From: Rufibacter hautae
GTDB lineage: Bacteria > Bacteroidota > Bacteroidia > Cytophagales > Hymenobacteraceae
Direction of reading: 5' to 3'
DNA length: 64,000 nucleotides
Assembly: GCF_008271695.1 (NCBI RefSeq)
Contig: NZ_VKKY01000003.1
Span: forward strand, 310,001-374,000
Below the pieces are notes generated by a model. It was not told the DNA's origin. It did not search any database and worked only from the letters and a program-made list of their open reading frames with translations. The position numbers and the translations under genes were made by a program. Below are positions 1-64,000 of this stretch, piece after piece. Every line of letters begins with the position of its first letter. Positions within the stretch are counted from its first letter, which is position 1.

Positions 1-756
1 ATTATCCTGAACCTGAAAATGGTTCGGTTCAAGAAAATTGGTGACCTGGTTGATGATAAAATCACCGTTAGCATCAGCAAGCAAGATACCTTCACTGCCG
101 GTGACATCAATAAATTCTCTGGTTCATTCCAGGTGTTGAATCCTGATCTAGTGATTTGCCACTTGGACCCTGAGTCTTCTTTCGAGATTGAGTTAACTAT
201 TCAAAAGGGAAGAGGCTACGTGCCAGCAGAAGAGAATAGACCAGCAGATCAGGTTTTCGGCCAGATTGCGATTGACGCTATCTTCACGCCTGTTAAGAAC
301 GTGAAGTACAGTGTTGAGAACACTCGTGTTGAGCAGAAGACTGACTATGAGCGTCTCTTATTGGAGATCACGACCGATGGTTCAATCCATCCGGAAGATG
401 CTTTGAAAGGTGCTGCCAATATCCTGATCCAGCATTTCATGCTTTTCTCTGACAACACCATGACTTTTGAGACAGTGAAGCCTGAAGAGGAAGAAGCCGT
501 TGATGAAGAAATGCTGCACATGAGAAAAGTCCTTAAGACTCCTTTGCACGATATGGACCTTTCAGTTCGGGCGTACAACTGCTTGAAAGCAGCTGACATC
601 AGAACTTTAGGTGACTTAGTGCAATTGGATCTTTCAGACATGATGAAATTCCGTAACTTTGGGAAGAAGTCTTTGACTGAGTTGGAAAACTTGGTTTCTG
701 ACAAAGGCCTGACCTTCGGAATGGATATCGCCAAGTACAAATTAGAAGAGGATTAA
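1..756 (+). CDS. rpoA: DNA-directed RNA polymerase subunit alpha (5' partial)
   Basis: Alpha subunit of RNA polymerase: its N-terminal domain dimerises to scaffold beta and beta', and its C-terminal domain contacts upstream DNA and activators. The frame is open from base 1 (reads [15 protein letters not shown]), so the first ~80 residues lie outside the window and the ATG at 19 is internal. The last ~80 residues (around [20 protein letters not shown] and [13 protein letters not shown]) are a typical alpha-CTD with its two helix-hairpin-helix motifs. rplQ follows after 66 bases, the universal order at the end of the ribosomal protein operon. Confidence 0.97.
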
Positions 757-822
757 TAATCTACGGCATAATTCCCGATCCCGAAAGGTTGATCGACGGT
801 ATGCACGTGCACAATCAATGTA

Positions 823-1347
823 ATGAGACACGGTAAAAAAAACAACCACTTAGGAAGAACAGCTTCTCACAGAGCTGCAATGCTTTCTAACATGGCTTCA
901 TCTTTAATTCTGCATAAGCGCGTAATCACTACGGTGGCCAAAGCGAAAGCCCTGCGGAAATATGTAGAGCCTCTATTAACTAAATCAAAGAGCGATACCA
1001 CACACTCACGTCGTACTGTATTCTCTTACTTGCAAAACAAAGAGTCTGTTAAAGAACTTTTTGATGGCGTATCAGCCAAAATCGCGAATCGCCCAGGTGG
1101 CTATACCCGCATTTTGAAAACTGGTACTCGTTTGGGTGACAACGCTGAAATGTGTATCATTGAACTTGTTGACTACAACGAGGATATGCTGACCACAACC
1201 GGTACTGCCGCAGCTGCTAAGCCTAAGACAAGACGTCGTTCTTCTGGTAAGAAAACAACTGATGCGCAGGGTTCTACTGATGCACCAGCTGCCACTTCAG
1301 GAGATGCTGCTGCTACTGATTCAGCTGAAACTCCAGCCGCAGAATAA
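823..1347 (+). CDS. rplQ: 50S ribosomal protein L17 with C-terminal extension
   Basis: Large-subunit ribosomal protein bL17. The core (residues 1 to about 125) begins [20 protein letters not shown], the standard L17 start, and contains the expected [21 protein letters not shown] strand region. Total length is 174 residues against roughly 115-130 in many bacteria. The extra ~50 residues are an Ala/Thr/Lys-rich low-complexity tail ([12 protein letters not shown], then alanine-rich), a form common in Bacteroidota. It is the last gene of the ribosomal operon and is followed by a strong terminator. Confidence 0.97.
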
Positions 1348-1367
1348 TAAGTATGCAATAATTATTG

Positions 1368-1401
1368 AAAAGGGATACGAGATTACTCGTATCCCTTTTT
1401 T
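1368..1401 (+). terminator. Intrinsic terminator of the rpoA-rplQ operon
   Basis: The stem AAAGGGATACGAG pairs perfectly with CTCGTATCCCTTT across a four-base loop (ATTA) and runs into a T tract. It lies 20 bases after the rplQ stop, so it ends the ribosomal protein operon. Confidence 0.92.
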
Positions 1402-1408
1402 ATTTTTG
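1401..1408 (+). promoter_or_regulatory. Possible -7 element for carA
   Basis: TATTTTTG fits the Bacteroidota -7 consensus TAnnTTTG and lies 18 bases before the carA ATG, directly after the T run of the rplQ terminator. I find no matching TTTG at the usual 17-21 base spacing upstream, so this is tentative. Confidence 0.3.
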
Positions 1409-1426
1409 CCACATAAGTAAAACAGA

Positions 1427-2539
1427 ATGAAGCTTCATACAACAACTGATGCAGTATTGGTGCTGGAAGACGGCACAGTTTTCCATGGTAAGAGCCTTGG
1501 AAGAGTTGGAACCACTGGCGGCGAGGTCTGTTTTAACACAGGCATGACGGGCTATCAGGAGATCTTCACAGATCCTTCTTACTACGGCCAGATAGTGATT
1601 ACTACTGTGTCACACGTAGGGAACTACGGGGTGCAGCAGGAAGAAGTGGAATCTGGTAACATCCAGATCAAAGGACTTATCTGCAAGGAGTTTTCGCACC
1701 ATTTTTCCAGAAAGACGGCAGAAGGATCTTTGCAGGAGTATTTCGAGAAAGCCGGCATTGTGGGTATCTGCGAGATTGATACCAGAGAGCTGGTGCGTTA
1801 CGTGCGGGATAAAGGCGTCATGAATGCCATCATCTCCTCTGAGACCACAGATGTGGAAGCTCTTAAGCTGCAGTTGCAAGAAGTGCCCTCCATGGCAGGC
1901 CTGGAACTCTCTTCTAAAGTATCTACTCTCCAGCAGTATGATCTGCCTGTAGCTGAGACTCGGTTTAAGGTGGCTGTCTTAGATTTGGGCGTAAAACGCA
2001 ATATCCTGAATAACCTTACCAGCAGAGGTTGTGAGTGCCGCGTATTCCCTTATGGTACCACCTTTGAAGAAATGGAAGCCTGGGGACCAGACGGATACTT
2101 CATCTCCAACGGTCCTGGAGACCCTGCGGTGACCACCGAAGCGGTGAAAAGCGTAGAGCAGATTCTTGCTATCGAAAAGCCGATGTTCGGGATTTGCATG
2201 GGGCACCAGATTCTGGCCCAAGCAAACGGTATCCCTACTTACAAAATGCACAATGGGCACCGCGGACTTAACCACCCGGTGAAGAACCTGATTACTGGCA
2301 AAAGCGAGATTACTTCGCAGAACCATGGGTTTGCGGTGGACGCTGAAGCAGTGAGAAATCACCCTAACGTAGAAATCACCCACATCAACCTTAACGACAA
2401 CACCGTTGAAGGCATAAGGATAAAGAACAAACCGGCTTTCAGTGTGCAGTACCACCCAGAGTCTTCTCCGGGGCCGCACGACTCTGAGTACCTGTTTGAC
2501 CTCTTTGTGGAGATGCTGGAGAAAGAAAAGAAATCATAA
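1427..2539 (+). CDS. carA: Carbamoyl-phosphate synthase small subunit
   Basis: Glutaminase subunit of carbamoyl-phosphate synthase. It hydrolyses glutamine and channels ammonia to CarB for pyrimidine and arginine synthesis. The N-terminal CPSase small-chain domain covers about residues 1-150 (VLEDGTVFHGKSLG; FNTGMTGYQEIFTDPSYYGQ). The class I glutamine amidotransferase domain covers about 185-365, with GPGDP, the nucleophile Cys257 in FGICMGHQILA, and His343/Glu345 in YHPESSPGPHD, so the triad is complete. Length (370) is normal. carB is not in the window. eno starts 16 bases downstream, so the two may be co-transcribed. Confidence 0.96.
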   Translation: MKLHTTTDAVLVLEDGTVFHGKSLGRVGTTGGEVCFNTGMTGYQEIFTDPSYYGQIVITTVSHVGNYGVQQEEVESGNIQIKGLICKEFSHHFSRKTAEGSLQEYFEKAGIVGICEIDTRELVRYVRDKGVMNAIISSETTDVEALKLQLQEVPSMAGLELSSKVSTLQQYDLPVAETRFKVAVLDLGVKRNILNNLTSRGCECRVFPYGTTFEEMEAWGPDGYFISNGPGDPAVTTEAVKSVEQILAIEKPMFGICMGHQILAQANGIPTYKMHNGHRGLNHPVKNLITGKSEITSQNHGFAVDAEAVRNHPNVEITHINLNDNTVEGIRIKNKPAFSVQYHPESSPGPHDSEYLFDLFVEMLEKEKKS

Positions 2540-2549
2540 ATCAAAATAG

Positions 2550-3833
<1,284 letters not shown>

Positions 3834-3959
3834 TCTGCCTTCAGAAGCGAACCGTATATATCTAGTTTTGACTATGTTTTATAGAAAACAGGCCGAAAAC
3901 AGATTTTACAGAATTGATTCGCCTCTGGTGTAGTTACCTTCTGGATTCTTTGTAAATTC

Positions 3960-3993
3960 ATGGCGGCAAGCGAAAGTTTGCCGCCATTTTTTG
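3960..3993 (+). terminator. Intrinsic terminator after eno
   Basis: ATGGCGGCAA pairs with TTGCCGCCAT around a short GCGAAAG-type loop and is followed by six Ts. It ends only 8 bases before the next start codon, so the downstream gene either shares read-through transcript or starts from a promoter overlapping this hairpin. Confidence 0.9.
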
Positions 3994-4001
3994 TTTAGAC
4001 T

Positions 4002-4307
4002 ATGTTAGCACGCGTCCCTAAATTTTTCCGGAACTTCTATTTCTTGACTGGCGTGGCCTTTCTGGCCTGGATGTTCTTCTTTGACTCCAATGATTTCATC
4101 ACCCAGTTCCAAACTAGCCGCAAACTCACCATACTGGAAGAGGAGCGCGACTATTACCTGGAGAAGATTGCCGAGGTGCAGAAAGACCGCAAGGAATTGA
4201 TGAGTAACCCCGAGTTGCTGGAGAAATTCGCGCGGGAGAAATACCTCATGAAAAAGCCCACGGAGGACCTGTACCTCATTGTAGAAAAAGACGAAGAAGA
4301 GAAGTAA
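4002..4307 (+). CDS. DivIC/FtsB-like septum formation initiator protein
   Basis: Small bitopic membrane protein of the divisome; FtsB/DivIC proteins pair with FtsL and FtsQ/DivIB to activate septal peptidoglycan synthesis. The 101 residues show a short cytoplasmic N-terminus, one membrane segment (about residues 11-28, FYFLTGVAFLAWMFFF), a coiled coil (about 38-75, rich in Glu/Lys/Leu heptads), and the family signature LEKFAREKYLMKKPTEDLYLI. Placement directly after eno matches the eno-ftsB order of many bacteria. Whether it is DivIC or FtsB cannot be separated from sequence alone. Confidence 0.88.
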   Translation: MLARVPKFFRNFYFLTGVAFLAWMFFFDSNDFITQFQTSRKLTILEEERDYYLEKIAEVQKDRKELMSNPELLEKFAREKYLMKKPTEDLYLIVEKDEEEK

Positions 4308-4322
4308 ACTCTCTTTAAATTT

Positions 4323-4365
4323 AAAAGCAGAAGGCGCAACTGGTTAGGTTGCGCCTTCTGCTTTT
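4323..4365. terminator. Bidirectional terminator between divIC-like gene and hscA
   Basis: An 18-bp perfect stem (AAAAGCAGAAGGCGCAAC and its complement) around a 7-base loop, with A tract on the left and T tract on the right. It sits between two convergent genes and can terminate both. Confidence 0.92.
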
Positions 4366-4409
4366 ATGCCTGTTTTTAGGTCATTTTCTGAAAAACTGCC
4401 CTGAAACGG

Positions 4410-6269
4410 TTATTCAATCTTTTTGCCGGTCATGGCTTTCTTGATAGAGATCTGCATCACGCGCTCCGCAAACGGGCTGGTCTGCTCTTCCAGCACATCT
4501 ACGGCCTTCAAGATGGTGTCTTTGTCGCCGGTGGGCAACACGTCTTTCAGGTTTTGCACGTTCTGGTTTGTCAGTTCTATTTCCTCTGGAGTCAGGTGCT
4601 CACCGTTTTTCTGCACGAAACGCTCTACCTGGTAAATCATCTGCTCGGCGGTGGTACGGGCCTCAATGACCATGCGGGTGGAAACATCCTCGCGGGCGTG
4701 GGTAATGGAATCCATCAGCATCTGCTCTACCTGGTCATCGGTGAGGCCGTACTGCGGTTTTACTTCCACTTCCTGCCGTACGCCGGAACGCAGCTCAATG
4801 GCTTCTACTTTCAAGATACCATCGGCATTCAGGATGAAGTTCACGTCTACCTTGGGAAAGCCCGCAGGCATGGCTGGAATGCCCTTCAAATCGAACTCGG
4901 CCAGTTTGCGGTTCTCTTTCACCACATCACGTTCTCCTTGGTACACAGAGATTTTCATGTTCACCTGTCCGTCCACAGAAGTGGTGTACTGCCGACCGGC
5001 TTTAGTGGGGATCTTGGAGTTGCGGGGAATAATGGAATCCATGAGGCCGCCCATGGTCTCAATACCTAAGGTAAGCGGCGTCACGTCTAGCAGCAGGATG
5101 TCTTTGCGGTTCCCAGCCAAGACATCGGCCTGGATGGCGGCACCAAGGGCTACTACCTCATCTGGGTTCAAGGAGTTGTTGGCGGGCTTCCCGAAGAAAT
5201 CGCTCACGGTTTGGTACACCAGGGGCACGCGGGTAGAACCGCCCACCATGATCACGGTGTCAATCTGCTCAGGCTGCAAACCGGCATCTTTTAGAGCCAT
5301 CTGGCAGGACGCTATGGTGCGGTCCACGATAGGTGTGATGAGCGACTCAAATGTGGGCCGGTCTAAGGCTAGTTCTACGCCATGCAGTTGGCTGGTGAAG
5401 GTATTCTGGCTGCTGAGGGTTTTCTTGGCTTCCTCGGCCTGTAAACGCACCGCCTGGGACAGATTCGCATCGGCAGATACCTGCGAGGCCAGGGAAGGGT
5501 TCTGTTGGAACCAATGGTTCACAATGGCGCGGTCCAGATCATCGCCACCCAAATACGTATCACCATTGGTAGACAGCACCTCAAAGATGCCCTGGTGGAT
5601 GCGCAGGATGGAGATGTCAAACGTGCCGCCGCCCAGGTCATACACGGCAATGGTGCGCTCCTCTGATTGGTCTAAGCCAATGCCGTAGGCCAACGAAGCC
5701 GCCGTAGGCTCGTTCACGATGCGCAGTACCTCCAGACCAGCTAGTTTACCGGCATCGCGGGTAGCTTGGCGCTGCGAGTCGTTGAAGTAGGCAGGCACGG
5801 TGATTACCGCGCGGTTTACCGGTGTTTTCAAGGCGTGCTCAGCGCGGGCGCGGAGCTCTTTCAGGATCTCGGCACTCAGCTCAATTGGGGAGTAAAACTT
5901 GTCCTGCACCCGTATCTTCACCAGTCCCTCGGAGTTATCGTCAATGATTTTGTAGCCGAAGAAATCTTTGTGTTCGCCCAGGTCCTGGTAAGATTTGCCC
6001 AGCAAGCGCTTCACTGAGTAAATGGTATTGGCCGGATCGGTGAGCAGGTACTCTTTGGCATTATTGCCCACAATCACTTCGCCTTCCCTGGAAAAATGCA
6101 CCACCGAAGGGACAATGGTTCCGAATCCCTGGTCATTGATGGCAATGGGGGCGTGGTCCTCTGGGTGCATATACGCGACCAGACTGTTGGTAGTACCCAG
6201 GTCAATGCCCACAATCACCTCTTCCTTTTGGATGGAAGCGGTGGTAAGATTTATTGCTATTTTAGCCAT
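4410..6269 (-). CDS. hscA: Hsp70 chaperone, HscA/DnaK type
   Basis: ATP-dependent Hsp70 chaperone. The nucleotide-binding domain (about residues 18-370) has the phosphate-1 motif VGIDLGTTNSLVAY, AVYDLGGGTFDISIL and VIMVGGSTRVPLV. The substrate-binding domain follows (LLLDVTPLTLGIETMGG) with a helical lid to residue 619. The N-terminal extension (MAKIAINLTTASIQKEE) before the first strand and the short C-terminal lid without the EEVD-like tail of DnaK favour HscA, the chaperone dedicated to iron-sulfur cluster transfer. No hscB, iscU or fdx lies beside it, so the HscA assignment rests on sequence style only; a second DnaK paralogue is the alternative. Confidence 0.85.
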   Translation of the reverse strand: MAKIAINLTTASIQKEEVIVGIDLGTTNSLVAYMHPEDHAPIAINDQGFGTIVPSVVHFSREGEVIVGNNAKEYLLTDPANTIYSVKRLLGKSYQDLGEHKDFFGYKIIDDNSEGLVKIRVQDKFYSPIELSAEILKELRARAEHALKTPVNRAVITVPAYFNDSQRQATRDAGKLAGLEVLRIVNEPTAASLAYGIGLDQSEERTIAVYDLGGGTFDISILRIHQGIFEVLSTNGDTYLGGDDLDRAIVNHWFQQNPSLASQVSADANLSQAVRLQAEEAKKTLSSQNTFTSQLHGVELALDRPTFESLITPIVDRTIASCQMALKDAGLQPEQIDTVIMVGGSTRVPLVYQTVSDFFGKPANNSLNPDEVVALGAAIQADVLAGNRKDILLLDVTPLTLGIETMGGLMDSIIPRNSKIPTKAGRQYTTSVDGQVNMKISVYQGERDVVKENRKLAEFDLKGIPAMPAGFPKVDVNFILNADGILKVEAIELRSGVRQEVEVKPQYGLTDDQVEQMLMDSITHAREDVSTRMVIEARTTAEQMIYQVERFVQKNGEHLTPEEIELTNQNVQNLKDVLPTGDKDTILKAVDVLEEQTSPFAERVMQISIKKAMTGKKIE

Positions 6270-6400
6270 GTGTCAAAGTTAATGCAATGCGTTTCCGCAC
6301 ACTTCCGCAAAAGTACGAAGAAATAGCCTCTTACAAGGGTACGGTTTCCTGTGGGATAGGTGGCGAAACTTGCCTGTGATTCCTAAAGAAAGAATCTTAG

Positions 6401-6440
6401 CGCTTTTAAGCTGATTTCCTGAAAATGAGCCTAAAACAGA
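6401..6440. repeat. P1 palindrome copy, degenerate
   Basis: Arms GCTTTTAAGCTGATTT and GAGCCTAAAAC around a short loop; 130 bases upstream of the hscA start. Confidence 0.6.
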
Positions 6441-6468
6441 ATTGGCAAAGAAATGATGCAACGGGTTC

Positions 6469-6670
6469 TTCGCTGGCGCGAGCGTCCCGCTCGTGTCCGC
6501 GCACATGGCAGATCACCCTTTCTGTCATCCTGAAAGGACCTTGTGAGCGAACAGTAGAAGCGTGTCTAAAAGGCTTTTCTAGTTTGGCCACAAGATCTTT
6601 CCAAGAGGACAAATTGGGGAAGGCTTTCAGAAATGCGTGCGGACACGAGCTGCAAGCTCGCGCCAGCGAA
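6469..6670. mobile_element. M2 element: nested inverted-repeat, MITE-like
   Basis: A 202-bp non-coding element. The outer ends are perfect 15-bp inverted repeats (TTCGCTGGCGCGAGC at 6469-6483; complement at 6656-6670). Just inside is a second pair (GCTCGTGTCCGCGCA at 6489 and TGCGGACACGAGC near 6638). Nested inside that is a third, imperfect 23-bp pair at 6523-6545 (starts TGTCATCCTGAAAGG) and 6589-6611. No reading frame of note. A second, truncated copy lies at 51353-51507. It fills most of the 485-base gap between hscA and tldE. Confidence 0.7.
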
Positions 6671-6676
6671 TAAAGA

Positions 6677-6724
6677 AAAAGCGTTTCAGGCCTGATTTTG
6701 TTGAATCAGACCTAAAACGCTTTT
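6677..6724. terminator. P1 palindrome acting as terminator of tldE
   Basis: AAAAGCGTTTCAGGCCTGATTT pairs with the complementary right arm AATCAGACCTAAAACGCTTTT, two mismatches. On the minus strand it ends in a T run 30 bases after the tldE stop, so it is a good intrinsic terminator as well as a member of the P1 family. Confidence 0.8.
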
Positions 6725-6754
6725 CTGTTGAAATGAAATTCTCAGTGAACTTTC

Positions 6755-8089
6755 TTACACCGCATCAGACAAACTGCTGAAGGTGAAATCCCGGATTTTA
6801 AGCGGAGGCAGCAGGTAGTTGTTTGAGGATTCGCCGCTTACTACGCGCTCGGTTTTACCCAAGGCTTCAAGATTGTTGAGCATGATGATGGGGCTTTCGT
6901 TGAAGCGGAAGTTCTTGACGGCGTGTTTGATCTTGCCGTTTTCAATGTAGAAGGTTCCGTCGCGGGTGAGGCCGGTGAGCAGGAGTGTCTGCGGGTCCAC
7001 GCTTCTGATGTACCACAGGCGGGTCACCAGAATGCCTTTCTGCGTTCCTTTGATCATGTCTTCCAGGCTTTGGGTACCGCCCTGCATGATGGCCGAGTTA
7101 GGAAAAGGCACCGGCGTTATTTTCTTCTGCTGCGCCCAAAAGCGGGAGACCGGAATCTGTTTCACCACGCCTTTGTCTATCCAGGTGACTTTGTTCAGGG
7201 CCTGTCCGTCCTGCGCCCAAGGAGAGGTGGGTAGCTCGGGGTGCGCCGGGTCTGAGTAGATGGTCACGCGTTCGTCCACCAGTTTCTGCCCAAGTTTGTT
7301 TCCGCCTCCGGCCTTACTTAAAAAGCTGCGGCCTTCGTCGGCAGAGCGGGCATCCATGTTGAAGAACAGGTTCTCCAGCATCACGGCTACAGCGGCCGGT
7401 TCCAGAATCACGGTGTACTTGCCCGGTTCCAGGGCCTTGGCATCTTTGGAGCCAGTGGCTTTAATTACGGCAATATTGGAGGCCGTGGCGGTGTTCAGTT
7501 TGTTCACGTCATTGAAGCCCCGCGAAACATACCCAGAGCCGGTGCCGTCTGGCGTGCGCACGGTAAGGGAAAAGTCCACCCCGGTGTCTGTATTGTAGGC
7601 GAACAGCCCTTTGCTGTTCATCATCGATTGGAACCCTACCGAGTCTTGCAGGTAACCGGCGGCGGTCAGGTTTTTGGCTTTTGCCGCCGAGATGCTTTGC
7701 GCCACCATCTCGGCCCGTTTGTCTGGCGTAATGGCTGCCGTGGCCGCCACGTACGGGCTGGTGGCGATGTATTTCTGCGGACCCAGCACGCCCATATACT
7801 CGGGGTTTTCGGGGGCAAGTTTAGCTAATTCCTCTGAGCGGCGGACCACTTTCTCCAGCGACGCATCGTCAAACTCATTGATGGTAGCGGTGCCCACTTT
7901 CTTCCCAAAAGAGGACTGCACCACCAACGACGTGGTGTGCGCCTCACCTGCGGTAGACACGGAATTGCGCGCGTAGCGCACGTTCCCAGATTTGCTGCCA
8001 TTCAGGTTGGCCTCGCATTCATCGGCTTTACTCAAGGCCATTACCTTCTTCAGGATGGCCTGCGCTTGTTCTTGGGTATATATTGCCAT
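6755..8089 (-). CDS. TldE/PmbA-family protein (TldD partner subunit)
   Basis: Non-catalytic partner subunit of the TldD/TldE metalloprotease, which in E. coli processes microcin B17 precursor and CcdA. From the chosen start (MAIYTQEQAQ) it is 444 residues. The U62/PmbA fold is recognisable from the N-terminal antiparallel domain (residues 1-190) and the C-terminal half with VILEPAAVAVMLENLF, GGGNKLGQ, and LWYIRSVDPQTLLLTGLTRDGTFYIENGKI. No HExxxH motif is present, as expected for TldE. The frame is open 29 codons further upstream, but that stretch lies in a repetitive hairpin, so ATG 8089 is preferred. tldD lies immediately upstream on the same strand. Confidence 0.87.
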   Translation of the reverse strand: MAIYTQEQAQAILKKVMALSKADECEANLNGSKSGNVRYARNSVSTAGEAHTTSLVVQSSFGKKVGTATINEFDDASLEKVVRRSEELAKLAPENPEYMGVLGPQKYIATSPYVAATAAITPDKRAEMVAQSISAAKAKNLTAAGYLQDSVGFQSMMNSKGLFAYNTDTGVDFSLTVRTPDGTGSGYVSRGFNDVNKLNTATASNIAVIKATGSKDAKALEPGKYTVILEPAAVAVMLENLFFNMDARSADEGRSFLSKAGGGNKLGQKLVDERVTIYSDPAHPELPTSPWAQDGQALNKVTWIDKGVVKQIPVSRFWAQQKKITPVPFPNSAIMQGGTQSLEDMIKGTQKGILVTRLWYIRSVDPQTLLLTGLTRDGTFYIENGKIKHAVKNFRFNESPIIMLNNLEALGKTERVVSGESSNNYLLPPLKIRDFTFSSLSDAV

Positions 8090-8128
8090 TGGTAGATACG
8101 TCTGATGTTGATAGAAACTGCTTGTTTT

Positions 8129-8202
8129 AGTTCTGAGTCTTGAGTTCTGAGTCCTGAGTTGTAAAAAATGACTCAAGACTATGGACTCAGAACTCAGGAC
8201 TG
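8129..8202. repeat. Hairpin built of GAGTTCTGAGTC-type short repeats
   Basis: The left arm holds AGTTCTGAGTCTTGAGTTCTGAGTCCTGAGTT-like repeats (8129-8160) and the right arm holds their complement, ACTCAAGACTATGGACTCAG followed by AACTCAGGACT. A heptad-like unit TTCTGAG/TCCTGAG recurs within each arm. It sits in the 121-base gap between tldD and tldE, on their shared transcript. Confidence 0.65.
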
Positions 8203-8210
8203 GAAAACCG

Positions 8211-9842
8211 TTAGATTTTCCGACCTGTATTGATCACGTTCACGCCGTTGAAGCGCGTGGTAGCGGAACCGTGCGAAACCGCGCTGACTTGCGTAGGCTG
8301 GCCTTTGCCATCGAAGAAGGAACCACCTAGGCGGTAGTCGCTCTCGTCACAGACGGCGGCGCAGGAGTTCCAGAATTCCTGGGTGTTGCTTTGGTAGGCC
8401 ACGTCTTTGAGCGGGCCCACAATCTTGCCGTCTTTGATCTCGTAGTACAGCTGCCCGCCAAACTGGAAGTTATAGCGCTGCTGGTCAATAGAAAAGGAAC
8501 CATCGCCTATGATGTAGATGCCTTTCTCCACGTTCTTGATCATGTCATCTACGCTCAGTTTCTGCTTGCCGGCAGCCAAAGACACATTAGGCATGCGCTG
8601 GAACTGCACCGAGCTCCAATTGTCGGCGTAGCAGCATCCGTGCGATTCTTTTTCTCCCAGCATGTGTACCTGGTCTCTGGTGGCCTGGTAGTTCACCAGC
8701 GTACCGTCTTTCACTAGATCCCAACGTTTGGTTTTCACGCCTTCATCGTCATACCCCACCGCGCCCAGGGAACCGGGCTGCACTTTATCGGCGAAGAGAT
8801 TCACCTGCGGGCTGCCGTACTTGAAGTTTTTGGATTTCCATTTGTCCAGCGTAGCGAAGGAGGTCCCGGCGAAGTTAGCCTCGTAGCCCAGCACGCGGTC
8901 CAGTTCCAGCGGGTGGCCCACACTCTCATGGATGGTAAGCCACAGGTGCGAGGGGTCCAGCACCAGGTCATATTTGCCGGCCAGGACAGATTTAGCGGTC
9001 AGTTTCTCCTTGGCTTGTTTAGCGGCGGCGGTGGCATCTTCCACCATGTCATAGGTTCTGCCGTAGCGGGTGGTAATGCCTTTGATTTTATCGGCGGGCC
9101 GACCGCTTAGGTATTCGAAGCCCATCCCGGTGGGAGCGCTCAACGATTGCCGCGTCTCGAACTTGCCGGTTTTCTGGTCAATGGCCGTGACGTTGAGCAC
9201 GGGCCAGATGCGGTGCACGTCCTGTTCAATGTAAGAGCCATCTGTAGACGCGAAGTATTTCTGCTCGTTTACCAAAAATAAGGCCGAATTCACGTAGTTG
9301 GCGCCGTTCTGCATGGCGGCGGCGTTGGCGCCCAAGAGAATGTCTACCTTTTCCTTGAGCGGCACCTCAAAGGCATTGCGCTCAATGGGTGTTTTCCAGC
9401 TCACCTCGCCGTAGCCTTGTTGCGGGGCCAGTTGTACTGGCTCGGTCTGCAGCTTAGAGTTCGCCTTGGCAATGGCTACGGCCAGTTCGGCAGCTTTAGC
9501 AGCCCCGGCGGGCGAGACTTCGTCAATGGCCGAGAACCCCCAGGTACCGTTTACCAAGACGCGCACACCCAAGCCAAAAGACTCGGTGTTCACGGTGTTC
9601 TGCACCTTGTCTTCCCGAGTAATGAGGTACTGGTTCAGGTAGCGGCCAATCCGGACGTCGGCGTAGGAAGCACCTTTAGACGTGGCGGCGTTGAGGGCCG
9701 CATCGGCAATTTGTTTCTTCACGGCTGCTTCCAGAGGAGTGAGCATCGCCTCCGGGGCCACATCGTTGCCCCAGAGCGGAATCGGCAGCATGAGGGTACC
9801 AAACCCAAGGCCGGAAAGTTGAAGGAAATCGCGTCTTTTCAA
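8211..9842 (-). CDS. tldD: TldD-family metalloprotease with Tat signal
   Basis: Catalytic subunit of the TldD/TldE protease. The zinc motif HExxxH is present as HESVGH at residues 305-310, in the context HESVGHPLELDRVLGYE. The rest of the U62 fold follows, ending with GGSFFDGKGQPTQVSAVSHG. The N-terminus MKRRDFLQLSGLGFGTLMLP is a twin-arginine signal (RRDFLQ plus a hydrophobic stretch), so this copy is predicted to be exported, unlike E. coli TldD. Length 543 is longer than the ~480 of the cytosolic type, the difference being the leader and linker. tldE follows on the same strand, about 120 bases downstream. Confidence 0.92.
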   Translation of the reverse strand: MKRRDFLQLSGLGFGTLMLPIPLWGNDVAPEAMLTPLEAAVKKQIADAALNAATSKGASYADVRIGRYLNQYLITREDKVQNTVNTESFGLGVRVLVNGTWGFSAIDEVSPAGAAKAAELAVAIAKANSKLQTEPVQLAPQQGYGEVSWKTPIERNAFEVPLKEKVDILLGANAAAMQNGANYVNSALFLVNEQKYFASTDGSYIEQDVHRIWPVLNVTAIDQKTGKFETRQSLSAPTGMGFEYLSGRPADKIKGITTRYGRTYDMVEDATAAAKQAKEKLTAKSVLAGKYDLVLDPSHLWLTIHESVGHPLELDRVLGYEANFAGTSFATLDKWKSKNFKYGSPQVNLFADKVQPGSLGAVGYDDEGVKTKRWDLVKDGTLVNYQATRDQVHMLGEKESHGCCYADNWSSVQFQRMPNVSLAAGKQKLSVDDMIKNVEKGIYIIGDGSFSIDQQRYNFQFGGQLYYEIKDGKIVGPLKDVAYQSNTQEFWNSCAAVCDESDYRLGGSFFDGKGQPTQVSAVSHGSATTRFNGVNVINTGRKI

Positions 9843-9984
9843 GGTGGAAGAATTTAAGGGTTAGTTACTTAAATGTAAGAATTTCAGGCGCATTTGCAAG
9901 GAAGTTGTATTGGTTATTTTCTATATACAAGCTAGTGTGAGAGGCCGGTTCCTTTCTACTCCTTGATGTAAGTTTGAATTCTAA

Positions 9985-10161
9985 ACACGCATATCGTCCC
10001 CCTTTGAAGGGGGTAGGGGGATGACAAAGCCGTTACAAGAACCAAACAACACTTACTACAGAGAAAAGGGCAACCACAAGGGATTGCCCCTACATGATCT
10101 GGAATGCCGTAATCAGCACGCCTCATCATCCCGGGCCTTCAAAGGGGGACGATATGCGTGT
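9985..10161. mobile_element. M1 element: 177-bp MITE-like repeat with 26-bp perfect ends
   Basis: The two ends are perfect 26-bp inverted repeats: 9985-10010 (begins ACACGCATATCGTCCCCC) and 10136-10161. Just inside lie GGGGGTAGGGGGATGA and, on the other side, CATCATCCC, an inner imperfect pair. No reading frame and no clear target-site duplication. It fills the centre of the 387-base gap between tldD and the metalloprotease gene; the rest of the gap shows nothing else on its left side. A sister of the same build lies at 62531-62703. Confidence 0.75.
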
Positions 10162-10167
10162 CCATAA

Positions 10168-10196
10168 AAAATCCCACCTCTAGTGGAGATGGGATT
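10168..10196 (-). terminator. Terminator of the zinc metalloprotease gene
   Basis: AAATCCCACCTC pairs with GAGATGGGATTT around TAGT with one wobble pair. Read on the minus strand it runs into TTTTTT, about 35 bases after the stop codon. Confidence 0.8.
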
Positions 10197-10198
10197 TG

Positions 10199-10229
10199 GG
10201 GCTGTTTTCAGGAAAACAGGGGTAAAACG
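10199..10229. repeat. P1 palindrome copy abutting a stop codon
   Basis: GGGCTGTTTTCAGGAAAACAG plus GGGTAAAAC; the core CTGTTTTC/GAAAACAG is perfect and ends at the stop codon of the metalloprotease gene. Confidence 0.65.
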
Positions 10230-12662
10230 CTATTCGCAGCCTATCATGTCCAGAGAGCCGATGGGCGCGCCGGGTGGAAGGTCTTTGTGGAGTTGCGGTT
10301 TGGCATCTTGAGGTTTTTTCAGGCGGTCTAAGGCTAAGAGGGCATTGGCTTTCACCGCATCGGTAGAGGAGTTGGTTAGTTTCTTGGCCTTTTTCTCCAG
10401 GTTGTTCAGTTGCAGCAGGGCAGCGGCACGGGCCGCGTAGGAGGCCTCTTCATTTTGGGAAAGAGCCATGAGGTGCGTGAGAACCAATTGCTGGGTGAGC
10501 AGCTGCACCTGTCCGTTCATGCCCGAGGCGCCTTTGCTTTCCCAGGTTTGGTCAATGATCTGGTTCAGGACCTCGTCCAGGCCTAAGCCGTTACCCCGGG
10601 CTTTCAACTCCACCAGCCGCGTGGCGCGCTCCGGGTGGAATAGGAAAGAGAGCGTGAAATCTGCCGAAGCCTCGGCAGCAGCCAGCGGGTCAAAGGTGAG
10701 GCCGGTGCGTTTGTCAAACAGTTCGCGGGTAGGAGACCAACCAGCGGGCCGGGGCGGAATGGCAGCGATGATTTTCTCCGGTAGCGCCAGCACGTTCGGC
10801 TCAAGGGTAGAGAGCAAAGCATCCAGGGCTTTTTGCTGCTCGGCCTCGGGCACAAACTCCGTTACCAACTGTCCGTCGCCGCGCGCCGCGTAGGTGTAGT
10901 TCAGACCTCCCACTAGTTTGGCGGCCGCTTCTACCTGGTAGCGGTGGTAGTTGTAAATGGGTACCAGCGCGTCTTCTAACATGGCCATAGGAACACCCGG
11001 CTTGATATTGTTCTCCCCGAAACGCTCCAACGCTTTCTGCCGCACACTTAACACATGCTTCAGTTCTTCAGAGGCGCTGGCGCCATTGTCCCAGAGATGG
11101 GCCTGCGGATGCGCGCCGCCCGGTGCGCGGGAATCTCGGTCAGAGATGAACTGGAGACCGCGTTTGTGGGCCTCGCGCAATTGCTGGTCCAAGGCCTGTT
11201 GTTCGTTCGTGCCGGCCGGGAAATGCTGGTAGCCAAACTTGATGGCTTCTTTGTCCCATTCACCAATGCCCACAGCGTAAGCATCAGAAAGGTCAATGTC
11301 GCCGTTCGCAGTCAGTTTCACGGTAGGATGGGGGTAATCCATGACGCTGGCGCGGTTGCTCACGCTGGCGGCGTAGTTGTGCATGATGCCCAGGGTGTGG
11401 CCCAGTTCATGGGCAGACAGTTGCCGCAGGCGGGAAAGCGCCATTTTCATCATCTCGGGATTAGCGGGTTTGCCTTGTTCATAAGGAGCTAGCAGCCCCT
11501 CAGCGATGAGAAAATCCTGGCGCACGCGCAGGGAGCCCAGGCTTACGTGCCCTTTGATGATCTCGCCGGTTCTGGGGTCGGTGACGGTGGCGCCGTAAGA
11601 CCAGCCCCGGGTGCTGCGGTGCACCCACTGGATCACGTTGTAGCGTACGTCCATGGGGTCCGCATCTACGGGCAAAATTTCCACTTTGAACGCGTCTTTG
11701 TAACCGGCGGCCTCAAACGCCTGCGCCCACCAGCGAGCACCTTCCAAGAGCGCTGATCTGATGGGTTCCGGCGCGGCATGGTCTACGTAGTACACAATGG
11801 GTTCCACGGCCTCAGAGACGGCAGCGGCCGGGTTCTTCTTCTGGAGGCGGTGCCGGGCAATGAAGCGCTTCACAATAGGCTGGTCCACGGGCGTGCTGAA
11901 ATCAAAGTACTCAATCCCGAAGTAGCCGCCTCTGGGGTCCATGGCGCGGGGCGTGTACTTGGCGTCGGGGAGTTGCACAAACGAGTGGTGCTGGCGCAAC
12001 GTGATGGCCTGCGCCGAGGGCGTGACGCTGCGTACGAAATTGCCGGCATCCTCGCCGCCCACAAACGTGAGCGTGGCCTCAAACTCTGAGTTCTGCGGAA
12101 AGTTCTTGGTGCGGGGCAAATACATAACCGAGCGGTTGGCATCTAGGCGGTAAGAACCCTGGCGGCTGCGCCGGATGCTGCCCACCACGTCATGGGCATC
12201 GCGGAGGATGAACTCGGTGGCGTCTACCAAGACCTTGTCGCCTTCCGTGGCCTCCACCTTGAATCCCCACAGCGCCGACTGCGCGAACGACTGCGCCACG
12301 GCCTGTTCCTCGGCGGGGTTGCCGTTCATGGCGCGGTAGCCCTGGTTGGGTTCCATGAGCAGCACCTTGGGGCCAACCTTATGGAAATACACCACGTGCT
12401 CGCCGCCCAACTGCCCGCGGTCTAGCCCGATGTCGTTGGAGCCGAGGCCGGCGGCCAGGGAGTTCACATACAAGAATTGCTGGTCTAGTTTATCAATCTC
12501 CAGCAGGATACGGCCGGTGGCCTCATCCCAGTAAAACGGGAAATAACCGCTGAACTTCTGCATGCCTGCGATTTTGCCTGCAATGCCCGCGGGTTTGTTT
12601 TGGGCCCAAATTTGGGAAAGTGCCAGAAAAGCGAAAAGAAAGGAGAGTAGCGTTTTGCGCAT
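10230..12662 (-). CDS. Secreted zinc-dependent metalloprotease (DUF5117/DUF5118 type)
   Basis: An 810-residue secreted zincin. The chosen start MRKTLLSFLFAFLALSQIWAQ gives a clean signal peptide; 20 further codons upstream (MFLIHYLIQ...) add nothing like it. The N-terminal part (about 25-330) matches the DUF5118/DUF5117 style (FSGYFPFYWDEATGRILLEI; YLPRTKNFPQNSEFEATLTF). The catalytic motif is HELGHTLGIMH, a complete HExxHxxGxxH at residues 418-428, followed by the Met-turn-like SVMDYPHP. The C-terminal ~350 residues are helical. Substrate is unknown. No operon partner is evident. Confidence 0.9.
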   Translation of the reverse strand: MRKTLLSFLFAFLALSQIWAQNKPAGIAGKIAGMQKFSGYFPFYWDEATGRILLEIDKLDQQFLYVNSLAAGLGSNDIGLDRGQLGGEHVVYFHKVGPKVLLMEPNQGYRAMNGNPAEEQAVAQSFAQSALWGFKVEATEGDKVLVDATEFILRDAHDVVGSIRRSRQGSYRLDANRSVMYLPRTKNFPQNSEFEATLTFVGGEDAGNFVRSVTPSAQAITLRQHHSFVQLPDAKYTPRAMDPRGGYFGIEYFDFSTPVDQPIVKRFIARHRLQKKNPAAAVSEAVEPIVYYVDHAAPEPIRSALLEGARWWAQAFEAAGYKDAFKVEILPVDADPMDVRYNVIQWVHRSTRGWSYGATVTDPRTGEIIKGHVSLGSLRVRQDFLIAEGLLAPYEQGKPANPEMMKMALSRLRQLSAHELGHTLGIMHNYAASVSNRASVMDYPHPTVKLTANGDIDLSDAYAVGIGEWDKEAIKFGYQHFPAGTNEQQALDQQLREAHKRGLQFISDRDSRAPGGAHPQAHLWDNGASASEELKHVLSVRQKALERFGENNIKPGVPMAMLEDALVPIYNYHRYQVEAAAKLVGGLNYTYAARGDGQLVTEFVPEAEQQKALDALLSTLEPNVLALPEKIIAAIPPRPAGWSPTRELFDKRTGLTFDPLAAAEASADFTLSFLFHPERATRLVELKARGNGLGLDEVLNQIIDQTWESKGASGMNGQVQLLTQQLVLTHLMALSQNEEASYAARAAALLQLNNLEKKAKKLTNSSTDAVKANALLALDRLKKPQDAKPQLHKDLPPGAPIGSLDMIGCE

Positions 12663-12663
12663 G

Positions 12664-12690
12664 TTTTTGGAAAAGTAAGCCTGAAACGGA
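12664..12690. repeat. P1 half-copy directly before a start codon
   Basis: On the minus strand CCGTTTCAGGCTTACTTTTC is followed within a few bases by the metalloprotease ATG. It keeps one P1 arm and the loop but not the second arm. Confidence 0.55.
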
Positions 12691-12782
12691 AAGAGCTGGA
12701 TAAGGTAGTGAATTAAGAACATAGGGGCAAGGCTATGTTTATGGGACTGCTAGTTGCCCGTATAAAGGTGTTGTTATAGAAA

Positions 12783-12812
12783 GGCGTTTCAGGCTTGTTT
12801 TCCAGAAATTAA
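12783..12812. repeat. P1 half-copy
   Basis: GGCGTTTCAGGCTTGTTTTC is one full P1 arm; the second arm has decayed (AAATTAAGTTAAAT). Confidence 0.55.
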
Positions 12813-12823
12813 GTTAAATATAA

Positions 12824-12856
12824 AACCCGCCACTTTTAGTGTTGAAGTGGCGGGTT
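12824..12856. terminator. Strong hairpin between the two protease genes
   Basis: AACCCGCCACTT pairs perfectly with AAGTGGCGGGTT across a 9-base loop. It has no long T run on either side. The 348-base gap 12663-13010 holds this hairpin, the two P1 halves and the terminator at 12956; nothing else is seen. Confidence 0.55.
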
Positions 12857-12955
12857 GTCATTGATGGTGTTCTATAGGGTTTTCGCAGTAAGTTTATTTA
12901 CCAGGGTTATTCATAATTTCCTTTTGTTTAAAGTCTTTGGCAGTAGAAGCACACC

Positions 12956-12991
12956 AAAAAGCCACTGTCCTTGTGCAGAACAGTGGCTTTT
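12956..12991 (-). terminator. Terminator of the M61 peptidase gene
   Basis: AAAAAGCCACTGT pairs with ACAGTGGCTTTT around a short loop and gives a T run on the minus strand, about 20 bases after the stop codon. Confidence 0.88.
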
Positions 12992-13010
12992 GCCTGTTAA
13001 AAGATAGAAT

Positions 13011-14810
13011 CTACAGGTTCTTTATCCAGCTTTGGCGGAGGGAGAGCTGCGCAGGTGTGGCATTCTCCTCTACCTCGAAAAGGTGCTTCTGCACTTCCTG
13101 GTTTTCCAGCATCTTCAGCTGTAATTTTTCTTCTTTTCCGTTTCTCCGCACGATCAAGGCATAGGCATCCCCGGCCTTTAATTGGAAAATCTTAGGAACC
13201 TCCTGGTTGGCGTTCTGCAAAGAAATGGGTGTGCCATTGATGGCCACCAACTCATCACCGTCTTTCAGGCCGGCTTGCTGTTGGGTGGCGTTCACTTTCT
13301 GAAACACAATTTTTCCGTCCGGAGCACCTAAACCGAAGCCTGGGTCAATGGTCTTTTTATCGGACGTTCGGGAAGGGGTGTACCTGATGCCTAGTTTCCC
13401 AAAATACTCGGCCACCGGCAGCGGTTCTGCGGCTTTGATGTAGCGGTTGAAGAAGTCTGCGATCTCAGGATAAGTCTTGGCCGTGAAGATCTCGAAGAAC
13501 TGCTTCTCCGGGAACGATTTCGTGGGGCCGTACTCCTTTGACAGATCATTGATGACTTCGCGCAGGCCGCGTTTGCCGCCTGAAAGCTCCAGCAATCGAA
13601 TGTCCAGGAGGGCCGCGGTAGCCGCGCCGCGCTGGTAGATGTTGCCGTAAATCTGTTTGCCCTTGGGCGTGTAAGATGTCAGGCTGAGTTCCCGCAGGCT
13701 GTAGTCATTGCCCATCACATCGTTGACGAGCAGCTTCTGGCGCATATCTTTCAGATAAGCGGGCAGGTCTATCATGCCGGCTCTCAGTTGCATGATGTCA
13801 GAAGCCCACTCGGTGGTACCTTCATACAGCCACAGGTGCTGCGAGGGGGTAGGCGTCTCAAAGTTGAAGCGCTCAATGATCTCACTGTGGATGTTCAACG
13901 GCGTGATGATGTGGAAGAACTCATGCGAGGCGATGTCTGTTAACTGATGCGCGAATTGGGGGGTTAAATCCTCTTCCTTCATCACGTACTCAGAGCTGTA
14001 GGAGTGCTCCCAGGCGCCCCAGGTCTCGTCCTCGAAATGATACAGGAACGTGTAGCGGTCCACCGGAAAATTGACCACAAACTTATGGGCGGCATCCAGC
14101 ATGGTGGTCATATTGGTGACCAGGTCCTGCGACTTGATTTTCCCGGTTTTGGAGTAGGTGTAGATGTCAATGGTGGTGCCGGCGTAATTAGTGGACGCTT
14201 TGGTAAGTGTACCAGCCAGAATAGGGGAGTCTACCGCGTGGTCATAGTTGTTGATGAGGAAATAGCCGTTTTTATCGGTCTTCAAGGCGGTGCCCACTTC
14301 CCACTCGTTAGGATACTCCAGTTTCAGGCGCATGGGGTTGCCCTGCAGACCTTTCAGGTAGCCAAAAACGCCTTGGCCGTTGATTAGCGCATGGTCTTTC
14401 TCCAGCGAGGTGCCGCACATGGCGTACACCGTATTCTTGTCTACCTTGGTATCCCAGGTTTCGGCAATCTGGTAGGTGATTTTACGTACCTTGCTAGGCT
14501 CGCTTAACTCCCATTGATTGGTGTTGAGCTGCTTGGAGGCTATTTCGCGGCCCTTTTTGTCAAAAGCCTTGAAATTGCGCACAAACCGCCCGATGTCCAT
14601 GGTTTGGTACGTGCCGGGGGCGGTAGACGCGAACTGAAACACATTGTTCTCCGCTTTGAGGCCTTTCACCTGTAGGGAAACTTTGAACAGGTCATCGGCA
14701 CGGTCATTCAGGTTGACCTTGTAGGTGAGCTCCGGCGTTTTGGCCGCCTGGGCAGGCTCTGCAAAAGCTAAAAAGCCCAAAAGGCCTAAAGCCATGGTAA
14801 ATTTCTTCAT
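13011..14810 (-). CDS. M61-family metallopeptidase with PDZ domain
   Basis: Secreted or periplasmic aminopeptidase of the M61 (glycyl aminopeptidase) family, 599 residues from the preferred start MKKFTMALGLLGFLAFAEPAQA, which is a signal peptide ending at AQA. The open frame extends 105 codons upstream into the K+ channel gene, but that part is antisense-like and lacks any signal. Order: N-terminal beta domain (25-215), catalytic domain with the zinc motif HEFFH at 296-300 (SHEFFHIITPLNIHSE), LWLYEGTTEW supplying the next ligand region, then a C-terminal PDZ domain (about 495-580: GLKDGDELVAINGTPIS). Probably a standalone transcript. Confidence 0.92.
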   Translation of the reverse strand: MKKFTMALGLLGFLAFAEPAQAAKTPELTYKVNLNDRADDLFKVSLQVKGLKAENNVFQFASTAPGTYQTMDIGRFVRNFKAFDKKGREIASKQLNTNQWELSEPSKVRKITYQIAETWDTKVDKNTVYAMCGTSLEKDHALINGQGVFGYLKGLQGNPMRLKLEYPNEWEVGTALKTDKNGYFLINNYDHAVDSPILAGTLTKASTNYAGTTIDIYTYSKTGKIKSQDLVTNMTTMLDAAHKFVVNFPVDRYTFLYHFEDETWGAWEHSYSSEYVMKEEDLTPQFAHQLTDIASHEFFHIITPLNIHSEIIERFNFETPTPSQHLWLYEGTTEWASDIMQLRAGMIDLPAYLKDMRQKLLVNDVMGNDYSLRELSLTSYTPKGKQIYGNIYQRGAATAALLDIRLLELSGGKRGLREVINDLSKEYGPTKSFPEKQFFEIFTAKTYPEIADFFNRYIKAAEPLPVAEYFGKLGIRYTPSRTSDKKTIDPGFGLGAPDGKIVFQKVNATQQQAGLKDGDELVAINGTPISLQNANQEVPKIFQLKAGDAYALIVRRNGKEEKLQLKMLENQEVQKHLFEVEENATPAQLSLRQSWIKNL

Positions 14811-14920
14811 TATTGGTATAAAGGGTGTAGGGCGGAAAAGCACGCCGTGGGCAAAATATTTAACTAGAAGATAAGTCGTAGGGAGCAGGAAAATATTACG
14901 AGAGTAAGGAAGGAACAAAA

Positions 14921-15622
14921 TCAAGAAGTACCTTTTTCTTCGGTTCCGTTGTTCTGCTTCTCTTGTTGGGGCACTGCCACAAACCAGGAGGCCACATAGG
15001 CGGTGAATGTTCCAAACAACCCAACCCCGGCCGTCATCAGAATAGCGGCAATGAGCCGGCCTTCTGTGGTGACCGGGAATTTGTCTCCGTACCCCACTGT
15101 GGTGATGGTGACGTAAGCCCACCAAATAGCATCCTCGGCCGTTTTGATATTGCTGTTAGGGTCTGTTTCTACCTGCAGGATTGCAATGGAAGAGAAGATG
15201 ATGAGCAGGATGGCGATGATGAAAACGGACGTAAAAGCGCCTTTGGCTTTGGAGACAAAAAGATGATGCAGCAGTTGCTGTGTTGACCTGAAAGCCCTGA
15301 GAATCCTGAAGATTCTTATCAGCCTAAGAAGCCTGCCGGCCCGCAGGAAATCTACCATCGGAATGCTGGAGACCAGATCAATCCAACCCCAGCGCATGAA
15401 CTTGAGCTTGTTCTCTGCTTTGTAGAGCCTAATGCAAAACTCCAGAAAGAAGAAAGCGCAAATAGCATTATCTAAATACCTGAGTAGGGTGGAGGTTTCC
15501 TCTGGCAATACATAAATGGTATCTACTACCAGAGACCCCAACACATACAAGGAGAGAATGAAGACCGTAATGTTTAAGATGCCCAGTTTAGGGGAGGCCT
15601 TTTCATTGGATTTTTCTTCCAT
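14921..15622 (-). CDS. Voltage-gated potassium channel
   Basis: Tetrameric six-helix K+ channel of the inner membrane. The S4 voltage sensor carries regularly spaced arginines (RAGRLLRLIRIFRILRAFRS, about residues 94-113). The selectivity filter TVGYGD is at 175-180 within AYVTITTVGYGDKFPV, between S5 and S6. The 233-residue length leaves no cytosolic RCK or cyclic-nucleotide domain, only a short polar tail, so gating should come from voltage alone. Upstream of S1 is a short charged N-terminus (MEEKSNEKASPK). Confidence 0.92.
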   Translation of the reverse strand: MEEKSNEKASPKLGILNITVFILSLYVLGSLVVDTIYVLPEETSTLLRYLDNAICAFFFLEFCIRLYKAENKLKFMRWGWIDLVSSIPMVDFLRAGRLLRLIRIFRILRAFRSTQQLLHHLFVSKAKGAFTSVFIIAILLIIFSSIAILQVETDPNSNIKTAEDAIWWAYVTITTVGYGDKFPVTTEGRLIAAILMTAGVGLFGTFTAYVASWFVAVPQQEKQNNGTEEKGTS

Positions 15623-15701
15623 TGTCTTGCTAGAGCGTTAAATCCTACAGAATAGATGTCAAGGTATTTACCTCAAGCTTCTTCTTTTTGCCCTCTTTTC
15701 C

Positions 15702-15721
15702 TAAAAATAGGCCCTAAACAG
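15702..15721. repeat. P1 half-copy
   Basis: CCTAAAAATAGGCCCTAAAC, the right half of P1, ends 7 bases beyond the stop of the downstream minus-strand dehydrogenase gene. Confidence 0.5.
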
Positions 15722-15727
15722 ATTGCT

Positions 15728-16786
15728 TTACAACGTCACCCCAAACTTCTCGCCTAAGCCTTCTAAATCTTTTACTACCGGCGGAAGCAGCGGAATGCCT
15801 TCTTTCATGCGTTGCTCGGTGAAGAGGCGCTCTGGGTCGCCGGGGATGAGGACTTGGTGACCGTCTTTGGCTTTGGAGCTTCTAAAGCGGGTGATCCAGT
15901 TGTCCATGTGGTTTTTGAAGTCATCGGCAGGACGGAAGGCGTCTACGCGCATGGCTCCGAAGAAGTGCCCAATGCCTTCGCCCACCGGATCTGCGGGCGG
16001 TGCCAGGAAACTCACGAACGGCGGTACCCATGGGCCGTAGTTGGCACCAGATAAGACTGCTGAGAAAATGTCTACCACCGCACCCAGCGCGTAGCCTTTG
16101 TGACTACCGGTGTCGCCGCCTAGCGGGAGCAGGGCGCCGCCGTCTTTCAGTTCGTTGGGGTTGGTGGAGGGCGAGCCGTCTAACGCCTGAATCCAGCCGA
16201 GGGGCGCTTCCAGGTTCTTGCGCTGCAGCATCTCCAGTTTGCCGTTAGCAGCGGTGGTAGTGGCTAAATCGGCGACGAAAGGAGGTTGCTCGTTGGCCGG
16301 AATGGCCACGGCAATGGGGTTGGTGCCCAGCAATCGTTCCAGGGAATAAGTGGGAGCCACAAGCGGACTGGCGTTGGTCATGGCCATGCCAATCATGTCG
16401 TGCTCCAGGGCTTTCATGGCGTGGTAGCCGGCAATCCCGAAGTGGTTGGAGTTCTTCACAGCCACCCATCCGCTACCGGCAACTTTGGCTTTCTCCAGCG
16501 CAATCTGCATGGCCTTTGGTGCTACAACCAACCCGAGGCCTCCGTCGCCGTCTACCGTGGCGGTGCTGGGCGTCTCGTGCACAATGCGCACGTTGGGCGT
16601 GGCGTTGATGCGGCCGGCTTCCCAGAGGCGCACGTAGCCGATGAGGCGGGCTACGCCGTGCGAGTCCACGCCGCGGATATCGGCGGAGAGCAGGGTTTCA
16701 GTGGCGGTTTGGGCATCCTCGGGCGGGCAGCCGATGGCCAGGAATATCTTGCGGGAAAAATCGAAAAGTCGTTCGTAGGGGTACAT
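15728..16786 (-). CDS. Ldh-family malate/L-lactate (2-hydroxyacid) dehydrogenase
   Basis: NAD(P)-dependent oxidoreductase of the type-2 malate/L-lactate/ureidoglycolate family, cytosolic, 352 residues. The fold is recognisable from SADIRGVDSHGVARL near residue 35, VKNSNHFGIAGYHAMKAL in the cofactor region (about 110-130), MAMTNASPLVAPT, and GDTGSHKGYALGAVVDIFSAVLSG (about 225-248). The true substrate cannot be read from the sequence. Start ATG 16786 fits the family. It diverges from the MuiA-like gene at 16902 with a 115-base spacer that must hold both promoters. Confidence 0.9.
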   Translation of the reverse strand: MYPYERLFDFSRKIFLAIGCPPEDAQTATETLLSADIRGVDSHGVARLIGYVRLWEAGRINATPNVRIVHETPSTATVDGDGGLGLVVAPKAMQIALEKAKVAGSGWVAVKNSNHFGIAGYHAMKALEHDMIGMAMTNASPLVAPTYSLERLLGTNPIAVAIPANEQPPFVADLATTTAANGKLEMLQRKNLEAPLGWIQALDGSPSTNPNELKDGGALLPLGGDTGSHKGYALGAVVDIFSAVLSGANYGPWVPPFVSFLAPPADPVGEGIGHFFGAMRVDAFRPADDFKNHMDNWITRFRSSKAKDGHQVLIPGDPERLFTEQRMKEGIPLLPPVVKDLEGLGEKFGVTL

Positions 16787-16901
16787 GCGCTAATTCAGAT
16801 GGAAAGCGCCAAAGGTAAGGCAAACGGAAGAAAACATTCCAGCAGAAATGCTTCCTTTGTGAAAGCATTGATTTGTTCTGTCTACCTCTAACTTACCCTT
16901 T

Positions 16902-18554
16902 ATGAATTTGTTCCGCGTAAGCCTGGGCCTGTGGCTAAGCTGTTTCTGGCTTGTTTTTCCTGTTTCGGCGCAAAAACAGGAAACAATGACTACCCAGGTG
17001 AAAGCCGTGACGGTGTTCCTTAACCGAGCACAGGTCACCAACACCGGCAAAGCCTCGGTAGAGCCGGGCGTAACCGAGTTGGTGTTGGAAGGCTTACCGG
17101 CGCAACTGGATGAGCGGAGCGTGCAAGTGAATCCAACGGGCAATGTAACGCTGCTCTCGGTGCGCTACGAGCAGAATTTCCTGCGGAACACGGCCAAGCC
17201 ATCTGAGTTGCAACGGCTGGAGGACTCGCTGCAAAGCTATAACGGCCGCATCAGAACGCTTTCAGACCAGCGCGAGGTGTTGCAGAAAGAAGAGGCGTTG
17301 CTGCAGGCCAACCAGAACATTGGTGGTTCGCAAACCGGACTCACCGCTGCCCGCCTCAAAGAAGTAGCCGATTATTACCGCACCCGTATGCTGGCCATCC
17401 GGAAGGAAATCCAAACGATAGACTTGCAATTAACCCTGCTGCGTGAGCGCCAGAACCAGTTCAACAACCAGGTGAACCAAACCCGCCAAAACCAGCAGGC
17501 GAATAATCGCGTGATTGTATCCGTACAGGCGCAGTCTCGTGCCCAGGTGGCGCTTGAGGTATCTTACGTGGTAATAAATGCGATGTGGGAACCTATCTAT
17601 GACCTCCGGGCTAGCGGCGGCTCTGGACCAGTGCAACTGCAATACAAAGCCAACGTGCGGCAGAACACCGGCGTGAACTGGTACAACGTACAACTGACCC
17701 TAGCTACCACCAACCCCGCAGAAGGAGCGCAGAGACCGGATCTGTTTCCTCAGCAGTTAGGAATTGTCCAGCCGGTATCTATTAGAGGTGCCTTACAAGG
17801 TAGGGTGGGTGGCGTGGCAGTGCAGGACTCAGAGAAAGAGTTAAACGAAGTAGTAGTGACAGGATACGGTGTAACGAGGAAGGAAGCAACAACAGGATCT
17901 GCTACTTCAGTAAGAACCTCAGACTTCACCGAAGCCGTTGCCACTACCCTCGCTGCTGAGTTCAAGATTGGCATTCCGTTCAGCGTGCCTTCCGATGGGG
18001 AACCACACACCGTGGACATTCAGCAGCACAACTTGAATACCACTTATGCCCACACCACCGTCCCTAAGCTTGATCCCACGGCGTTTCTGGTGGCCCACCT
18101 GACCAACTGGGAGAACCTGAAATTGCTGCCTGGCGAGGCTAACGTATTCCTGGCGGGTACCTTCACCGGTAAGTCTTTCCTCAATCCAGCGCAGACCCGT
18201 GACACGCTCACCCTTTCTCTGGGGCGGGACCAGAACGTAGTGGTACAGCGTGAGCGCTTGAAAGACTACCAGAAACGCTCCACCTTGGGCAGCAACATCA
18301 AAGAACAGTTTGGCTACGAAATCAGTCTCCGGAACACCAAAGCACAAGCGGTGACCATTACAGTGGAAGATCAGATTCCCATGAGCACGACTTCTGAAAT
18401 TGAAGTGGAAGATGTGGACCTGAACGGTGGCAAACTCGACAAGGATTCTGGGAAAGTGACGTGGCTCGTTTCTTTGAAACCGAATGAGACGGTGAAGCGC
18501 ACGCTGCGGTACGTGGTGAAGTATCCGAAAAATAAGCAGGTGAGTGGGTTGTAA
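16902..18554 (+). CDS. MuiA/DUF4139-family protein with TonB-plug-like insert
   Basis: Secreted protein of the mucoidy-inhibitor-A type, 550 residues, with signal peptide MNLFRVSLGLWLSCFWLVFPVSAQ. DUF4140-like domain at about 30-110 (KAVTVFLNRAQVTNTGKA), a coiled coil at about 100-205 (heptads; many Gln/Arg/Leu), then DUF4139 from about 210 to the end (VSYVVINAMWEPIYDLRAS ... LRYVVKYPKNK). Between residues ~295 and 335 the DUF4139 domain is interrupted by ALQGRVGGVAV, then LNEVVVTGYGVTRKEATTG, which is the linker/plug signature of SusC/RagA TonB-dependent receptors. Function is unknown; family members are envelope-associated. Confidence 0.87.
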   Translation: MNLFRVSLGLWLSCFWLVFPVSAQKQETMTTQVKAVTVFLNRAQVTNTGKASVEPGVTELVLEGLPAQLDERSVQVNPTGNVTLLSVRYEQNFLRNTAKPSELQRLEDSLQSYNGRIRTLSDQREVLQKEEALLQANQNIGGSQTGLTAARLKEVADYYRTRMLAIRKEIQTIDLQLTLLRERQNQFNNQVNQTRQNQQANNRVIVSVQAQSRAQVALEVSYVVINAMWEPIYDLRASGGSGPVQLQYKANVRQNTGVNWYNVQLTLATTNPAEGAQRPDLFPQQLGIVQPVSIRGALQGRVGGVAVQDSEKELNEVVVTGYGVTRKEATTGSATSVRTSDFTEAVATTLAAEFKIGIPFSVPSDGEPHTVDIQQHNLNTTYAHTTVPKLDPTAFLVAHLTNWENLKLLPGEANVFLAGTFTGKSFLNPAQTRDTLTLSLGRDQNVVVQRERLKDYQKRSTLGSNIKEQFGYEISLRNTKAQAVTITVEDQIPMSTTSEIEVEDVDLNGGKLDKDSGKVTWLVSLKPNETVKRTLRYVVKYPKNKQVSGL

Positions 18555-18620
18555 GAGGGTTCTTTGACGTACTTTAATCTGATTTCTATTTGCTTAGCGA
18601 TTGTGTTTCTATGGGTTCTT

Positions 18621-18832
18621 ATGCATTCGTAGTCCGTTTCCGCTGGCGTGGCGCCATAGTTGGCGTGGGTGCATAAGCTGTATTGTTCCATAGCTGGGCT
18701 CCGAGCGCTCACGGCCGCGAGGCCTCGCCTTCCGGCCTCGCGCTGTGTTCTTTTCCTTTCCTCGGCTAAAGCCATCGGAATGTTGGGCGTTGCCCAACAC
18801 CGGAAAAGCACAAGGCGCTCAACCGAAAGGCT
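18621..18832 (+). repeat. Composite repeat block A, left copy
   Basis: A 212-bp non-coding block, from ATGCATTCGTAG to AACCGAAAGGCT. An inverted copy lies at 22226-22444. The most conserved part is TAGCTGGGCTCCGAGCGCTC followed by the GC-rich hairpin CGCGAGGCCTCGCCTTCCGG. Contains a small perfect hairpin GTTGGGC/GCCCAAC at 18782-18798. Confidence 0.75.
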
Positions 18833-18889
18833 GGAATTGGGTTCTTTCAACAGCTACAGTGTTTAGCAGTATGTCCGTTTCCAAATTAG

Positions 18890-19013
18890 AGATTCTCCCC
18901 TTGAGGGGAGCGTAGAGGGGTGTTTACACCTGCTGGTCATTGCATTTGCTCTCCAGTTTCATGGTTCAAGTCTGTGACTTGGACCCAACATGACCGGCAG
19001 TTTGCAACTGCCG
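18890..19013 (+). repeat. Composite repeat block B, left copy
   Basis: Three pieces in a row: an M1-type end (AGATTCTCCCCTTGAGGGGAG to GTGTTTACACC), the hairpin GGTTCAAGTC-TGT-GACTTGGACC (18963-18985), and the near-perfect palindrome CGGCAGTTTGCAACTGCCG (18995-19013). An inverted copy with the same order reversed is at 22035-22160. Blocks A and B together fill most of the 780-base gap 18555-19334; the remaining ~300 bases before the TPR gene hold one P1 copy and presumably its promoter. Confidence 0.75.
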
Positions 19014-19163
19014 TGAGCAGAGGCTTACGGGAAGCAGATGATTCCTCTTAATCATTAAAAGAGTAAGAAGAATATATTACCCCGCCGGTTCAACCAATTC
19101 CTAATCTTCAAATCTATCCGCATAGGGGAGGCAACGGACCTGAGTGTCCTGTCTATGTGTTTT

Positions 19164-19194
19164 GGGGCTGTTTTGCGCGGAACAGACCTAAAAC
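19164..19194. repeat. P1 palindrome copy, degenerate
   Basis: GGGGCTGTTTTGCGCGGAACAG followed by ACCTAAAAC; arms recognisable, loop GCGCG unusual. 140 bases before the TPR gene. Confidence 0.55.
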
Positions 19195-19334
19195 ATCCTG
19201 TGTATTCCCGACTAATTTACCGGCCTAAGGCAACCTCAAAGCCTGATGGTGCATCTTCCAGGTAAATAGGTGTACACGGCTCTTTTTCTGGAACGGATTT
19301 TGCCTTTTGCTGAATATAAGATACGGCTAATATT

Positions 19335-21698
19335 ATGAAAGCTCATTTACTCTCCTTTTTCATCGTTTCGCTGCTCTTCTGGGGCGGGCAGGCCGAGGCG
19401 CAGTCTTCCACTAAAGTGCTGTATGAGCAAACCAAGCAGGAGTCTATCTCTATTTCCAGCTTCGCTAATCCAGACTTGAATGCCCTGGCGCAGCAACTGG
19501 GGAGAGACAACCACCATCGGTCGGGGAAACTGGTGCTGCCGGTGGAGTTTGAGCAACAGGAGAAGATCACCCGCACCGGAGACCAGGTGGCGGTGAACGC
19601 CTCGGTGCGCCATGTGCGGGTGCGGGAGCAGGTGCTTTTCCGGGAGTTTGACTTCTCTGATGCCTTAACCCCAACCGTGATCACAGCCAAGGTGCAGTTG
19701 CTGGGCCGCGAGGGCAAAGTGCTGCAGACCTTTGATGTTTCCAATAAGAGCATCAGCGAAGACGGGGCAACCATGTTGGTGCAGACCTCCGTGAAAGACA
19801 CCTCCGATTTTGCGGGCTATAAGCTGAAGGTGGTGGAGAGGAAACTGGGCTTTTCTGCCGGGAACGACGGTGCCGTGCGCAACCGGTTGAATTTGGTAAA
19901 CCGGTACTATGAAGCCGATGCCCGCTTGGCCCAGCTTTCCCGCGATCTGCAAGCCGTGAACCCCAATGACATCGACCACTTGGCCTTACACGGTGATCGG
20001 CTGAAAGTACTGGAGCGGGATCTGGCTTTGCTAGATGACAACCGGATGGAGCGCGAACTGGGCCTCCGCCGGCACGATCCAGTGCAGTTGCAGCGCCGCA
20101 TGCAGGATCTGGAACTACGCATGAAAGAGCGCCGGATAGCCCTGGATCAGATGTGGGCCCGCCTCCCCGAGATCTTCTATAACCGCGGTCTGGAGATGGC
20201 CATGAACGGCAACGCTCGGGCGGGCCGTGAGTTCTTTGAGCGCTCCCTCCAAGCTAACCCTGCCTTTGCGCCGGCGCACCTGCAACTGGCCCGCCTGGAT
20301 TTTAAGGCCGGTTACCTGAAAGAAGCCTCAAAACGCACCCGTGATCTCCTTAACCGCATGCAGGTAGATCCGGAGACTTATCGGTTTGGGCAGGAGCTGG
20401 CGCTGGATATCCAGAACGAGTACGTGCACAACGGAGAGCAACTGAACAACCAAGGCAAGTACCGCCAAGCGCTGGAAGCGTTTGAAGAAGCCCAGGAATT
20501 CTGCCGAAGCATCTCCAGCCTGCGTTGCCGCCCTGAGCTGTGGGAGAAAGGCATTGAGTTCGCCATAAACGGCATCTATGACGATTTGCTGCAGGACGGA
20601 CGCCAGGCCCTGGACCAGAGAAACCTCAGCCAGGCCGAAAAGCTGGCCCGGGAAGCGCAGCAGTACGCCCGCAACAACAAAACCGCCATTGACTCAGATG
20701 CCGCCGCTACCAACCTGCTCCGCGATGTGCAGCAACAAGTGTACGCCGGCTACATGGCCGATGGCCGCAAAGCCTTTCAGACTAAACAATATTCTGCGGC
20801 GCTGATGGCCTTTGAAAAAGGAAAGAGTTTGGCCACTGACTTCGACTTAACGCCCCAACCAGATGCCGAGAAACTGCTCCGTCAGGCGGCCCGCCCCGTG
20901 ATTCTGGAGAAGATCGCACAAGGTCAGTTGCAGGCCAACGCTAACAAACTGCCCCAGGCGCGCTCCATCTCCGCCGAGGTCACCAACCTGCAAATCCGCT
21001 ACGGCTTAGTGAACGACAAAGAATTGGACGGCAAATTCCGGGCCCTGAACCAAGGGATTTTTTCCCAAGAGTGTGCCAATGCCCAAGCTTCCTATGACCA
21101 GCACTACCAGCGTTCTTTGCAACTGAGCGCCGAGCGCAAGTTTGCCCAAGCCGCCGCTGAACTGGACCAGGCCATCGCGGCCGCCAAAGGAAACAGCGGA
21201 TGTGCCATTCCATCGGCCACCGCCGAAGTGGAGCTCGCCCGCATCGACGCGCCGGCCCATTACCAGGAACTGCTGCAGAAAGTTAATGCGATCATCGGCC
21301 AGAACAACATGCCCGAAGCCGTGAAGGTGTACCAGGAGGCCAGCGAGCACTATGAAACCGCCGGCGTCGCTCGGTTTGGGGTAAACCAAGCAACTCTGCT
21401 CGCTTTTGCTGTGAACCACGAAAACAAAACCTTCGTGGCCGAGGTCGCCCGGCACGCCGCCGCCAACGGAGATGCCACCGGTGCCCTGGAGCTGGTAAAA
21501 CGCTTAGTCGCCTTGAAATACACCAAATATAACCTGAACCAACTGCAGGAACAGATAGGCCAGCTCCTCGCCACCCGCGATGCCCAGGCCAACCCCAAAG
21601 GTGACTACAAGCAACTGGCCAACACCTACACCGGCGGCAGCAAAGATCTTAAAACCCTAAACAAAGCCTACCAAAAGCAATTCAAAAAGCTGACCTAA
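19335..21698 (+). CDS. Secreted TPR-repeat protein of unknown function
   Basis: A 787-residue protein with signal peptide MKAHLLSFFIVSLLFWGGQAEAQ, so periplasmic or surface-attached. Residues 25-170 are beta-rich; from about 190 to the end it is helical with TPR-like repeats, clearest at about 278-340 (GNARAGREFFERSLQANPAFAPAHLQLARL), 370-390 (QGKYRQALEAFEEAQEF) and 590-625 (FAQAAAELDQAIAAAKG). No catalytic motif is seen. I do not recognise a named family. It is flanked on both sides by inverted copies of repeat blocks A and B, and is the only gene between them. Confidence 0.85.
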   Translation: MKAHLLSFFIVSLLFWGGQAEAQSSTKVLYEQTKQESISISSFANPDLNALAQQLGRDNHHRSGKLVLPVEFEQQEKITRTGDQVAVNASVRHVRVREQVLFREFDFSDALTPTVITAKVQLLGREGKVLQTFDVSNKSISEDGATMLVQTSVKDTSDFAGYKLKVVERKLGFSAGNDGAVRNRLNLVNRYYEADARLAQLSRDLQAVNPNDIDHLALHGDRLKVLERDLALLDDNRMERELGLRRHDPVQLQRRMQDLELRMKERRIALDQMWARLPEIFYNRGLEMAMNGNARAGREFFERSLQANPAFAPAHLQLARLDFKAGYLKEASKRTRDLLNRMQVDPETYRFGQELALDIQNEYVHNGEQLNNQGKYRQALEAFEEAQEFCRSISSLRCRPELWEKGIEFAINGIYDDLLQDGRQALDQRNLSQAEKLAREAQQYARNNKTAIDSDAAATNLLRDVQQQVYAGYMADGRKAFQTKQYSAALMAFEKGKSLATDFDLTPQPDAEKLLRQAARPVILEKIAQGQLQANANKLPQARSISAEVTNLQIRYGLVNDKELDGKFRALNQGIFSQECANAQASYDQHYQRSLQLSAERKFAQAAAELDQAIAAAKGNSGCAIPSATAEVELARIDAPAHYQELLQKVNAIIGQNNMPEAVKVYQEASEHYETAGVARFGVNQATLLAFAVNHENKTFVAEVARHAAANGDATGALELVKRLVALKYTKYNLNQLQEQIGQLLATRDAQANPKGDYKQLANTYTGGSKDLKTLNKAYQKQFKKLT

Positions 21699-21752
21699 TC
21701 CACAAGCAGAACGGCCTTTCCTAACTAAGAGAGGCCGTTCTGCTTGTGGATT
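21697..21752 (+). terminator. Long hairpin after the TPR gene, no T run
   Basis: A perfect 21-bp stem (begins AATCCACAAGCAGAACGG) starting inside the TAA stop codon, 14-base loop. The expected T tract is absent (ATTAAAGC follows), so it may protect the 3' end of the message rather than terminate alone. Confidence 0.65.
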
Positions 21753-21760
21753 AAAGCTTA

Positions 21761-21797
21761 CTGTTTATAAGCTGTTTTTAGAAATCAGGGGCTAAAC
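21761..21797. repeat. P1 palindrome copy
   Basis: CTGTTTATAAGCTGTTTTTAG then AAATCAGGGGCTAAAC; arms complementary apart from three positions. Confidence 0.6.
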
Positions 21798-21940
21798 CTG
21801 AATGATTTTTTTGATAAAAGTAGGGGCACCTCTTGTGGGTGTCTTCTTTATTGGTTCAATAGGTTGCGCGGGGAACGTAGGAGACAAGTCGGTGCTTGGT
21901 CTCTACTATTGTGCAATTGATAGGACATGGATCGGGAAAT

Positions 21941-22017
21941 GTAAACACCCCTCTTTAAAGCTACGCTCGCTGTCCCAAACCCTCGTTTGGGCAATTCTCA
22001 AGGGGAGAATCTGCTTT
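21941..22017. repeat. Extra M1-type fragment
   Basis: GTAAACACCCCTC at one end and CTCAAGGGGAGAATCTGC at the other, with CCCAAAC-CCTC-GTTTGGG hairpin between. Same end sequences as block B and the element at 62531, in the orientation of block B'. Confidence 0.6.
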
Positions 22018-22034
22018 TAGTGGAATCATAACCA

Positions 22035-22160
22035 CGGCAGTTGCAAACTGCCGGGCATAGTGGGTCCAAGTCACAGACTTGAACCATGGAACTGGGGAAT
22101 AACCGCCATGGCCAGCAGGTGTAAACACCCCCCCTCGCCCCCCTCAAGGGGGGAGTCTGC
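22035..22160 (-). repeat. Composite repeat block B', right copy (inverted)
   Basis: Reverse complement of block B: palindrome CGGCAGTTGCAAACTGCCG (22035-22053), hairpin GGTCCAAGTC-ACA-GACTTGAACC (22063-22085), then GTGTAAACACCCC to GGGGAGTCTGC. Confidence 0.75.
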
Positions 22161-22225
22161 AGTGGAACAGGTTCTACTTTTTTGTATATAAAACTCCTTG
22201 CTGCAGTTGGCTCATTCCCGTTTAC

Positions 22226-22444
22226 AGCCTTTCGGTTGAGCGCCTTGTCAGGTTCCGGTGCCGCAGGCATTGCGACTGAAAGGAGCAAAGGAAGCTGGCG
22301 CAGCGCGAGGCCGGAAGGCGGGGCCTCGCGGCCGTGAGCGCTCGGAGCCCAGCTATGAAACAACCCAGCTTATGCACAAACGCAAACAGCGGCGCCACGC
22401 TAGCAAAAGCGGACTACGCAAACACAAACAGTCTACGAATGCAT
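22226..22444 (-). repeat. Composite repeat block A', right copy (inverted)
   Basis: Reverse complement of block A, from AGCCTTTCGGTTGAGCGCCT to TACGAATGCAT, with the central GC-rich hairpin conserved. It ends 22 bases before the ppx stop codon. With B' and the fragment at 21941 it accounts for nearly all of the 768-base gap. Confidence 0.75.
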
Positions 22445-22466
22445 CCAAAACTCAAAGAAAGAAGAC

Positions 22467-23405
22467 CTATCCCTGCATCAACTCCGCCAACATCCCTTCC
22501 TTCAGCGCATACGCAGACACCCTGATTTTCTCCAGATTATACTTCTCCAAAACCCAGTCAATGGCCACACACGCGACAACAATCATGTCTACCCGCATGG
22601 CCAGCATGCCGGGGATAGCCAGACGTTCGGGGCGGGGTTTTTGCAGGAGTTCTTTGTACTGCCGGTGAAAGGTAGCCAGCGCCAGAGACATGTCTGGGGA
22701 GCCGTTGGGGTCACGGGTAATTCCTTGTGGGGCCAGGTCCATGTCAATGAGCGTGTCAAAGGTGCCGGAGGAACCGATCAGCACTTCGGGTTGGTGCTGC
22801 AGTACGGCGGAGGTCAGTTTTTGCAGGTGATCTTGCAGGTAATGACGGAGGGCTTTGACCTGTTCTGGTTTAATGGCTTGTTCCTGGTCTGGGTAGAACT
22901 TGTCCAGTAGACGCTGGGCACCAATCTCGAAGCTTTTCTTCCAGAGAATGCCTTTGTCCGTCCCGATGATGAACTCGATGCTGCCGCCGCCGATGTCCAT
23001 CACCAGCACCGGTTTGGGGCCTACTTCCATGGCCAGTTGCACGCCTTTGAAAATCAGCTCGGCCTCACGGGCGCCGGAGATGACTTCCACGTCAATGCCG
23101 GTGTGTTCTTTGATGGCGGCTACTACCTCAGGGCCGTTGCTGGCGTTGCGCAGGGCGCTAGTGGCGGTGGCTTTCACGGTTTCCACCCCGTGCTGGTCCA
23201 TGATCTCTTTGAACTCAGCCAGCGTTTTGAGACCGCGTTCCCGGGCTGCCGGCGTAATCTCGCCTTTGCTGATGCCGCCCTCGCCCAGCTTCACCGGTAC
23301 TTTGGTTTTGTATAGGGTCTGCTGCCCGCCATCGGCGTTTAGTTCAACAATCAGTAGGTGAAACGTATTGGTTCCAAGGTCTATAAGGGCGAATCGGCGG
23401 GCCAT
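22467..23405 (-). CDS. Ppx/GppA-family phosphatase (exopolyphosphatase-like)
   Basis: Member of the actin-like ATPase superfamily acting on polyphosphate or pppGpp. Residues 1-150 carry the phosphate-1 motif ALIDLGTNTFHLLIVEL and the second motif LVMDIGGGSIEFIIG; TATSALRNASNG lies between them. At 312 residues it is the short two-domain form without the C-terminal HD-like domain of E. coli GppA/Ppx, usual in Bacteroidota. Substrate choice between polyP and pppGpp cannot be decided here. Start ATG 23405 fits the family. Confidence 0.92.
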   Translation of the reverse strand: MARRFALIDLGTNTFHLLIVELNADGGQQTLYKTKVPVKLGEGGISKGEITPAARERGLKTLAEFKEIMDQHGVETVKATATSALRNASNGPEVVAAIKEHTGIDVEVISGAREAELIFKGVQLAMEVGPKPVLVMDIGGGSIEFIIGTDKGILWKKSFEIGAQRLLDKFYPDQEQAIKPEQVKALRHYLQDHLQKLTSAVLQHQPEVLIGSSGTFDTLIDMDLAPQGITRDPNGSPDMSLALATFHRQYKELLQKPRPERLAIPGMLAMRVDMIVVACVAIDWVLEKYNLEKIRVSAYALKEGMLAELMQG

Positions 23406-23540
23406 ATAAAATGAAAATGAGGAGTGAATGTAGGACTAAGGGTTGGGCAGAAAGAAAACAGCTTTCTTCCGGCGCAGGAAGTTTCCAAAGCATTACGGAA
23501 AACCAATTGGTTTTGTCGATGATCGGAAACAGAAACAAAG

Positions 23541-23588
23541 AAAGCCGTTTTAAGCCGATTTTCTGCAAATAGGGCTTAAAACGGCTTT
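23541..23588. repeat. P1 palindrome copy, near-perfect
   Basis: AAAGCCGTTTTAAGCC pairs with GGGCTTAAAACGGCTTT around a 15-base interior containing GATTTTCTGCAAAT. It lies between the ppx start and the methyltransferase stop and gives a T-rich exit on the minus strand, so it may end the methyltransferase transcript. Confidence 0.75.
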
Positions 23589-23624
23589 GGATTGTACTAA
23601 CAATCAGCAATCACCGATGAACAA

Positions 23625-24512
23625 TTACTTTTCAGAACTGAACCGGAAGAACGTGCCCAGCGGCAGTTTGCGTTTGGCCTGGTCTTCTAAATACAGCTCG
23701 CCCAGTTCCTCGTTGCGCACCACGTTACCGAAGGACGCTTTGATGAGGTTATCCAAAATCAAGGCCGAAAACCCAAGGGAATACAGGTTGATCACGAAGA
23801 AGTTGTTTTCTGGGTCAAGGAGTTGGGAGCAGAGTTTGATGAGCTCGTTGATCTGCTCCTCCAGGAGCCATTTCTCGCCATCGGGACCGCGGCCGTAGGC
23901 GGGCGGGTCCAGGATGATGCCCTGGTATTTGTTTCCGCGTTTCACCTCGCGGCGGGCGTATTTCAGGGCGTCTTCCACCAGCCACCGGATGTTGTCCAGG
24001 TTGCTGGCTTCCATGTTCTGGCGGGCCCAGAAGTTTACCTGCTTCACAGAATCCAGGTGGGTGACATCGGCGCCGGCGGCGTTGGCGGCCAGCGAGGCCC
24101 CGCCGGTGTAGGCGAACATGTTCAGGACTTTGGGTTTGCCGGGCAGGGCGCGGGTACGGTCAAAGATGAATTGCCAGTTGGGGTCCTGCTCGGGAAACAG
24201 CCCTACGTGCTTAAAAGAGGACAAGCCCAACCGGAACCGTAGTTTAAGGTCGTTGTATCGGTAGTTGATGAACCACTGCTCGGCCATGCCTTTTTTCAGT
24301 TGCCACTGTCCTTTCTCCTGGTTGCCTTTCTCGCGTTTGAAAGTAGCCTGCGCCAGCCTCTGCCACTCACCCTCGGAGAGATGTTTGTCCCAGGCGGCCT
24401 GGGGCTCTGGGCGGGCCAGCACGTAGTCTCCAAAGCGCTCCAGTTTCTCAAAATTGCCGCAGTCAATCAGTTCGTAATCGGTCCAGGCGCTGGTGGTCAG
24501 GAAAGTGTACAT
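23625..24512 (-). CDS. Class I SAM-dependent (rRNA) methyltransferase
   Basis: Cytosolic SAM-dependent methyltransferase of the RlmI/RlmKL-C family, 295 residues. The SAM-binding motif I is VLNMFAYTGGASLAAN (about 129-144), the acidic residue after the second strand is in THLDSVKQ, and the catalytic-region motif IV is GIILDPPAYGRG (about 196-207). There is no PUA domain, so it corresponds to the catalytic core only. Likely target is 23S rRNA by family, but the exact base is not inferable. Confidence 0.85.
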   Translation of the reverse strand: MYTFLTTSAWTDYELIDCGNFEKLERFGDYVLARPEPQAAWDKHLSEGEWQRLAQATFKREKGNQEKGQWQLKKGMAEQWFINYRYNDLKLRFRLGLSSFKHVGLFPEQDPNWQFIFDRTRALPGKPKVLNMFAYTGGASLAANAAGADVTHLDSVKQVNFWARQNMEASNLDNIRWLVEDALKYARREVKRGNKYQGIILDPPAYGRGPDGEKWLLEEQINELIKLCSQLLDPENNFFVINLYSLGFSALILDNLIKASFGNVVRNEELGELYLEDQAKRKLPLGTFFRFSSEK

Positions 24513-24602
24513 AGGTTTTCGGGGTGGTAAAGGTGCAAAGGTACGGTTTTGTGGCGTGCAGTGCTGTTCTTCTTGCAGAGGGCTTTACAGAGCCAATGGA
24601 AC

Positions 24603-24645
24603 CTGCGTTTCAGCCACGTTTTTGAGAAAACATCCGTTAAACAGG
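24603..24645. repeat. P1 palindrome copy, degenerate
   Basis: TGCGTTTCAGCCACGTTTTT then GAGAAAACATCCGTTAAACAG. First of two copies 77 bases apart in this 389-base gap. Confidence 0.55.
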
Positions 24646-24679
24646 AAGAGGTGATGTAAGGCCGAGGAGACAGGGAAGA

Positions 24680-24719
24680 GCGTTTCGGCCTTGTTTTTAG
24701 GGAAAGAGCCGCTAAACGG
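24680..24719. repeat. P1 palindrome copy, degenerate
   Basis: GCGTTTCGGCCTTGTTTTTAG then GGAAAGAGCCGCTAAACG. Nothing else is recognisable in the gap 24513-24901 apart from the promoter region expected before dapF. Confidence 0.55.
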
Positions 24720-24901
24720 AAAACTGGTTTCTCTAACCTAAAACTGGCAACGCAAGCACCGGATACCCTGGTGAATTTTTAACATGAGCATCAGGTTATG
24801 AAGTAGAGAGGTAGCGCGGCAAATCTTTTTTTCTTACTTTTCAAGGTTCTTATAAGCAGGAGACCTCGCCTAAAAAGAGGAAAAGCTCCTTTATTTTCAT
24901 C

Positions 24902-25672
24902 ATGGATTTAACTTTCTATAAATACCAGGGCACCGGCAATGACTTTGTGGTGCTGGACAACCGGGAACAGAACATTCAACTGAGCCAGGAACAGGTGGCT
25001 TTCCTGTGCGACCGGCGCAAGGGAATTGGGGCCGATGGCCTCATGCTGTTGCAGGAGAAAGAAGGCTATGACTTTGAGATGGTCTACTACAACGCCGATG
25101 GCCGCGTGGGCTCTATGTGCGGAAATGGCGGGCGCTGCCTTGTGGCATTTGCCCAATTCCTGGGGGTGGTGGAAGACCAGGCGTATTTCATCGCCTCAGA
25201 CGGTCCGCACAAGGCGTTCCTGAAAGACGGGTTGGTGCACCTGCAGATGAAAGACGTGGACGAAGTAGAAGACCTGGCCACCGCCACGTTTATGAACACC
25301 GGCTCGCCGCACTACGTGAAGCAAGTTGAGGCGCTACAGGATCTGGACGTGTTCCAAGAAGGACGTGCTATCCGTTACTCAGGCCGTTTCAAGGCCGAAG
25401 GAACCAACGTGAACTTCGTGGAGCACCTGTCGGAGAATAAGTTGTTTGTGCGTACCTACGAACGCGGCGTGGAGGATGAGACCTTTTCCTGCGGAACCGG
25501 TGTAACCGCCTGCGCCCTGGCCGCCAGCCGGGCCGGATATAAGAGTCCTGTCCACATTCAGGTGCTGGGCGGAGAGCTGCAGGTAAGCTTTGAACAGGAA
25601 GGCCAGAGCTTCAGAAACGTGTTCCTCATTGGGCCGGCGCTGCAGGTGTTCAAAGGCGAGATCAGCCTGTAA
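24902..25672 (+). CDS. dapF: Diaminopimelate epimerase
   Basis: Converts LL- to meso-diaminopimelate in lysine and peptidoglycan synthesis; cofactor-independent, cytosolic. The two catalytic cysteines are in place: Cys73 in MCGNGGRC and Cys197 in FSCGTGVTACALAA. The N-terminus YKYQGTGNDFVVLDNR and the middle NTGSPHYVK and GTNVNFVE match the family. At 256 residues it is slightly shorter than the E. coli enzyme. The GT2 gene follows 99 bases downstream on the same strand. Confidence 0.97.
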   Translation: MDLTFYKYQGTGNDFVVLDNREQNIQLSQEQVAFLCDRRKGIGADGLMLLQEKEGYDFEMVYYNADGRVGSMCGNGGRCLVAFAQFLGVVEDQAYFIASDGPHKAFLKDGLVHLQMKDVDEVEDLATATFMNTGSPHYVKQVEALQDLDVFQEGRAIRYSGRFKAEGTNVNFVEHLSENKLFVRTYERGVEDETFSCGTGVTACALAASRAGYKSPVHIQVLGGELQVSFEQEGQSFRNVFLIGPALQVFKGEISL

Positions 25673-25771
25673 ATCCATTTACCTTTATTGCCAATCACTT
25701 TCATTACCCCCAATCAACATTCCCCCGTTTAAAGCTTTGCAAAGAAAAACATAACCCTAAGCCCTTACTGA

Positions 25772-26587
25772 ATGGCATCACTCACGTGCTCGCTCATTGT
25801 TTCCACCTATAACTGGCCCGCTGCCCTTAACCTGTGTCTGCAGAGTGTGGCCCGGCAAGTAGTGATGCCCAAAGAAGTATTGATTGCCGATGACGGCTCC
25901 GGTCCCGAGACCCAGGAATTGATCTCCCGGCTCCAGCAGGATTTTCCGGTGCCGCTCATTCACCTGTGGCAACCGGACAATGGTTTCCAGAAAACGAAGA
26001 TCCTGAACCAGGCCATTGCCAGGGCCAAAGAACCTTACATTGTGCAGGTAGACGGCGACGTGATTCTGCACCCCAACTTTGTGCAGGACCACCTTTCCCT
26101 AGCCGCGCGCGGACGTTTTCTGGCCGGCGGCAGAATCAACCTCTCAGAGGAGAACACCCGCCAGGTCATGGACCAATCCACCGTCCATTTCAGCCTGCGC
26201 GACATCATCAAAACGAGCAACCTATTCAACGGCCTGCGCCTGGGATTCTTAAGAAGATTGCTGGCCGACCGCTACAAACTCAAAGGCAAAAACAAGTACT
26301 ACGCCAAAGGGTGCAACATGTCTTTCTGGCGCAACGACCTCTTGACCGTGAACGGCTACAATGAAAGCTATACCGGTTGGGGACCCGAGGACAGCGAACT
26401 GGCGGCACGGCTCATGAACGCCGGCATCAGGAAACGTGCTTTGAAAATGGGCGGTGTGTGTTTCCATCTCCATCATCCGTACATAGACACCAGCCGCAAA
26501 GCCATCAATGAGGAACTGCTGCGCACTACCATCCAGACCAACATCACTTACTGCCCTAAAGGGGTAGACCAGTACCTGCAGAAGTAA
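25772..26587 (+). CDS. Family 2 glycosyltransferase
   Basis: GT-A fold glycosyltransferase, 271 residues, cytosolic face. SLIVSTYNWPAALNLCLQS opens the nucleotide-sugar domain, ADDGS is the first acidic motif (about 40), and the metal-binding DxD is DGD at 94-96 (VQVDGDVIL). The C-terminal region has the galactosyltransferase-type signature GCNMSFWRNDLL ... YTGWGPEDSELAARL. No membrane segments. It probably adds one sugar to a surface glycan; donor and acceptor are unknown. Confidence 0.9.
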   Translation: MASLTCSLIVSTYNWPAALNLCLQSVARQVVMPKEVLIADDGSGPETQELISRLQQDFPVPLIHLWQPDNGFQKTKILNQAIARAKEPYIVQVDGDVILHPNFVQDHLSLAARGRFLAGGRINLSEENTRQVMDQSTVHFSLRDIIKTSNLFNGLRLGFLRRLLADRYKLKGKNKYYAKGCNMSFWRNDLLTVNGYNESYTGWGPEDSELAARLMNAGIRKRALKMGGVCFHLHHPYIDTSRKAINEELLRTTIQTNITYCPKGVDQYLQK

Positions 26588-26825
26588 CAATCCAAAACTT
26601 ACGGGAGATGACTGAAAATTTTCCATCTTTGGTCATCTGAAAATCTGAAAAAAAGTAGCTTTTTGGTTTTTGGGCTGTTTTCTTAAAAAAAGACAAAAAA
26701 CAGTTCTGCTGTGGGAAAGTGGTGACCTGAAATGAATCTGGTTTCTGTACTTTTGGCGGTACCTTTAGGTGCTGGGCGTCATTGCCTGTGCTTGCCTTTG
26801 AGAAGCCGTATTTCACCTGCTGCCT

Positions 26826-27350
26826 ATGCTCCAAACAGACCGCATCTTTCTGCGCGCGCCAGAACCCTCAGACCTGGCGTTCCTTTACCAGCTGGAGAAT
26901 GATCCCGCGCTTTGGGCGGTGAGTATGTCTGTGGCGCCTTTTTCCCAGGAGGCCCTGCGCCAATACCTGGAAAGCGCCAGCCTGGACATTTATGCGGCCC
27001 GGCAACTCAGGCTCATGGTTTGCCTGCAAGAGGGCCAAAAGGCCATAGGAACCGTTGATCTTTTTGATTTTGAGCCGCTCCATCAACGGGCGGGCGTGGG
27101 CATTGCCCTGGCCTCTGACCAGCGGGGACAGGGCTACGGCAAAGAGACGCTCCAACTCCTGGAAGAATATGCCGCCCAAGTGCTGCAACTGCACCAACTT
27201 TACGCCTCTGTGGCCCAGGAGAATACCACCAGTTTAAAGCTTTTTCGGCAGGTCGGGTTTCAGGAAGTAGGCGTGCGCAAAGACTGGCTCAGGACCCCGC
27301 AAGGGTGGCAGGCGGTAGTGGAACTGCAGAAAGTACTAGGCAATTCTTGA
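26826..27350 (+). CDS. GNAT-family N-acetyltransferase
   Basis: Acetyl-CoA-dependent acetyltransferase of the RimJ/RimL-like type, 174 residues. It opens LQTDRIFLRAPEPSDLAFLYQLEND, and the acetyl-CoA pyrophosphate loop is ASDQRGQGYGKETLQLLEEYA (about 97-117), followed by LYASVAQENTTSLKLFRQVGFQEVG. Substrate unknown. It stands alone, with 238 bases upstream and 229 downstream. Confidence 0.9.
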   Translation: MLQTDRIFLRAPEPSDLAFLYQLENDPALWAVSMSVAPFSQEALRQYLESASLDIYAARQLRLMVCLQEGQKAIGTVDLFDFEPLHQRAGVGIALASDQRGQGYGKETLQLLEEYAAQVLQLHQLYASVAQENTTSLKLFRQVGFQEVGVRKDWLRTPQGWQAVVELQKVLGNS

Positions 27351-27483
27351 AAAAGGTTAATGCCCGCCGCGCACGGTTAAAAGTCTCTCAGACAGAATAA
27401 ATCTCATTCTAAATAGATGGATTAATACTGAATTTTGCCTGTTTTTGTAGGGTAATCAAGGGTAAATCCTATTGAAATGCAGC

Positions 27484-27514
27484 CTTTTTCCCAAAAGTGC
27501 GTAAGCTAGGTTTG
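27484..27514 (+). promoter_or_regulatory. Candidate promoter of the glycan cluster
   Basis: TAGGTTTG at 27507-27514 matches the -7 consensus TAnnTTTG exactly. A T-rich stretch (TTTTTC, partial match to TTTG) sits 17 bases upstream. It would start transcription about 60 bases before the glycosyltransferase ATG. Confidence 0.45.
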
Positions 27515-27579
27515 TAAAAGGAAAAGACATCTGTTATCGCGTTCTTTTCAGGACCCTCACTTCTTAACTCGCTTTTGAT

Positions 27580-28878
27580 ATGTTTGACTTAGACTTAGAT
27601 TTTATCCCCGGCGGGGGGAGTAGCTCCTCTACGCCAGAACCAGAAGTAACATCAACCAGTACGCATGCACCGTCTGTAAAAAATACCCCAAAAACCGCTC
27701 CAAAAATAGCCAATGACACTAGTCTTGAGGCTTATCTTACTTCTGTTTCTGCCATTATCTGCTTGTCGCACCTGAGATGGGATTTTGTGTACCAACGCCC
27801 GCAGCACTTGCTCTCGCGCTTTGCCAAACACACCCGCTTATTCTTCTTTGAAGAGCCTTATTTCTATGACAACGCACAGCCTCGTCTGGAGATGGAAGAG
27901 CGCGAGGATGGCCGGGTCACCAAAGTCATTGCCCATCTGCCCAACGGTCTTACCCCAGAGGAATCAGATGCTAAACAGATAGAATTGCTCAACGCCTTCA
28001 TGGCCGATCATGACCTGAGCAAAACCGTATTTTGGTACTATACGCCTATGGCGTTGGAAATAACCCGTCAGTTTACTCCGGCTTTGACCGTTTTTGACGT
28101 GATGGATGAGCTTTCTGCTTTTAAATTCGCTCCCCCAAGATTATTGGAACTGGAGTCAGAGTTGCTGCAGAAAGCAGATGTGGTGTTCACCGGAGGCCAG
28201 AGCCTGTACGAGGCCAAAAAGGACCGTCACAAAGAAGTATATGCGTTCCCTAGCAGCATAGATAAAGTTCATTTCGCGCAAGCGCGCCAAATCCAAGCCG
28301 ATCCTGCTGACCAGGCCAATATCCCGCACCCACGCATGGGTTTCTTCGGGGTGGTAGACGAGCGCTTTGACATAGAGCTGCTCCGCGAACTTTCCGCCGC
28401 TCGCCCAGAATGGCAGTTTGTCATCATCGGGCCGGTAGTGAAGATAGACGCCGCCGTGTTGCCGAACGCAGAGAATATCCATTACTTGGGCGGAAAATCG
28501 TACCAGGAGTTGCCTTCCTATCTGGCTGGTTGGGACGTGGCCATGCTGCTGTTCGCCCTCAATGATTCCACCAAATACATCAGCCCTACCAAAACCCCAG
28601 AGTACCTGGCCGCCGGTAAACCCGTGGTGTCTACTTCCATCAGAGACGTGGTGCGCCCTTACGGCGACCTGAACCTGGTGCAGATTGCCGATGGTGCCAA
28701 AGATTTCGAGGCAGCCCTGGAGAAAGCGCTGGCTCAGAAAGATGATGCCAAATGGAGGCACCGTGCCGATGAATACCTGGCGGGCATCTCGTGGGACAAG
28801 ACCTGGCAGAACATGGTGCGCCTCATGCAAATGGTGAGCACCGAGAAGAAAACCAAAAGGGATTCTGCCGCCAAGTAG
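27580..28878 (+). CDS. Glycosyltransferase (GT-B, family 1-like)
   Basis: A 432-residue GT-B glycosyltransferase. The first ~55 residues are a polar Ser/Thr/Pro linker (after MFDLDLDFIPGGGSSSSTP). The catalytic part opens IICLSHLRWDFVYQRPQHLL, typical of a clade often called TuaH- or rhamnosyl-transferase-like. The C-terminal nucleotide-sugar half contains HYLGGKSYQELPSYLAGWDV and SPTKTPEYLAAGKPVVST, the usual GT4 E-containing signature. First gene of a three-gene set with UDP-galactopyranose mutase and the GH1-RmlD fusion, so the acceptor may be a galactofuranose-containing glycan (inference). Confidence 0.87.
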   Translation: MFDLDLDFIPGGGSSSSTPEPEVTSTSTHAPSVKNTPKTAPKIANDTSLEAYLTSVSAIICLSHLRWDFVYQRPQHLLSRFAKHTRLFFFEEPYFYDNAQPRLEMEEREDGRVTKVIAHLPNGLTPEESDAKQIELLNAFMADHDLSKTVFWYYTPMALEITRQFTPALTVFDVMDELSAFKFAPPRLLELESELLQKADVVFTGGQSLYEAKKDRHKEVYAFPSSIDKVHFAQARQIQADPADQANIPHPRMGFFGVVDERFDIELLRELSAARPEWQFVIIGPVVKIDAAVLPNAENIHYLGGKSYQELPSYLAGWDVAMLLFALNDSTKYISPTKTPEYLAAGKPVVSTSIRDVVRPYGDLNLVQIADGAKDFEAALEKALAQKDDAKWRHRADEYLAGISWDKTWQNMVRLMQMVSTEKKTKRDSAAK

Positions 28879-28909
28879 GCCTGGTTTCCAGGGAAAGGAA
28901 AAGGCCCAG

Positions 28910-28949
28910 CCGTTTCAAGGTTCTTTTTAAGAAAACAGCCCCAAAGCAG
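28910..28949. repeat. P1 palindrome copy, degenerate
   Basis: GCCGTTTCAAGGTTCTTTTTAAG then AAAACAGCCCCAAAGCAG, in the 172-base gap before glf. Confidence 0.55.
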
Positions 28950-29050
28950 AAGTCTCTCTCCTTGCCAGGAGAGTGTGAGAAGATACGCCAAAAGTATCTG
29001 TATAAAATAAACAAAATTTAATTTGATCTAACTTTTAGCCAAAAAGACAT

Positions 29051-30268
29051 ATGTTCGACTATTTGATTGTAGGGGCAGGTTTTGCCGGGAGCGTACTAGC
29101 CGAGCGTTTAGCTACGTATTCCAATAAAAAAGTATTAATCATAGACAAACGGTCGCACATTGCCGGCAATGCCTATGACCATTATAACGAAGATGGGATT
29201 CTGGTACACAAGTACGGTCCGCACATCTTCCACACCAACTCCAAAGAGGTGTTTGAGTACCTTGGGCAGTTCACAGAGTGGCGCCCGTATGAGCACCGCG
29301 TGCTGGCCAGCGTAGACGGGCAGCAGGTTCCCATGCCTATCAACCTGGACACCATCAACAAGCTGTATGGCCTTAGCCTCACTTCCTTTGAGCTGGACAA
29401 GTTCTTTGAATCAGTGGCCGAGAACGTGCCGGTGATCAAGACCTCAGAAGACGTGGTGGTAAGTAAAGTGGGCCGAGAGCTGTATGAGAAGTTCTTCAAG
29501 AACTACACCCGCAAGCAGTGGGGCATGGACCCTTCTGAGCTGGACAAATCGGTGACCTCGCGCGTACCAACGCGCACCAACCGCGATGACCGCTACTTCA
29601 CAGACACCTACCAGGCCATGCCGCTGCACGGTTTCACCAAGATGTTTGAGAAGATGCTGGACCACCCCAACATCAAGATCATGCTCAACACAGACTACCA
29701 TGACATCATAGACTTCATTCCTTTCAAAGAGATGATCTATACCGGTCCGGTAGATGAGTACTTTGACTTCAAATACGGTAAACTGCCGTACCGCTCGCTG
29801 GAGTTCAAGCATGAGACCGTGAACAAAGAGGTGTTCCAGCCGGTGGCCGTGGTGAACTACCCTAATGAGCAGCTGTACACCCGCGTTACGGAGTTCAAAT
29901 ACCTGACCGGTCAGCAGCATCAGAAAACTAGCCTGGTATATGAGTTCCCACGCGCTGAGGGAGATCCTTACTACCCAGTGCCTAAACCAGAGAACGCTGA
30001 ACTGTACAACAAGTACAAAAAGCTGGCCGATAGCACCCCTGGGGTGCACTTTGTGGGCCGTTTGGCTACCTACAAGTACTATAACATGGACCAGGTAGTG
30101 GCCCAGGCGCTTACCCTGCACAAGAAACTGACAGGGGACAAAGCAGCCAAGCAGCCAGTTGTGGATGGCATGGATGTATTGCCCAAAGTGGTGCGCGAGG
30201 CCTTGACCGGAGGTGCCAGCACCGTAAACGGAAGTTCCACCAAAGTCACTCCGAATGGGAAACATTGA
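29051..30268 (+). CDS. glf: UDP-galactopyranose mutase
   Basis: FAD enzyme that interconverts UDP-galactopyranose and UDP-galactofuranose, supplying the furanose donor for surface glycans. FAD-binding Rossmann motif DYLIVGAGFAGSVLAERLA at residues 3-21; GNAYDHYNEDGILVHKYGPHIFHTN (about 39-63), the WRPYEHRV region and RKQWGMDPSEL follow; YYPVPKPENAELYNKYKKLA and FVGRLATYKYYNMDQV near the C-terminus are diagnostic. 405 residues; the last ~30 are a non-conserved tail. The stop overlaps the next start by 14 bases, so the two are translationally coupled. Confidence 0.97.
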   Translation: MFDYLIVGAGFAGSVLAERLATYSNKKVLIIDKRSHIAGNAYDHYNEDGILVHKYGPHIFHTNSKEVFEYLGQFTEWRPYEHRVLASVDGQQVPMPINLDTINKLYGLSLTSFELDKFFESVAENVPVIKTSEDVVVSKVGRELYEKFFKNYTRKQWGMDPSELDKSVTSRVPTRTNRDDRYFTDTYQAMPLHGFTKMFEKMLDHPNIKIMLNTDYHDIIDFIPFKEMIYTGPVDEYFDFKYGKLPYRSLEFKHETVNKEVFQPVAVVNYPNEQLYTRVTEFKYLTGQQHQKTSLVYEFPRAEGDPYYPVPKPENAELYNKYKKLADSTPGVHFVGRLATYKYYNMDQVVAQALTLHKKLTGDKAAKQPVVDGMDVLPKVVREALTGGASTVNGSSTKVTPNGKH

Positions 30269-32504
30269 GCTTTGGGGGGGCGTTGAGTGTACCGTAAACC
30301 GTGTAGGCGAGCAGTACTTTGACCAGCTTGCACAAAGCGGGCACGCACAACGGCTAACGGACCTGGATCTGTTTGCGGCATTGGGTATCACCAAACTGCG
30401 GTACCCGGTCCTGTGGGAGAGCGTGGCCCCAGAGCACCCGGAGCAACATGACTGGAATTGGGCTACAGAACGGCTCAACCGGCTCCGGGAACTGAACATT
30501 GACCCTATCGTGGGGCTGCTGCATCATGGCAGCGGCCCCCGATATACCAACCTTCTGGACGACGATTTTCCCCAGAAATTTGCGCAGTACGCGCGCTCCG
30601 TGGCCAAACAGTTTCCCTGGGTCACCTATTACACTCCCATCAATGAACCACTTACCACCGCCCGGTTCAGCGCCTTGTACGGCTTCTGGTACCCACACGC
30701 CAAAGACGACACTTCCTTCGCCAAAGCTTTACTAAACCAAATAAACGGCACCCGGTTAGCCATGCAGGCGATAAGGGAAATCAACCCCAACGCCCAATTG
30801 GTGCAGACCGATGACCTGGGGTATTCCCATGCTACGCCGGCCTTGCAGTACCAGGCAGATTTTGAGAACCACCGCCGGTGGCTTTCCTGGGATCTGCTCT
30901 GCGGCAAGGTAGATCAGCAGCATGTGATGTGGCGCTACTTGGTGGAAAACAAAGTGCCGGAAGCAACCCTGCTGGAGATGGTGCAGAATCCGTGCCCGCC
31001 TAACGTGATCGGGGTAAATTACTACGTCACCAGTGAGCGGTACCTGGATGAGCGCATCATTGACTATCCTTGGCACACCCACGGCAGCAATTACTACCAG
31101 CGCTACGCAGACGTGGAGGCTGTGCGCGTGCAAGCCGCCAATCCGCTGGGCGTGCAGAAAATCCTGGAACAGGTCTGCGATCGGTATGACATTCCGGTGG
31201 CGATCACCGAAGCCCACCTTTGCTGCACCCGCGAGGAGCAGATGCGTTGGTTTGCCGAGGTCTGGGATTCTGCCTCGTTTTTGAGAAAAGAGGGCAGAAA
31301 CATCCTGGGTGTCACTGCCTGGACGTTGTTGGGCGCCTATGACTGGAACAGCCTGCTTACCCAGAACAACGGGCATTACGAGATTGGCGTGTACGACCTT
31401 CGTGACGGGAAACCAGCCGAGACGTCCGTCTCTAAGTTCCTGAGCGGCCTGGCCAACCAGGAAGAACGCCACCCCTTGCTGCAGATTGAGGGTTGGTGGA
31501 AACGCGCCTGCCGCAGTGCCTACCCGCCCTTGGCAGAATGCCCCGAATCTTGGAACATGGCCGCCGGGCCCTTGCGTCAACTCAACAACCTCACCGTTCA
31601 GCCACTGCTCATCACCGGCGCTACCGGTACCCTGGGCCGTGCGTTTGCCAAAGTCTGCGATGTAAGGGGAATTCCGTACGTGCTGCTCTCAAGGCAAGAC
31701 ATGGACATTGCAGACGCTGCCTCAGTGGAGGAGACTCTGCGGAAATACCAACCCTGGGCTTTGGTGAATACGGCCGGCTACGTGCGCGTAGATGATGCCG
31801 AAAAGGAGCCCGAGGCCTGCTACCGCGAAAACACCCTGGGGCCGGCTGTGTTGGCCCAGGTGTGCCAGTCGCTGAACATTGGGTTTGTGACGTTCTCCTC
31901 AGACCTGGTGTTTGACGGCAACACCGAAACCCACTATGCCGAGGAAGCCCCGACTAACCCGGTGAATGTGTACGGCTGCAGCAAGGCCATGGCCGAGGAG
32001 CAGGTGCTGGCTGCCATGCCGGGAGCCTTGGTCATTAGAACCAGTGCCTTCTTCGGGCCTTGGGATGAGCATAATTTCGTGTACAAGGCCTTGAAAGCCA
32101 TTGCGCACCAAGAGACGTTCCTGGCCGCGGAAGACAGCGTTGTCACACCCACCTTCGTGCCCGATCTGGTAAATGCCGCCCTTGACTTGTTGATTGACGA
32201 GGAAAGCGGCATCTGGCACCTGGCCAACCAAGGAGCCCTCAGTTGGGCGCAGTTAGCCGAATTGGCCGCCAATCTGGCGGGTATGGAGCCCAGTCCCTGG
32301 CTTCAGCCAGTACCGCAGGAAACGTTCAACCTTCCCGCGGCTCGGCCTGCAACTTCGGCGCTTGCAACGGGCAAAAGAGCCATCCTGCCCTCCGTGGAAG
32401 ATGCCTTGCGTAGATTCCTGCACATGTGTGAGTTTAACTTCAGGCCATCTGATCGTCAATTGAATAACCCCGAAGACGAGATGCAGTTCGCCGCGCAGGC
32501 GTAA
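30255..32504 (+). CDS. Fusion: GH1-like glycosidase domain + RmlD-like reductase
   Basis: 749 residues, two enzymes in one chain. Residues about 1-420 are a family-1 glycosyl hydrolase barrel: WGGVECTVNR start, acid/base Glu131 in YTPINEPLTT, and nucleophile Glu319 in AITEAHLC. Residues about 445-730 are an SDR of the dTDP-4-dehydrorhamnose reductase type: GATGTLG (Gly455, Gly458, Gly461), SSDLVFDG, and the catalytic pair Tyr573/Lys577 in YGCSKAMAE. No signal peptide, so cytosolic. It overlaps glf by 14 bases and shares its transcript. Role is inferred: nucleotide-sugar reduction feeding the same glycan, with the GH1 part possibly repurposed as a transferase or editing activity. Confidence 0.88.
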   Translation: MGNIELWGGVECTVNRVGEQYFDQLAQSGHAQRLTDLDLFAALGITKLRYPVLWESVAPEHPEQHDWNWATERLNRLRELNIDPIVGLLHHGSGPRYTNLLDDDFPQKFAQYARSVAKQFPWVTYYTPINEPLTTARFSALYGFWYPHAKDDTSFAKALLNQINGTRLAMQAIREINPNAQLVQTDDLGYSHATPALQYQADFENHRRWLSWDLLCGKVDQQHVMWRYLVENKVPEATLLEMVQNPCPPNVIGVNYYVTSERYLDERIIDYPWHTHGSNYYQRYADVEAVRVQAANPLGVQKILEQVCDRYDIPVAITEAHLCCTREEQMRWFAEVWDSASFLRKEGRNILGVTAWTLLGAYDWNSLLTQNNGHYEIGVYDLRDGKPAETSVSKFLSGLANQEERHPLLQIEGWWKRACRSAYPPLAECPESWNMAAGPLRQLNNLTVQPLLITGATGTLGRAFAKVCDVRGIPYVLLSRQDMDIADAASVEETLRKYQPWALVNTAGYVRVDDAEKEPEACYRENTLGPAVLAQVCQSLNIGFVTFSSDLVFDGNTETHYAEEAPTNPVNVYGCSKAMAEEQVLAAMPGALVIRTSAFFGPWDEHNFVYKALKAIAHQETFLAAEDSVVTPTFVPDLVNAALDLLIDEESGIWHLANQGALSWAQLAELAANLAGMEPSPWLQPVPQETFNLPAARPATSALATGKRAILPSVEDALRRFLHMCEFNFRPSDRQLNNPEDEMQFAAQA

Positions 32505-32524
32505 TAAGGAGTGCCTTTGTTATT

Positions 32525-32576
32525 AAGTCCGTTCGGGGCCTGTTTATGGAAAAACAGGCCCCAAACGGACTTTTCA
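32525..32576 (+). terminator. P1 palindrome acting as terminator of the glycan cluster
   Basis: AAGTCCGTTCGGGGCCTGTTT pairs with AAACAGGCCCCAAACGGACTT, one mismatch in 21 pairs, followed by TTTTC. It lies 20 bases after the stop codon. The rest of the 672-base gap 32505-33176 holds one more P1 copy and the secA promoter; I see no gene in it. Confidence 0.85.
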
Positions 32577-32969
32577 TTTTCCTTGGGTCTTATAGGATGA
32601 ACCCATTCTAACTAGCTAGGGAAATCCGTAGCAGGTTATCAAACAGGTAATTCCGTCAGGTGGTCTTTAAAATCCATAGAAGGAGGAAAGTTGCTTGTCT
32701 AGTCTCGCGTTTTAACCTCAGATTTTAGAAACTATGCGGTAAGCAAAATCCCGAAGCGAAAAACATCAGCTTAGCAATTTCTGAAGTGCCGAATCCATTT
32801 TCAGCCAATGGAATCTTAGCGAAAATCATTCCTCTTATAGAAGCAGGGCGGGATTATTTCCCTTGGGTGAACATCGTCAGAAATTTGGCTGTTCTCTTTG
32901 GTGAGAAAAGAAAGGGCTTTCCTGCTGGGTTGGCGATGGGGAATCTGGTCAACTTTAGGGGATCTCTGG

Positions 32970-33003
32970 TTTGGAGCTGTTTTCGAAAAAGGAGCCTTTA
33001 AAC
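32970..33003. repeat. P1 palindrome copy, degenerate
   Basis: TTTGGAGCTGTTTTCGAAAAAG then GAGCCTTTAAAC. Confidence 0.55.
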
Positions 33004-33135
33004 ACCCCAATCCCATTCTATTTTTTAAGCTGTTCCTAACCGGTTTTACTTTTTAATGACATCCCGTCAGGCTGAGGGCACTATTGTGTAAGTGGTATTG
33101 TTTTAGCTAGATAGAAAATTGTCGGAAAAACCGCG

Positions 33136-33143
33136 TATTTTTG
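33136..33143 (+). promoter_or_regulatory. Possible -7 element of secA
   Basis: TATTTTTG matches TAnnTTTG and lies 33 bases before the secA ATG. A TTG is present but only 14 bases upstream, shorter than usual. Confidence 0.35.
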
Positions 33144-33176
33144 AAATTGATTCAAGTACATTTTAACTAGTTATAT

Positions 33177-36100
33177 ATGTTTGATTTTGTTGGGAAGACG
33201 GTCGCTAAGATTTTCGGTACCAAATCGGAGCGGGATATCAAGGGGGTATTGCCGTACGTAGCGCTCATCAACCAGGAGTTCGCCAAACTCAATTCCCTTT
33301 CCGATGACCAACTGCGCGCCCGTACCCTGGAGGTGCAGGCTGTGATCGCAGACCGTCTCAAACCCATTGATGATAAAGTAACGGTTCTTTACCAACGCAT
33401 AGAGAACGAGCCGGAGCTGGATATCGCCCAGAAAGAAGAGATCTTCACGGAGATTGACGGCCTGGAGAAAGACCGCAACAAAGACCTGGAAGTAGTGCTC
33501 ATGGAAGTGCTGCCGCAGGCTTTTGCCATAGTGAAAGAGACGGCCCGCCGCTTCAAAGACAACGGCCAACTGACCGTTACCGCCACCGAGCTTGACCGCA
33601 GCCTGGCGGCCCGCAAACCAAACGTACAGATCCAGGGCGACCAAGCCGTCTGGCTCAATAAATGGATTGCCGCCGGCAATGAGGTAACCTGGGACATGGT
33701 GCACTATGATGTGCAGCTGATTGGGGGGATTGTTCTGCACCAGGGTAAGATTGCCGAGATGGCGACGGGTGAAGGTAAAACCTTGGTGGCTACGCTGCCT
33801 TCGTTCCTGAACGCCCTGGCCAAACGCGGCGTGCACGTAGTAACCGTGAACGACTACCTGGCCAAGCGTGACTCTGAGTGGATGGCGCCGTTGTTTGAGT
33901 TCCATGGCATCACCATTGACTGTATTGACAAGCACCAACCGAATACTGATGCCCGCCGCAGTGCCTATTTAGCGGACATCACCTACGGTACCAACAACGA
34001 ATTCGGGTTTGACTACCTGCGCGACAACATGTCCCGCGAGCCCGGTGAACTGGTACAGCGCAAGCACCACTACGCCATGGTGGATGAGGTGGACTCCGTG
34101 TTGATTGACGATGCCCGTACGCCTTTGATCATTTCTGGTCCGGTGCCGCGCGGCGATGAGCACGAGTTCTACGTGTTGAAGCCCCGCGTAGCAGCCCTGG
34201 TAGAAGCCCAACGTAAATTGGTGGGTAACTACCTGGTAGAAGCCAAGCGTCTTATCAAAGAAGGAAACGACAAAGAAGGTGGTCTGGCCTTGTTCCGCGC
34301 TTTCAGAGGTTTGCCTAAAAACAAGCCGTTGATCAAGTTCCTGAGCGAGACCGGCGTTCGTCAGATCTTGTTGAAGACCGAGGCGTTCTACCTGCAAGAC
34401 CATGCCCGCCAGATGCCAGAGGCCGACAAGCCTTTGTTCTTCACCATTGACGAGAAACACAACCAGATTGAACTCACTGAGAAAGGCATTGACCTAATCA
34501 CTGGTCAGGGCGAAGATCCGCATTTGTTCATCTTGCCAGACATCGGGACGGAGTTGGCCAACATCGAGAGCCACAAGGAACTCTCCGCCGATGATAAACT
34601 GCACGAGAAAGAGCGCCTGATCCAGGAGTACCAGGAGAAGTCGCAGCGCGTGCACACCATCAACCAGTTGCTTAAAGCTTACACCCTGTTTGAGAAGGAC
34701 ACCGAGTACATTGTGACCGATGACCACAAGGTGAAGATCGTGGATGAGCAGACGGGTCGTGTGATGGAAGGTCGTCGTTACTCAGATGGATTACACCAGG
34801 CCATTGAGGCGAAAGAAAACGTGCGGGTAGAGGATGCCACCCAGACTTACGCCACGGTTACCTTGCAGAACTACTTCCGGATGTACCACAAGCTGGCCGG
34901 TATGACCGGTACCGCTGAGACCGAAGCCGGTGAGTTCTGGGAAATCTACAAGCTGGACGTAGTGGTGATTCCTACGAACCGCGTAGCCCAGCGTAAAGAC
35001 GAGCACGACAAGGTGTACAAAACCATGCGTGAGAAATACAATGCGGTGGTAGAGGAGATCCAGACCCTTACGCAAGCCGGACGTCCGGTGTTGGTGGGTA
35101 CTACCTCGGTGGAGATTTCTGAGCTGGTAAGCCGTATGCTCAAACTGCGCGGCGTGCCGCACCAAGTATTGAACGCGAAACAGCACCAGCGCGAGGCCGA
35201 GATTGTGGCCGAAGCCGGTAAGCCAAGCACCGTGACCATTGCTACGAACATGGCGGGCCGTGGTACGGATATTAAACTGACCCCGGAATCCAAAGCCGCG
35301 GGCGGATTGGCTATCATCGGTACAGAGCGTCACGAGTCTCGTCGGGTAGACCGTCAGTTGCGTGGTCGTTCAGGCCGCCAGGGAGACCCGGGATCTTCCC
35401 AGTTCTTCGTGTCGCTGGAAGACAGCTTGATGCGTCTGTTCGGTTCTGACCGTATTGCCCGCTTGATGGACCGTATGGGTCTGGAGGAAGGCGAAGTGAT
35501 TCAGCATTCCATGATCACCAACTCTATTGAGCGTGCCCAGAAGAAAGTAGAGGAAAACAACTTCGGAACGCGGAAGCGCCTGTTGGAGTACGATGACGTG
35601 ATGAACGCCCAGCGCGAGGTGGTGTACAAGCGCCGCCGCAACGCCCTGTACGGTGAGCGTCTGGAGCTGGATATCTGGAACATGATCTACGATACCGCCG
35701 AGGACATTGTACAGACCTACAAAGCCACCGGTAACCACGAGGACTTCCTGCTGCACATCATCAGAGTGTACGGCTTCAACTCCGCCATCACGGCGCCAGA
35801 ACTGGCTGGCCAGTCTGTAGATGTGTTGATGGACCGTCTGTACAACGAGGCGCTTGATTTCTACCTGGCCAAAAACCACCAGATCATGGACCAGTCAGCA
35901 CCAATCATGGCTGATATCTATGAGAACCGTGGGCCAATGATTGAGAACATTGCCGTGCCTTTCTCTGACGGACGCAAGCAGATCACGGCCGTAGCCAACC
36001 TGGAGAAAGTAGTGAACACCCATGGCCGCGAGCTCATCAAGACCGTGGAGAAAGTAATCACGCTGGCTACCATTGACCAGGCCTGGACCCAGCACCTGCG

Positions 36101-36557
36101 TGAGATGGATGACCTGAAACAAAGCGTGCAGAACGCGGTGTACGAGCAGAAAGACCCGTTGTTGATCTACAAGTTTGAGTCATTTGAGCTGTTCAAACGC
36201 ATGATCAGCAAGGTGAACGAAGAAACCGTTTCCTTCCTGTTCAAAGCCGATCTTCCGGTACAGCAAGAGGCCCCGGTTCCCGTGCAGGAAGCCCGTCAGC
36301 CCCAGGCTCCAAAACCACCAAGATTACATGAGCAGAAAGAGGAGGTGCATTCTACCTTAGAAGAGCCAACCCAGGGCATGCCTTCCATGCCGCAGGCCGC
36401 TGCGCCAAAGCAGGCGCCCATCAGGGTAGAGAAGCACGCCGGCCGCAATGACCGGGTCAACGTGATGTACTCAGATGGCCGCGTCATGAAAGACGTGAAG
36501 TTCAAAAACGTAGAAAACGATTTACTCAACAACCGTTGCGTACTCCTTGAAGACTAA
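33177..36557 (+). CDS. secA: Preprotein translocase ATPase SecA
   Basis: Motor ATPase of the Sec export pathway, at the membrane with SecYEG. Walker A is MATGEGKT with Lys201; the DEAD-like motif II is [24 protein letters not shown]2 has [12 protein letters not shown] and [18 protein letters not shown]. At 1126 residues it is far longer than E. coli SecA (901): insertions lie in NBD1 (about 55-115, charged, helical) and after motif II (about 330-470), as in other Bacteroidota. The C-terminus ends CVLLED with no CxCxSGKKYK zinc motif. deoC starts inside its last codons. Confidence 0.97.
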
Positions 36558-37218
36558 TTTTTTGATTTCCCCCGAACAGAGCCTGGCACCGTATATAGAC
36601 CATACGGTGCTAAGGCCTGATACTACCAAAGACATGGTGGCACAACTCTGCCAGGAAGCGGTCCAGTACCGTTTCGCGGCAGTGTGCGTGCCACCTTGCT
36701 TTGTGCGTCAGGCCGTGGCTGCCCTGCAAGACACAGGCGTACAGGTTGCCACCGTGGTGGGTTTCCCTTTTGGGTACCAACTGGCCAAGGTGAAGTTTTT
36801 TGAAGCACACCAGGCGCTGTCTGAAGGGGCTACGGAGATTGATGTGGTGATGAACATCGCGGCTTTCAAATCGGGGAAACATGAAGAGGTGATGTCAGAG
36901 TTGCAGGAACTCAGCACCCTGTGCCACTTCAAAAACTCTATCCTGAAGGTGATCATTGAGACGGCTTTGCTGTCTCCGGAGGAGATTGTGCAGGTTTGCG
37001 AGATCTGCGTGGAGGCCGAAGCCGATTTCGTGAAAACCTCTACGGGGTACGCCGCCTCTGGAGCCCAGATAGAGGACGTGCTGCTCATGCGCGCCAATTT
37101 GCCTAAACACATTAAGATCAAAGCCTCGGGTGGGATCAAAACCAAGGAAGCCGCCCTTGCGTTGGTGAAAGCGGGAGCAGACCGGATTGGAACATCCTCC
37201 GGCGTTTCATTGCTATGA
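36547..37218 (+). CDS. deoC: Deoxyribose-phosphate aldolase (TTG start)
   Basis: Class I aldolase that cleaves 2-deoxyribose-5-phosphate to glyceraldehyde-3-phosphate and acetaldehyde in nucleoside catabolism. The Schiff-base lysine is Lys163 in [21 protein letters not shown] supplies the second lysine. [12 protein letters not shown] opens the barrel. No ATG exists before residue ~29, which lies beyond that opening motif, so translation must begin at a TTG (36547, or 36562 as second choice). The start overlaps the secA end by 11 bases, suggesting translational coupling. 223 residues, normal length. Confidence 0.92.
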
Positions 37219-37778
37219 TTTGGAGAAACATGACCTATAGAATTTTCACCTTCCTTTGCCTGGGGCTTATGATGAGCTGTGCTGCCACCGGTAGTACTTC
37301 CTCTTCAACGAGCAACGGCAACGGTTCCGCCTCTTCCGGCAGCAGCCGGTCAGACGGGAAAAAGGGAGAAGGCACGGCTACTTTGGTAGACACCAAGAAA
37401 TACCGGCCCTCCTTCCCGGCGGCTCCGGCAGGTGCCGCAGAACCCATGGCCCCGCCCGCACCCACAAACCACGTAGGTCAGCAGGTAAGTCTGCTCATGG
37501 ACAGTGTGGCACAGGTGAACCGCAACATCAAGTACGCCGCAGGCTACCGTATTCTGGCCTACACCGGCATTGAGCGAAAAGCCGCCATGGACTTGCGCAA
37601 CAACATTGTGCGAAGACTGCCTGAGGAGAAAGATTACCTTACCTACAAGCAGCCTACCTATGTGCTTAAGATTGGCGATTTCTTTACCCGCGTAGAGGCC
37701 CAGGCCGCCCTGAACAAGATCCAAGATCTGCTGCCTAATGCTCTGCTGGTGCAGGAAACCATCAACATTCCCAAATAA
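37215..37778 (+). CDS. SPOR-domain-like lipoprotein
   Basis: 187 residues. Lipobox LGLMMSC places the lipidated cysteine at residue 22 (start at Met1 or Met6), so it is a lipoprotein. Residues 23-55 are a Ser/Gly/Asn linker and 65-85 are Ala/Pro-rich. The C-terminal half (about 95-187) looks like a SPOR fold: NIKYAAGYRILAYTG, then PTYVLKIGDFFTRVEAQAALNKI, a beta-alpha-beta repeat that binds denuded peptidoglycan in known members. Its ATG overlaps the deoC stop by 4 bases. Connection to deoC is probably positional only. Confidence 0.75.
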   Translation: MIWRNMTYRIFTFLCLGLMMSCAATGSTSSSTSNGNGSASSGSSRSDGKKGEGTATLVDTKKYRPSFPAAPAGAAEPMAPPAPTNHVGQQVSLLMDSVAQVNRNIKYAAGYRILAYTGIERKAAMDLRNNIVRRLPEEKDYLTYKQPTYVLKIGDFFTRVEAQAALNKIQDLLPNALLVQETINIPK

Positions 37779-37802
37779 GACATTACACCGTCTGGTTTTT
37801 AT

Positions 37803-37857
37803 ATCCGCCGTTTAGGCTTGTTTTTAGAAAACAGGCGCTAAACGGCGGATTTTTTTG
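37803..37857 (+). terminator. P1 palindrome acting as terminator of secA-deoC-lipoprotein
   Basis: ATCCGCCGTTTAGGCTTGTTTT pairs with AAAACAGGCGCTAAACGGCGGAT (two mismatches) and runs into seven Ts, 25 bases after the stop codon. Confidence 0.88.
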
Positions 37858-38042
37858 TGCTTGCTTGCCTGCTGTCAAGCCCCCTTCGGCAGCAGATGGA
37901 AGAGTTGGCCTGTACGGCACCCCAAAGGAGACAGAGAGCTTTGTGCCTTGTGCAAAGGGGGGTGATGTGGAGTTGCGTCTGACTGCTGAAAAGCTTGTAT
38001 AAAAGCCTTTCTTAAGGTAATACATCCGAGTAAATACGGAGT

Positions 38043-38080
38043 GTTCTACTTGTGTTTTGCGGGGGGGGGGGGGGTAGAAC
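38043..38080. repeat. Homopolymer of 14 G inside a small hairpin
   Basis: A run of 14 G (38061-38074) lies between GTTCTAC (38043-38049) and its exact complement GTAGAAC (38074-38080). It sits 98 bases before the small gene at 38172. The rest of the 393-base gap 37779-38171 holds the terminator and GC-rich degenerate sequence (37860-38020) without a credible gene. Confidence 0.7.
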
Positions 38081-38171
38081 TACGGAAAATAAAGGGAAGA
38101 CTACCTAATTAGCTCAGGGGAGTTAAAAAATTAAAAGAGAGCTTTGTAGTTTTAAGTAAGAGCATTGTGTA

Positions 38172-38450
38172 ATGGATAAACAGGACCTGATCTTACTTCA
38201 TCTTTTTGCGAAAGTGCGGGGGTATCGGGAGCCTGAGGACCACCCCGTCTCTTCCGCCCAGGTAGCCTTGGAAAACCACCTATCGGTAGAGCAAACCTTG
38301 GATCTTTGCTATGACCTTGCCCAGGAAGGCTTTGTCGCCATCAGTCCTTTGAGCATCCCGCCTTTGGTTTATCTTACCTTAACAGGCCTAGCCAGGGTAA
38401 GAAGATTAGAAGCCGATCTTGGCTTTTTAAGTCATAAATCGGCTTCCTAA
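38172..38450 (+). CDS. Small protein, unknown (possible winged helix)
   Basis: 92 residues, start ATG 38172. The sequence has the rhythm of a small helical DNA-binding domain: LILLHLFAKVRGYREP, then VSSAQVALENHLSVEQTLDLCYDLAQEGFVAI and LTLTGLARVRRLE, that is helix, helix, putative recognition helix, strand/wing. I do not recognise a family. A 14-G tract lies upstream, so expression could vary. It is not part of an obvious operon. Confidence 0.6.
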   Translation: MDKQDLILLHLFAKVRGYREPEDHPVSSAQVALENHLSVEQTLDLCYDLAQEGFVAISPLSIPPLVYLTLTGLARVRRLEADLGFLSHKSAS

Positions 38451-38613
38451 CCGCCAGCGAGCTTTGCATCAAAAGCACATCTCCTTTCCAGACGATACAT
38501 CGCGCATGGCGGTTCCTTAGAGTGAACTTGCTTGAAGGAAGAGCGTGAAGCAGGGGAGAACCTTACCGAATCCAAATTCTGGAAACTTGCACGAAAATGG
38601 TGAACGTAAAGCG

Positions 38614-38656
38614 TGCCGTTTAGGGACTGTTTTCTGTAACCAGGCCCTAAACGGCA
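38614..38656. terminator. P1 palindrome, near-perfect, just before the M20 peptidase gene
   Basis: TGCCGTTTAGGGACTGTTTT and its right arm CAGGCCCTAAACGGCA; outer 13 pairs perfect. It is 163 bases after the small gene and 48 before the peptidase ATG, with no T run, so its role as terminator is doubtful. Confidence 0.6.
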
Positions 38657-38703
38657 ATCTCGGTTTATAGCCGTACCTTTGCCCTAGTCGTTTGCCTTTT
38701 ACT

Positions 38704-39909
38704 ATGCAAGAACTTACAAACCAAATACAGGACCTCGCCCGGAAATACGCGTCACAAACGGTGGCTACCCGTCATCACCTGCACCAGAATCCCGAGCTGT
38801 CTTTCCAGGAATTTGAGACCTCGGCCTACGTGTTCCGGAAACTGCAGGAGTACGGGCTGGAGCCAGAACGGGTAACCGAAACCGGGGTAGTGGCGCTGGT
38901 CAAAGGCCGCAACCCCGAGAAAGCCACCACCGCCCTTCGCGCCGATTTAGACGCCCTGCCCATTCTGGAAACCAACGAGGTGGAATATAAAAGCCGCAAC
39001 GAAGGCGTGATGCATGCTTGCGGCCACGATGTGCATACCTCCTCGCTGTTGACCACGGCCCGCATTCTGCAGGAACTGCGCCATGCGTTTGAAGGCACTG
39101 TGAAGCTCATTTTCCAGCCGGGCGAGGAGAAGTTTCCGGGTGGCGCGTCTTTGATGATCAAGGAAGGCGTGCTGCAGAACCCGGCGCCGCTGAGCATTAT
39201 GGGGCAGCACGTATTCCCGTTTCTGCCCGCGGGCAAGGTTGGTTTCCGCTCCGGCATGTACATGGCCTCAGCCGATGAAATCTACATCACCGTGAAAGGC
39301 AAAGGCGGCCACGGGGGCCTGCCCGAGCAACTGGTAGACCCGGTTCTGATCTCGGCGCACTTGTTGGTAGCCTTGCAGCAGATCGTCAGCCGGCGGGCCA
39401 ATCCCAAGGTGCCATCCGTACTGTCTTTTGGGAAAGTCATTGCCAACGGCGCCACCAACGTGATTCCGGGCGAAGTGCACATAGAAGGTACCTTCCGGAC
39501 CATGGACGAAACCTGGCGCGCCGAGGCTAAACAGAAAATCAAGAAACTGGCCGAGGGGCTGTGCGAAAGCATGGGTGGTTCCTGCGAGATCAACATCATG
39601 GACGGCTATCCTTTCCTCAAAAACGATCCCGCGCTGGTAGCTCGCGCCCGCGCCGCCGCCGAAGCCTACCTGGGCCTAGAGAACGTAGAAGACCTGGACA
39701 TGTGGATGGCGGCCGAAGACTTCGCTTACTACTCTCAACAAACCGATGCCTGCTTCTATCGCCTGGGCACCCGAAATGAGGAGCGAGGCATCACCTCCGG
39801 CGTACACACGCCCACTTTCAATATTGACGAAGCTGCGCTGGAAGTAGGCAGCGGGCTTATGGCTTGGCTTGCTATTAGTGAGCTACAAGCATTGACGGCT
39901 CAGTTGTAA
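38704..39909 (+). CDS. M20-family amidohydrolase / peptidase
   Basis: Dinuclear-metal amidohydrolase of the N-acyl-amino-acid/hippurate hydrolase clade, 401 residues from ATG 38704 (the frame also has a TTG at 38692, less likely). Motifs in order: RHHLHQNPELSFQEFET, ALRADLDALPI, the metal site CGHDVHTSSLL (about residue 106), FQPGEEKFPGGA (catalytic Glu), the dimerisation domain with KGKGGHGGLPEQ, GATNVIPGEVHIEGTFRT, and MAAEDFAYYSQ near the C-terminus. Cytosolic (no signal). Typical substrates are N-acyl amino acids; the specific one is unknown. Confidence 0.93.
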   Translation: MQELTNQIQDLARKYASQTVATRHHLHQNPELSFQEFETSAYVFRKLQEYGLEPERVTETGVVALVKGRNPEKATTALRADLDALPILETNEVEYKSRNEGVMHACGHDVHTSSLLTTARILQELRHAFEGTVKLIFQPGEEKFPGGASLMIKEGVLQNPAPLSIMGQHVFPFLPAGKVGFRSGMYMASADEIYITVKGKGGHGGLPEQLVDPVLISAHLLVALQQIVSRRANPKVPSVLSFGKVIANGATNVIPGEVHIEGTFRTMDETWRAEAKQKIKKLAEGLCESMGGSCEINIMDGYPFLKNDPALVARARAAAEAYLGLENVEDLDMWMAAEDFAYYSQQTDACFYRLGTRNEERGITSGVHTPTFNIDEAALEVGSGLMAWLAISELQALTAQL

Positions 39910-39921
39910 GCATTTATGAAG

Positions 39922-39976
39922 AGTCTTCTGTTTAGAGCCTGCTTTTGGAAAAATAGGTTCTAAACAGAAGACTTTT
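39922..39976 (+). terminator. P1 palindrome acting as terminator of the M20 gene
   Basis: AGTCTTCTGTTTAGAGCCTG pairs with the right arm AGGTTCTAAACAGAAGACT, followed by TTTTGTTTT. Confidence 0.85.
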
Positions 39977-40122
39977 GTTTTAGCTATTATTGGGTATGAG
40001 CCAATTTGGTAAGCCCTACTTTGTCAGAACTCTGTTCCTCTTTGAAGGGGTTAGGGAATGACAGATGTAAGGGGTATTAGATTCTTTTCTTCTCTTCAAT
40101 TCTCTTTTTCTTCTCTTTCTCT

Positions 40123-40173
40123 GGTTCAAGTTTTCAACTTGGACCTACCATGGCCTGCAGTTTGCAACTGCAG
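40123..40173 (+). repeat. Third copy of the block-B hairpin pair
   Basis: GGTTCAAGTT-TTC-AACTTGGACC (40123-40145) followed by CTGCAGTTTGCAACTGCAG (40155-40173): same order, spacing and orientation as 18963-19013. Downstream (40234-40262) AACCTTTTAGTTGCAGTCGC resembles the edge of block A', and 40309-40345 forms a hairpin around GCCTCAAACTCGCTGACGC. The 1031-base gap 39910-40940 therefore looks like a decayed repeat region; no gene in it is credible. Confidence 0.65.
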
Positions 40174-40669
40174 TGAGGCGCTAGCCTCAAAACTACTCTG
40201 TCGGATTTACCTTCTACTCCCTTCCTTACAACCTTTTAGTTGCAGTCGCGGCCTGCGGGCGTTTGTCACTTTTCTCCTTGATGAGAAAAGTAACCAAAAG
40301 AATCAAGAAGCCTCAAACTCGCTGACGCTCGGACAGTGAGGCTTCAGTCAAGGTACCACCTGGCTAAAGCCTTCTGTTTCATAGTTCTCGTAGGCCATTA
40401 CTGTTTGAACTGTTCTTCCGTGCGGCAGGCCGTGCCTCGGCCTCACTGTAGGCCTTCGTCCCGGCCCGCCGCAGGAAAAGATTATCATGTCATCTTGCTG
40501 AATGATGGGGCTGCTTTCAAGGGTGTCCACAAGAGGTACTCCTATATAATCCTTGCTGTTCTCTTTCACCGCAGTTGGTGTTGTAACCAATAACCTGAAC
40601 TGTAGTCAGTAACCAACTGACGCATTCTGGAACTCCCCTCTTGGGATGGGTAGGGGTGGGTTCCTGTTT

Positions 40670-40701
40670 CAAGCCGCTAATTAGAAAATAAGCCTTAAAC
40701 T
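40670..40701. repeat. P1 half-copy
   Basis: AAGCCGCTAATTAGAAAATAAG then CCTTAAAC; degenerate. Confidence 0.45.
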
Positions 40702-40797
40702 ACTGAAAGTAATAAGTGTCTATTGCTACAAACGTTGGTTATACTTCTCTGATAAAGAGTTAGAGCAATGACCAACTTGCCATTGTAAAAGCATATT

Positions 40798-40847
40798 TTA
40801 AGACAATATGTCTTAACGATTGAAATACATTCTCTTATATTAAGACA
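40798..40847 (+). promoter_or_regulatory. Operator-like inverted repeat plus third half-site before hsp20
   Basis: TTAAGACA-ATA-TGTCTTAA is a perfect 8-bp inverted repeat (40798-40816). The half-site TTAAGACA recurs at 40840-40847, 42 bases from the first, i.e. four helical turns. All lie 94-143 bases before the Hsp20 start codon. Confidence 0.55.
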
Positions 40848-40940
40848 TAATGACTTGTTTTGGCCTTGTTTTACGGTTGGTACAGAATTTATGAATAGGT
40901 AAGTATCCAACTAGAATTTAAAACCTAAGAAATAAAGACA

Positions 40941-41375
40941 ATGACAACTGTAAAACAACATCCGGTATTGCAAGGCAGAGCGCCACAGACGTTCAGCAGC
41001 TTGTTAGACACCTTTTTTCAGGACACTGTGACCAACCGTCGGGTGCAGGGTTTCACGCCGGCCGTTGACCTGTGGGAAACTGAGAAGTCCTATGAGGTGG
41101 AACTGGCCCTGCCAGGTGTGACCAAAGAGAACATCAACGTGGAGTTTGAGGAAGGCGTGTTGCGCGTGAGCGGCGAGCGTACGTTCAAGAAAGAAAACCA
41201 GGAGCAGAAGTACCACCGCGTGGAGAACCTGTACGGCAAGTTCAGACGCTCTTTCCAATTGCCAGAGCACATTGATGCCGCTGCAATAGATGCCCAATTT
41301 GAAAACGGAGTGCTGCACATTTCCGTACCTAAAGTAGAAGAGAAAGTGGTGAAGCACCAGATTTCTGTGAAGTAA
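40941..41375 (+). CDS. Small heat-shock protein, Hsp20/alpha-crystallin family
   Basis: ATP-independent holdase, cytosolic, 144 residues. The alpha-crystallin domain covers about 40-130: PAVDLWETEKSYEVELALPGV, the central VEFEEGVLRVSGERT, and FENGVLHISVPKVEE. The C-terminal IxI-type motif is weak (HQISVK). An operator-like repeat lies upstream and a strong terminator downstream; the gene is probably monocistronic and stress-regulated. Confidence 0.95.
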   Translation: MTTVKQHPVLQGRAPQTFSSLLDTFFQDTVTNRRVQGFTPAVDLWETEKSYEVELALPGVTKENINVEFEEGVLRVSGERTFKKENQEQKYHRVENLYGKFRRSFQLPEHIDAAAIDAQFENGVLHISVPKVEEKVVKHQISVK

Positions 41376-41395
41376 CCAAACGTTAAGAAGATGTT

Positions 41396-41421
41396 AAAAA
41401 GGCGCTTTCTGGCGCCTTTTT
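41396..41421 (+). terminator. Terminator of hsp20
   Basis: AAAAAGGCGC pairs with GCGCCTTTTT across a 6-base loop; T tract is part of the stem. Confidence 0.85.
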
Positions 41422-41558
41422 GGCGTAGTCTTTGTTTACATGATAATACTTGTTTTGTTATTTTAGCGTTACGCACGTACAAAAGAAACAAGACTGCCCA
41501 TTACCTTAAGAAAAGAGATACTTTTCAATTTATTAACCTATATAGCTGACCAATAAAT

Positions 41559-43058
41559 ATGAAAACGAAACAGCTAATGTTGGGGCTGATGCTCTCTGCT
41601 ATGGTAGGTGGAGGCGTAGCCGTTGGAAGTTACAAACTGTTGGACGATGACGCCCCTGTGAACGGGCAGCAGTTGCCCAATACCAACGTGAGGTATACCA
41701 GTGCCATGCGCACCTCAGATGTGGTGGTACCGGAAGGCCTCAATTTCGTGACCTCGGCTGAGTTGGTGACTCCGGCGGTGGTACACGTGACGACAGAGTA
41801 CAAAGTGCAGGCGCGCCGCGGACCAAGTGCCAGCGAGATGCACCCTTTCTTCCGCGATTTCTTCGGAGATGACTTTGAAGGATATCAGCGCCAGCAGCAA
41901 GGCCCGGCCATGGGCTCCGGTTCTGGGGTGATCATTGCCTCTAACGGATACGTGGTGACCAATAACCACGTGATTGACCGCGCCGATAAAATCCAGGTGA
42001 TTCTGGACGATAAGCGTACGTATGAGGCCACTCTGGTAGGTACGGATCCAAACACAGACATCGCCCTGCTGAAGATCAACGCTGACAATTTGCCTGCCCT
42101 GCGCTACGGCAACTCTGACAACGTGAAAGTGGGCGAGTGGGTGCTGGCCGTAGGGAACCCCTTCAACCTGAACTCAACCGTGACCGCTGGTATCGTGAGC
42201 GCCAAAGGCCGAAACGTTGGTATTCTGCAAGGTGCCGGTAACATGAGCGTGGAGTCGTTCATCCAGACCGATGCCGCCGTGAACCCAGGTAACAGTGGGG
42301 GAGCTTTGGTAAACCTGAACGGTGACCTGATTGGGATCAACACCGCCATTGCGTCTCAGACCGGTTCTTTCGCCGGTTATTCCTTCGCGGTGCCTTCTTC
42401 TATTGTGAGCAAAGTGGTGGATGACCTTCTCAAGTTTGGGGAAGTGCAGCGTGCTTTGCTAGGGGTGCAGATGCAGGAAGTTGACTCCGATCTGGCCAAA
42501 GAGAAAAGCCTGAAAACCCTGAACGGGGTGTACGTGGCCGGTTTCTCTGAAAGCAGCGCCGCCAAATCTGCCGGTATTGAGCAAGGAGACGTGATCACTG
42601 AGATTAACGGCGTGAAAGTGAACACCGGTGCTCAGTTACAAGAGCAGGTGACCCGCTATCGTCCTGGCGATAAGATCAAGGTGACGTACCTGCGTGGTGG
42701 CAGCAACAAAACTGCCAACGTAACCCTACGTAACGCCAGCGGCAGCACCGAGATCGTGAAGCGTGACCCTAACTCCAAAAAGGCCATGACCATTGACGGG
42801 GCCAAGTTTGAGGCAGCCAGCAAGCAGGAATTGAACAAACTGGATATACCGGGTGGAGTTAAAATCACTGGAGTGGAGGAAAGTGCTTTCGCCGAGACTG
42901 GTATGAAAGACGGTTTCATCATCACCAGCATTGACAAAGCGCCTACCAACGCGCCTCAGGACGTAGACAAAGTGCTGAAAGGCACCCGTCGCGGCGGACT
43001 CCTCATTGAAGGGGTTTACCCAGATGGCCGTCGTGCTTACTACGCCTTGGGTCGCTAA
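41559..43058 (+). CDS. Periplasmic Do-type serine protease (HtrA/DegP-like)
   Basis: Trypsin-fold protease/chaperone that handles misfolded envelope proteins. N-terminal membrane anchor or signal (LMLGLMLSAMVGGGVAVGSY). The catalytic triad is complete: His137 (NNHVID), Asp167 (DPNTDIALL), Ser246 (NPGNSGGAL). Two PDZ domains follow, at about 300-390 (YVAGFSESSAAKSAGIEQGDVITEING) and 410-490 (ITGVEESAFAETGMKDGFIITSID). 499 residues, the usual length for Do-like proteases of Bacteroidota. It follows hsp20, so two proteostasis genes are adjacent, but a terminator separates them. Confidence 0.96.
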   Translation: MKTKQLMLGLMLSAMVGGGVAVGSYKLLDDDAPVNGQQLPNTNVRYTSAMRTSDVVVPEGLNFVTSAELVTPAVVHVTTEYKVQARRGPSASEMHPFFRDFFGDDFEGYQRQQQGPAMGSGSGVIIASNGYVVTNNHVIDRADKIQVILDDKRTYEATLVGTDPNTDIALLKINADNLPALRYGNSDNVKVGEWVLAVGNPFNLNSTVTAGIVSAKGRNVGILQGAGNMSVESFIQTDAAVNPGNSGGALVNLNGDLIGINTAIASQTGSFAGYSFAVPSSIVSKVVDDLLKFGEVQRALLGVQMQEVDSDLAKEKSLKTLNGVYVAGFSESSAAKSAGIEQGDVITEINGVKVNTGAQLQEQVTRYRPGDKIKVTYLRGGSNKTANVTLRNASGSTEIVKRDPNSKKAMTIDGAKFEAASKQELNKLDIPGGVKITGVEESAFAETGMKDGFIITSIDKAPTNAPQDVDKVLKGTRRGGLLIEGVYPDGRRAYYALGR

Positions 43059-43094
43059 TTTTGACCTGTTTTGAGAAATATAAGCCCTAAACGG
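43058..43094. repeat. P1 palindrome copy, degenerate
   Basis: TTTTGACCTGTTTTGAGAAATA then TAAGCCCTAAACGG; begins at the protease stop codon. Confidence 0.55.
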
Positions 43095-43101
43095 CTCTTG
43101 C

Positions 43102-43133
43102 AAAGCTCCTGCCCTGTGGCAGGAGCTTTTTTG
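43102..43133 (+). terminator. Terminator of the HtrA-like gene
   Basis: AAAGCTCCTGCC pairs perfectly with GGCAGGAGCTTT around CTGT and is followed by a long T run. Confidence 0.93.
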
Positions 43134-43202
43134 TTTTTTATGTTGGCAGAAAGGGCTATACTAGGGCCTTATTCCCCAAATTAGTAGTTAACCAGAACCT
43201 AT

Positions 43203-44765
43203 ATGCAGACCGAGACCACGCTCCAGACCGATATCACCGATATTCTAACCCAATTAGGTATCCAGGACACCAACCCCGCCTACAGCACCGGGCTGAATTG
43301 GGGTGGCGAGAACAACGCAGAGACCCGCACCATCCACTCGCCCACCAACGGGAAGACCATCGCTACGGTGAACATGGCTTCTGAGGCAGACTATGAGCAG
43401 GTAGTGACCACTGCGCAGCAGGCGTTTCTGGAGTGGCGTACCTGGCCATCGCCCAAGCGCGGCGAGGTGGTGCGCCAGATAGGCCTTAAACTGCGCGAGT
43501 ACAAAGAGCCATTGGGCAAGCTGGTGAGCTACGAGATGGGCAAGATCCTGCAGGAAGGTTTGGGCGAAGTACAGGAGATGATTGACATCTGCGATTTCGC
43601 GGTGGGCTTGTCACGGCAGCTGCACGGGTACACCATGCACTCAGAGCGACCCACGCACCGCATGTATGAGCAGTACCATCCGCTGGGCGTAGTGGGCGTG
43701 ATCTCGGCGTTCAACTTCCCGGTGGCGGTTTGGAGCTGGAACGCCATGCTAGCCACTATCTGCGGCGATGTAGTGGTCTGGAAACCATCAGAGAAAACCC
43801 CGTTAACGGCCGTGGCCTGTCAGCACATCATCAAAGAGGTGCTGGAGCAGAACCAGGTGCCCGAGGGTGTCTTCAACATCATTATCGGCGATGCCATAGT
43901 GGGCAGCAAAATGGCGCATGATGAGCGTCTGCCATTGATCTCAGCTACGGGTTCTACCCGCATGGGCAAGAAAGTGGGCGAGGCCGTGGGTCGGCGTTTA
44001 GGGCGTTCTTTACTGGAATTAGGCGGAAACAACGCCATCATCATCACGCCTAACGCTGACCTGGAAATGGCCATCCGGGCGGTGGTATTCGGGGCGGTAG
44101 GTACCTGCGGTCAGCGGTGCACCTCTACCCGGCGCCTTATCATCCATGACAGCATCTATGACGAAGTGAAAGAGCGTTTGCTCAAAGTATATCCCAATCT
44201 ACCCATCGGGGATCCGCTGAAAGACGGCATTCTGGTGGGGCCGCTTATTGACAAAGACGCTACTACGGCTTTCCTAGACGCGCTGGAGAAAGTGCAGCAG
44301 GAAGGCGGTAATCTGCTCATCGGCGGGTCTGTGCTGGAGGGGGAGGAATACGCCACCGGTACCTACGTGACCCCGGCCATTGTGGAAGCCGAGCACCATT
44401 ACCATACCGTGCAGGAAGAAACCTTCGCGCCCATTCTGTACCTCATCAAGTACACCGGAGATGTGAACAATGCCATTGACATCCAGAACGGCGTGCGCCA
44501 GGGACTTTCCTCATCCATTTTCTCTTCTAACCTGCTGGAAACCGAGGCCTTCCTGAGCCATTGGGGTTCTGACTGCGGCATCGCCAACGTGAACATCGGG
44601 ACGTCAGGGGCCGAGATTGGCGGGGCGTTCGGGGGTGAGAAAGACACCGGCGGCGGGCGTGAGTCCGGCTCTGATGCATGGCGTTTTTACATGCGCAGAC
44701 AAACCAACACCATCAATTTCGGACGTGAGCTGCCGCTGGCCCAGGGCATTAAGTTTGACTTGTAA
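43203..44765 (+). CDS. Aldehyde dehydrogenase, ALDH7 / alpha-aminoadipic-semialdehyde type
   Basis: NAD(P)-dependent aldehyde dehydrogenase, 520 residues, cytosolic. Catalytic Cys306 (TCGQRCTSTRR) and general-base Glu272 (LLELGGNN) are present, with the cofactor stretch SATGSTRMGKKV. The C-terminus NVNIGTSGAEIGGAFGGEKD and INFGRELPLAQGIKFDL is the antiquitin (ALDH7A1) signature, so the likely role is oxidation of L-aminoadipate semialdehyde in lysine breakdown. No lysine-catabolic partner lies next to it. Confidence 0.92.
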   Translation: MQTETTLQTDITDILTQLGIQDTNPAYSTGLNWGGENNAETRTIHSPTNGKTIATVNMASEADYEQVVTTAQQAFLEWRTWPSPKRGEVVRQIGLKLREYKEPLGKLVSYEMGKILQEGLGEVQEMIDICDFAVGLSRQLHGYTMHSERPTHRMYEQYHPLGVVGVISAFNFPVAVWSWNAMLATICGDVVVWKPSEKTPLTAVACQHIIKEVLEQNQVPEGVFNIIIGDAIVGSKMAHDERLPLISATGSTRMGKKVGEAVGRRLGRSLLELGGNNAIIITPNADLEMAIRAVVFGAVGTCGQRCTSTRRLIIHDSIYDEVKERLLKVYPNLPIGDPLKDGILVGPLIDKDATTAFLDALEKVQQEGGNLLIGGSVLEGEEYATGTYVTPAIVEAEHHYHTVQEETFAPILYLIKYTGDVNNAIDIQNGVRQGLSSSIFSSNLLETEAFLSHWGSDCGIANVNIGTSGAEIGGAFGGEKDTGGGRESGSDAWRFYMRRQTNTINFGRELPLAQGIKFDL

Positions 44766-44901
44766 GCAGACTAATAAAGGCCGCCATGCAGGCGTTCTGG
44801 AGGAGAAGGACAAAGGTGTTGGGGTGGTTTCCTGTCAGGAGGAAGCGTAAAACTGTGATTGCGTTCACCTGTTATACTAATAGCATCAAAAAACAACCCT
44901 C

Positions 44902-45378
44902 ATGGATACCACCCTTAAAAGAGCAAGAAGGCAAGGGATTGCCTATGCGCTCAGGGCAAAGCTGGTCACCGAGGTGGCCATTGCCGTGCTCTTCTTCACC
45001 TTTATGCTGGCGGTGACCAGCTCGGTCCAGATGTTCTGGGACATTGTCACCTACCTGGGAACGGCAAACGTGCTCATCTTTATCTTTTCCAGCCTGTTGT
45101 TCGCTTTCCTAGTGGGCAGAAAAGCCGGCGTGAAAATCTTGCAGCGGAAAAAGAAGTACGCCTGGGTAGGCGTCTTCTCCAGCCTGAAGGTGGTGCTGTT
45201 CTCCACGTTGATCTGCTGCCTGGCCGCGCTGCTGTTGCAGGCGGCCGCGGGTCCGGTAGAGAAAGGTTGGCTCCTGAACTATATCATGAAGCCTTTTGCC
45301 TGGGTGGCCGTACTTTGCCTTGTTCCCGTGTCCATCGCCGGATTATGGTACGGCTACAAACTGAAAAGTAAACTATAA
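44902..45378 (+). CDS. Four-helix membrane protein, unknown
   Basis: 158 residues, four likely transmembrane helices at about 27-47 (AIAVLFFTFMLAV), 53-72 (TYLGTANVLIFIFSSLLFAF), 91-111 (SLKVVLFSTLICCLAALLL) and 129-150 (KPFAWVAVLCLVPVSIAGL), with a basic loop KILQRKKKYAW after helix 2. No family recognised. The SMP-30 gene begins only 5 bases after its stop, so they form an operon and may act together. Confidence 0.72.
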   Translation: MDTTLKRARRQGIAYALRAKLVTEVAIAVLFFTFMLAVTSSVQMFWDIVTYLGTANVLIFIFSSLLFAFLVGRKAGVKILQRKKKYAWVGVFSSLKVVLFSTLICCLAALLLQAAAGPVEKGWLLNYIMKPFAWVAVLCLVPVSIAGLWYGYKLKSKL

Positions 45379-45383
45379 TTGTA

Positions 45384-46301
45384 ATGACCAAACCCAAAGT
45401 CCTGATTCTGGTGGCGGGCGCCGCCCTGCTCTTTCTTATCCCCAAACTGCTGTCTGCCCAAATCACAGACAAGAATAGTATTGTCGCCAAGGGCGCTCAG
45501 GTAGAGAAACTGGGCGATGGTTACTCCTTTACCGAGGGGCCGGCCGTGGACCGGGAAGGCAACGTGTACTTCACAGACCAGCCCAACAACAGAATACACA
45601 AATGGTCGGCCAGTACGGGGAAGGTCAGTCTGTTCACAGACCAAGCAGGGCGGGCCAACGGGATGTATTTTGACCAGAAAGGCAACCTCGTCGCGGCCGC
45701 CGATATGGACAACCAGCTTTGGTCCTTTGACCAGGCCGGGAAGCCTACGGTGCTGGTGAAGGATTACCAAGGCAAAAAACTTAACGGACCCAACGACCTT
45801 TGGATTGCCCCCTCGGGTGCCATGTACCTCACCGATCCCCTGTACAAAAGGGATTACTGGACCCGGAACCCTGAGCGCCAGCAGGATGGAGAGCACCTGT
45901 ACTACCTGAGCCCTGACAGAAAGAAATTCTATCCGGTAGACACAACGCTGGTAAAACCCAACGGCATTGTAGGTACCCCCGATGGGAAAAAGCTCTACGT
46001 AGCAGACATTGAAGCCAACAAAACCTACGTGTACACCATCAACAAAGACGGCTCCCTCACGGGCAAAAAGCTGTTCGCGGACATGGGATCTGATGGTATG
46101 ACCCTAGACCAGCAGGGGAATGTGTACCTCACCGGCAAAGGCGTCACCGTGTTTGACAAAGAAGGCCGCCAGATTGCGCACATCCCTATCCAGGAGAACT
46201 GGACCGCCAACGTGGTATTCGGCGGCAAAGATCGGTCTACGCTGTTCATCACCGCCATGGGATCGGTGTACGGCCTGAAAATGAAGGTGAAAGGCATCTG
46301 A
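45384..46301 (+). CDS. SMP-30/gluconolactonase-family protein, secreted
   Basis: Six-bladed beta-propeller lactonase-like enzyme, 305 residues. It has an N-terminal signal or anchor (LILVAGAALLFLIPKLLSAQ), and propeller strands with YSFTEGPAVDREGNVYFTDQ, GRANGMYFDQKGNLVAAADM, KLNGPNDLWIAPSGAMYLTD and VKPNGIVGTPDGKKLYVAD. These supply the acidic and Asn metal ligands (E in FTEGP, N in LNGPNDL, D in DGKKLYVAD). Likely sugar-lactone hydrolase in the periplasm. Operon with the preceding four-helix membrane protein. Confidence 0.9.
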   Translation: MTKPKVLILVAGAALLFLIPKLLSAQITDKNSIVAKGAQVEKLGDGYSFTEGPAVDREGNVYFTDQPNNRIHKWSASTGKVSLFTDQAGRANGMYFDQKGNLVAAADMDNQLWSFDQAGKPTVLVKDYQGKKLNGPNDLWIAPSGAMYLTDPLYKRDYWTRNPERQQDGEHLYYLSPDRKKFYPVDTTLVKPNGIVGTPDGKKLYVADIEANKTYVYTINKDGSLTGKKLFADMGSDGMTLDQQGNVYLTGKGVTVFDKEGRQIAHIPIQENWTANVVFGGKDRSTLFITAMGSVYGLKMKVKGI

Positions 46302-46399
46302 CCCTGGTCGCTGTTTATGGCCTATTTTAGCTAAAAGGATTCTAAAACCCAGACTTGGGCAGATGGTTGCCATATCCTCATAATTGATGTGAAAACAGA

Positions 46400-46433
46400 A
46401 AGGCCCGAACCGTTTTAGAATGGCTCGGGCCTT
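46400..46433 (+). terminator. Hairpin after the SMP-30 gene
   Basis: AAGGCCCGAACC and the right arm GGCTCGGGCCTT form the stem; only a short T-rich tail follows. Confidence 0.7.
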
Positions 46434-46474
46434 CCTGTTTTAGGGCTGTTTTGCAGAAATCGACTGAGAAACGG
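46434..46474. repeat. P1 palindrome copy, degenerate
   Basis: CTGTTTTAGGGCTGTTTTGCAG then AAATCGACTGAGAAACGG; left arm good, right arm decayed. It lies 65 bases before the DUF4442 ATG. Confidence 0.5.
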
Positions 46475-46538
46475 ATTGGCGGGGTTTTCATACCTCAGGC
46501 AGAATGCCTATCTTTTCTCAGGCACCAACCGCTGGCTT

Positions 46539-47036
46539 ATGACAACCGCTTCTACTGCTCCCTTCCGTCACCTGATCACCAATCCTGTGAAGCTGAAGCT
46601 GTTTCTGCTCAAGAACCTGCCCATGGCGTATCTGGCGGGCATCAGGATCAAACGGCTCACGGAGGAGGAGGCGCAGGTAACCATCGGGTACAAGTATTTG
46701 ACCAAAAATCCGTTCAGGTCTATCTACTTCGCCTGTCTGAGTATGGCAGCCGAGATGGCCTCTGGGGTGCTAAGCATGATGTACCTGCACGGGGCCCAGC
46801 CCTCAGTGTCTATGCTGGTGGTAGGCCTGGAGGCTGATTTCAGCAAGAAAGCGGTGGGCACCATCACCTTTACCTGCCATGACGGCGAGGCTATTGCCGC
46901 GGCTGTGAGAAGCGCCCAAACGTCCGGGCAGAGCCACAATGTCCAGGCCCTGAGCATTGGCCGGAACGAGCAAGGCGAGGAAGTGGCCCGTTTCCGGATT
47001 ACCTGGTCCTACAAAGCCAGAAGCTCTAGAGGTTAG
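46539..47036 (+). CDS. DUF4442 hot-dog-fold protein
   Basis: 165 residues from ATG 46539 (MTTASTAPFRH); a TTG 63 bases upstream is in frame but starts a stretch with no domain character. The sequence fits DUF4442, a thioesterase-like hot-dog fold: LPMAYLAGIRIKRLTEEEAQVTIGYKYLTKNPFRSIYFACLSMAAEMASGVL, with hydrophobic helix and the YLTKNPFRSIYFA turn typical of the family. Activity unproven. Its stop overlaps the end of the convergent hydrolase gene by 4 bases. Confidence 0.8.
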   Translation: MTTASTAPFRHLITNPVKLKLFLLKNLPMAYLAGIRIKRLTEEEAQVTIGYKYLTKNPFRSIYFACLSMAAEMASGVLSMMYLHGAQPSVSMLVVGLEADFSKKAVGTITFTCHDGEAIAAAVRSAQTSGQSHNVQALSIGRNEQGEEVARFRITWSYKARSSRG

Positions 47037-47989
47037 CTTTTCTTGCTCGTTTTCTTCAGGAATTCTTTGATGGTCTTCTGGAACTGGGCGTTCTGCTCTA
47101 GGTAAATCACGTGGCCGCCCGGCATAGAGGCCGTCGTCTGGTTCGGGAAATGGAAACTCTTGTAGTGTTCCGGCCCGATAGAGAAATCCTGCTCACCTGA
47201 GATCACCAGCACCGGCATCTTCAGATGGCGGGTCACTTCGGTGAAATCCTGGAAATACTCTGGGTAGTTCATCCAAGCCTGCCCGAAGCTGTAATTGGGC
47301 GGACGTTTGGCGTCTTCCTCGTTCATTTTCTTCAGGCCCTCGGCGGTGGTGTACATAAGCTGGTGGTACTTGTCTTTCTCGTTCAGGGCCTGGATCATCA
47401 TCATGAACCGGTCAATCACGGGTTTGTTCTGGTCCAGGAACGGGGCGGGGTTCTCGGGTTTCAGGATCTCCAGGCCTTTGTCTATCTGCACCTGCGCCGA
47501 GTAGTTCAGGTTCAGGGTGGCGTTCAGGAGAATCATGCGGGAAATAGTTTGCGGGTAGTAGTAGGCGTACTCGGTGGCCAGGATTCCGCCGAAAGAGTGG
47601 GCCAGCACCGTCCACTGTTGAAAGCCAAGCTGTTGGCGTACCTCCTCAAAGTCCTGTACCGTGCGTTGCAGGCTGTAATTGCCCTCGGGCGCTTTCCCGG
47701 ACCGGCCGCTGCCGCGCTGGTCTACATACACCATCTGCAGAGAATCCTCCAGGGTATTCACGCCCAGCACCTCAAAAGAGTGGCTCCAGGCACCGGGTCC
47801 GCCGTGGATGAAAAGGCACGGCCGCCCTTTGCCGGCTACTTTCACATACAGCTCCGTGCCGTCGCTCATGGTCAGGCGCATCTCGCGGGGCGCGGCAGCG
47901 TGGGAGGCGGTAGGCGTTTTCTGGGCGAAAGTTGAAAAAGCGGGGCTAAACAGCAGCAGGAGCATCAAAAAAGGACGCAATGGTTTCAT
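47033..47989 (-). CDS. Secreted alpha/beta hydrolase (proline iminopeptidase-like)
   Basis: 318 residues with signal peptide MKPLRPFLMLLLLFSPAFSTFAQ. The alpha/beta-hydrolase core has the oxyanion loop FIHGGPGAWSHSFE, DQRGSGRSGKAPEG, the nucleophile Ser132 in AHSFGG, Asp in SGEQDFSIGPEHY and His in MPGGHVIYLEQ. HGGPG and DQRGSGRS are the proline iminopeptidase/S33 signatures. It is predicted to be exported, and the leaving residue specificity is not certain. Confidence 0.9.
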   Translation of the reverse strand: MKPLRPFLMLLLLFSPAFSTFAQKTPTASHAAAPREMRLTMSDGTELYVKVAGKGRPCLFIHGGPGAWSHSFEVLGVNTLEDSLQMVYVDQRGSGRSGKAPEGNYSLQRTVQDFEEVRQQLGFQQWTVLAHSFGGILATEYAYYYPQTISRMILLNATLNLNYSAQVQIDKGLEILKPENPAPFLDQNKPVIDRFMMMIQALNEKDKYHQLMYTTAEGLKKMNEEDAKRPPNYSFGQAWMNYPEYFQDFTEVTRHLKMPVLVISGEQDFSIGPEHYKSFHFPNQTTASMPGGHVIYLEQNAQFQKTIKEFLKKTSKKS

Positions 47990-48214
47990 GGGTTTCTATT
48001 TTTTGGGCAAAATTGAGAAATAAAATGAAAAATTAAAGGTTATTTGATAAACAGGATTTTTTTGGAGCAAGGTGCAACCCTTGGGCTTTTGCCTAGTCTT
48101 TAGAGTAGAAGTTTGGAACAGGAGAGAGCCAGTAGGCTCAATGAAAAGTGTTGGTGTTGTTCCGGGTTGCTGTTACTGAAATTACCGTCATGATGAGCAT
48201 TAAAAGGTAACAAT

Positions 48215-48775
48215 TTGGAGACGCTGGAATACACCGACGTTAACGCGCACGTGGTGGCCCGCTGTAAGGAGGGCGATCGCAAGGCACAGTATGAACTGTA
48301 CAAACTCTACAGTAAGTCCATGTTCAACGTGGCCATGCGCATTACTAATGACTATACCGAGGCAGAGGATGTCTTGCAGGAATCGTTTCTGAGCGCGTTC
48401 AGGGAACTGCATACCTTCAAGGGAGACTCCACCTTTGGCAGTTGGCTAAAGCGCATTGTCATCAACAAGTCCATCACTAAAGTGCGCAGCCGGCGCCTGC
48501 AAGTGGTGCCCATGGAAGACCATCAGGACTTCGCCGACGAAGGCCCTGAGGTGGACCAGGAAGACCTGGAGTACAAAGTGGAGAGCATCAAGAAAGCCAT
48601 TCAGTCGCTGCCGGACGGCTACCGCGTGGTGCTCACGCTGTATCTCCTGGAGGGATATGACCATGGCGAGATTGCCGACATATTGAGTATCAGCGAGGCC
48701 ACGTCTAAATCGCAGTACAGCCGGGCCCGCAAGAAACTGCTGGAACTTATTCAAGAGCAGTCGTTTTTTAGCTGA
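48215..48775 (+). CDS. ECF-type RNA polymerase sigma factor (TTG start)
   Basis: Sigma-70 family, ECF group, 186 residues. Region 2 (about 25-90) has YELYKLYSKSMFNVAMRITND, the DVLQESFLSAFRELHTFKG core, and FGSWLKRIVINKSI; region 4 (about 120-175) has IQSLPDGYRVVLTLYLLEGYDHGEIADILSISEATSKSQYSRARKKL. The frame opens with a TTG at 48215; no ATG in the right place. A 6-codon mini-ORF (ATGATGAGCATTAAAAGG then stop) ends 8 bases before it. Followed by its putative anti-sigma and an effector. Confidence 0.93.
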   Translation: METLEYTDVNAHVVARCKEGDRKAQYELYKLYSKSMFNVAMRITNDYTEAEDVLQESFLSAFRELHTFKGDSTFGSWLKRIVINKSITKVRSRRLQVVPMEDHQDFADEGPEVDQEDLEYKVESIKKAIQSLPDGYRVVLTLYLLEGYDHGEIADILSISEATSKSQYSRARKKLLELIQEQSFFS

Positions 48776-48799
48776 AAAAGTAAAAACCGCCCTAAACGG
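48771..48799. repeat. P1 half-copy between sigma and anti-sigma genes
   Basis: GCTGAAAAAGTAAAAACCGCCCTAAACGG: only the right P1 arm is intact. 35 bases before the anti-sigma ATG. Confidence 0.45.
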
Positions 48800-48834
48800 G
48801 CACCATTTAAATACGAGTACAAAGCGCAACAGCC

Positions 48835-49422
48835 ATGAAAGATAGATTAAAAGATTTTGTACAGGCCCACCGAGAGGAGTTTGACTCTTTTGCCCCCCGA
48901 CCGGATCTGTGGCAGGACATTGCCGCAGAATTGCAGCAGGAGGAGAAAAAGCCGGTCATCCCCATTGAGACAGAACAAGAGGCCAAAGTAATTTCCATCA
49001 ACTGGCACACCGCCTGGCGCTACGCCGCCGCCGTAGCCCTGCTGGTAATGGTGGCCTTCTCGGCCCGCTACTATATGAACACCCAAGGAGCCTCAGAGGC
49101 CGTTGCCACTACCCAACCGGTGCCGCTGGATAAAATAGCCCCAGAGCTGCGCCAGATAGAAACCAAGTACGTGCGGGTGATTGAGAAGAAGAAGTCTGAG
49201 CTAAAAGCCATGGGTGCCGGCCAGGTGCGGTTCGCGGAGTTGGACTCAGCCTACAACGAGCTCAAAAAAGAACTCTACACCACGCCTAACAAAGAAGTGC
49301 TTCTGCAAGCCATGAGCGATAACCTTAAAATGAGAATCGCGCTGCTGAACCAACAACTGGAAGTACTTGAAAACAGAAGTAACGTAAAAGCCCCAGCGCG
49401 TCATGAAACAACCAATATCTAA
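48835..49422 (+). CDS. Membrane protein, putative anti-sigma factor
   Basis: 195 residues, single membrane helix at about 59-78 (WRYAAAVALLVMVAFSARYYM). The cytosolic N-terminus (RLKDFVQAHREEFDSFAPRPDLWQDIAAEL) resembles the short sigma-binding segments of Bacteroidota anti-sigma proteins. The periplasmic part (about 80-195) is a coiled-coil-like helix (ELRQIETKYVRVIEKKKSELKAM). No zinc HxxxCxxC motif, so it is not a ZAS type. Position between an ECF sigma and a surface protein supports the role. It overlaps the next gene by 20 bases. Confidence 0.75.
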   Translation: MKDRLKDFVQAHREEFDSFAPRPDLWQDIAAELQQEEKKPVIPIETEQEAKVISINWHTAWRYAAAVALLVMVAFSARYYMNTQGASEAVATTQPVPLDKIAPELRQIETKYVRVIEKKKSELKAMGAGQVRFAELDSAYNELKKELYTTPNKEVLLQAMSDNLKMRIALLNQQLEVLENRSNVKAPARHETTNI

Positions 49423-50764
49423 ACTAGTATCACTTTTCTGCTTTTGCCTCGCGCTTGGGACCGCCCAGGGGCAGACCCCGCGCGCGTCTGCGTCCTGCAA
49501 AGAAGTTTTGAAAGAGGAGATTAGGGTGGACGTGGCCCCGCAGGTGCAGCAGGCCCTGACCTCGCTGCAGGTGACAGAGGCGTTGGCAGAACTACCCCAG
49601 GTTTCTCCCTGTGAGGTGAAACTAGAGAAGATAGACCTGGAGCACCTGTCCTTGCCTTCCTTCCACTTGGACCAGATGAACCAGGTGCTCATAGACACGC
49701 CGCAAGGCCCCACAGAACAAATCACCCCGGAACAGCCCACCCCAGATTTGCAGGGAGCCTATGCCTACACCAAGATCAAGAAAGTGGAGCGTTCCTTCAA
49801 GGTGGGCCGGTCAGACAAGCTCAACATTGAAAACCAGTTTGGGCGGGTAGATGTACAAACCTGGAGCAGAAACGAGATCGCCGTGGAGGTGACCGTGGTG
49901 GCCCGCGCCATGACCGAGGAGAAAGCCCAGGAGATCCTGAACAAGATCAACATTCGGGTGAACGAGGATTTGGGCAACAACCTGCTGTCTTTTGTGACGG
50001 AGCGTGAGCCCATGCAGATCAGGTCCAGCAGCGAGAAGGCTTTTGAGATCAACTACCTGGTGAAAATGCCCAAAGGCAACCCGCTGCGCATCGCCAATAA
50101 ATACGGCCTGGTGCAGATGCCCGACTTTGACGGCCCCACCGATCTGGAGGTGCAGTACGGCAAACTCACCACCGGCAGCCTCAACAACCCCAAGAACCGG
50201 ATAACGGTGACCTACAGTGGCGGCGAGTGCCAGCTGGCCTACGTGAAAGGCGGCGACCTGCTGTTCAAATACTCCCACATGCGCCTGCTAGGCGCCGATG
50301 ACATCAACACCGTCACCGCCTACAGCAGCATCACCATTGACAAGGTAGACATGCTCACCATGGCCAGCCGCTATGACTCCCGCTTCCACATAGGCAGCGC
50401 CGGACAAATCACCGGCACGGGCAGCTACTCAGGCATCAAGATCGGGAGCCTGCGGGAATCGGCGAGCCTTAACGTGAAGTACTGCTCGGGCTTCGAGATC
50501 AACAACGTGTCGTCCAATTTCCGGAAACTGGAACTGACGGGTGGCTACACCGGCATGGCCCTGGGCTTCGCCGATAACTCGGCCTTCAACTTTGAGGTAG
50601 ACACCCAGTACGGCAGTTTCAAGCTTGACCAGGATCTGGCCAACTTCAGCCTGAAGGAGGTGCGCAACACCTCCAGCACCTACAAAGGCAAGTACGGGAA
50701 GTCGGCATCGCCCAAAGGCACGGTGAACGTCACCAGCAAATACGGCAGCATCGCTTTCAACTAA
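49403..50764 (+). CDS. DUF4097-like secreted beta-helix protein
   Basis: 453 residues, signal peptide MKQPISKLVSLFCFCLALGTAQGQ. From about 125 on the sequence is a repetitive beta structure of the DUF4097/DUF2807 adhesin-like type: VERSFKVGRSDKLNIENQFGRVDVQTW, then many short strands with Gly/Asn/Ser turns (SLNVKYCSGFEINNVSSNF; GTVNVTSKYGSIAF at the end). Start at ATG 49403 overlaps the anti-sigma stop by 20 bases. Envelope-stress effector or sensor is a reasonable inference from the operon, nothing more. Confidence 0.8.
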   Translation: MKQPISKLVSLFCFCLALGTAQGQTPRASASCKEVLKEEIRVDVAPQVQQALTSLQVTEALAELPQVSPCEVKLEKIDLEHLSLPSFHLDQMNQVLIDTPQGPTEQITPEQPTPDLQGAYAYTKIKKVERSFKVGRSDKLNIENQFGRVDVQTWSRNEIAVEVTVVARAMTEEKAQEILNKINIRVNEDLGNNLLSFVTEREPMQIRSSSEKAFEINYLVKMPKGNPLRIANKYGLVQMPDFDGPTDLEVQYGKLTTGSLNNPKNRITVTYSGGECQLAYVKGGDLLFKYSHMRLLGADDINTVTAYSSITIDKVDMLTMASRYDSRFHIGSAGQITGTGSYSGIKIGSLRESASLNVKYCSGFEINNVSSNFRKLELTGGYTGMALGFADNSAFNFEVDTQYGSFKLDQDLANFSLKEVRNTSSTYKGKYGKSASPKGTVNVTSKYGSIAFN

Positions 50765-50789
50765 AAGCACCAGCATTTGATCATGGGGG

Positions 50790-50820
50790 GAGCGGACCTA
50801 AACAGGTCCGCTTCTTTTTT
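50790..50820 (+). terminator. Terminator of the sigma operon
   Basis: AGCGGACCT pairs with AGGTCCGCT around AAAC and is followed by CTTTTTT. Confidence 0.9.
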
Positions 50821-50823
50821 GCC

Positions 50824-50863
50824 CTGTTTTTGCCTTATTTTAGGGAAACACGGCTTAAAACAG
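50824..50863. repeat. P1-type palindrome directly before the RidA start codon
   Basis: CTGTTTTTGCC and GGCTTAAAACAG are complementary apart from one base; ends 7 bases before the ATG at 50870. Confidence 0.6.
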
Positions 50864-50869
50864 AAAACC

Positions 50870-51295
50870 ATGGACAAGACACCGCCCGTAATCATACACG
50901 CTTCCCAGGCCCCCGAACCGGTAGGGCTTTACCCGCACGCAAGGAAGGTGGGCAACCTGTTGTTCCTCTCAGGCGTGGGACCCCGCGAGAAAGGCGTGAA
51001 GCAGATCCCCGGCGTGACGCTGGACGAGGCCGGAAACATCACCAGCTATGACATAGAAGCCCAGTGCCACTCGGTGTTCAAGAACGTGCGCACCATATTG
51101 GAGGAAGCCGGCTCGGCTTGGGAGAACCTAGTGGACGTGACCGTGTTCCTCACCAACATGAAAGCGGACTTCCAGACCTACAACCGCCTCTATGCCCAGT
51201 ATTTCCAGGACAGCCAGCCCTGCCGCACCACCGTGGAGGTAAACGCGCTGCCCACCCCCATTGCCATCGAACTCAAGTGCATCGCCACTATTTGA
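50870..51295 (+). CDS. RidA-family (YjgF/2-aminomuconate deaminase-like) protein
   Basis: Reactive imine/enamine deaminase family, cytosolic trimer, 141 residues from ATG 50870 (an upstream ATG in frame at 50777 runs through the terminator and is not credible). Family motifs: GLYPHARKVGNLLFLSGVGPRE, EAGSAWENLVDVTVFLTNMKADF, and CRTTVEVNALPTPIAIELKCIA, with the catalytic Arg in PCRTTVEV and Glu in IAIELKC. The longer first domain (GPREKGVKQIPG) resembles the 2-aminomuconate-deaminase subgroup. Confidence 0.9.
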   Translation: MDKTPPVIIHASQAPEPVGLYPHARKVGNLLFLSGVGPREKGVKQIPGVTLDEAGNITSYDIEAQCHSVFKNVRTILEEAGSAWENLVDVTVFLTNMKADFQTYNRLYAQYFQDSQPCRTTVEVNALPTPIAIELKCIATI

Positions 51296-51352
51296 TTGTT
51301 TGTTTTCAGTTCGATTTCCGGATAACAGCCATAAAGCGACACAACTGCAAAC

Positions 51353-51507
51353 GCTGGCGCGAGCCTCCAGCTCGTGTCCGCACGTATTCCCGAAAGGAAA
51401 ATCGCAAGCCCAATCTCTTGTCCTCCTGAAAGGACCTTATGGGCCAACTGTATGACAGGAAATTCACTGCTTACTAGTTCGCCCACAAGATCTTTCCAAG
51501 ATGACAG
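51353..51507. mobile_element. M2 element, second and truncated copy
   Basis: GCTGGCGCGAGC-CTCCA-GCTCGTGTCCGCAC at the left end (51353-51382) and the internal pair TGTCCTCCTGAAAGGACCTT (51419-51438) and CACAAGATCTTTCCAAGATG (51484-51503) match the element at 6469. The right outer arm is missing. It fills the left half of the 531-base gap 51296-51826; the rest holds one P1 half-copy and nothing else recognisable. Confidence 0.65.
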
Positions 51508-51691
51508 AAGAGGAAGAGGCGGCCTTTAGGTGCTAGGAACCGCCGAGGTTCGGACTAAACGGGAATTTTGGGATAGTTTCCTAAAGGACGATGGGTGTAA
51601 AATAGAACCCCAACCTCATTGCTAATTGTTGGCTTTTGGCAGGCAATATTCTGGCGGTTTTCGCTTTCTGAGTATAGGTTTTCCCTTTTCA

Positions 51692-51720
51692 AGGCCGGTT
51701 TCTAAAAAACAGCCCTGAAA
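51692..51720. repeat. P1 half-copy
   Basis: CCGGTTTCTAAAAAACAGCCCTGAAAC; right arm clear. Confidence 0.5.
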
Positions 51721-51826
51721 CAATAAATACTGGAAGCAGTTTCCTATTTTGCCTGGGTAGTTAGACGCGTGTCTAACTGCAGGAAAGAACCTATGGCGGT
51801 TCTTTGATGATCTGAAGTGATTTTTA

Positions 51827-53629
51827 ATGATACAACATTCTCCAGAAGCGTTGTTCACCCAGCGTGAGCAGCACTTTTTAGCCGCCGAGGAACGGCAAGC
51901 CACCAAATACCGCTGGGTTGGGTGGCTCAGGCTGTCTTTTTTTGTGGGATCGGTGCTGGGTTGCGCGGTGCTGTTTTACTACGGGCACAACGGCGCCGGT
52001 CTGGGCCTGCTCTTTGGCGGGTACTTCATCTTTGCGGCGCTCATCTACTGGCACAACAAAATTGAATACGCCCGCAAGCACCAGCTCTACCTGGGTCTCA
52101 TCAACAGAAAGGAAAATGAGCGCCTGCGCGGCGAACTGACCGGTTTCCCGGCGGGGGAGGAGTTTCAGGAGCCTAACCATTTCTACACCGCGGATTTGGA
52201 CGTGTTCGGGGAGAATTCGCTTTTCCAGCTTTTAAACCGGGCCGTGACACGTTTAGGGCAGCAACGCCTGGCAGAGTGGCTGAAAGGGCCCGCCTCAGCA
52301 GAGGAGATTTTAGCACGCCAGGAGGCGGTAGCCGAGCTGCAGCCTGATTTGGAGTGGCGCCAGAATCTGCAGGCCCGGGCCATGCACCACCACCGTAAAA
52401 CCCAGCAACTGCCGCAGCCTTTCCTGCAGTGGCTCAAGAGCCCTAACTTTTTCGCCGGTAAACCCTGGCTAGTGGTGCTGACGTTTCTGTTGCCTTTACT
52501 CACCATTGCCGCCGCTGTTTACTGGGGGCAGGGATACTCGCATTACCCATTTATTGGCTTAGTGGTGGTGCAGTTTCTAGTAGCCTACAAGTTCTCGCGC
52601 CAGCGCGATGAATACTATGAGGAGAGCACCGGCATGTATGAGACGCTGCGCAGTTACACAGACCTGCTGGTGCACATTGAAGGACGCAGCTTCCAAAGCA
52701 AGAAAGCGCTGGCTCTGCAGCAACAGCTCAAGATTGGGGAACAGCAGGCCTCAGAGCACGTGCGGAAGCTGGCCTCCATTATCCAGTTTCTCTCGGCGCG
52801 GCTCAATACCTATCTCAATTTCATCCTGAACCACATGCTCATGTGGGATTTTATCTGGATGTGGCGCCTGGAGCGCTGGAAGAAAACCATGTCCGGGAAC
52901 ATCGGGCAGGTGCTTAACGCCGCCGCTGAGTTTGAGGCGCTCGCCAGTTTGGCCGCTTTCCAGTATGCTAACCCAGATTTCGCGGTTCCCCAGATCAGTG
53001 GGCAGCCCTTTGAGTTCTGCGCCGATGACCTGAGCCATCCGCTTATTTTCAGCACGGGCCGTCGGGCCAACAGCATTTCCTTCAAAGGCGCTGGCAATAC
53101 GGTGCTGATCACGGGTTCCAACATGTCTGGCAAGAGTACGTTTCTGCGGGCAGTGGGCGTGAACATGGTGCTGGCGTTTACCGGTGCGGCCGTCTGCGCC
53201 AGAAAGGTGACAGTTTTCCCGGGTCAGGTGTACACCAGCATGCGCACCGAGGACAACCTGGCGGAGAACACTTCTTCTTTTTACGCCGAACTCAAGCGCC
53301 TCAAAATCCTGCTGGACCTCACGCGCGCAGACCAGCCCGTGTACTTCTTCCTGGACGAGATCCTGAAAGGTACCAACTCCCATGACCGCCACCAGGGCGC
53401 CATGGCCTTGATCAGGCAGTTACACCAGCGGAAGGCGGCGGGCTTCGTGTCTACCCATGATCTGGAGCTGGGCAATATGGAGCAGGAACTGCCGGGCTCA
53501 GTGCAGAATTTCAGCTTCAACAGCTATTTTGAAGATGGCCAACTGCGGTTCGATTATACCCTGCGGCCCGGCATCTGCCAGAGCTTCAATGCCAGCCAAC
53601 TCATGCGCCAGATGGGCATTGAACTGTAG
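51827..53629 (+). CDS. Membrane-anchored MutS-type ATPase
   Basis: 600 residues. C-terminal MutS ABC-type ATPase (about 400-600): Walker A GSNMSGKST with Lys436, Walker B-like FFLDEILKGTNSHDR, then FVSTHDLELG. The MutS mismatch-recognition domains are absent. The N-terminal part instead has two hydrophobic pairs at about 30-70 (LRLSFFVGSVLGCAVLFYY; GLLFGGYFIFAALIYW) and 209-248 (KPWLVVLTFLLPLLTIAAAV; FIGLVVVQFLVAYKF), that is four likely membrane helices. Such membrane MutS relatives are common in Bacteroidota but uncharacterised; a role in mismatch repair should not be assumed. Confidence 0.85.
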   Translation: MIQHSPEALFTQREQHFLAAEERQATKYRWVGWLRLSFFVGSVLGCAVLFYYGHNGAGLGLLFGGYFIFAALIYWHNKIEYARKHQLYLGLINRKENERLRGELTGFPAGEEFQEPNHFYTADLDVFGENSLFQLLNRAVTRLGQQRLAEWLKGPASAEEILARQEAVAELQPDLEWRQNLQARAMHHHRKTQQLPQPFLQWLKSPNFFAGKPWLVVLTFLLPLLTIAAAVYWGQGYSHYPFIGLVVVQFLVAYKFSRQRDEYYEESTGMYETLRSYTDLLVHIEGRSFQSKKALALQQQLKIGEQQASEHVRKLASIIQFLSARLNTYLNFILNHMLMWDFIWMWRLERWKKTMSGNIGQVLNAAAEFEALASLAAFQYANPDFAVPQISGQPFEFCADDLSHPLIFSTGRRANSISFKGAGNTVLITGSNMSGKSTFLRAVGVNMVLAFTGAAVCARKVTVFPGQVYTSMRTEDNLAENTSSFYAELKRLKILLDLTRADQPVYFFLDEILKGTNSHDRHQGAMALIRQLHQRKAAGFVSTHDLELGNMEQELPGSVQNFSFNSYFEDGQLRFDYTLRPGICQSFNASQLMRQMGIEL

Positions 53630-53630
53630 T

Positions 53631-53664
53631 TTCAGGCATTTTTTAGAAAATCAGGACCAAAACA
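53631..53664. repeat. P1 palindrome copy, degenerate
   Basis: TTTCAGGCATTTTTTAGAAAATCAGGACCAAAAC, starting at the MutS-like stop codon. Confidence 0.5.
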
Positions 53665-53835
53665 GACCAATGCTTTCCCGCTTTTGAAAAGTACATTGAG
53701 AGATGCCGGTCAGGAGAGAAATGAGTTGCTTAACCAGCGAATTCTTAAACTTGGGGTAACCGATTTGAAATCCTGGCGGTTACCTTTACGTACAGTACTT
53801 TTGAATTGAATTAACCTTTCTTTTACCATTTGCCC

Positions 53836-54081
53836 ATGCGCGTAGTAGCTGACATTCCCCACCCCGACATCAAAATCACCTTACTGGCCTGGAACGGAAA
53901 ATACCTGCTTAAACTGGAGTTAGGCCCTTTTGAGCAAACCTACAAAGTAAGTGAGATGGAGGTGACCGGCGGCGATGACGAAGTGAAAACCTGGCTGGAT
54001 GAGGAGTTTCTGCAGGGTAGCATAGAACTGTTCCTCGCCATGCGGAAGAACCTGCATGAGGCGCGCCGTCGGCATGACTAA
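53836..54081 (+). CDS. Small conserved-looking protein, unknown
   Basis: 81 residues from ATG 53836 (a TTG two codons upstream is in frame). Strand-rich N-terminus (MRVVADIPHPDIKITLLAWNGKYLLKLELGPFEQTYKV), acidic middle, helical end (GSIELFLAMRKNLHEARRRHD). I do not recognise it. Coding bias looks like its neighbours and the ORF has no better alternative on either strand. Confidence 0.6.
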   Translation: MRVVADIPHPDIKITLLAWNGKYLLKLELGPFEQTYKVSEMEVTGGDDEVKTWLDEEFLQGSIELFLAMRKNLHEARRRHD

Positions 54082-54250
54082 TTGGAATATTTCTCGTACT
54101 TCTACGCTATTTTCTGCGGAAACCCATGAAAATACGTTGGATGGTTTGCAATTTCCAAACACGTCCGCTAAATTCAATTACAGACAGACAACGACTTAGG
54201 TATGATTTTCAACCCAAGCGCCACTAAGTAGCGTGTAGTCCCCTAGCGCC

Positions 54251-54691
54251 ATGAAGATAGGATTCAGCAAAAATATCAAGATCTCCTATCGGGCGGATAT
54301 GCAAACGGTCATCATCCGTTGGCAGCAGCCTGTCACCTTCACTGAGTTCAAAATGAACTGCCTGGCCATCCTCTCCATGGCCAAAGAGCATGAGGCATCC
54401 TCCTGGCTGCTTGACTGTCGCTCCAAGGGCGAGATGTCGCAGAAGGAAAGCGACTGGCTCAGCTTTGAGTTTTACCCCAAGGTTCTGGAACAGGTTTCTT
54501 CCCACGTGTTGGTGGCCTGGCTTTTGGCGCCACGTCAGATGCAACGGCTGCAGGAAGGGACCACGCTGTCAGCCATCACCTCAGACTCCTCTGATGTGTC
54601 TCGGAAAGCTTTCCTCACCGAGAACGAGGCCGTGAAATGGCTGGAGGAATCGGTGGCGCAGATGGTGCACCGGAACAGTTCCCGAAGATAA
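54251..54691 (+). CDS. Unknown protein, STAS/SpoIIAA-like appearance
   Basis: 146 residues. The pattern strand (KISYRADMQTVIIRWQQPVT), helix (FTEFKMNCLAILSMAKEHEA), strand with short acidic turn (SSWLLDCRSKGEMS), helix (ESDWLSFEFYPKVLEQV), strand (HVLVAWLLAP), final helix (ENEAVKWLEESVAQM) is that of SpoIIAA-like/STAS proteins found singly in Cytophagales. No catalytic motif. Fold assignment is by eye only. Confidence 0.55.
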   Translation: MKIGFSKNIKISYRADMQTVIIRWQQPVTFTEFKMNCLAILSMAKEHEASSWLLDCRSKGEMSQKESDWLSFEFYPKVLEQVSSHVLVAWLLAPRQMQRLQEGTTLSAITSDSSDVSRKAFLTENEAVKWLEESVAQMVHRNSSRR

Positions 54692-54698
54692 ACCTGTT

Positions 54699-54724
54699 CT
54701 GTTTACGGGCTGTTTTTGGAAAAT
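54699..54724. repeat. P1 half-copy
   Basis: TCTGTTTACGGGCTGTTTTTGGAAAA; left arm and loop only. Confidence 0.45.
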
Positions 54725-54799
54725 CCTTCTCTTTTCTTGAAAGTCAGGGTGCCTTTGTGTGCCCGTAGAGGGTACGTTGAAGCCTAATCTCTGGCAATA

Positions 54800-54843
54800 A
54801 AATACCCTGGAGATTCCTGCATGCAGAAACCTCCAGGGTATTT
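54800..54843. terminator. Bidirectional terminator between convergent genes
   Basis: AAATACCCTGGAG pairs perfectly with CTCCAGGGTATTT around an 18-base loop that itself contains GCATGC. Confidence 0.88.
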
Positions 54844-54868
54844 CTTATTCCACCAAGTTCAGGTTTGT

Positions 54869-55678
54869 TTAATCGGCGAAAGAGGGGTAGAGTGTCATGC
54901 CGCCGTCTACGTACAAGGTGGCGCCAGTAATGTAATCTGCCTCGTCAGACACGAGCCAGGCCGCTACGCGCGCAATATCGTCTGGCTCGCCAATGCGGCC
55001 ATACGGGATTTGCGAGAGCATTTTCTGTTCGCCTTCCTTGCTTTCCCATTCCTCGCGGTTAATATCGGTTTTAATAGCGCCCGGCGAGATGCTGTTCACC
55101 CTGATCTGCTGCGGAGCCAATTCCTGGGCCAGCGTTTTCATCATCATGGCCACGCCCCCTTTAGAGGTAGCATAGTTCACGTGCCCCGCCCACGGAATAA
55201 TGTCATGCACGGAGCTCACGAAGATGATTTTGCCGGCGGCCCTTGAAATATCCTTTCTGATGCCCTGGGCGATGAACTCACGGGCAGCGGCGCGGGCGCA
55301 GAGGAAAGGGCCGGTCAGGTTGGTACCGATCACTTTCTGCCACTCTTCCATGGTCATGTCCACCAGCGCCGCGTCTTTCTGGATACCGGCATTGTTCACC
55401 AGGATGTCTATGGTCCCGAAGGCTTCTTTGGCGGCCTTGAACATGGCTTCCACCTCCTGTTCCTGTGCGACATCGGCTTTCACTACCAGCGCTTTTCCGC
55501 CGGCGGCCTCAATCTGCTCTTTGGTGGCTTGGGCGCCTTCCTCGTCAGAGTGGTAGTTCACCACCACGCTGGCGCCGTGCTGCCCCAACCTGATGGCAAT
55601 GCCCTGCCCAATCCCGGAGCTGGCCCCGGTCACTATCGCCACCTGATTCTGTAAACGTTTTTGACTTGCTGCTTCCAT
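54869..55678 (-). CDS. SDR-family oxidoreductase (glucose 1-dehydrogenase-like)
   Basis: Classical short-chain dehydrogenase, 269 residues, cytosolic. NAD(P) motif VTGASSGIGQG (about 16-26), NNAG motif in DILVNNAGIQ, catalytic Ser in VSSVHDI, and YATSK (Tyr/Lys) in HVNYATSKGGVAMM; NSISPGAIKTDI follows. FLCARAAAREFIAQG and GATLYVDGGMTLYPSF resemble glucose 1-dehydrogenases. Substrate is uncertain. It diverges from the nagB-like gene across a 401-base region that holds operators and a promoter. Confidence 0.92.
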   Translation of the reverse strand: MEAASQKRLQNQVAIVTGASSGIGQGIAIRLGQHGASVVVNYHSDEEGAQATKEQIEAAGGKALVVKADVAQEQEVEAMFKAAKEAFGTIDILVNNAGIQKDAALVDMTMEEWQKVIGTNLTGPFLCARAAAREFIAQGIRKDISRAAGKIIFVSSVHDIIPWAGHVNYATSKGGVAMMMKTLAQELAPQQIRVNSISPGAIKTDINREEWESKEGEQKMLSQIPYGRIGEPDDIARVAAWLVSDEADYITGATLYVDGGMTLYPSFAD

Positions 55679-55926
55679 AGCTGAGTTTTAGAGTTATGCC
55701 TTCTCAGATACTATCTCTCAGGAGTAAATGTTGTGCTTGCCTGGGTGACTGGTGGGAGAGAGGCGGTAAATGAGGAAGTAGCGGCTTGGATGACGTGAGC
55801 TAGCTTAGGTCTATGGGAAAATGGTGCTTGGCTGCAAAATGCACTGATAACAGACTTGGAAAGCGTAGTTCAGTGCCTAGGATGATGACAAATGAGTAAA
55901 ACGGTAGATTATAAATGGAAGAAGCT

Positions 55927-55969
55927 GTGTTCGTGCACAAATAATATTTTTTAAAGCGTGTTCGAACAC
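55927..55969. promoter_or_regulatory. Pair of GTGTTCG-type operator candidates
   Basis: GTGTTCGAACAC (55958-55969) is a perfect 12-bp palindrome. A near copy, GTGTTCGTGCAC (55927-55938), lies 31 bases upstream, about three helical turns. Both are in the AT-rich stretch between the divergent SDR and NagB genes, just before the candidate nagB promoter. Confidence 0.6.
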
Positions 55970-55985
55970 ATTTTTGTTGATTTCC

Positions 55986-56017
55986 TTTGTTATTCTGGTT
56001 TTATGTTTCTATGTTTA
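55986..56017 (+). promoter_or_regulatory. Candidate promoter of the amino-sugar operon
   Basis: TTTG (55986-55989), 20-base spacer, then TATGTTTA (56010-56017), seven of eight to TAnnTTTG if the last base is allowed to differ. It predicts a start about 55 bases before the ATG. The rest of the 401-base gap 55679-56079 shows nothing else. Confidence 0.5.
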
Positions 56018-56079
56018 GATAAGAAATCAATATTTCTGGCTTTTTCCCATCGGTTACGCTTTTCTAAATCTGCCCGTCT

Positions 56080-57993
56080 ATGGAAACATTAACCTTTTCT
56101 GCCACTGCCCTTGAGAAGCTTCCCGTCACCATCTTTGACACTCCAGAAGAGGGCTCCCGGCGAATTGCCCACTCCATTGCCGCTACCATCAGGGAGAAAC
56201 AGAAAACCGGGGAGAAAGCGGTCCTGGGGCTGGCCACCGGCTCTTCGCCCATAGGGGTTTACCAAGAGTTGGTGCGCCTCCATAAAGACGAGAACCTGAG
56301 TTTCCGGAACGTGGTCACCTTCAACCTGGATGAGTACTACCCCATGCAGCCTGATGCTTTGCAGAGCTACGTGCATTTTATGCACGAGCACTTGTTCAAC
56401 TACATAGACATCCTGCCCCAGAACATCCACATCCCAGACGGTTCCCTGCCCATAGAAAAGGTGGCGGAGTTTTGCGCCGCCTATGAGCAGCTCATTGAGG
56501 AAGCCGGCGGGATAGATGTGCAGTTATTAGGTATCGGTCGCACCGGGCACATCGGGTTCAATGAACCAGGCTCGGGGCTTGCTTCCCATACTCGTTTGGT
56601 GAAATTGGATCCGCTTACCATCGCTGATGCCACCAAGGACTTCATCAAAGAGGAGTTTGTGCCGCTGCGGGCCATTACCATGGGCGTGGGTACCATCATG
56701 AAAGCCCGCAAGATCATCATGATGGCCTGGGGTGAGGGCAAAGCACCTATTGTCCGGGAGATGGTGGAAGGCAAAATCTCTGAGGAAGTGCCGGCTTCTT
56801 TTCTGCAGCAACATGAGCGCGTCACCGTAATCCTGGACCAATGGGCCGCCTCTGAGCTGTCCCGCATTAAAACGCCGTGGCTTGTGGGCCTGGTAGATTG
56901 GGATCAGAACCTCATGCGCCGTGCTGTCATCTGGTTAAGCCTGCAAGCCAAAAGACCGCTCCTGAAACTCACCGATGAAGACTACCGCCATTGGGGCCTC
57001 ACCGATCTGCTGGTGCGCGTGGGCTCTGCCTACAGCTTGAACATACAGGTGCACAATGCCATCCAGAATACCATCACCGGCTGGCCTGGCGGCAAACCCG
57101 GCTCAGACGACAGCCACCGCCCCGAGCGCGCCAACCCATTTCCCAAAACCTCTCTGATCTTCAGCCCGCACCCAGATGATGACGTCATCTCCATGGGCGG
57201 CACCCTGTTGCGTCTCGCCGACCAGGGCCATGACGTGCACGTGGCCTACCAAACCTCGGGGAATATCGCTGTGTTTGATGATGATGCCCACCGCTTCGCG
57301 GATTTCACCCTGGGGCTTTCCAGAAAGCTGGGCATTGCCATCCCTGAGTTCCATGCACTGCACGCGGAGGTAGAGGATTTTCTGGAGCACAAGAACCTGG
57401 GCGAAGAGGATACGGAAATCGTGCAGAGCATCAAAAGCCTCATCAGGCAGGGCGAAGCACTGGCCGCGTGCCGGTTCTGTGGCGTGAAGAAAGAGAACGT
57501 GCATTTTATGAACCTGCCTTTTTATGAAACCGGCCAGGTAAAGAAAAAGCCTTTGGGCGAGGAAGACATCCAGGCCGTGGCCGATTTGTTGACCAAAGTT
57601 AAGCCCCAGCAGATCTTCGCCGCCGGCGACCTGAGGGACCCGCACGGAACCCACCGGGTGTGCCTCAACGCCATTCTGGAAGCCATCGCCCGCCTGAAAC
57701 ACGAACCCTGGATGCAGGATTGCTACGTGTGGTTGTACCGCGGGGCCTGGCAGGAGTGGGACATTGAAGACATAGAAATGGCGGTGCCCATCAGTCCCGA
57801 GGAATTACTCCGGAAGCGTAAGGCCATCTTCAAACATCAATCGCAGAAAGATAGCCCCGTATTCCCCGGCAACGACAAACGGGAGTTCTGGCAGCGCGCC
57901 GAGGACCGGAACCGCGCCACCGCTCGCATCTATGACCAGTTGGGCCTCACCGAGTACGAGGCCATGGAAGCCTTCAAGCGCTATCACTTCTAA
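56080..57993 (+). CDS. nagB: Glucosamine-6-phosphate deaminase fused to PIG-L deacetylase-like domain
   Basis: 637 residues. N-terminal NagB (about 1-260): VLGLATGSSPIGVYQELVR, FNLDEYYPM, GIGRTGHIGFNEPGS and HTRLVKLDPLTI; it converts glucosamine-6-phosphate to fructose-6-phosphate and ammonia. After a linker, the C-terminal PIG-L/LmbE domain (about 355-600) has SPHPDDDVISMGG with the zinc-ligand His364, Asp366/Asp367, and GDLRDPHGTHRVCLNAIL as the second histidine motif. The deacetylase half could make the deaminase substrate from GlcNAc-6-P. This two-domain form is common in Bacteroidota. First gene of a likely operon; 63 bases to the next. Confidence 0.93.
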   Translation: METLTFSATALEKLPVTIFDTPEEGSRRIAHSIAATIREKQKTGEKAVLGLATGSSPIGVYQELVRLHKDENLSFRNVVTFNLDEYYPMQPDALQSYVHFMHEHLFNYIDILPQNIHIPDGSLPIEKVAEFCAAYEQLIEEAGGIDVQLLGIGRTGHIGFNEPGSGLASHTRLVKLDPLTIADATKDFIKEEFVPLRAITMGVGTIMKARKIIMMAWGEGKAPIVREMVEGKISEEVPASFLQQHERVTVILDQWAASELSRIKTPWLVGLVDWDQNLMRRAVIWLSLQAKRPLLKLTDEDYRHWGLTDLLVRVGSAYSLNIQVHNAIQNTITGWPGGKPGSDDSHRPERANPFPKTSLIFSPHPDDDVISMGGTLLRLADQGHDVHVAYQTSGNIAVFDDDAHRFADFTLGLSRKLGIAIPEFHALHAEVEDFLEHKNLGEEDTEIVQSIKSLIRQGEALAACRFCGVKKENVHFMNLPFYETGQVKKKPLGEEDIQAVADLLTKVKPQQIFAAGDLRDPHGTHRVCLNAILEAIARLKHEPWMQDCYVWLYRGAWQEWDIEDIEMAVPISPEELLRKRKAIFKHQSQKDSPVFPGNDKREFWQRAEDRNRATARIYDQLGLTEYEAMEAFKRYHF

Positions 57994-58012
57994 GCTGACC
58001 ACCCTACGAAAC

Positions 58013-58051
58013 GCCGTTTACTAGCTTCTTTTTGAAAAACAACCTGAAAAC
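58013..58051. repeat. P1 palindrome copy directly before a start codon
   Basis: GCCGTTTACTAGCTTCTTTTTG then AAAAACAACCTGAAAAC; ends 5 bases before the nucleotidyltransferase ATG. Confidence 0.5.
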
Positions 58052-58056
58052 CCCCT

Positions 58057-58986
58057 ATGCTTGAGTTGAACGATAAACCAACCCTGCTGGTCCTGGCGGC
58101 CGGTATGGCTACCCGCTACGGGAGCCTGAAACAACTGGAAGCCTTTGGCCCCAACGGCGAAACCATCATAGAATACTCCATCTATGATGCCATCAAGGCT
58201 GGGTTTGGCAAGGTGGTGTTCATTATCCGGCAGTCCATTGAAAAGGAGTTCAGAGCCGCCATAGAAGGAAAATTCAACCAAACGGTGGAAGTGGACTTCG
58301 TGCTGCAGGAACTGGATATTCTGCCCGAAGGCTTCACCGTGCCGGAAGGAAGGGTGAAGCCCTGGGGAACGGCCCACGCCGTGTGGGTGGCTAGCGCGAA
58401 ACTAACGGAGCCTTTCGCGGTGATCAATGGGGACGATTTCTATGGCTACGAGTCCTTCCGAATTATAGCTGATTTCCTGAAAACGGGCCAGAAATGCGGA
58501 TTAGTGGGCTATCTGCTGGCCAATACCCTGTCTGAGCACGGGGCGGTTTCCAGGGGAATCTGTGAGGTGGATGCCGGTGGCAACCTGGTCAGTATCACGG
58601 AGCAGACGCACATTGAGCGCGGTCAGAACGGCATCGTGGCAGTGACGCCTACTCAGGAGCATATTCCGCTGGCCCAGGACCAAATGGTCTCTATGAACCT
58701 CATGGGTTTCTCGCCGGAGTTGCTGCCCTATTTTGAGCAATATCTTAAGGAGTTCCTGCAAGAGAGTGCCCAAAACCCCAAAGCGGAGTTCTTCCTACCC
58801 TTGGTGCTTGACCGGCTGGTGAAAGCCGGCGTCACCCGTGTGAAGCTTCTGCCCACACCCGAGAAATGGTTCGGTGTGACCTACCCCGCCGATAAACCGG
58901 TGGCGGCAGAGGCGCTTAAAGAGTTGGTGGCGGCAGGTGTGTACCCAGAAAATCTCTGGGCAAAGAAGACAGAAACGATCAGATAA
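58057..58986 (+). CDS. Sugar nucleotidyltransferase
   Basis: NTP-transferase-family enzyme, 309 residues. The Rossmann-like start LLVLAAGMATRYGSLKQLEAFGPNGETII is the GxGxRxxxxK signature of UTP-glucose-1-phosphate-type enzymes; Mg-binding Asp is in FAVINGDDFYGYES; VKPWGTAHAVWVA follows. It probably transfers UMP or another NMP to a sugar-1-phosphate produced by the kinase downstream. It ends one base before the kinase start. Confidence 0.88.
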   Translation: MLELNDKPTLLVLAAGMATRYGSLKQLEAFGPNGETIIEYSIYDAIKAGFGKVVFIIRQSIEKEFRAAIEGKFNQTVEVDFVLQELDILPEGFTVPEGRVKPWGTAHAVWVASAKLTEPFAVINGDDFYGYESFRIIADFLKTGQKCGLVGYLLANTLSEHGAVSRGICEVDAGGNLVSITEQTHIERGQNGIVAVTPTQEHIPLAQDQMVSMNLMGFSPELLPYFEQYLKEFLQESAQNPKAEFFLPLVLDRLVKAGVTRVKLLPTPEKWFGVTYPADKPVAAEALKELVAAGVYPENLWAKKTETIR

Positions 58987-58987
58987 G

Positions 58988-60136
58988 ATGGCAAATTCAA
59001 CAGCGCTAACCGGAAAATTGTCCGCCGTACTCTCGCAATTCAGCATTGATGGGGGCGTGGCGCAAGTGGTATCCCATGGCTCAGGGCACATCCATGACAC
59101 CTACCACGTCATGAACTCCCACCCGGGCAGCCCAGATTACCTGCTGCAGCGCGTGAACCATCATGTCTTTAAGAACGTGCCCGCCCTCATGGACAACATT
59201 CAGGTGGTGACCACGCACCTGCGCCAAAAACTAGAGAATACGCCGGGCACGCAACCTCAGAAAGAGGTGCTCACCCTCATCCCCACTAATCAGCATAAAT
59301 GGTTCTACCAGGATGCGGAGGGCAACTACTGGCGCATGTATTACTTCCTGGACGACACCTTGGGCTTTGACATGGTGACCACCCCGGCGCAGGCGTATGA
59401 GGGCGGAAAAGCCTTCGGGAAGTTCCAGGCCCTTTTGGCCGATCTTCCGGTGGAGCAGTTGCATGACACGATCCCTGATTTCCATAATGTGGTGAACCGG
59501 CTGCGGCTGTTCAGGGAGACTGTAGCTGCCGATCCAGCCGGAAGGGTAGCGGAAGTCGCTGCTGAGATTGCTTTTGTGGAGGAACGCGCCCAGGCCATGA
59601 GCACCATTTACCACATGGGGCAACGAGGAGAATTGCCCTTGCGCATTACCCACAACGACACAAAATTCAACAACGTGCTCCTGGACAAGGACGGCAAGGC
59701 GCAATGCGTCATCGATCTGGATACGGTCATGCCCGGGTACGTGGCCTATGATTTCGGGGATGCCATCCGGACTACCGTCAACACTGCGCCGGAAGATGAG
59801 CCAGAACTGGAGAAGATTCAGGTGAACCTTGCCCTTTTTGAGGCTTTCGCCAAAGGCTTTCTGGAGGAAACCAGCAGCGCCCTCTCTGACCAGGAGATCG
59901 CCTCACTTCTGCACGGGGTGCTGTTGCTGCCTTTCATTATGGGCCTGCGGTTCCTTACAGATTACATAGACGGCGACCATTACTACAAGATCCACTTCCC
60001 CGCGCACAACCTGCAGCGGTGCCGTGCTCAGTTTCAATTGGTGAAAGAATTGGAGGCACTGCTGCCGGAGCTTCAAGGCATTTTAGAGAAAGTTGTGCAG
60101 GAAACCCGCTTGGCAGAAATCACCACTAAAGCCTGA
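58988..60136 (+). CDS. Phosphotransferase, N-acetylhexosamine 1-kinase-like
   Basis: Aminoglycoside-phosphotransferase-fold kinase, 382 residues from ATG 58988 (an in-frame ATG inside the upstream gene is less likely). Motifs: SHGSGHIHDTYHV for the nucleotide loop, YLLQRVNHHVFKN, catalytic HND in ITHNDTKFNNVLL and metal-binding DLD in CVIDLDTVMPGY, then YDFGDAIRT. The style matches NahK of bifidobacteria, which phosphorylates GlcNAc/GalNAc at C1. One-base gap to the upstream nucleotidyltransferase implies coupling and supports kinase plus uridylyltransferase steps in series. Confidence 0.9.
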   Translation: MANSTALTGKLSAVLSQFSIDGGVAQVVSHGSGHIHDTYHVMNSHPGSPDYLLQRVNHHVFKNVPALMDNIQVVTTHLRQKLENTPGTQPQKEVLTLIPTNQHKWFYQDAEGNYWRMYYFLDDTLGFDMVTTPAQAYEGGKAFGKFQALLADLPVEQLHDTIPDFHNVVNRLRLFRETVAADPAGRVAEVAAEIAFVEERAQAMSTIYHMGQRGELPLRITHNDTKFNNVLLDKDGKAQCVIDLDTVMPGYVAYDFGDAIRTTVNTAPEDEPELEKIQVNLALFEAFAKGFLEETSSALSDQEIASLLHGVLLLPFIMGLRFLTDYIDGDHYYKIHFPAHNLQRCRAQFQLVKELEALLPELQGILEKVVQETRLAEITTKA

Positions 60137-60143
60137 TGCCTTT

Positions 60144-60788
60144 ATGAAGCAATTAGACGTGCCGCTTTTGTTCCGGTTAGACCGCGACTCTGGCTTACAG
60201 GAGGTCTCAGAACAGTTGGACCACCTGGAGAAGCATGCCATTGACACTGCGCCGTGGCCCGATTATCCTTATAAACCCTCGGTGACTTTCTCGGTGGCCC
60301 ACAGCAACGACTGTTTCTTTGTGAAGTTCTACGTGGCGGAGGACGACATTAGGGCGGTGTTCCGCAAAACCAATGATCCCGTGTACCGTGACAGCTGTGT
60401 GGAACTGTTCATCGCGTTCAATGACGAAAGAGCTTATTACAACCTGGAGTTCAACAGCCTGGGCTCCTGCCTAATGGCTTATGGACCGGATAAGGAAAAC
60501 CGCCAGTTTCTCTCCGAGGCTGTTATCAGGGAGATAAAACGTTACGCGCAGCTCTCAGTGGGAGAGCACCCCGAAGCCGCCGTAAAGTGGGAACTGACCC
60601 TGGTGATTCCGGTGGAGGTTTTCTGCTTCCATGAGTTTACCTCTCTGAACGAGCAGACCTGCAAAGTGAACTTCTACAAGTGCGGCGATGACTTGCCCAA
60701 GCCCCATTACCTTACCTGGAATACCATAAAGGCTGCCGCGCCCAACTTCCATTTGCCGGAGTATTTCGGGGAGTTGCAGTTTCTGTAG
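60144..60788 (+). CDS. CBM9-like carbohydrate-binding protein, cytosolic
   Basis: 214 residues from ATG 60144, 7 bases after the kinase stop. The body looks like a CBM9/DOMON-like beta sandwich: WPDYPYKPSVTFSVAHSNDCFFVKFYVAEDDIRAV, DPVYRDSCVELFIAFND, YYNLEFNSLGSC, ELTLVIPVEVF, and a C-terminal HYLTWNTIKAAAPNFHLPEYFGELQFL. No signal peptide, unlike most CBM9 proteins. Often seen as a stand-alone gene beside sugar kinases. Function not established. Confidence 0.8.
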   Translation: MKQLDVPLLFRLDRDSGLQEVSEQLDHLEKHAIDTAPWPDYPYKPSVTFSVAHSNDCFFVKFYVAEDDIRAVFRKTNDPVYRDSCVELFIAFNDERAYYNLEFNSLGSCLMAYGPDKENRQFLSEAVIREIKRYAQLSVGEHPEAAVKWELTLVIPVEVFCFHEFTSLNEQTCKVNFYKCGDDLPKPHYLTWNTIKAAAPNFHLPEYFGELQFL

Positions 60789-60803
60789 GCGTCAATTTTC
60801 ACC

Positions 60804-60846
60804 CGGCCGTTTAGGATCAGATTCTAAGTAAATAGCCTTAAAACCC
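60804..60846. repeat. P1 palindrome copy, degenerate
   Basis: GGCCGTTTAGGATCAGATTCTAAG then TAAATAGCCTTAAAAC. Confidence 0.5.
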
Positions 60847-60942
60847 AGATGCCGCTCAGAGAGCGGTTTGGCCTTTCAATGGAGCGCTTAGGTAGCCTGA
60901 TTTCTTTAGTAAGAAGCTTAATTCTAGAATCCAAATAGAAAA

Positions 60943-62385
60943 ATGTCTATGAGTAATGATAGGAGAGATTTCCTGAAGCTGGCCGGTTTGGCTGGCGTGG
61001 GCCTGGTGAGTACTGGTTTCATCAGTGGCTGTGCTTCCTCGGCCGGCGCCCTTTCCCAAATCCAGGACCAAGCTAAGAAACCCCATCGGCAGCTCTTCAA
61101 CATGAGTGGGTACGCGGCTCCCAGAATGGACAACGTGCGGGTGGGGTATATTGGGTTGGGCATGCGCGGGCCAGCCTCGGTGGTTCGCATGAACCATATT
61201 GAAGGGGTTGAGATCAAAGCTCTCTGCGATATTAGGCCGGACCGGGTTGCTGCTGTCCAGAAGAAACTGGAGGGTTCCATCCATAAACCAGCTACCTATT
61301 CCGGCAAAGAGGAGGCCTGGAAGGAAATGGTCAACCGAGACGATATTGACCTGGTGTACATCGCCACGCCTTGGCACCTGCATACGCCCATGGCCGTCTA
61401 CGCCATGGAGCACGGCAAGCACGTGGCCGTGGAAGTACCCGCCGCTAAAACCTTGGAGGAATGCTGGCAACTGGTAGAGACCTCTGAGCGCACCAAAAAG
61501 CACTGCATGATGCTGGAGAACTGCTGCTATGATTTCTTTGAGATGCTCACGCTCAACATGGCCCGGCAGGGATTCTTCGGAGAATTGGTGCACGGCGAGG
61601 GTGCTTACATTCACAACCTCATTGACCTGAACTTTGCCAAGACCAGCGATACCGAGGAGGCTTACTACAACATGTGGCGCCTGAAGGAAAACGGCCGAAA
61701 CGGCAGCCTGTACCCCACCCACGGCCTTGGGCCTATCTGCCAGGTCATGGACATCAACCGCGGCGACCAGATGGACTACCTGGTGTCTGTGTCTTCCAAT
61801 GATTTCTCAATGAAACCCAAAGCCAAAGAGTTGGCTGCCAAAGACAGCTTCTACCAGGAGTTCGCGCAGATGAATTTCCGGGGCAACATGAACACGACCA
61901 CCATCAAGACCAAACGGGGTAGAACCATCATGATCCAGCACGATGTCTCGTCCACGCGCCCTTACTCCCGCATTCACCTGGTGAGCGGCACCAAAGGCGC
62001 GGCCCAGAAATGGCCAGATCCGGCTCGCATCGCCTCCAGCCACGAAGACTGGCTCTCCCCGGAACAGTTCAAAAAAGTAGAGGAGCAATACACGCCGCCG
62101 CTCATCAAGAAACTGGGCGAGATGGCCAAGAAGATAGGCGGCCACGGCGGAATGGACTTCCTCATGGAATGGCGCCTGGTAGATTGCCTCCGCAACGGCT
62201 TGCCGCTGGACCAGGACGTGTACGATGCCGCTCTCTGGAGCTCCGTGGCCCCACTGAGTGAGTGGTCTGTAGCCAACCGCTCCAACTCCATTGATGTCCC
62301 TGATTTCACTGTAGGTGCCTGGCAGAAAAACAAACCAGTAGAATTGTCCCTGCAAGGCGGCGGCACCACCACCGTAAGAGCGTAA
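60943..62385 (+). CDS. Gfo/Idh/MocA-family protein, GH109-like, Tat-exported
   Basis: 480 residues. The N-terminus MSMSNDRRDFLKLAGLAGVG has a twin-arginine signal, with a lipobox-like FISGC just after. A Rossmann domain follows (VRVGYIGLGMRGPASVVRM, about 66-84), then VYIATPWHLHTP and VAVEVPAAKTLEECWQLVE. The stretch LENCCYDFFEMLTLNMARQG and FGELVHGEGAYIHNL matches the GH109 alpha-N-acetylgalactosaminidases, which use NAD(H) inside a Gfo/Idh/MocA fold. So retaining glycosidase on GalNAc glycans is the best guess. Likely the last gene of the amino-sugar group. Confidence 0.85.
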   Translation: MSMSNDRRDFLKLAGLAGVGLVSTGFISGCASSAGALSQIQDQAKKPHRQLFNMSGYAAPRMDNVRVGYIGLGMRGPASVVRMNHIEGVEIKALCDIRPDRVAAVQKKLEGSIHKPATYSGKEEAWKEMVNRDDIDLVYIATPWHLHTPMAVYAMEHGKHVAVEVPAAKTLEECWQLVETSERTKKHCMMLENCCYDFFEMLTLNMARQGFFGELVHGEGAYIHNLIDLNFAKTSDTEEAYYNMWRLKENGRNGSLYPTHGLGPICQVMDINRGDQMDYLVSVSSNDFSMKPKAKELAAKDSFYQEFAQMNFRGNMNTTTIKTKRGRTIMIQHDVSSTRPYSRIHLVSGTKGAAQKWPDPARIASSHEDWLSPEQFKKVEEQYTPPLIKKLGEMAKKIGGHGGMDFLMEWRLVDCLRNGLPLDQDVYDAALWSSVAPLSEWSVANRSNSIDVPDFTVGAWQKNKPVELSLQGGGTTTVRA

Positions 62386-62406
62386 CCTCTTTACTGATAA
62401 AGGCAG

Positions 62407-62470
62407 AAACCCGGTTCTGTTTAGAGGCTGTTCACATAAAAACAGCCTCTAAACAGAATCGGGTTTTTTA
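62407..62470 (+). terminator. P1 palindrome acting as terminator of the GH109-like gene
   Basis: AAACCCGGTTCTGTTTAGAG and its right arm CTCTAAACAGAATCGGGTTT, one bulge, followed by a run of Ts. Confidence 0.9.
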
Positions 62471-62530
62471 TTGAACGTCAATTGGGAACTTGAAGGATAC
62501 TTACCAGTTCTACTAATTGCGCTTGCTAAG

Positions 62531-62703
62531 TGCAGATTCTCCCCTTGAGGGGAGCGCAGAGGGGTGTTTACTTCTGCCAGTTTACGAATTGCTAGCAATG
62601 CTTTGCCTCTCTTACTAGAAGATACCATTTGTAAGTAGCTCTAAAATGTGTGCTTCCCTGTGTAAACACCCCTCTTAATCTCCCCTCAAGGGGAGAATCT
62701 GCA
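62531..62703. mobile_element. M1 element, 173-bp copy
   Basis: Left end TGCAGATTCTCCCCTTGAGG to 62554 is repeated as an exact 24-bp inverted copy at 62680-62703; a second inverted pair follows inside (AGAGGGGTGTTTAC at 62558-62571 and GTAAACACCCCTCT at 62662-62675). Same length class and C/G-rich ends as 9985-10161 and block B. It occupies the middle of the 480-base gap 62386-62865, which also holds two P1 palindromes. Confidence 0.75.
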
Positions 62704-62808
62704 TTTGAGGCGCAGTTGGCAAGAGGAGAAACATTATTGCCACGGGAAGGTGTCTTGGATCGCTTCCCTAGAATCTAAATCACCAAGTACATAAAAGCAC
62801 ATAAAACA

Positions 62809-62842
62809 TTTCGGGCCTGCTTTTCTCAAAACAGGCCCGAAA
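62809..62842. terminator. P1 palindrome, near-perfect, after the DUF4832 gene
   Basis: TTTCGGGCCTG-CTTTT and AAAACAGGCCCGAAA pair over 15 bases around CTC; on the minus strand it follows the stop codon by 23 bases but no T run is seen. Confidence 0.7.
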
Positions 62843-62865
62843 CACCTCATTTAAAAGTACTGAGC

Positions 62866-64000
62866 TTAATTCACTCTGATGCTATGATTCAAACGGTTGA
62901 AGCCGGTGGTCTCTTCCCAGACATCGTTATTGGCGAGCCGGATGCTGTACTCTGGTCGTTTGGCGAGGCTCTGGTAGGAGTCTGGTAGGTTGAGCAACAC
63001 CTCATAGTCACCTTTGGCCAAAGTAGCAGGTAGGGTCAGTTCCTGGGAGATGCTGACTTGGCCGGAAAACCATTTCTGGATCTCGGTGGTGATAGGCAAA
63101 ACATGCAATTGGCCGGAGTTCTTATTCCGCAGGACCAGTTGCACCGGGCGCGGGTTGAATGGAGAGGCGAAACCCACATTCTCCAGATTTAACGAGATGG
63201 GCAGGATTTTACCTTGCTTAACAGTTGCCGGCAACGAAGCCGATCTCAAGGCAAACCGGTAGCCCAGCCGACGCTTGATGTTGTCCATGCAGCCGCCGGT
63301 AACCCAGTCATTGTTCACCTGGTTGTTGTAGGAGCTGTTGAGGTAGCTGTAGTGCAGGGCGGCCATCTCCTGTTCGGCGTGTCCGGCAGGGGCGCAGTCG
63401 TTCTGCGGGCTGTAGGCATTGTCGCAGGTTTCGCCGCCCACGGCCACGTACTTGCTCTCGGCCTCAAAGTACTTGCGCATGACCTCGTTTGCTGGGCCCC
63501 GTTTCGTGGAAGAATTGCCGTAGTCAGCATAGGTGCCGTAATCGTCTTCACTGGCCAAGAAACAGTCGTTGTGCAAGCCTATGCGGGCGCGGTCTGCATT
63601 GGTGAAGGCTTCCTGGGCAGAGATGGGGTTAGAGGTCACCGGCGCTTTGGGTCCGTAGACAAATCGCTGCTTTATCTGGGGCGTTCGCACCTGCACCATC
63701 CGGTCTTTGGGCAGTGCCTCCAGCAGGGATTTGAGCATGTCGTTGCGGTTGACCCAGCTGCTGTCATTAATAACGCCTTGACCGTTACTGGAAGCGTCCC
63801 CGAAATAATCGGTGAAGTAGTTCTCGCCCCAGATGCCAATGAATCCCTGTTGCAGCACGGCAATCACATCGGCGTTTTCCTGGAATATAGGCTTAAGCTG
63901 GGTGATGTGTTGCATGACGATGGGCTTGGAGGCATCGCCGTAGGGCGGACAGATCTTGTAGTCGTCTTTGCAGTCGCCGGCTTTGGTGTCATTGGTGTAG
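62866..64000 (-). CDS. DUF4832 (with DUF4874) protein, 5' partial
   Basis: The frame stays open to the window edge: codons beyond the ATG at 63915 read DYKICPPYGDASKPIV before MQHITQLKPIF, so the ATG is internal and the N-terminal DUF4874 part is cut off. The visible 378 residues contain the DUF4832 style barrel end, with VIAVLQQGFIGIWGENYFTD, WVNRNDMLKSLLEALP, RIGLHNDCFLASEDDYGTYA and VGGETCDNAYSPQNDC, then a C-terminal beta sandwich (about the last 120 residues, ISLNLENVGFASPFNPRP). Probably a secreted glycosidase-like protein; no activity is known to me. Confidence 0.85.
   Translation of the reverse strand, partial: YTNDTKAGDCKDDYKICPPYGDASKPIVMQHITQLKPIFQENADVIAVLQQGFIGIWGENYFTDYFGDASSNGQGVINDSSWVNRNDMLKSLLEALPKDRMVQVRTPQIKQRFVYGPKAPVTSNPISAQEAFTNADRARIGLHNDCFLASEDDYGTYADYGNSSTKRGPANEVMRKYFEAESKYVAVGGETCDNAYSPQNDCAPAGHAEQEMAALHYSYLNSSYNNQVNNDWVTGGCMDNIKRRLGYRFALRSASLPATVKQGKILPISLNLENVGFASPFNPRPVQLVLRNKNSGQLHVLPITTEIQKWFSGQVSISQELTLPATLAKGDYEVLLNLPDSYQSLAKRPEYSIRLANNDVWEETTGFNRLNHSIRVN

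Follow-up and report, generated by a model that had tools for sequence, protein, structure and literature searches.

Dispersed palindromes in bacterial chromosomes are usually explained as mobile REPs, as uptake signals or as terminators. The stretch of Rufibacter hautae DNA analysed here (the window, 64,000 nucleotides) holds a palindrome, P1, that recurs between its genes and raises the question of which of these explanations, if any, accounts for it. An earlier note on this DNA had described about 29 copies in nearly every intergenic region from position 6,401 onwards, and had drawn analogies with REP/BIME elements and with uptake sequences that double as terminators.

Architecture and copy number of P1

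P1 is a 36-bp dyad, GTTT-N2-GGSCYG-TTTT-NNNN-AAAA-CRGSCC-N2-AAAC, with a centre that is usually 4 nt. It was modelled by a learnt two-half matrix of 16 + 4 + 16 bp to which a threshold was applied, a free-prior EM for the half-site having slid to T-rich sequence and been dropped; the scanned sequence had also served to train the models, and gene positions come from simple ORF calling or from tblastn projection. At this setting the window contains 38 copies at ≥15 bits and 35 at ≥20 bits, compared with 0 in the reversed sequence. The dispersed palindrome is also apparent from its 15-mer arm, which at ≤3 mismatches has 21 matches where 2.2 are expected, a number reached in 0 of 100 shuffles, and the earlier count of about 29 agrees with the 29 of the 35 copies at ≥20 bits that lie outside the gene list. 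The occupancy had been set too high, as P1 (≥15 bits) is present in 22 of the 32 gaps that exceed 60 bp, making 'most' gaps the appropriate wording rather than 'nearly every'. Copies begin earlier than 6,401, the first lying at 3,865. Stems noted at 32525, 37803, 39922 and 62407 were recovered within 2 bases, all with T-runs. Individual copies are listed in Table 1, from which matches at 12597, 16942, 20299, 31266, 43996 and 58460, all in called ORFs, were left off. An Rfam scan of the window for known structured RNAs gave 0 matches at the gathering score.

Table 1. Copies of the P1 dyad in the window, with score, pairing and surroundings
Feature	Coordinates	Strand	Bits	Pairing and stem	Context and counterparts
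P1 dyad, open class	3865..3900		33.6	11/16 pairs	
P1 dyad, open class	4372..4407		32.6		
P1 dyad, open class	6402..6437		30.2		
P1 dyad, near-perfect	6683..6718		35.5	13/16 pairs, 6-bp stem extension	
P1 dyad	10193..10228		36.2		
P1 dyad	12652..12687		31.3		barely inside 5' end of ORF 10230-12722(-), whose start may be overcalled
P1 dyad, decayed	12786..12821		23.1		
P1 dyad	15684..15719		32.6		
P1 dyad	19159..19194		35.8		141 bp upstream of next start; copy at 132-158 bp in 11/12 genomes with the region
P1 dyad, 3-nt centre	21763..21797		29.4		
P1 dyad, extended stem	23547..23582		30.6	13/16 pairs, 6-bp extension	
P1 dyad	24607..24642		28.4		divergent region; P1 present there in 16/16 genomes
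P1 dyad	24682..24717		32.2		same divergent region as 24607..24642
P1 dyad	26666..26701		34.5		
P1 dyad, open class	28912..28947		35.6		33 bp past stop
P1 hairpin/terminator	32531..32566	+	30.5	14/16 pairs, 6-bp extension, then T-rich	26 bp past stop; copy 20-35 bp past this stop in 16/16 genomes
P1 dyad, open class	32968..33003		31.4		174 bp upstream of secA; P1 at 164-177 bp in 16/16 genomes
P1 hairpin with T-run	37809..37843	+	27.9	stem 37803-37850	
P1 dyad	38618..38652		31.1		40 bp upstream of next start; copy at 36-46 bp in 15/15 genomes with the region
P1 hairpin/terminator	39930..39965	+	34.4	8-bp extension, then TTTGTTTTA	
P1 dyad, weak	40666..40700		19.9		29-bit copy in the same region of G014
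P1 dyad	43057..43092		26.0		overlaps stop codon; same place in 14/15 genomes with the region
P1 dyad, open class	46313..46348		29.7		
P1 dyad	46437..46472		33.3		directly past ordinary terminator-like stem 46392-46441
P1 dyad	50826..50861		27.2		near 5' end of ORF 50777-51295 (start doubtful)
P1 dyad	51302..51337		22.7		6 bp past stop
P1 dyad	51686..51721		32.8		
P1 dyad	53629..53663		28.4		at stop codon
P1 dyad	58016..58051		25.4		
P1 dyad, decayed	60809..60844		23.1		
P1 hairpin/terminator, T-run	62419..62454	+	32.5	14/16 pairs; 62-bp stem-loop 62406-62467	
P1 dyad, near-perfect, without T-run	62808..62843		39.6		

On a larger scale, a 464-kb sample of the genome yields 223 copies in its intergenic DNA, compared with 11 once that DNA is Markov-shuffled, and the centre is exactly 4 nt in 181 of the 223. 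This sample comprises the window and 20 stretches placed after some P1 arm matches were known, so that the first density estimate does not come from a random sample; a contiguous 224 kb of the genome, with 105 copies or 4.7 per 10 kb, has the same density. The scaled total is ~2,670 copies per genome (about 2,700), making P1 an abundant extragenic palindrome within the 20-40 bp size range. Densities of 4.0-5.3 per 10 kb were obtained in seven genomes sampled over 200-224 kb, the reversed control being 0 in each, and the copy number, far from equalling that of shuffled sequence, lies well above shuffles and reversed controls alike. There is about one P1 per gap between genes: among gaps of 100-300 bp (n=142), 45 hold none, 88 hold one and 9 hold two, giving a variance/mean of 0.42.

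Column constraint and the two classes of copies

Between close species, columns 2, 3, 13 and 14 of the dyad are 94-99% identical while flanks are 74-80% identical. Copies with ≤12 pairs retain identities of 0.958, 0.951, 0.988 and 0.995 at the hard columns (53, 54, 21 and 27 sites; close pairs), compared with 0.77-0.82 for their flanks and a strict one-branch expectation of 0.875-0.905; the TTT/AAA columns are conserved even where the stem is poor. Conservation of the arm beyond what pairing demands, as the earlier note had proposed, is therefore upheld by the poor-stem copies, conservation is not limited to pairing, and a minority of copies does show pairing. Base columns conserved independently of pairing, as in a site read in double-stranded DNA, are a property of P1. 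In the seven genomes the mean number of paired positions departs by only -0.22 to +0.45 of 16 from that of independent halves and, as the halves vary nearly independently, the majority of copies resemble sites in double-stranded DNA.

For some copies folding does play a role. The first sample shows covariation at columns 4 and 5 (z 4.1, 3.7), G000, G014 and G005 show it again at column 4 (z 2.5-3.1), and all 7 genomes have more copies with ≥15 pairs than independent halves would give. Classification of 550 copies placed 387 in an open class and 112, about a fifth, in a hairpin class. The latter is commonest 15-30 nt past a stop, where it makes up 0.72 of 25 tandem copies, and 52% of its 44 tandem 3'-end copies have ≥5 T in the 8 nt past the stem, compared with 5% on the other side; for the 99 tandem 3'-end copies of the open class, the T-run frequencies are 8% and 6%. 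A GC-containing stem with a U-run shortly past the stop is thus found in roughly one in two hairpin-class copies at tandem gene ends and not in the open class, and the proposed doubling as terminators applies to part of the copies, namely those of the hairpin class with T-runs at gene ends.

A model giving P1 an orientation, with one strong and one weak half, was rejected, as it brought no gain over re-paired halves in G000, G014, G005, G013 and G006; the gain seen among the seven genomes only in G004 (z 8.0) and G012 (z 5.8) can be produced by heterogeneity among sites, and no direction is claimed. Negative left-right correlations within the open class are left out of the evidence because they are partly made by defining the class through mismatches. 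Solitary halves number 22-80 per genome against 17-63 for the reversed-matrix control, lying slightly above it in 6/7 genomes at the lowest threshold (for example 78 vs 56 in G014), and halves inside dyads number 159-212. A few copies are extended by long, locus-specific inverted arms. Such arms without a T-run initially resembled a signature of copying but were left out of the evidence for the favoured reading, five sister-species comparisons having given mixed outcomes: one had no joint sister match, two had A/T-rich arms containing a T-run, one had arms common to the sister and one was uninterpretable.

Distribution in the genus and shared positions

Exact P1 cores number 186-1,561 in each of 16 genomes of the genus and 0-15 in 287 others of the order, P1 being genus-restricted among the genomes searched. 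No P1 at ≥16 bits was found at 16 secA loci of sister genera, and word-pair searches for an analogous dyad gave ≤2 copies of any word pair in 200 kb of G018 and ≤1 in 197.5 kb of G017 (narrower spacing range, N uncounted), the positive controls being 31 in G000 and 65 in G004; the reversed set of this search is not a true negative control, since a reversed dyad is still a dyad.

Within the genus, occupancy is all-or-none in 36 of 58 orthologous intergenic regions, where 1.9 would be expected at a uniform rate that gives every region the same chance and ignores gap length and kinship. A check put at five the regions that never hold P1. In the same comparison of orthologous regions, occupancy is lower for divergent ones, of which 6 in 12 never carry P1. 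For the 15 '++' groups that hold enough copies, P1 scatters by a median of 3 bp relative to the upstream stop and 2 bp relative to the next start, and in five '--' groups the scatter is larger, at 10 and 20 bp. Comparison of G000 with G014 allowed 85 of 105 sites to be mapped, with a counterpart for 72, none for 7 and 6 unjudged, and comparison of G013 with G006 allowed 64 of 84, with a counterpart for 54, none for 3 and 7 unjudged. Some copies have no counterpart in other species; no clean insertion of a single P1 was recognised in 14 inspected alignments covering four directions between close pairs. The positions of P1 are thus kept from species to species, which is best read as vertical inheritance.

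Placement relative to genes and promoters

P1 tends to sit past the end of a gene and upstream of the next promoter. Over 104 regions, the promoter-like motif TAnnTTTG has a density of 2.79 per kb in the interval from P1 to the next start (0.81 antisense) and of 1.27 per kb from the stop to P1 (0.89 antisense). Copies are found at 1.46 per kb in divergent regions, 3.65 in tandem and 4.09 in convergent ones, and only 18 of 645 lie ≥80 bp inside conserved genes. Five of these 18 were inspected, all in G000, and appear to be chance matches or to fall in ORFs that are themselves doubtful: conserved amino acids are a plausible cause at 20299, 31266 and 206691 (the last in the 224-kb stretch), and the ORFs of the other two are interrupted in a sibling.

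The plasmid-like contig L219 carries 1 copy in 20 kb. On our own reading, its ORFs are conjugation-like. A phage contig carries P1 copies, one of them a perfect palindrome. A 38-base P1 searched against plasmids matched 403 records, none covering 80% of the query among the 20 matches listed; they come from Klebsiella, Enterobacter and other enterobacteria (401) and from Serratia or uncultured sources (2), and were taken to be chance matches.

Lineage dialects

Some lineages possess their own dialect of P1, in which the spelling shifts as a set and the places are kept. In position-matched half-sites of G004 and G005, column 4 is identical in 4 of 46 and columns 2 and 3 in 46 of 46; for G012 and G005, column 11 agrees in 1 of 42 and columns 2 and 3 in 42 of 42. 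Agreement at the dialect columns thus lies below the 25% of unrelated sequence, and these columns persist when sites are called on hard columns alone. Matches to the consensus are overdispersed in G004 (z 13.5), G012 (8.7), G005 (6.6) and G013 (2.7), with no such excess in G000, G014 and G006; block-wise copying would also give this overdispersion. It is hard to credit that selection alone retuned thousands of sites without some drive.

Alternative explanations

None of the papers listed on repeats of this genus or family, on position conservation of REPs, on RAYTs, on uptake dialects or on bacterial insulators describes P1. P1 resembles REP/BIME elements as an intergenic palindrome of 20-40 bp in high copy, with species-specific spelling and a place mostly past genes, between convergent or tandem genes. 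A mobile family of this kind, moved by a RAYT or another transposase with a preference for gene ends, its dialects being waves and its older copies decaying, would account for the sparser occupation of divergent regions, for identical 36-mers at several loci and overdispersed consensus matches in G004 and G012, for copies without counterparts, for those on the phage contig and for the long inverted arms. We nonetheless regard it as rather unlikely, because positions are common to the whole genus, close species share nearly all judged copies with no clean insertion recognised in the inspected alignments, constraint is column-specific and there is about one copy per gap. A REP hairpin is recognised as a single strand, so that its arms should covary; in P1 the mean pairing is close to that of independent halves in all seven genomes, but column 4 covaries in some of them and a minority of copies has perfect stems. 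A link between RAYT and copy number in related genomes was looked for and did not emerge: RAYT matches number 0-4 in the eight genus members searched, G006 has 607 exact cores but 0 RAYT, and sister genera possess RAYTs but are P1-free. The repeats that immediately flank both RAYT genes of this genome are inverted repeats of a different kind, although P1 also occurs nearby, and RAYT as the source of P1 was rejected, the REP/BIME analogy failing in this sense. REPs are described as ending on one side in a tag, GTAG or CGTC, that stays unpaired (PMC3733652). By flank composition, without a word search, no REP-type end tag is conserved in G000, where flank positions 3-10 carry ≤0.08 bits and there is a preference for C/T and C at positions 1-2; in G012 and G004, T is preferred at positions 3-4.

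A signal for self-recognition or DNA uptake, propagated through molecular drive like DUS in Neisseriaceae or USS in Pasteurellaceae, shares with P1 the thousands of copies, the dialects of related species and the inverted pairs doubling as terminators, and the scarcity of copies on L219 fits it as well; in Neisseriaceae, dialects of DUS have been described, as have terminators formed by inverted DUS pairs (PMC3630211). This analogy did not hold in its usual form, as such signals occur as single dispersed copies, genes included, whereas P1 occurs as a 36-bp dyad, with solitary halves hardly above control, almost no copies inside genes and about one per gap, and we consider it improbable. Less probable still is that P1 is nothing more than the stem of an intrinsic terminator whose sequence happens to be favoured. 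The minority with a near-perfect extended stem, often with a T-run, and the peak of the hairpin class shortly past the stop would suit a terminator, but most copies are open and keep their invariant columns without a good stem or T-run, the halves are nearly independent, P1 occurs in divergent regions and beside ordinary terminator-like stems, and invariant TTT columns are nothing that a terminator requires. If the copies were neutral remnants of a repeat family now extinct, it would be clear why many of them are imperfect, yet the identity of columns 2, 3, 13 and 14 relative to the flanks, and dialect columns that agree less than unrelated sequence, make this very improbable.

A putative site at transcription-unit boundaries

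On balance, P1 is probably a genus-wide, inherited double-stranded DNA site of a putative symmetric protein at transcription-unit boundaries that serves in part as a terminator. The sites parS, matS and KOPS and those of Noc and SlmA are short dyads or motifs in double-stranded DNA, each read by one protein. The putative P1 site is likewise a short dyad in double-stranded DNA, but differs from them in its ~2,700 copies, in lying nearly always between genes and in its changing dialects. The reader would be a dimeric or tetrameric sequence-specific protein, presumably restricted to the genus, and the dialects may follow from its changing specificity or from a drive spreading a preferred spelling. 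P1 might then separate neighbouring units, as a roadblock, by insulation or through chromosome organisation, and some copies may have been recruited as intrinsic terminators. HU (PF00216) and ParB (PF02195) were rejected as genus-specific readers after comparison of eight genomes of the genus with eight others: no HU paralog is common to the genus and absent from the others, and ParB has no genus-specific paralog, one copy being present in each of the 16.

More tentatively, and with less confidence than in the site itself, one putative symmetric protein occupying ~2,700 dyads, roughly one for each transcription-unit boundary, may form a chromosome-wide boundary system in which, in some lineages, reader and sites switch together via a drive retuning thousands of loci. 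Such a system, if real, would be the bacterial counterpart of insulator proteins, with a turnover like that of PRDM9. Sixteen related genomes allow position, column-wise constraint and dialect switching to be read, and together these point to a site in double-stranded DNA that is used genome-wide. If this is true, the genus would offer a natural experiment on thousands of binding sites changing specificity in concert, and P1 would bear on how bacteria separate neighbouring transcription units.

Abundance, architecture and taxonomic range

The palindrome P1 has the consensus GTTT-N2-GGSCYG-TTTT-NNNN-AAAA-CRGSCC-N2-AAAC. Allowing three mismatches at most, 21 matches to its arm lie in the window where 2.2 would be expected, which bears out the dyad described in the earlier note. 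A model trained on the window and twenty 20-kb stretches of the Rufibacter hautae genome (464 kb in total) detects 223 copies between genes, whereas shuffled intergenic DNA yields 11; the centre is exactly 4 bases in 181 of the 223. At 20 bits or more the window holds 35 copies and its reversed sequence none; 29 of the 35 fall outside the gene list, in agreement with the roughly 29 copies of the earlier note. Of the 32 gaps longer than 60 bp, 22 contain a copy (at 15 bits or more), which is most rather than "nearly every" intergenic region. Scaling gives about 2,670 copies in the 5.84-Mb genome, and a contiguous 224 kb contains 105 copies, a density equal to the 464-kb estimate.

The exact core, searched as GTTT-N9-TTT-N4-AAA-N9-AAAC, has 633 matches in R. 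hautae and 186-1,561 in each of the 15 other genus members examined, against 0-5 in 43 non-genus genomes; read backwards, the pattern has 0-5 matches. When the search was extended to 291 genomes of the order, of which 4 belong to the genus, the 287 non-genus genomes had 0-15 matches, the highest being 15 in one genome (control 8) and the next 6, with controls of up to 10. The genome with 15 matches (G151) belongs to another family, and several of its matches differ from P1 in their inner part (GTTTTGGGC...GCCCAAAAC); they may represent another repeat family. No P1 of at least 16 bits was seen at 16 secA loci of sister genera, 80 other Bacteroidota loci (1.53 Mb) gave two matches of at least 18 bits, and a word-pair search for dyads of the P1 layout, run on two sister genomes (about 200 kb of each), returned no pair more than twice.

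Position between genes

Within the 25-44 kb around secA, each of 16 genomes has 14-25 copies, and these occupy the same places. P1 lies 20-35 bp past the stop upstream of secA and 164-177 bp ahead of secA in 16/16 genomes (these being one copy in two short-gap genomes), overlaps a stop codon in 14/15, and precedes the start of an M20 peptidase by 36-46 bp in 15/15; five other regions nearby are P1-free (0/12, 0/16, 0/15, 0/9 and 0/7 genomes). Across seven genomes, 36 of 58 orthologous intergenic regions show all-or-none occupancy against 1.9 under uniform chance. Median scatter from the upstream stop and the next start is 3 and 2 bp in 15 '++' groups, 6 and 6 bp in four '+-' groups and 2 and 1 bp in three '-+' groups, with looser placement (10 and 20 bp) in five '--' groups. 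The number of copies per gap is much more even than random: of 142 gaps of 100-300 bp, 45 have none, 88 have one and 9 have two (variance/mean 0.42). The Bacteroidota-type promoter box TAnnTTTG, counted in 104 tandem regions with one P1 each, occurs 2.79 times per kb from P1 to the next start (0.81 on the other strand) and 1.27 times from the stop to P1 (0.89). P1 copies therefore tend to sit between transcription units. Only 18/645 copies lie deep inside conserved genes, and five that were inspected resemble chance matches or fall in doubtful ORFs.

In one window region and its orthologues a possible small gene lies between two flanking P1 copies (see the table); congeners with a short gap there have one P1 left, and DNA gain or loss at this place is thus bordered by P1. 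A second family of repeats forms mosaic intergenic blocks, whose units GATTCTCCCCTTGAGGGG ... GAGGGGTGTTTACA, GCAGTTTGCAACTGC and GGTCCAAGTCACAGACTTG recur in both orientations.

Coordinates of features in the window and in other sequences
Feature	Sequence	Position	Strand
Region with two flanking P1 copies	window	37779-38691	
Possible small gene	window	~38.2-38.5 kb	
Mosaic repeat block	window	18555-19334	
Mosaic repeat block	window	21699-22466	
Mosaic repeat block	window	62386-62865	
Intergenic 14-G run, possible slippage tract	window	38061-38074	
RAYT-like Y1 transposase gene	R. hautae, L029	1252-1842	-
RAYT-like Y1 transposase gene	R. hautae, L030	1246-1794	-
P1 on bacteriophage contig	IMG/VR UViG_2839759663_000002, L218	1275-1310	
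P1 on bacteriophage contig	IMG/VR UViG_2839759663_000002, L227		
P1 with long inverted arms	congener G013, joined stretches	196802	
P1 with long inverted arms	congener G004, joined stretches	43964	
P1 with long inverted arms	congener G005, joined stretches	100095	

Sequence constraint and pairing

In alignments of close species, half-site columns 2, 3, 13, 14 and 15 are identical in 94% of cases and the variable columns change at about the rate of the flanks, whose identity at aligned sites is 80% for R. hautae/G014 (66/92 sites aligned) and 74% for G013/G006 (56/83). The earlier proposal of arm conservation beyond pairing is upheld by copies with 12 pairs or fewer, in which the hard TTT/AAA columns (2, 3, 13, 14) have identities of 0.958, 0.951, 0.988 and 0.995 in four comparisons of close species (53, 54, 21 and 27 sites), each exceeding a strict expectation corrected for site choice by match in one species (0.905, 0.890, 0.895 and 0.875).

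Mean paired positions observed and expected for independent halves are 10.29/10.10, 10.53/10.16, 12.73/12.28, 12.87/12.90, 12.22/12.18, 12.59/12.59 and 12.38/12.60 in seven genomes, so the two values lie close together. Copies with 15-16 pairs exceed independence in all seven (4/0.3, 5/0.3, 24/7.0, 16/11.1, 10/5.5, 34/10.6 and 20/11.9), and columns 4 and 5 covary between halves in the first sample. Among 550 copies with placed neighbours, 112 form a hairpin class (at least 14 pairs plus a stem extension), 51 reach 14 pairs but lack the extension and 387 are open; P1 is mostly not a hairpin. The hairpin class peaks 15-30 nt past the stop, where it makes up 0.72 of 25 tandem copies, and at tandem 3' ends it has a T-run on the sense side in 52% against 5% on the other side (n=44), the open class in 8% against 6% (n=99). 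The suggested doubling as a terminator therefore applies to a minority resembling intrinsic terminators, the open majority being something else. A few copies are flanked by inverted arms of 13-19 bp that pair perfectly, are particular to their locus and have no T-run after them; such arms exceed what terminator function needs and may, for instance, have arisen through template switching at the palindrome.

Dialects

With sites called on the hard columns only, some congeners have their own spelling: A76 G85 at columns 4-5 and G77 at column 8 in G004, C87 A64 at columns 11-12 in G012, and T at column 5 in 86-92% in G006 and G013, most other genus members sharing a looser common form. At position-matched half-sites, G004 and G005 agree in 4/46 at column 4 and 46/46 at columns 2-3, and G012 and G005 in 1/42 at column 11 and 42/42 at columns 2-3. 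Agreement at columns 4 and 11 is below that of unrelated DNA, and these columns therefore changed jointly across loci. Consensus matches are overdispersed in G004, G012 and G005, which is compatible with block-wise copying; part of this is explained by the hairpin class, which carries the dialect almost fully (0.94-1.00 in G004), against 0.52-0.73 in open copies. Concerted change of thousands of sites calls for drive or a very effective reader.

Mobility and alternative explanations

Nearly all judgeable copies are common to close species: 85 of 105 R. hautae sites map to G014 (72 with a counterpart, 7 without, 6 without verdict) and 64 of 84 G013 sites to G006 (54, 3 and 7). In 14 close-pair alignments, the absences trace to decay, to coding look-alikes or to larger differences, and no clean insertion was recognised. 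Some copies in more distant species have no counterpart, which implies gain over longer times. P1 also occurs on other contigs: four secondary contigs (one plasmid-like by our own reading of its ORFs) have one copy each in their 20-kb ends, two 7.5-kb contigs have three each, a 5.3-kb contig has none, and 20.6 kb of a phage contig contain five. Of the copies on a bacteriophage contig (IMG/VR; see the table), one is a perfect palindrome that lies between phage genes, directly past a terminator-like stem of the ordinary kind.

Analogies were drawn earlier to REP elements and to uptake sequences, but P1 fails as a member of either class. REP elements are marked by a RAYT link and an end tag; P1 shows no such link and, in R. 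hautae, no conserved tag. RAYT genes do not track its copy number, and the two in R. hautae each have their own inverted repeats on either side, which differ from P1 (CAAGTTT...AACTTG type, enclosing a palindrome of AAGTTT/AACTT type). The window, too, has units like these repeats in long intergenic regions. Uptake sequences would be expected as solitary halves and within genes, and genic copies are rare; half-sites number 159-212 per genome within dyads and 22-80 alone, against a control of 17-63 at the lowest threshold (seven genomes), and the slight solitary excess in six of the seven could be explained by decayed dyads. P1 may nonetheless work like a driven self-signal.

On the simplest reading, P1 is recognised as double-stranded DNA by a putative symmetric DNA-binding protein of the genus, a reader that we infer; among HU and ParB, searched in 8 genus and 8 other genomes, no genus-specific paralog was found. 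Sites for such a protein would be maintained at transcription-unit boundaries, where part of them may have been co-opted as terminators.
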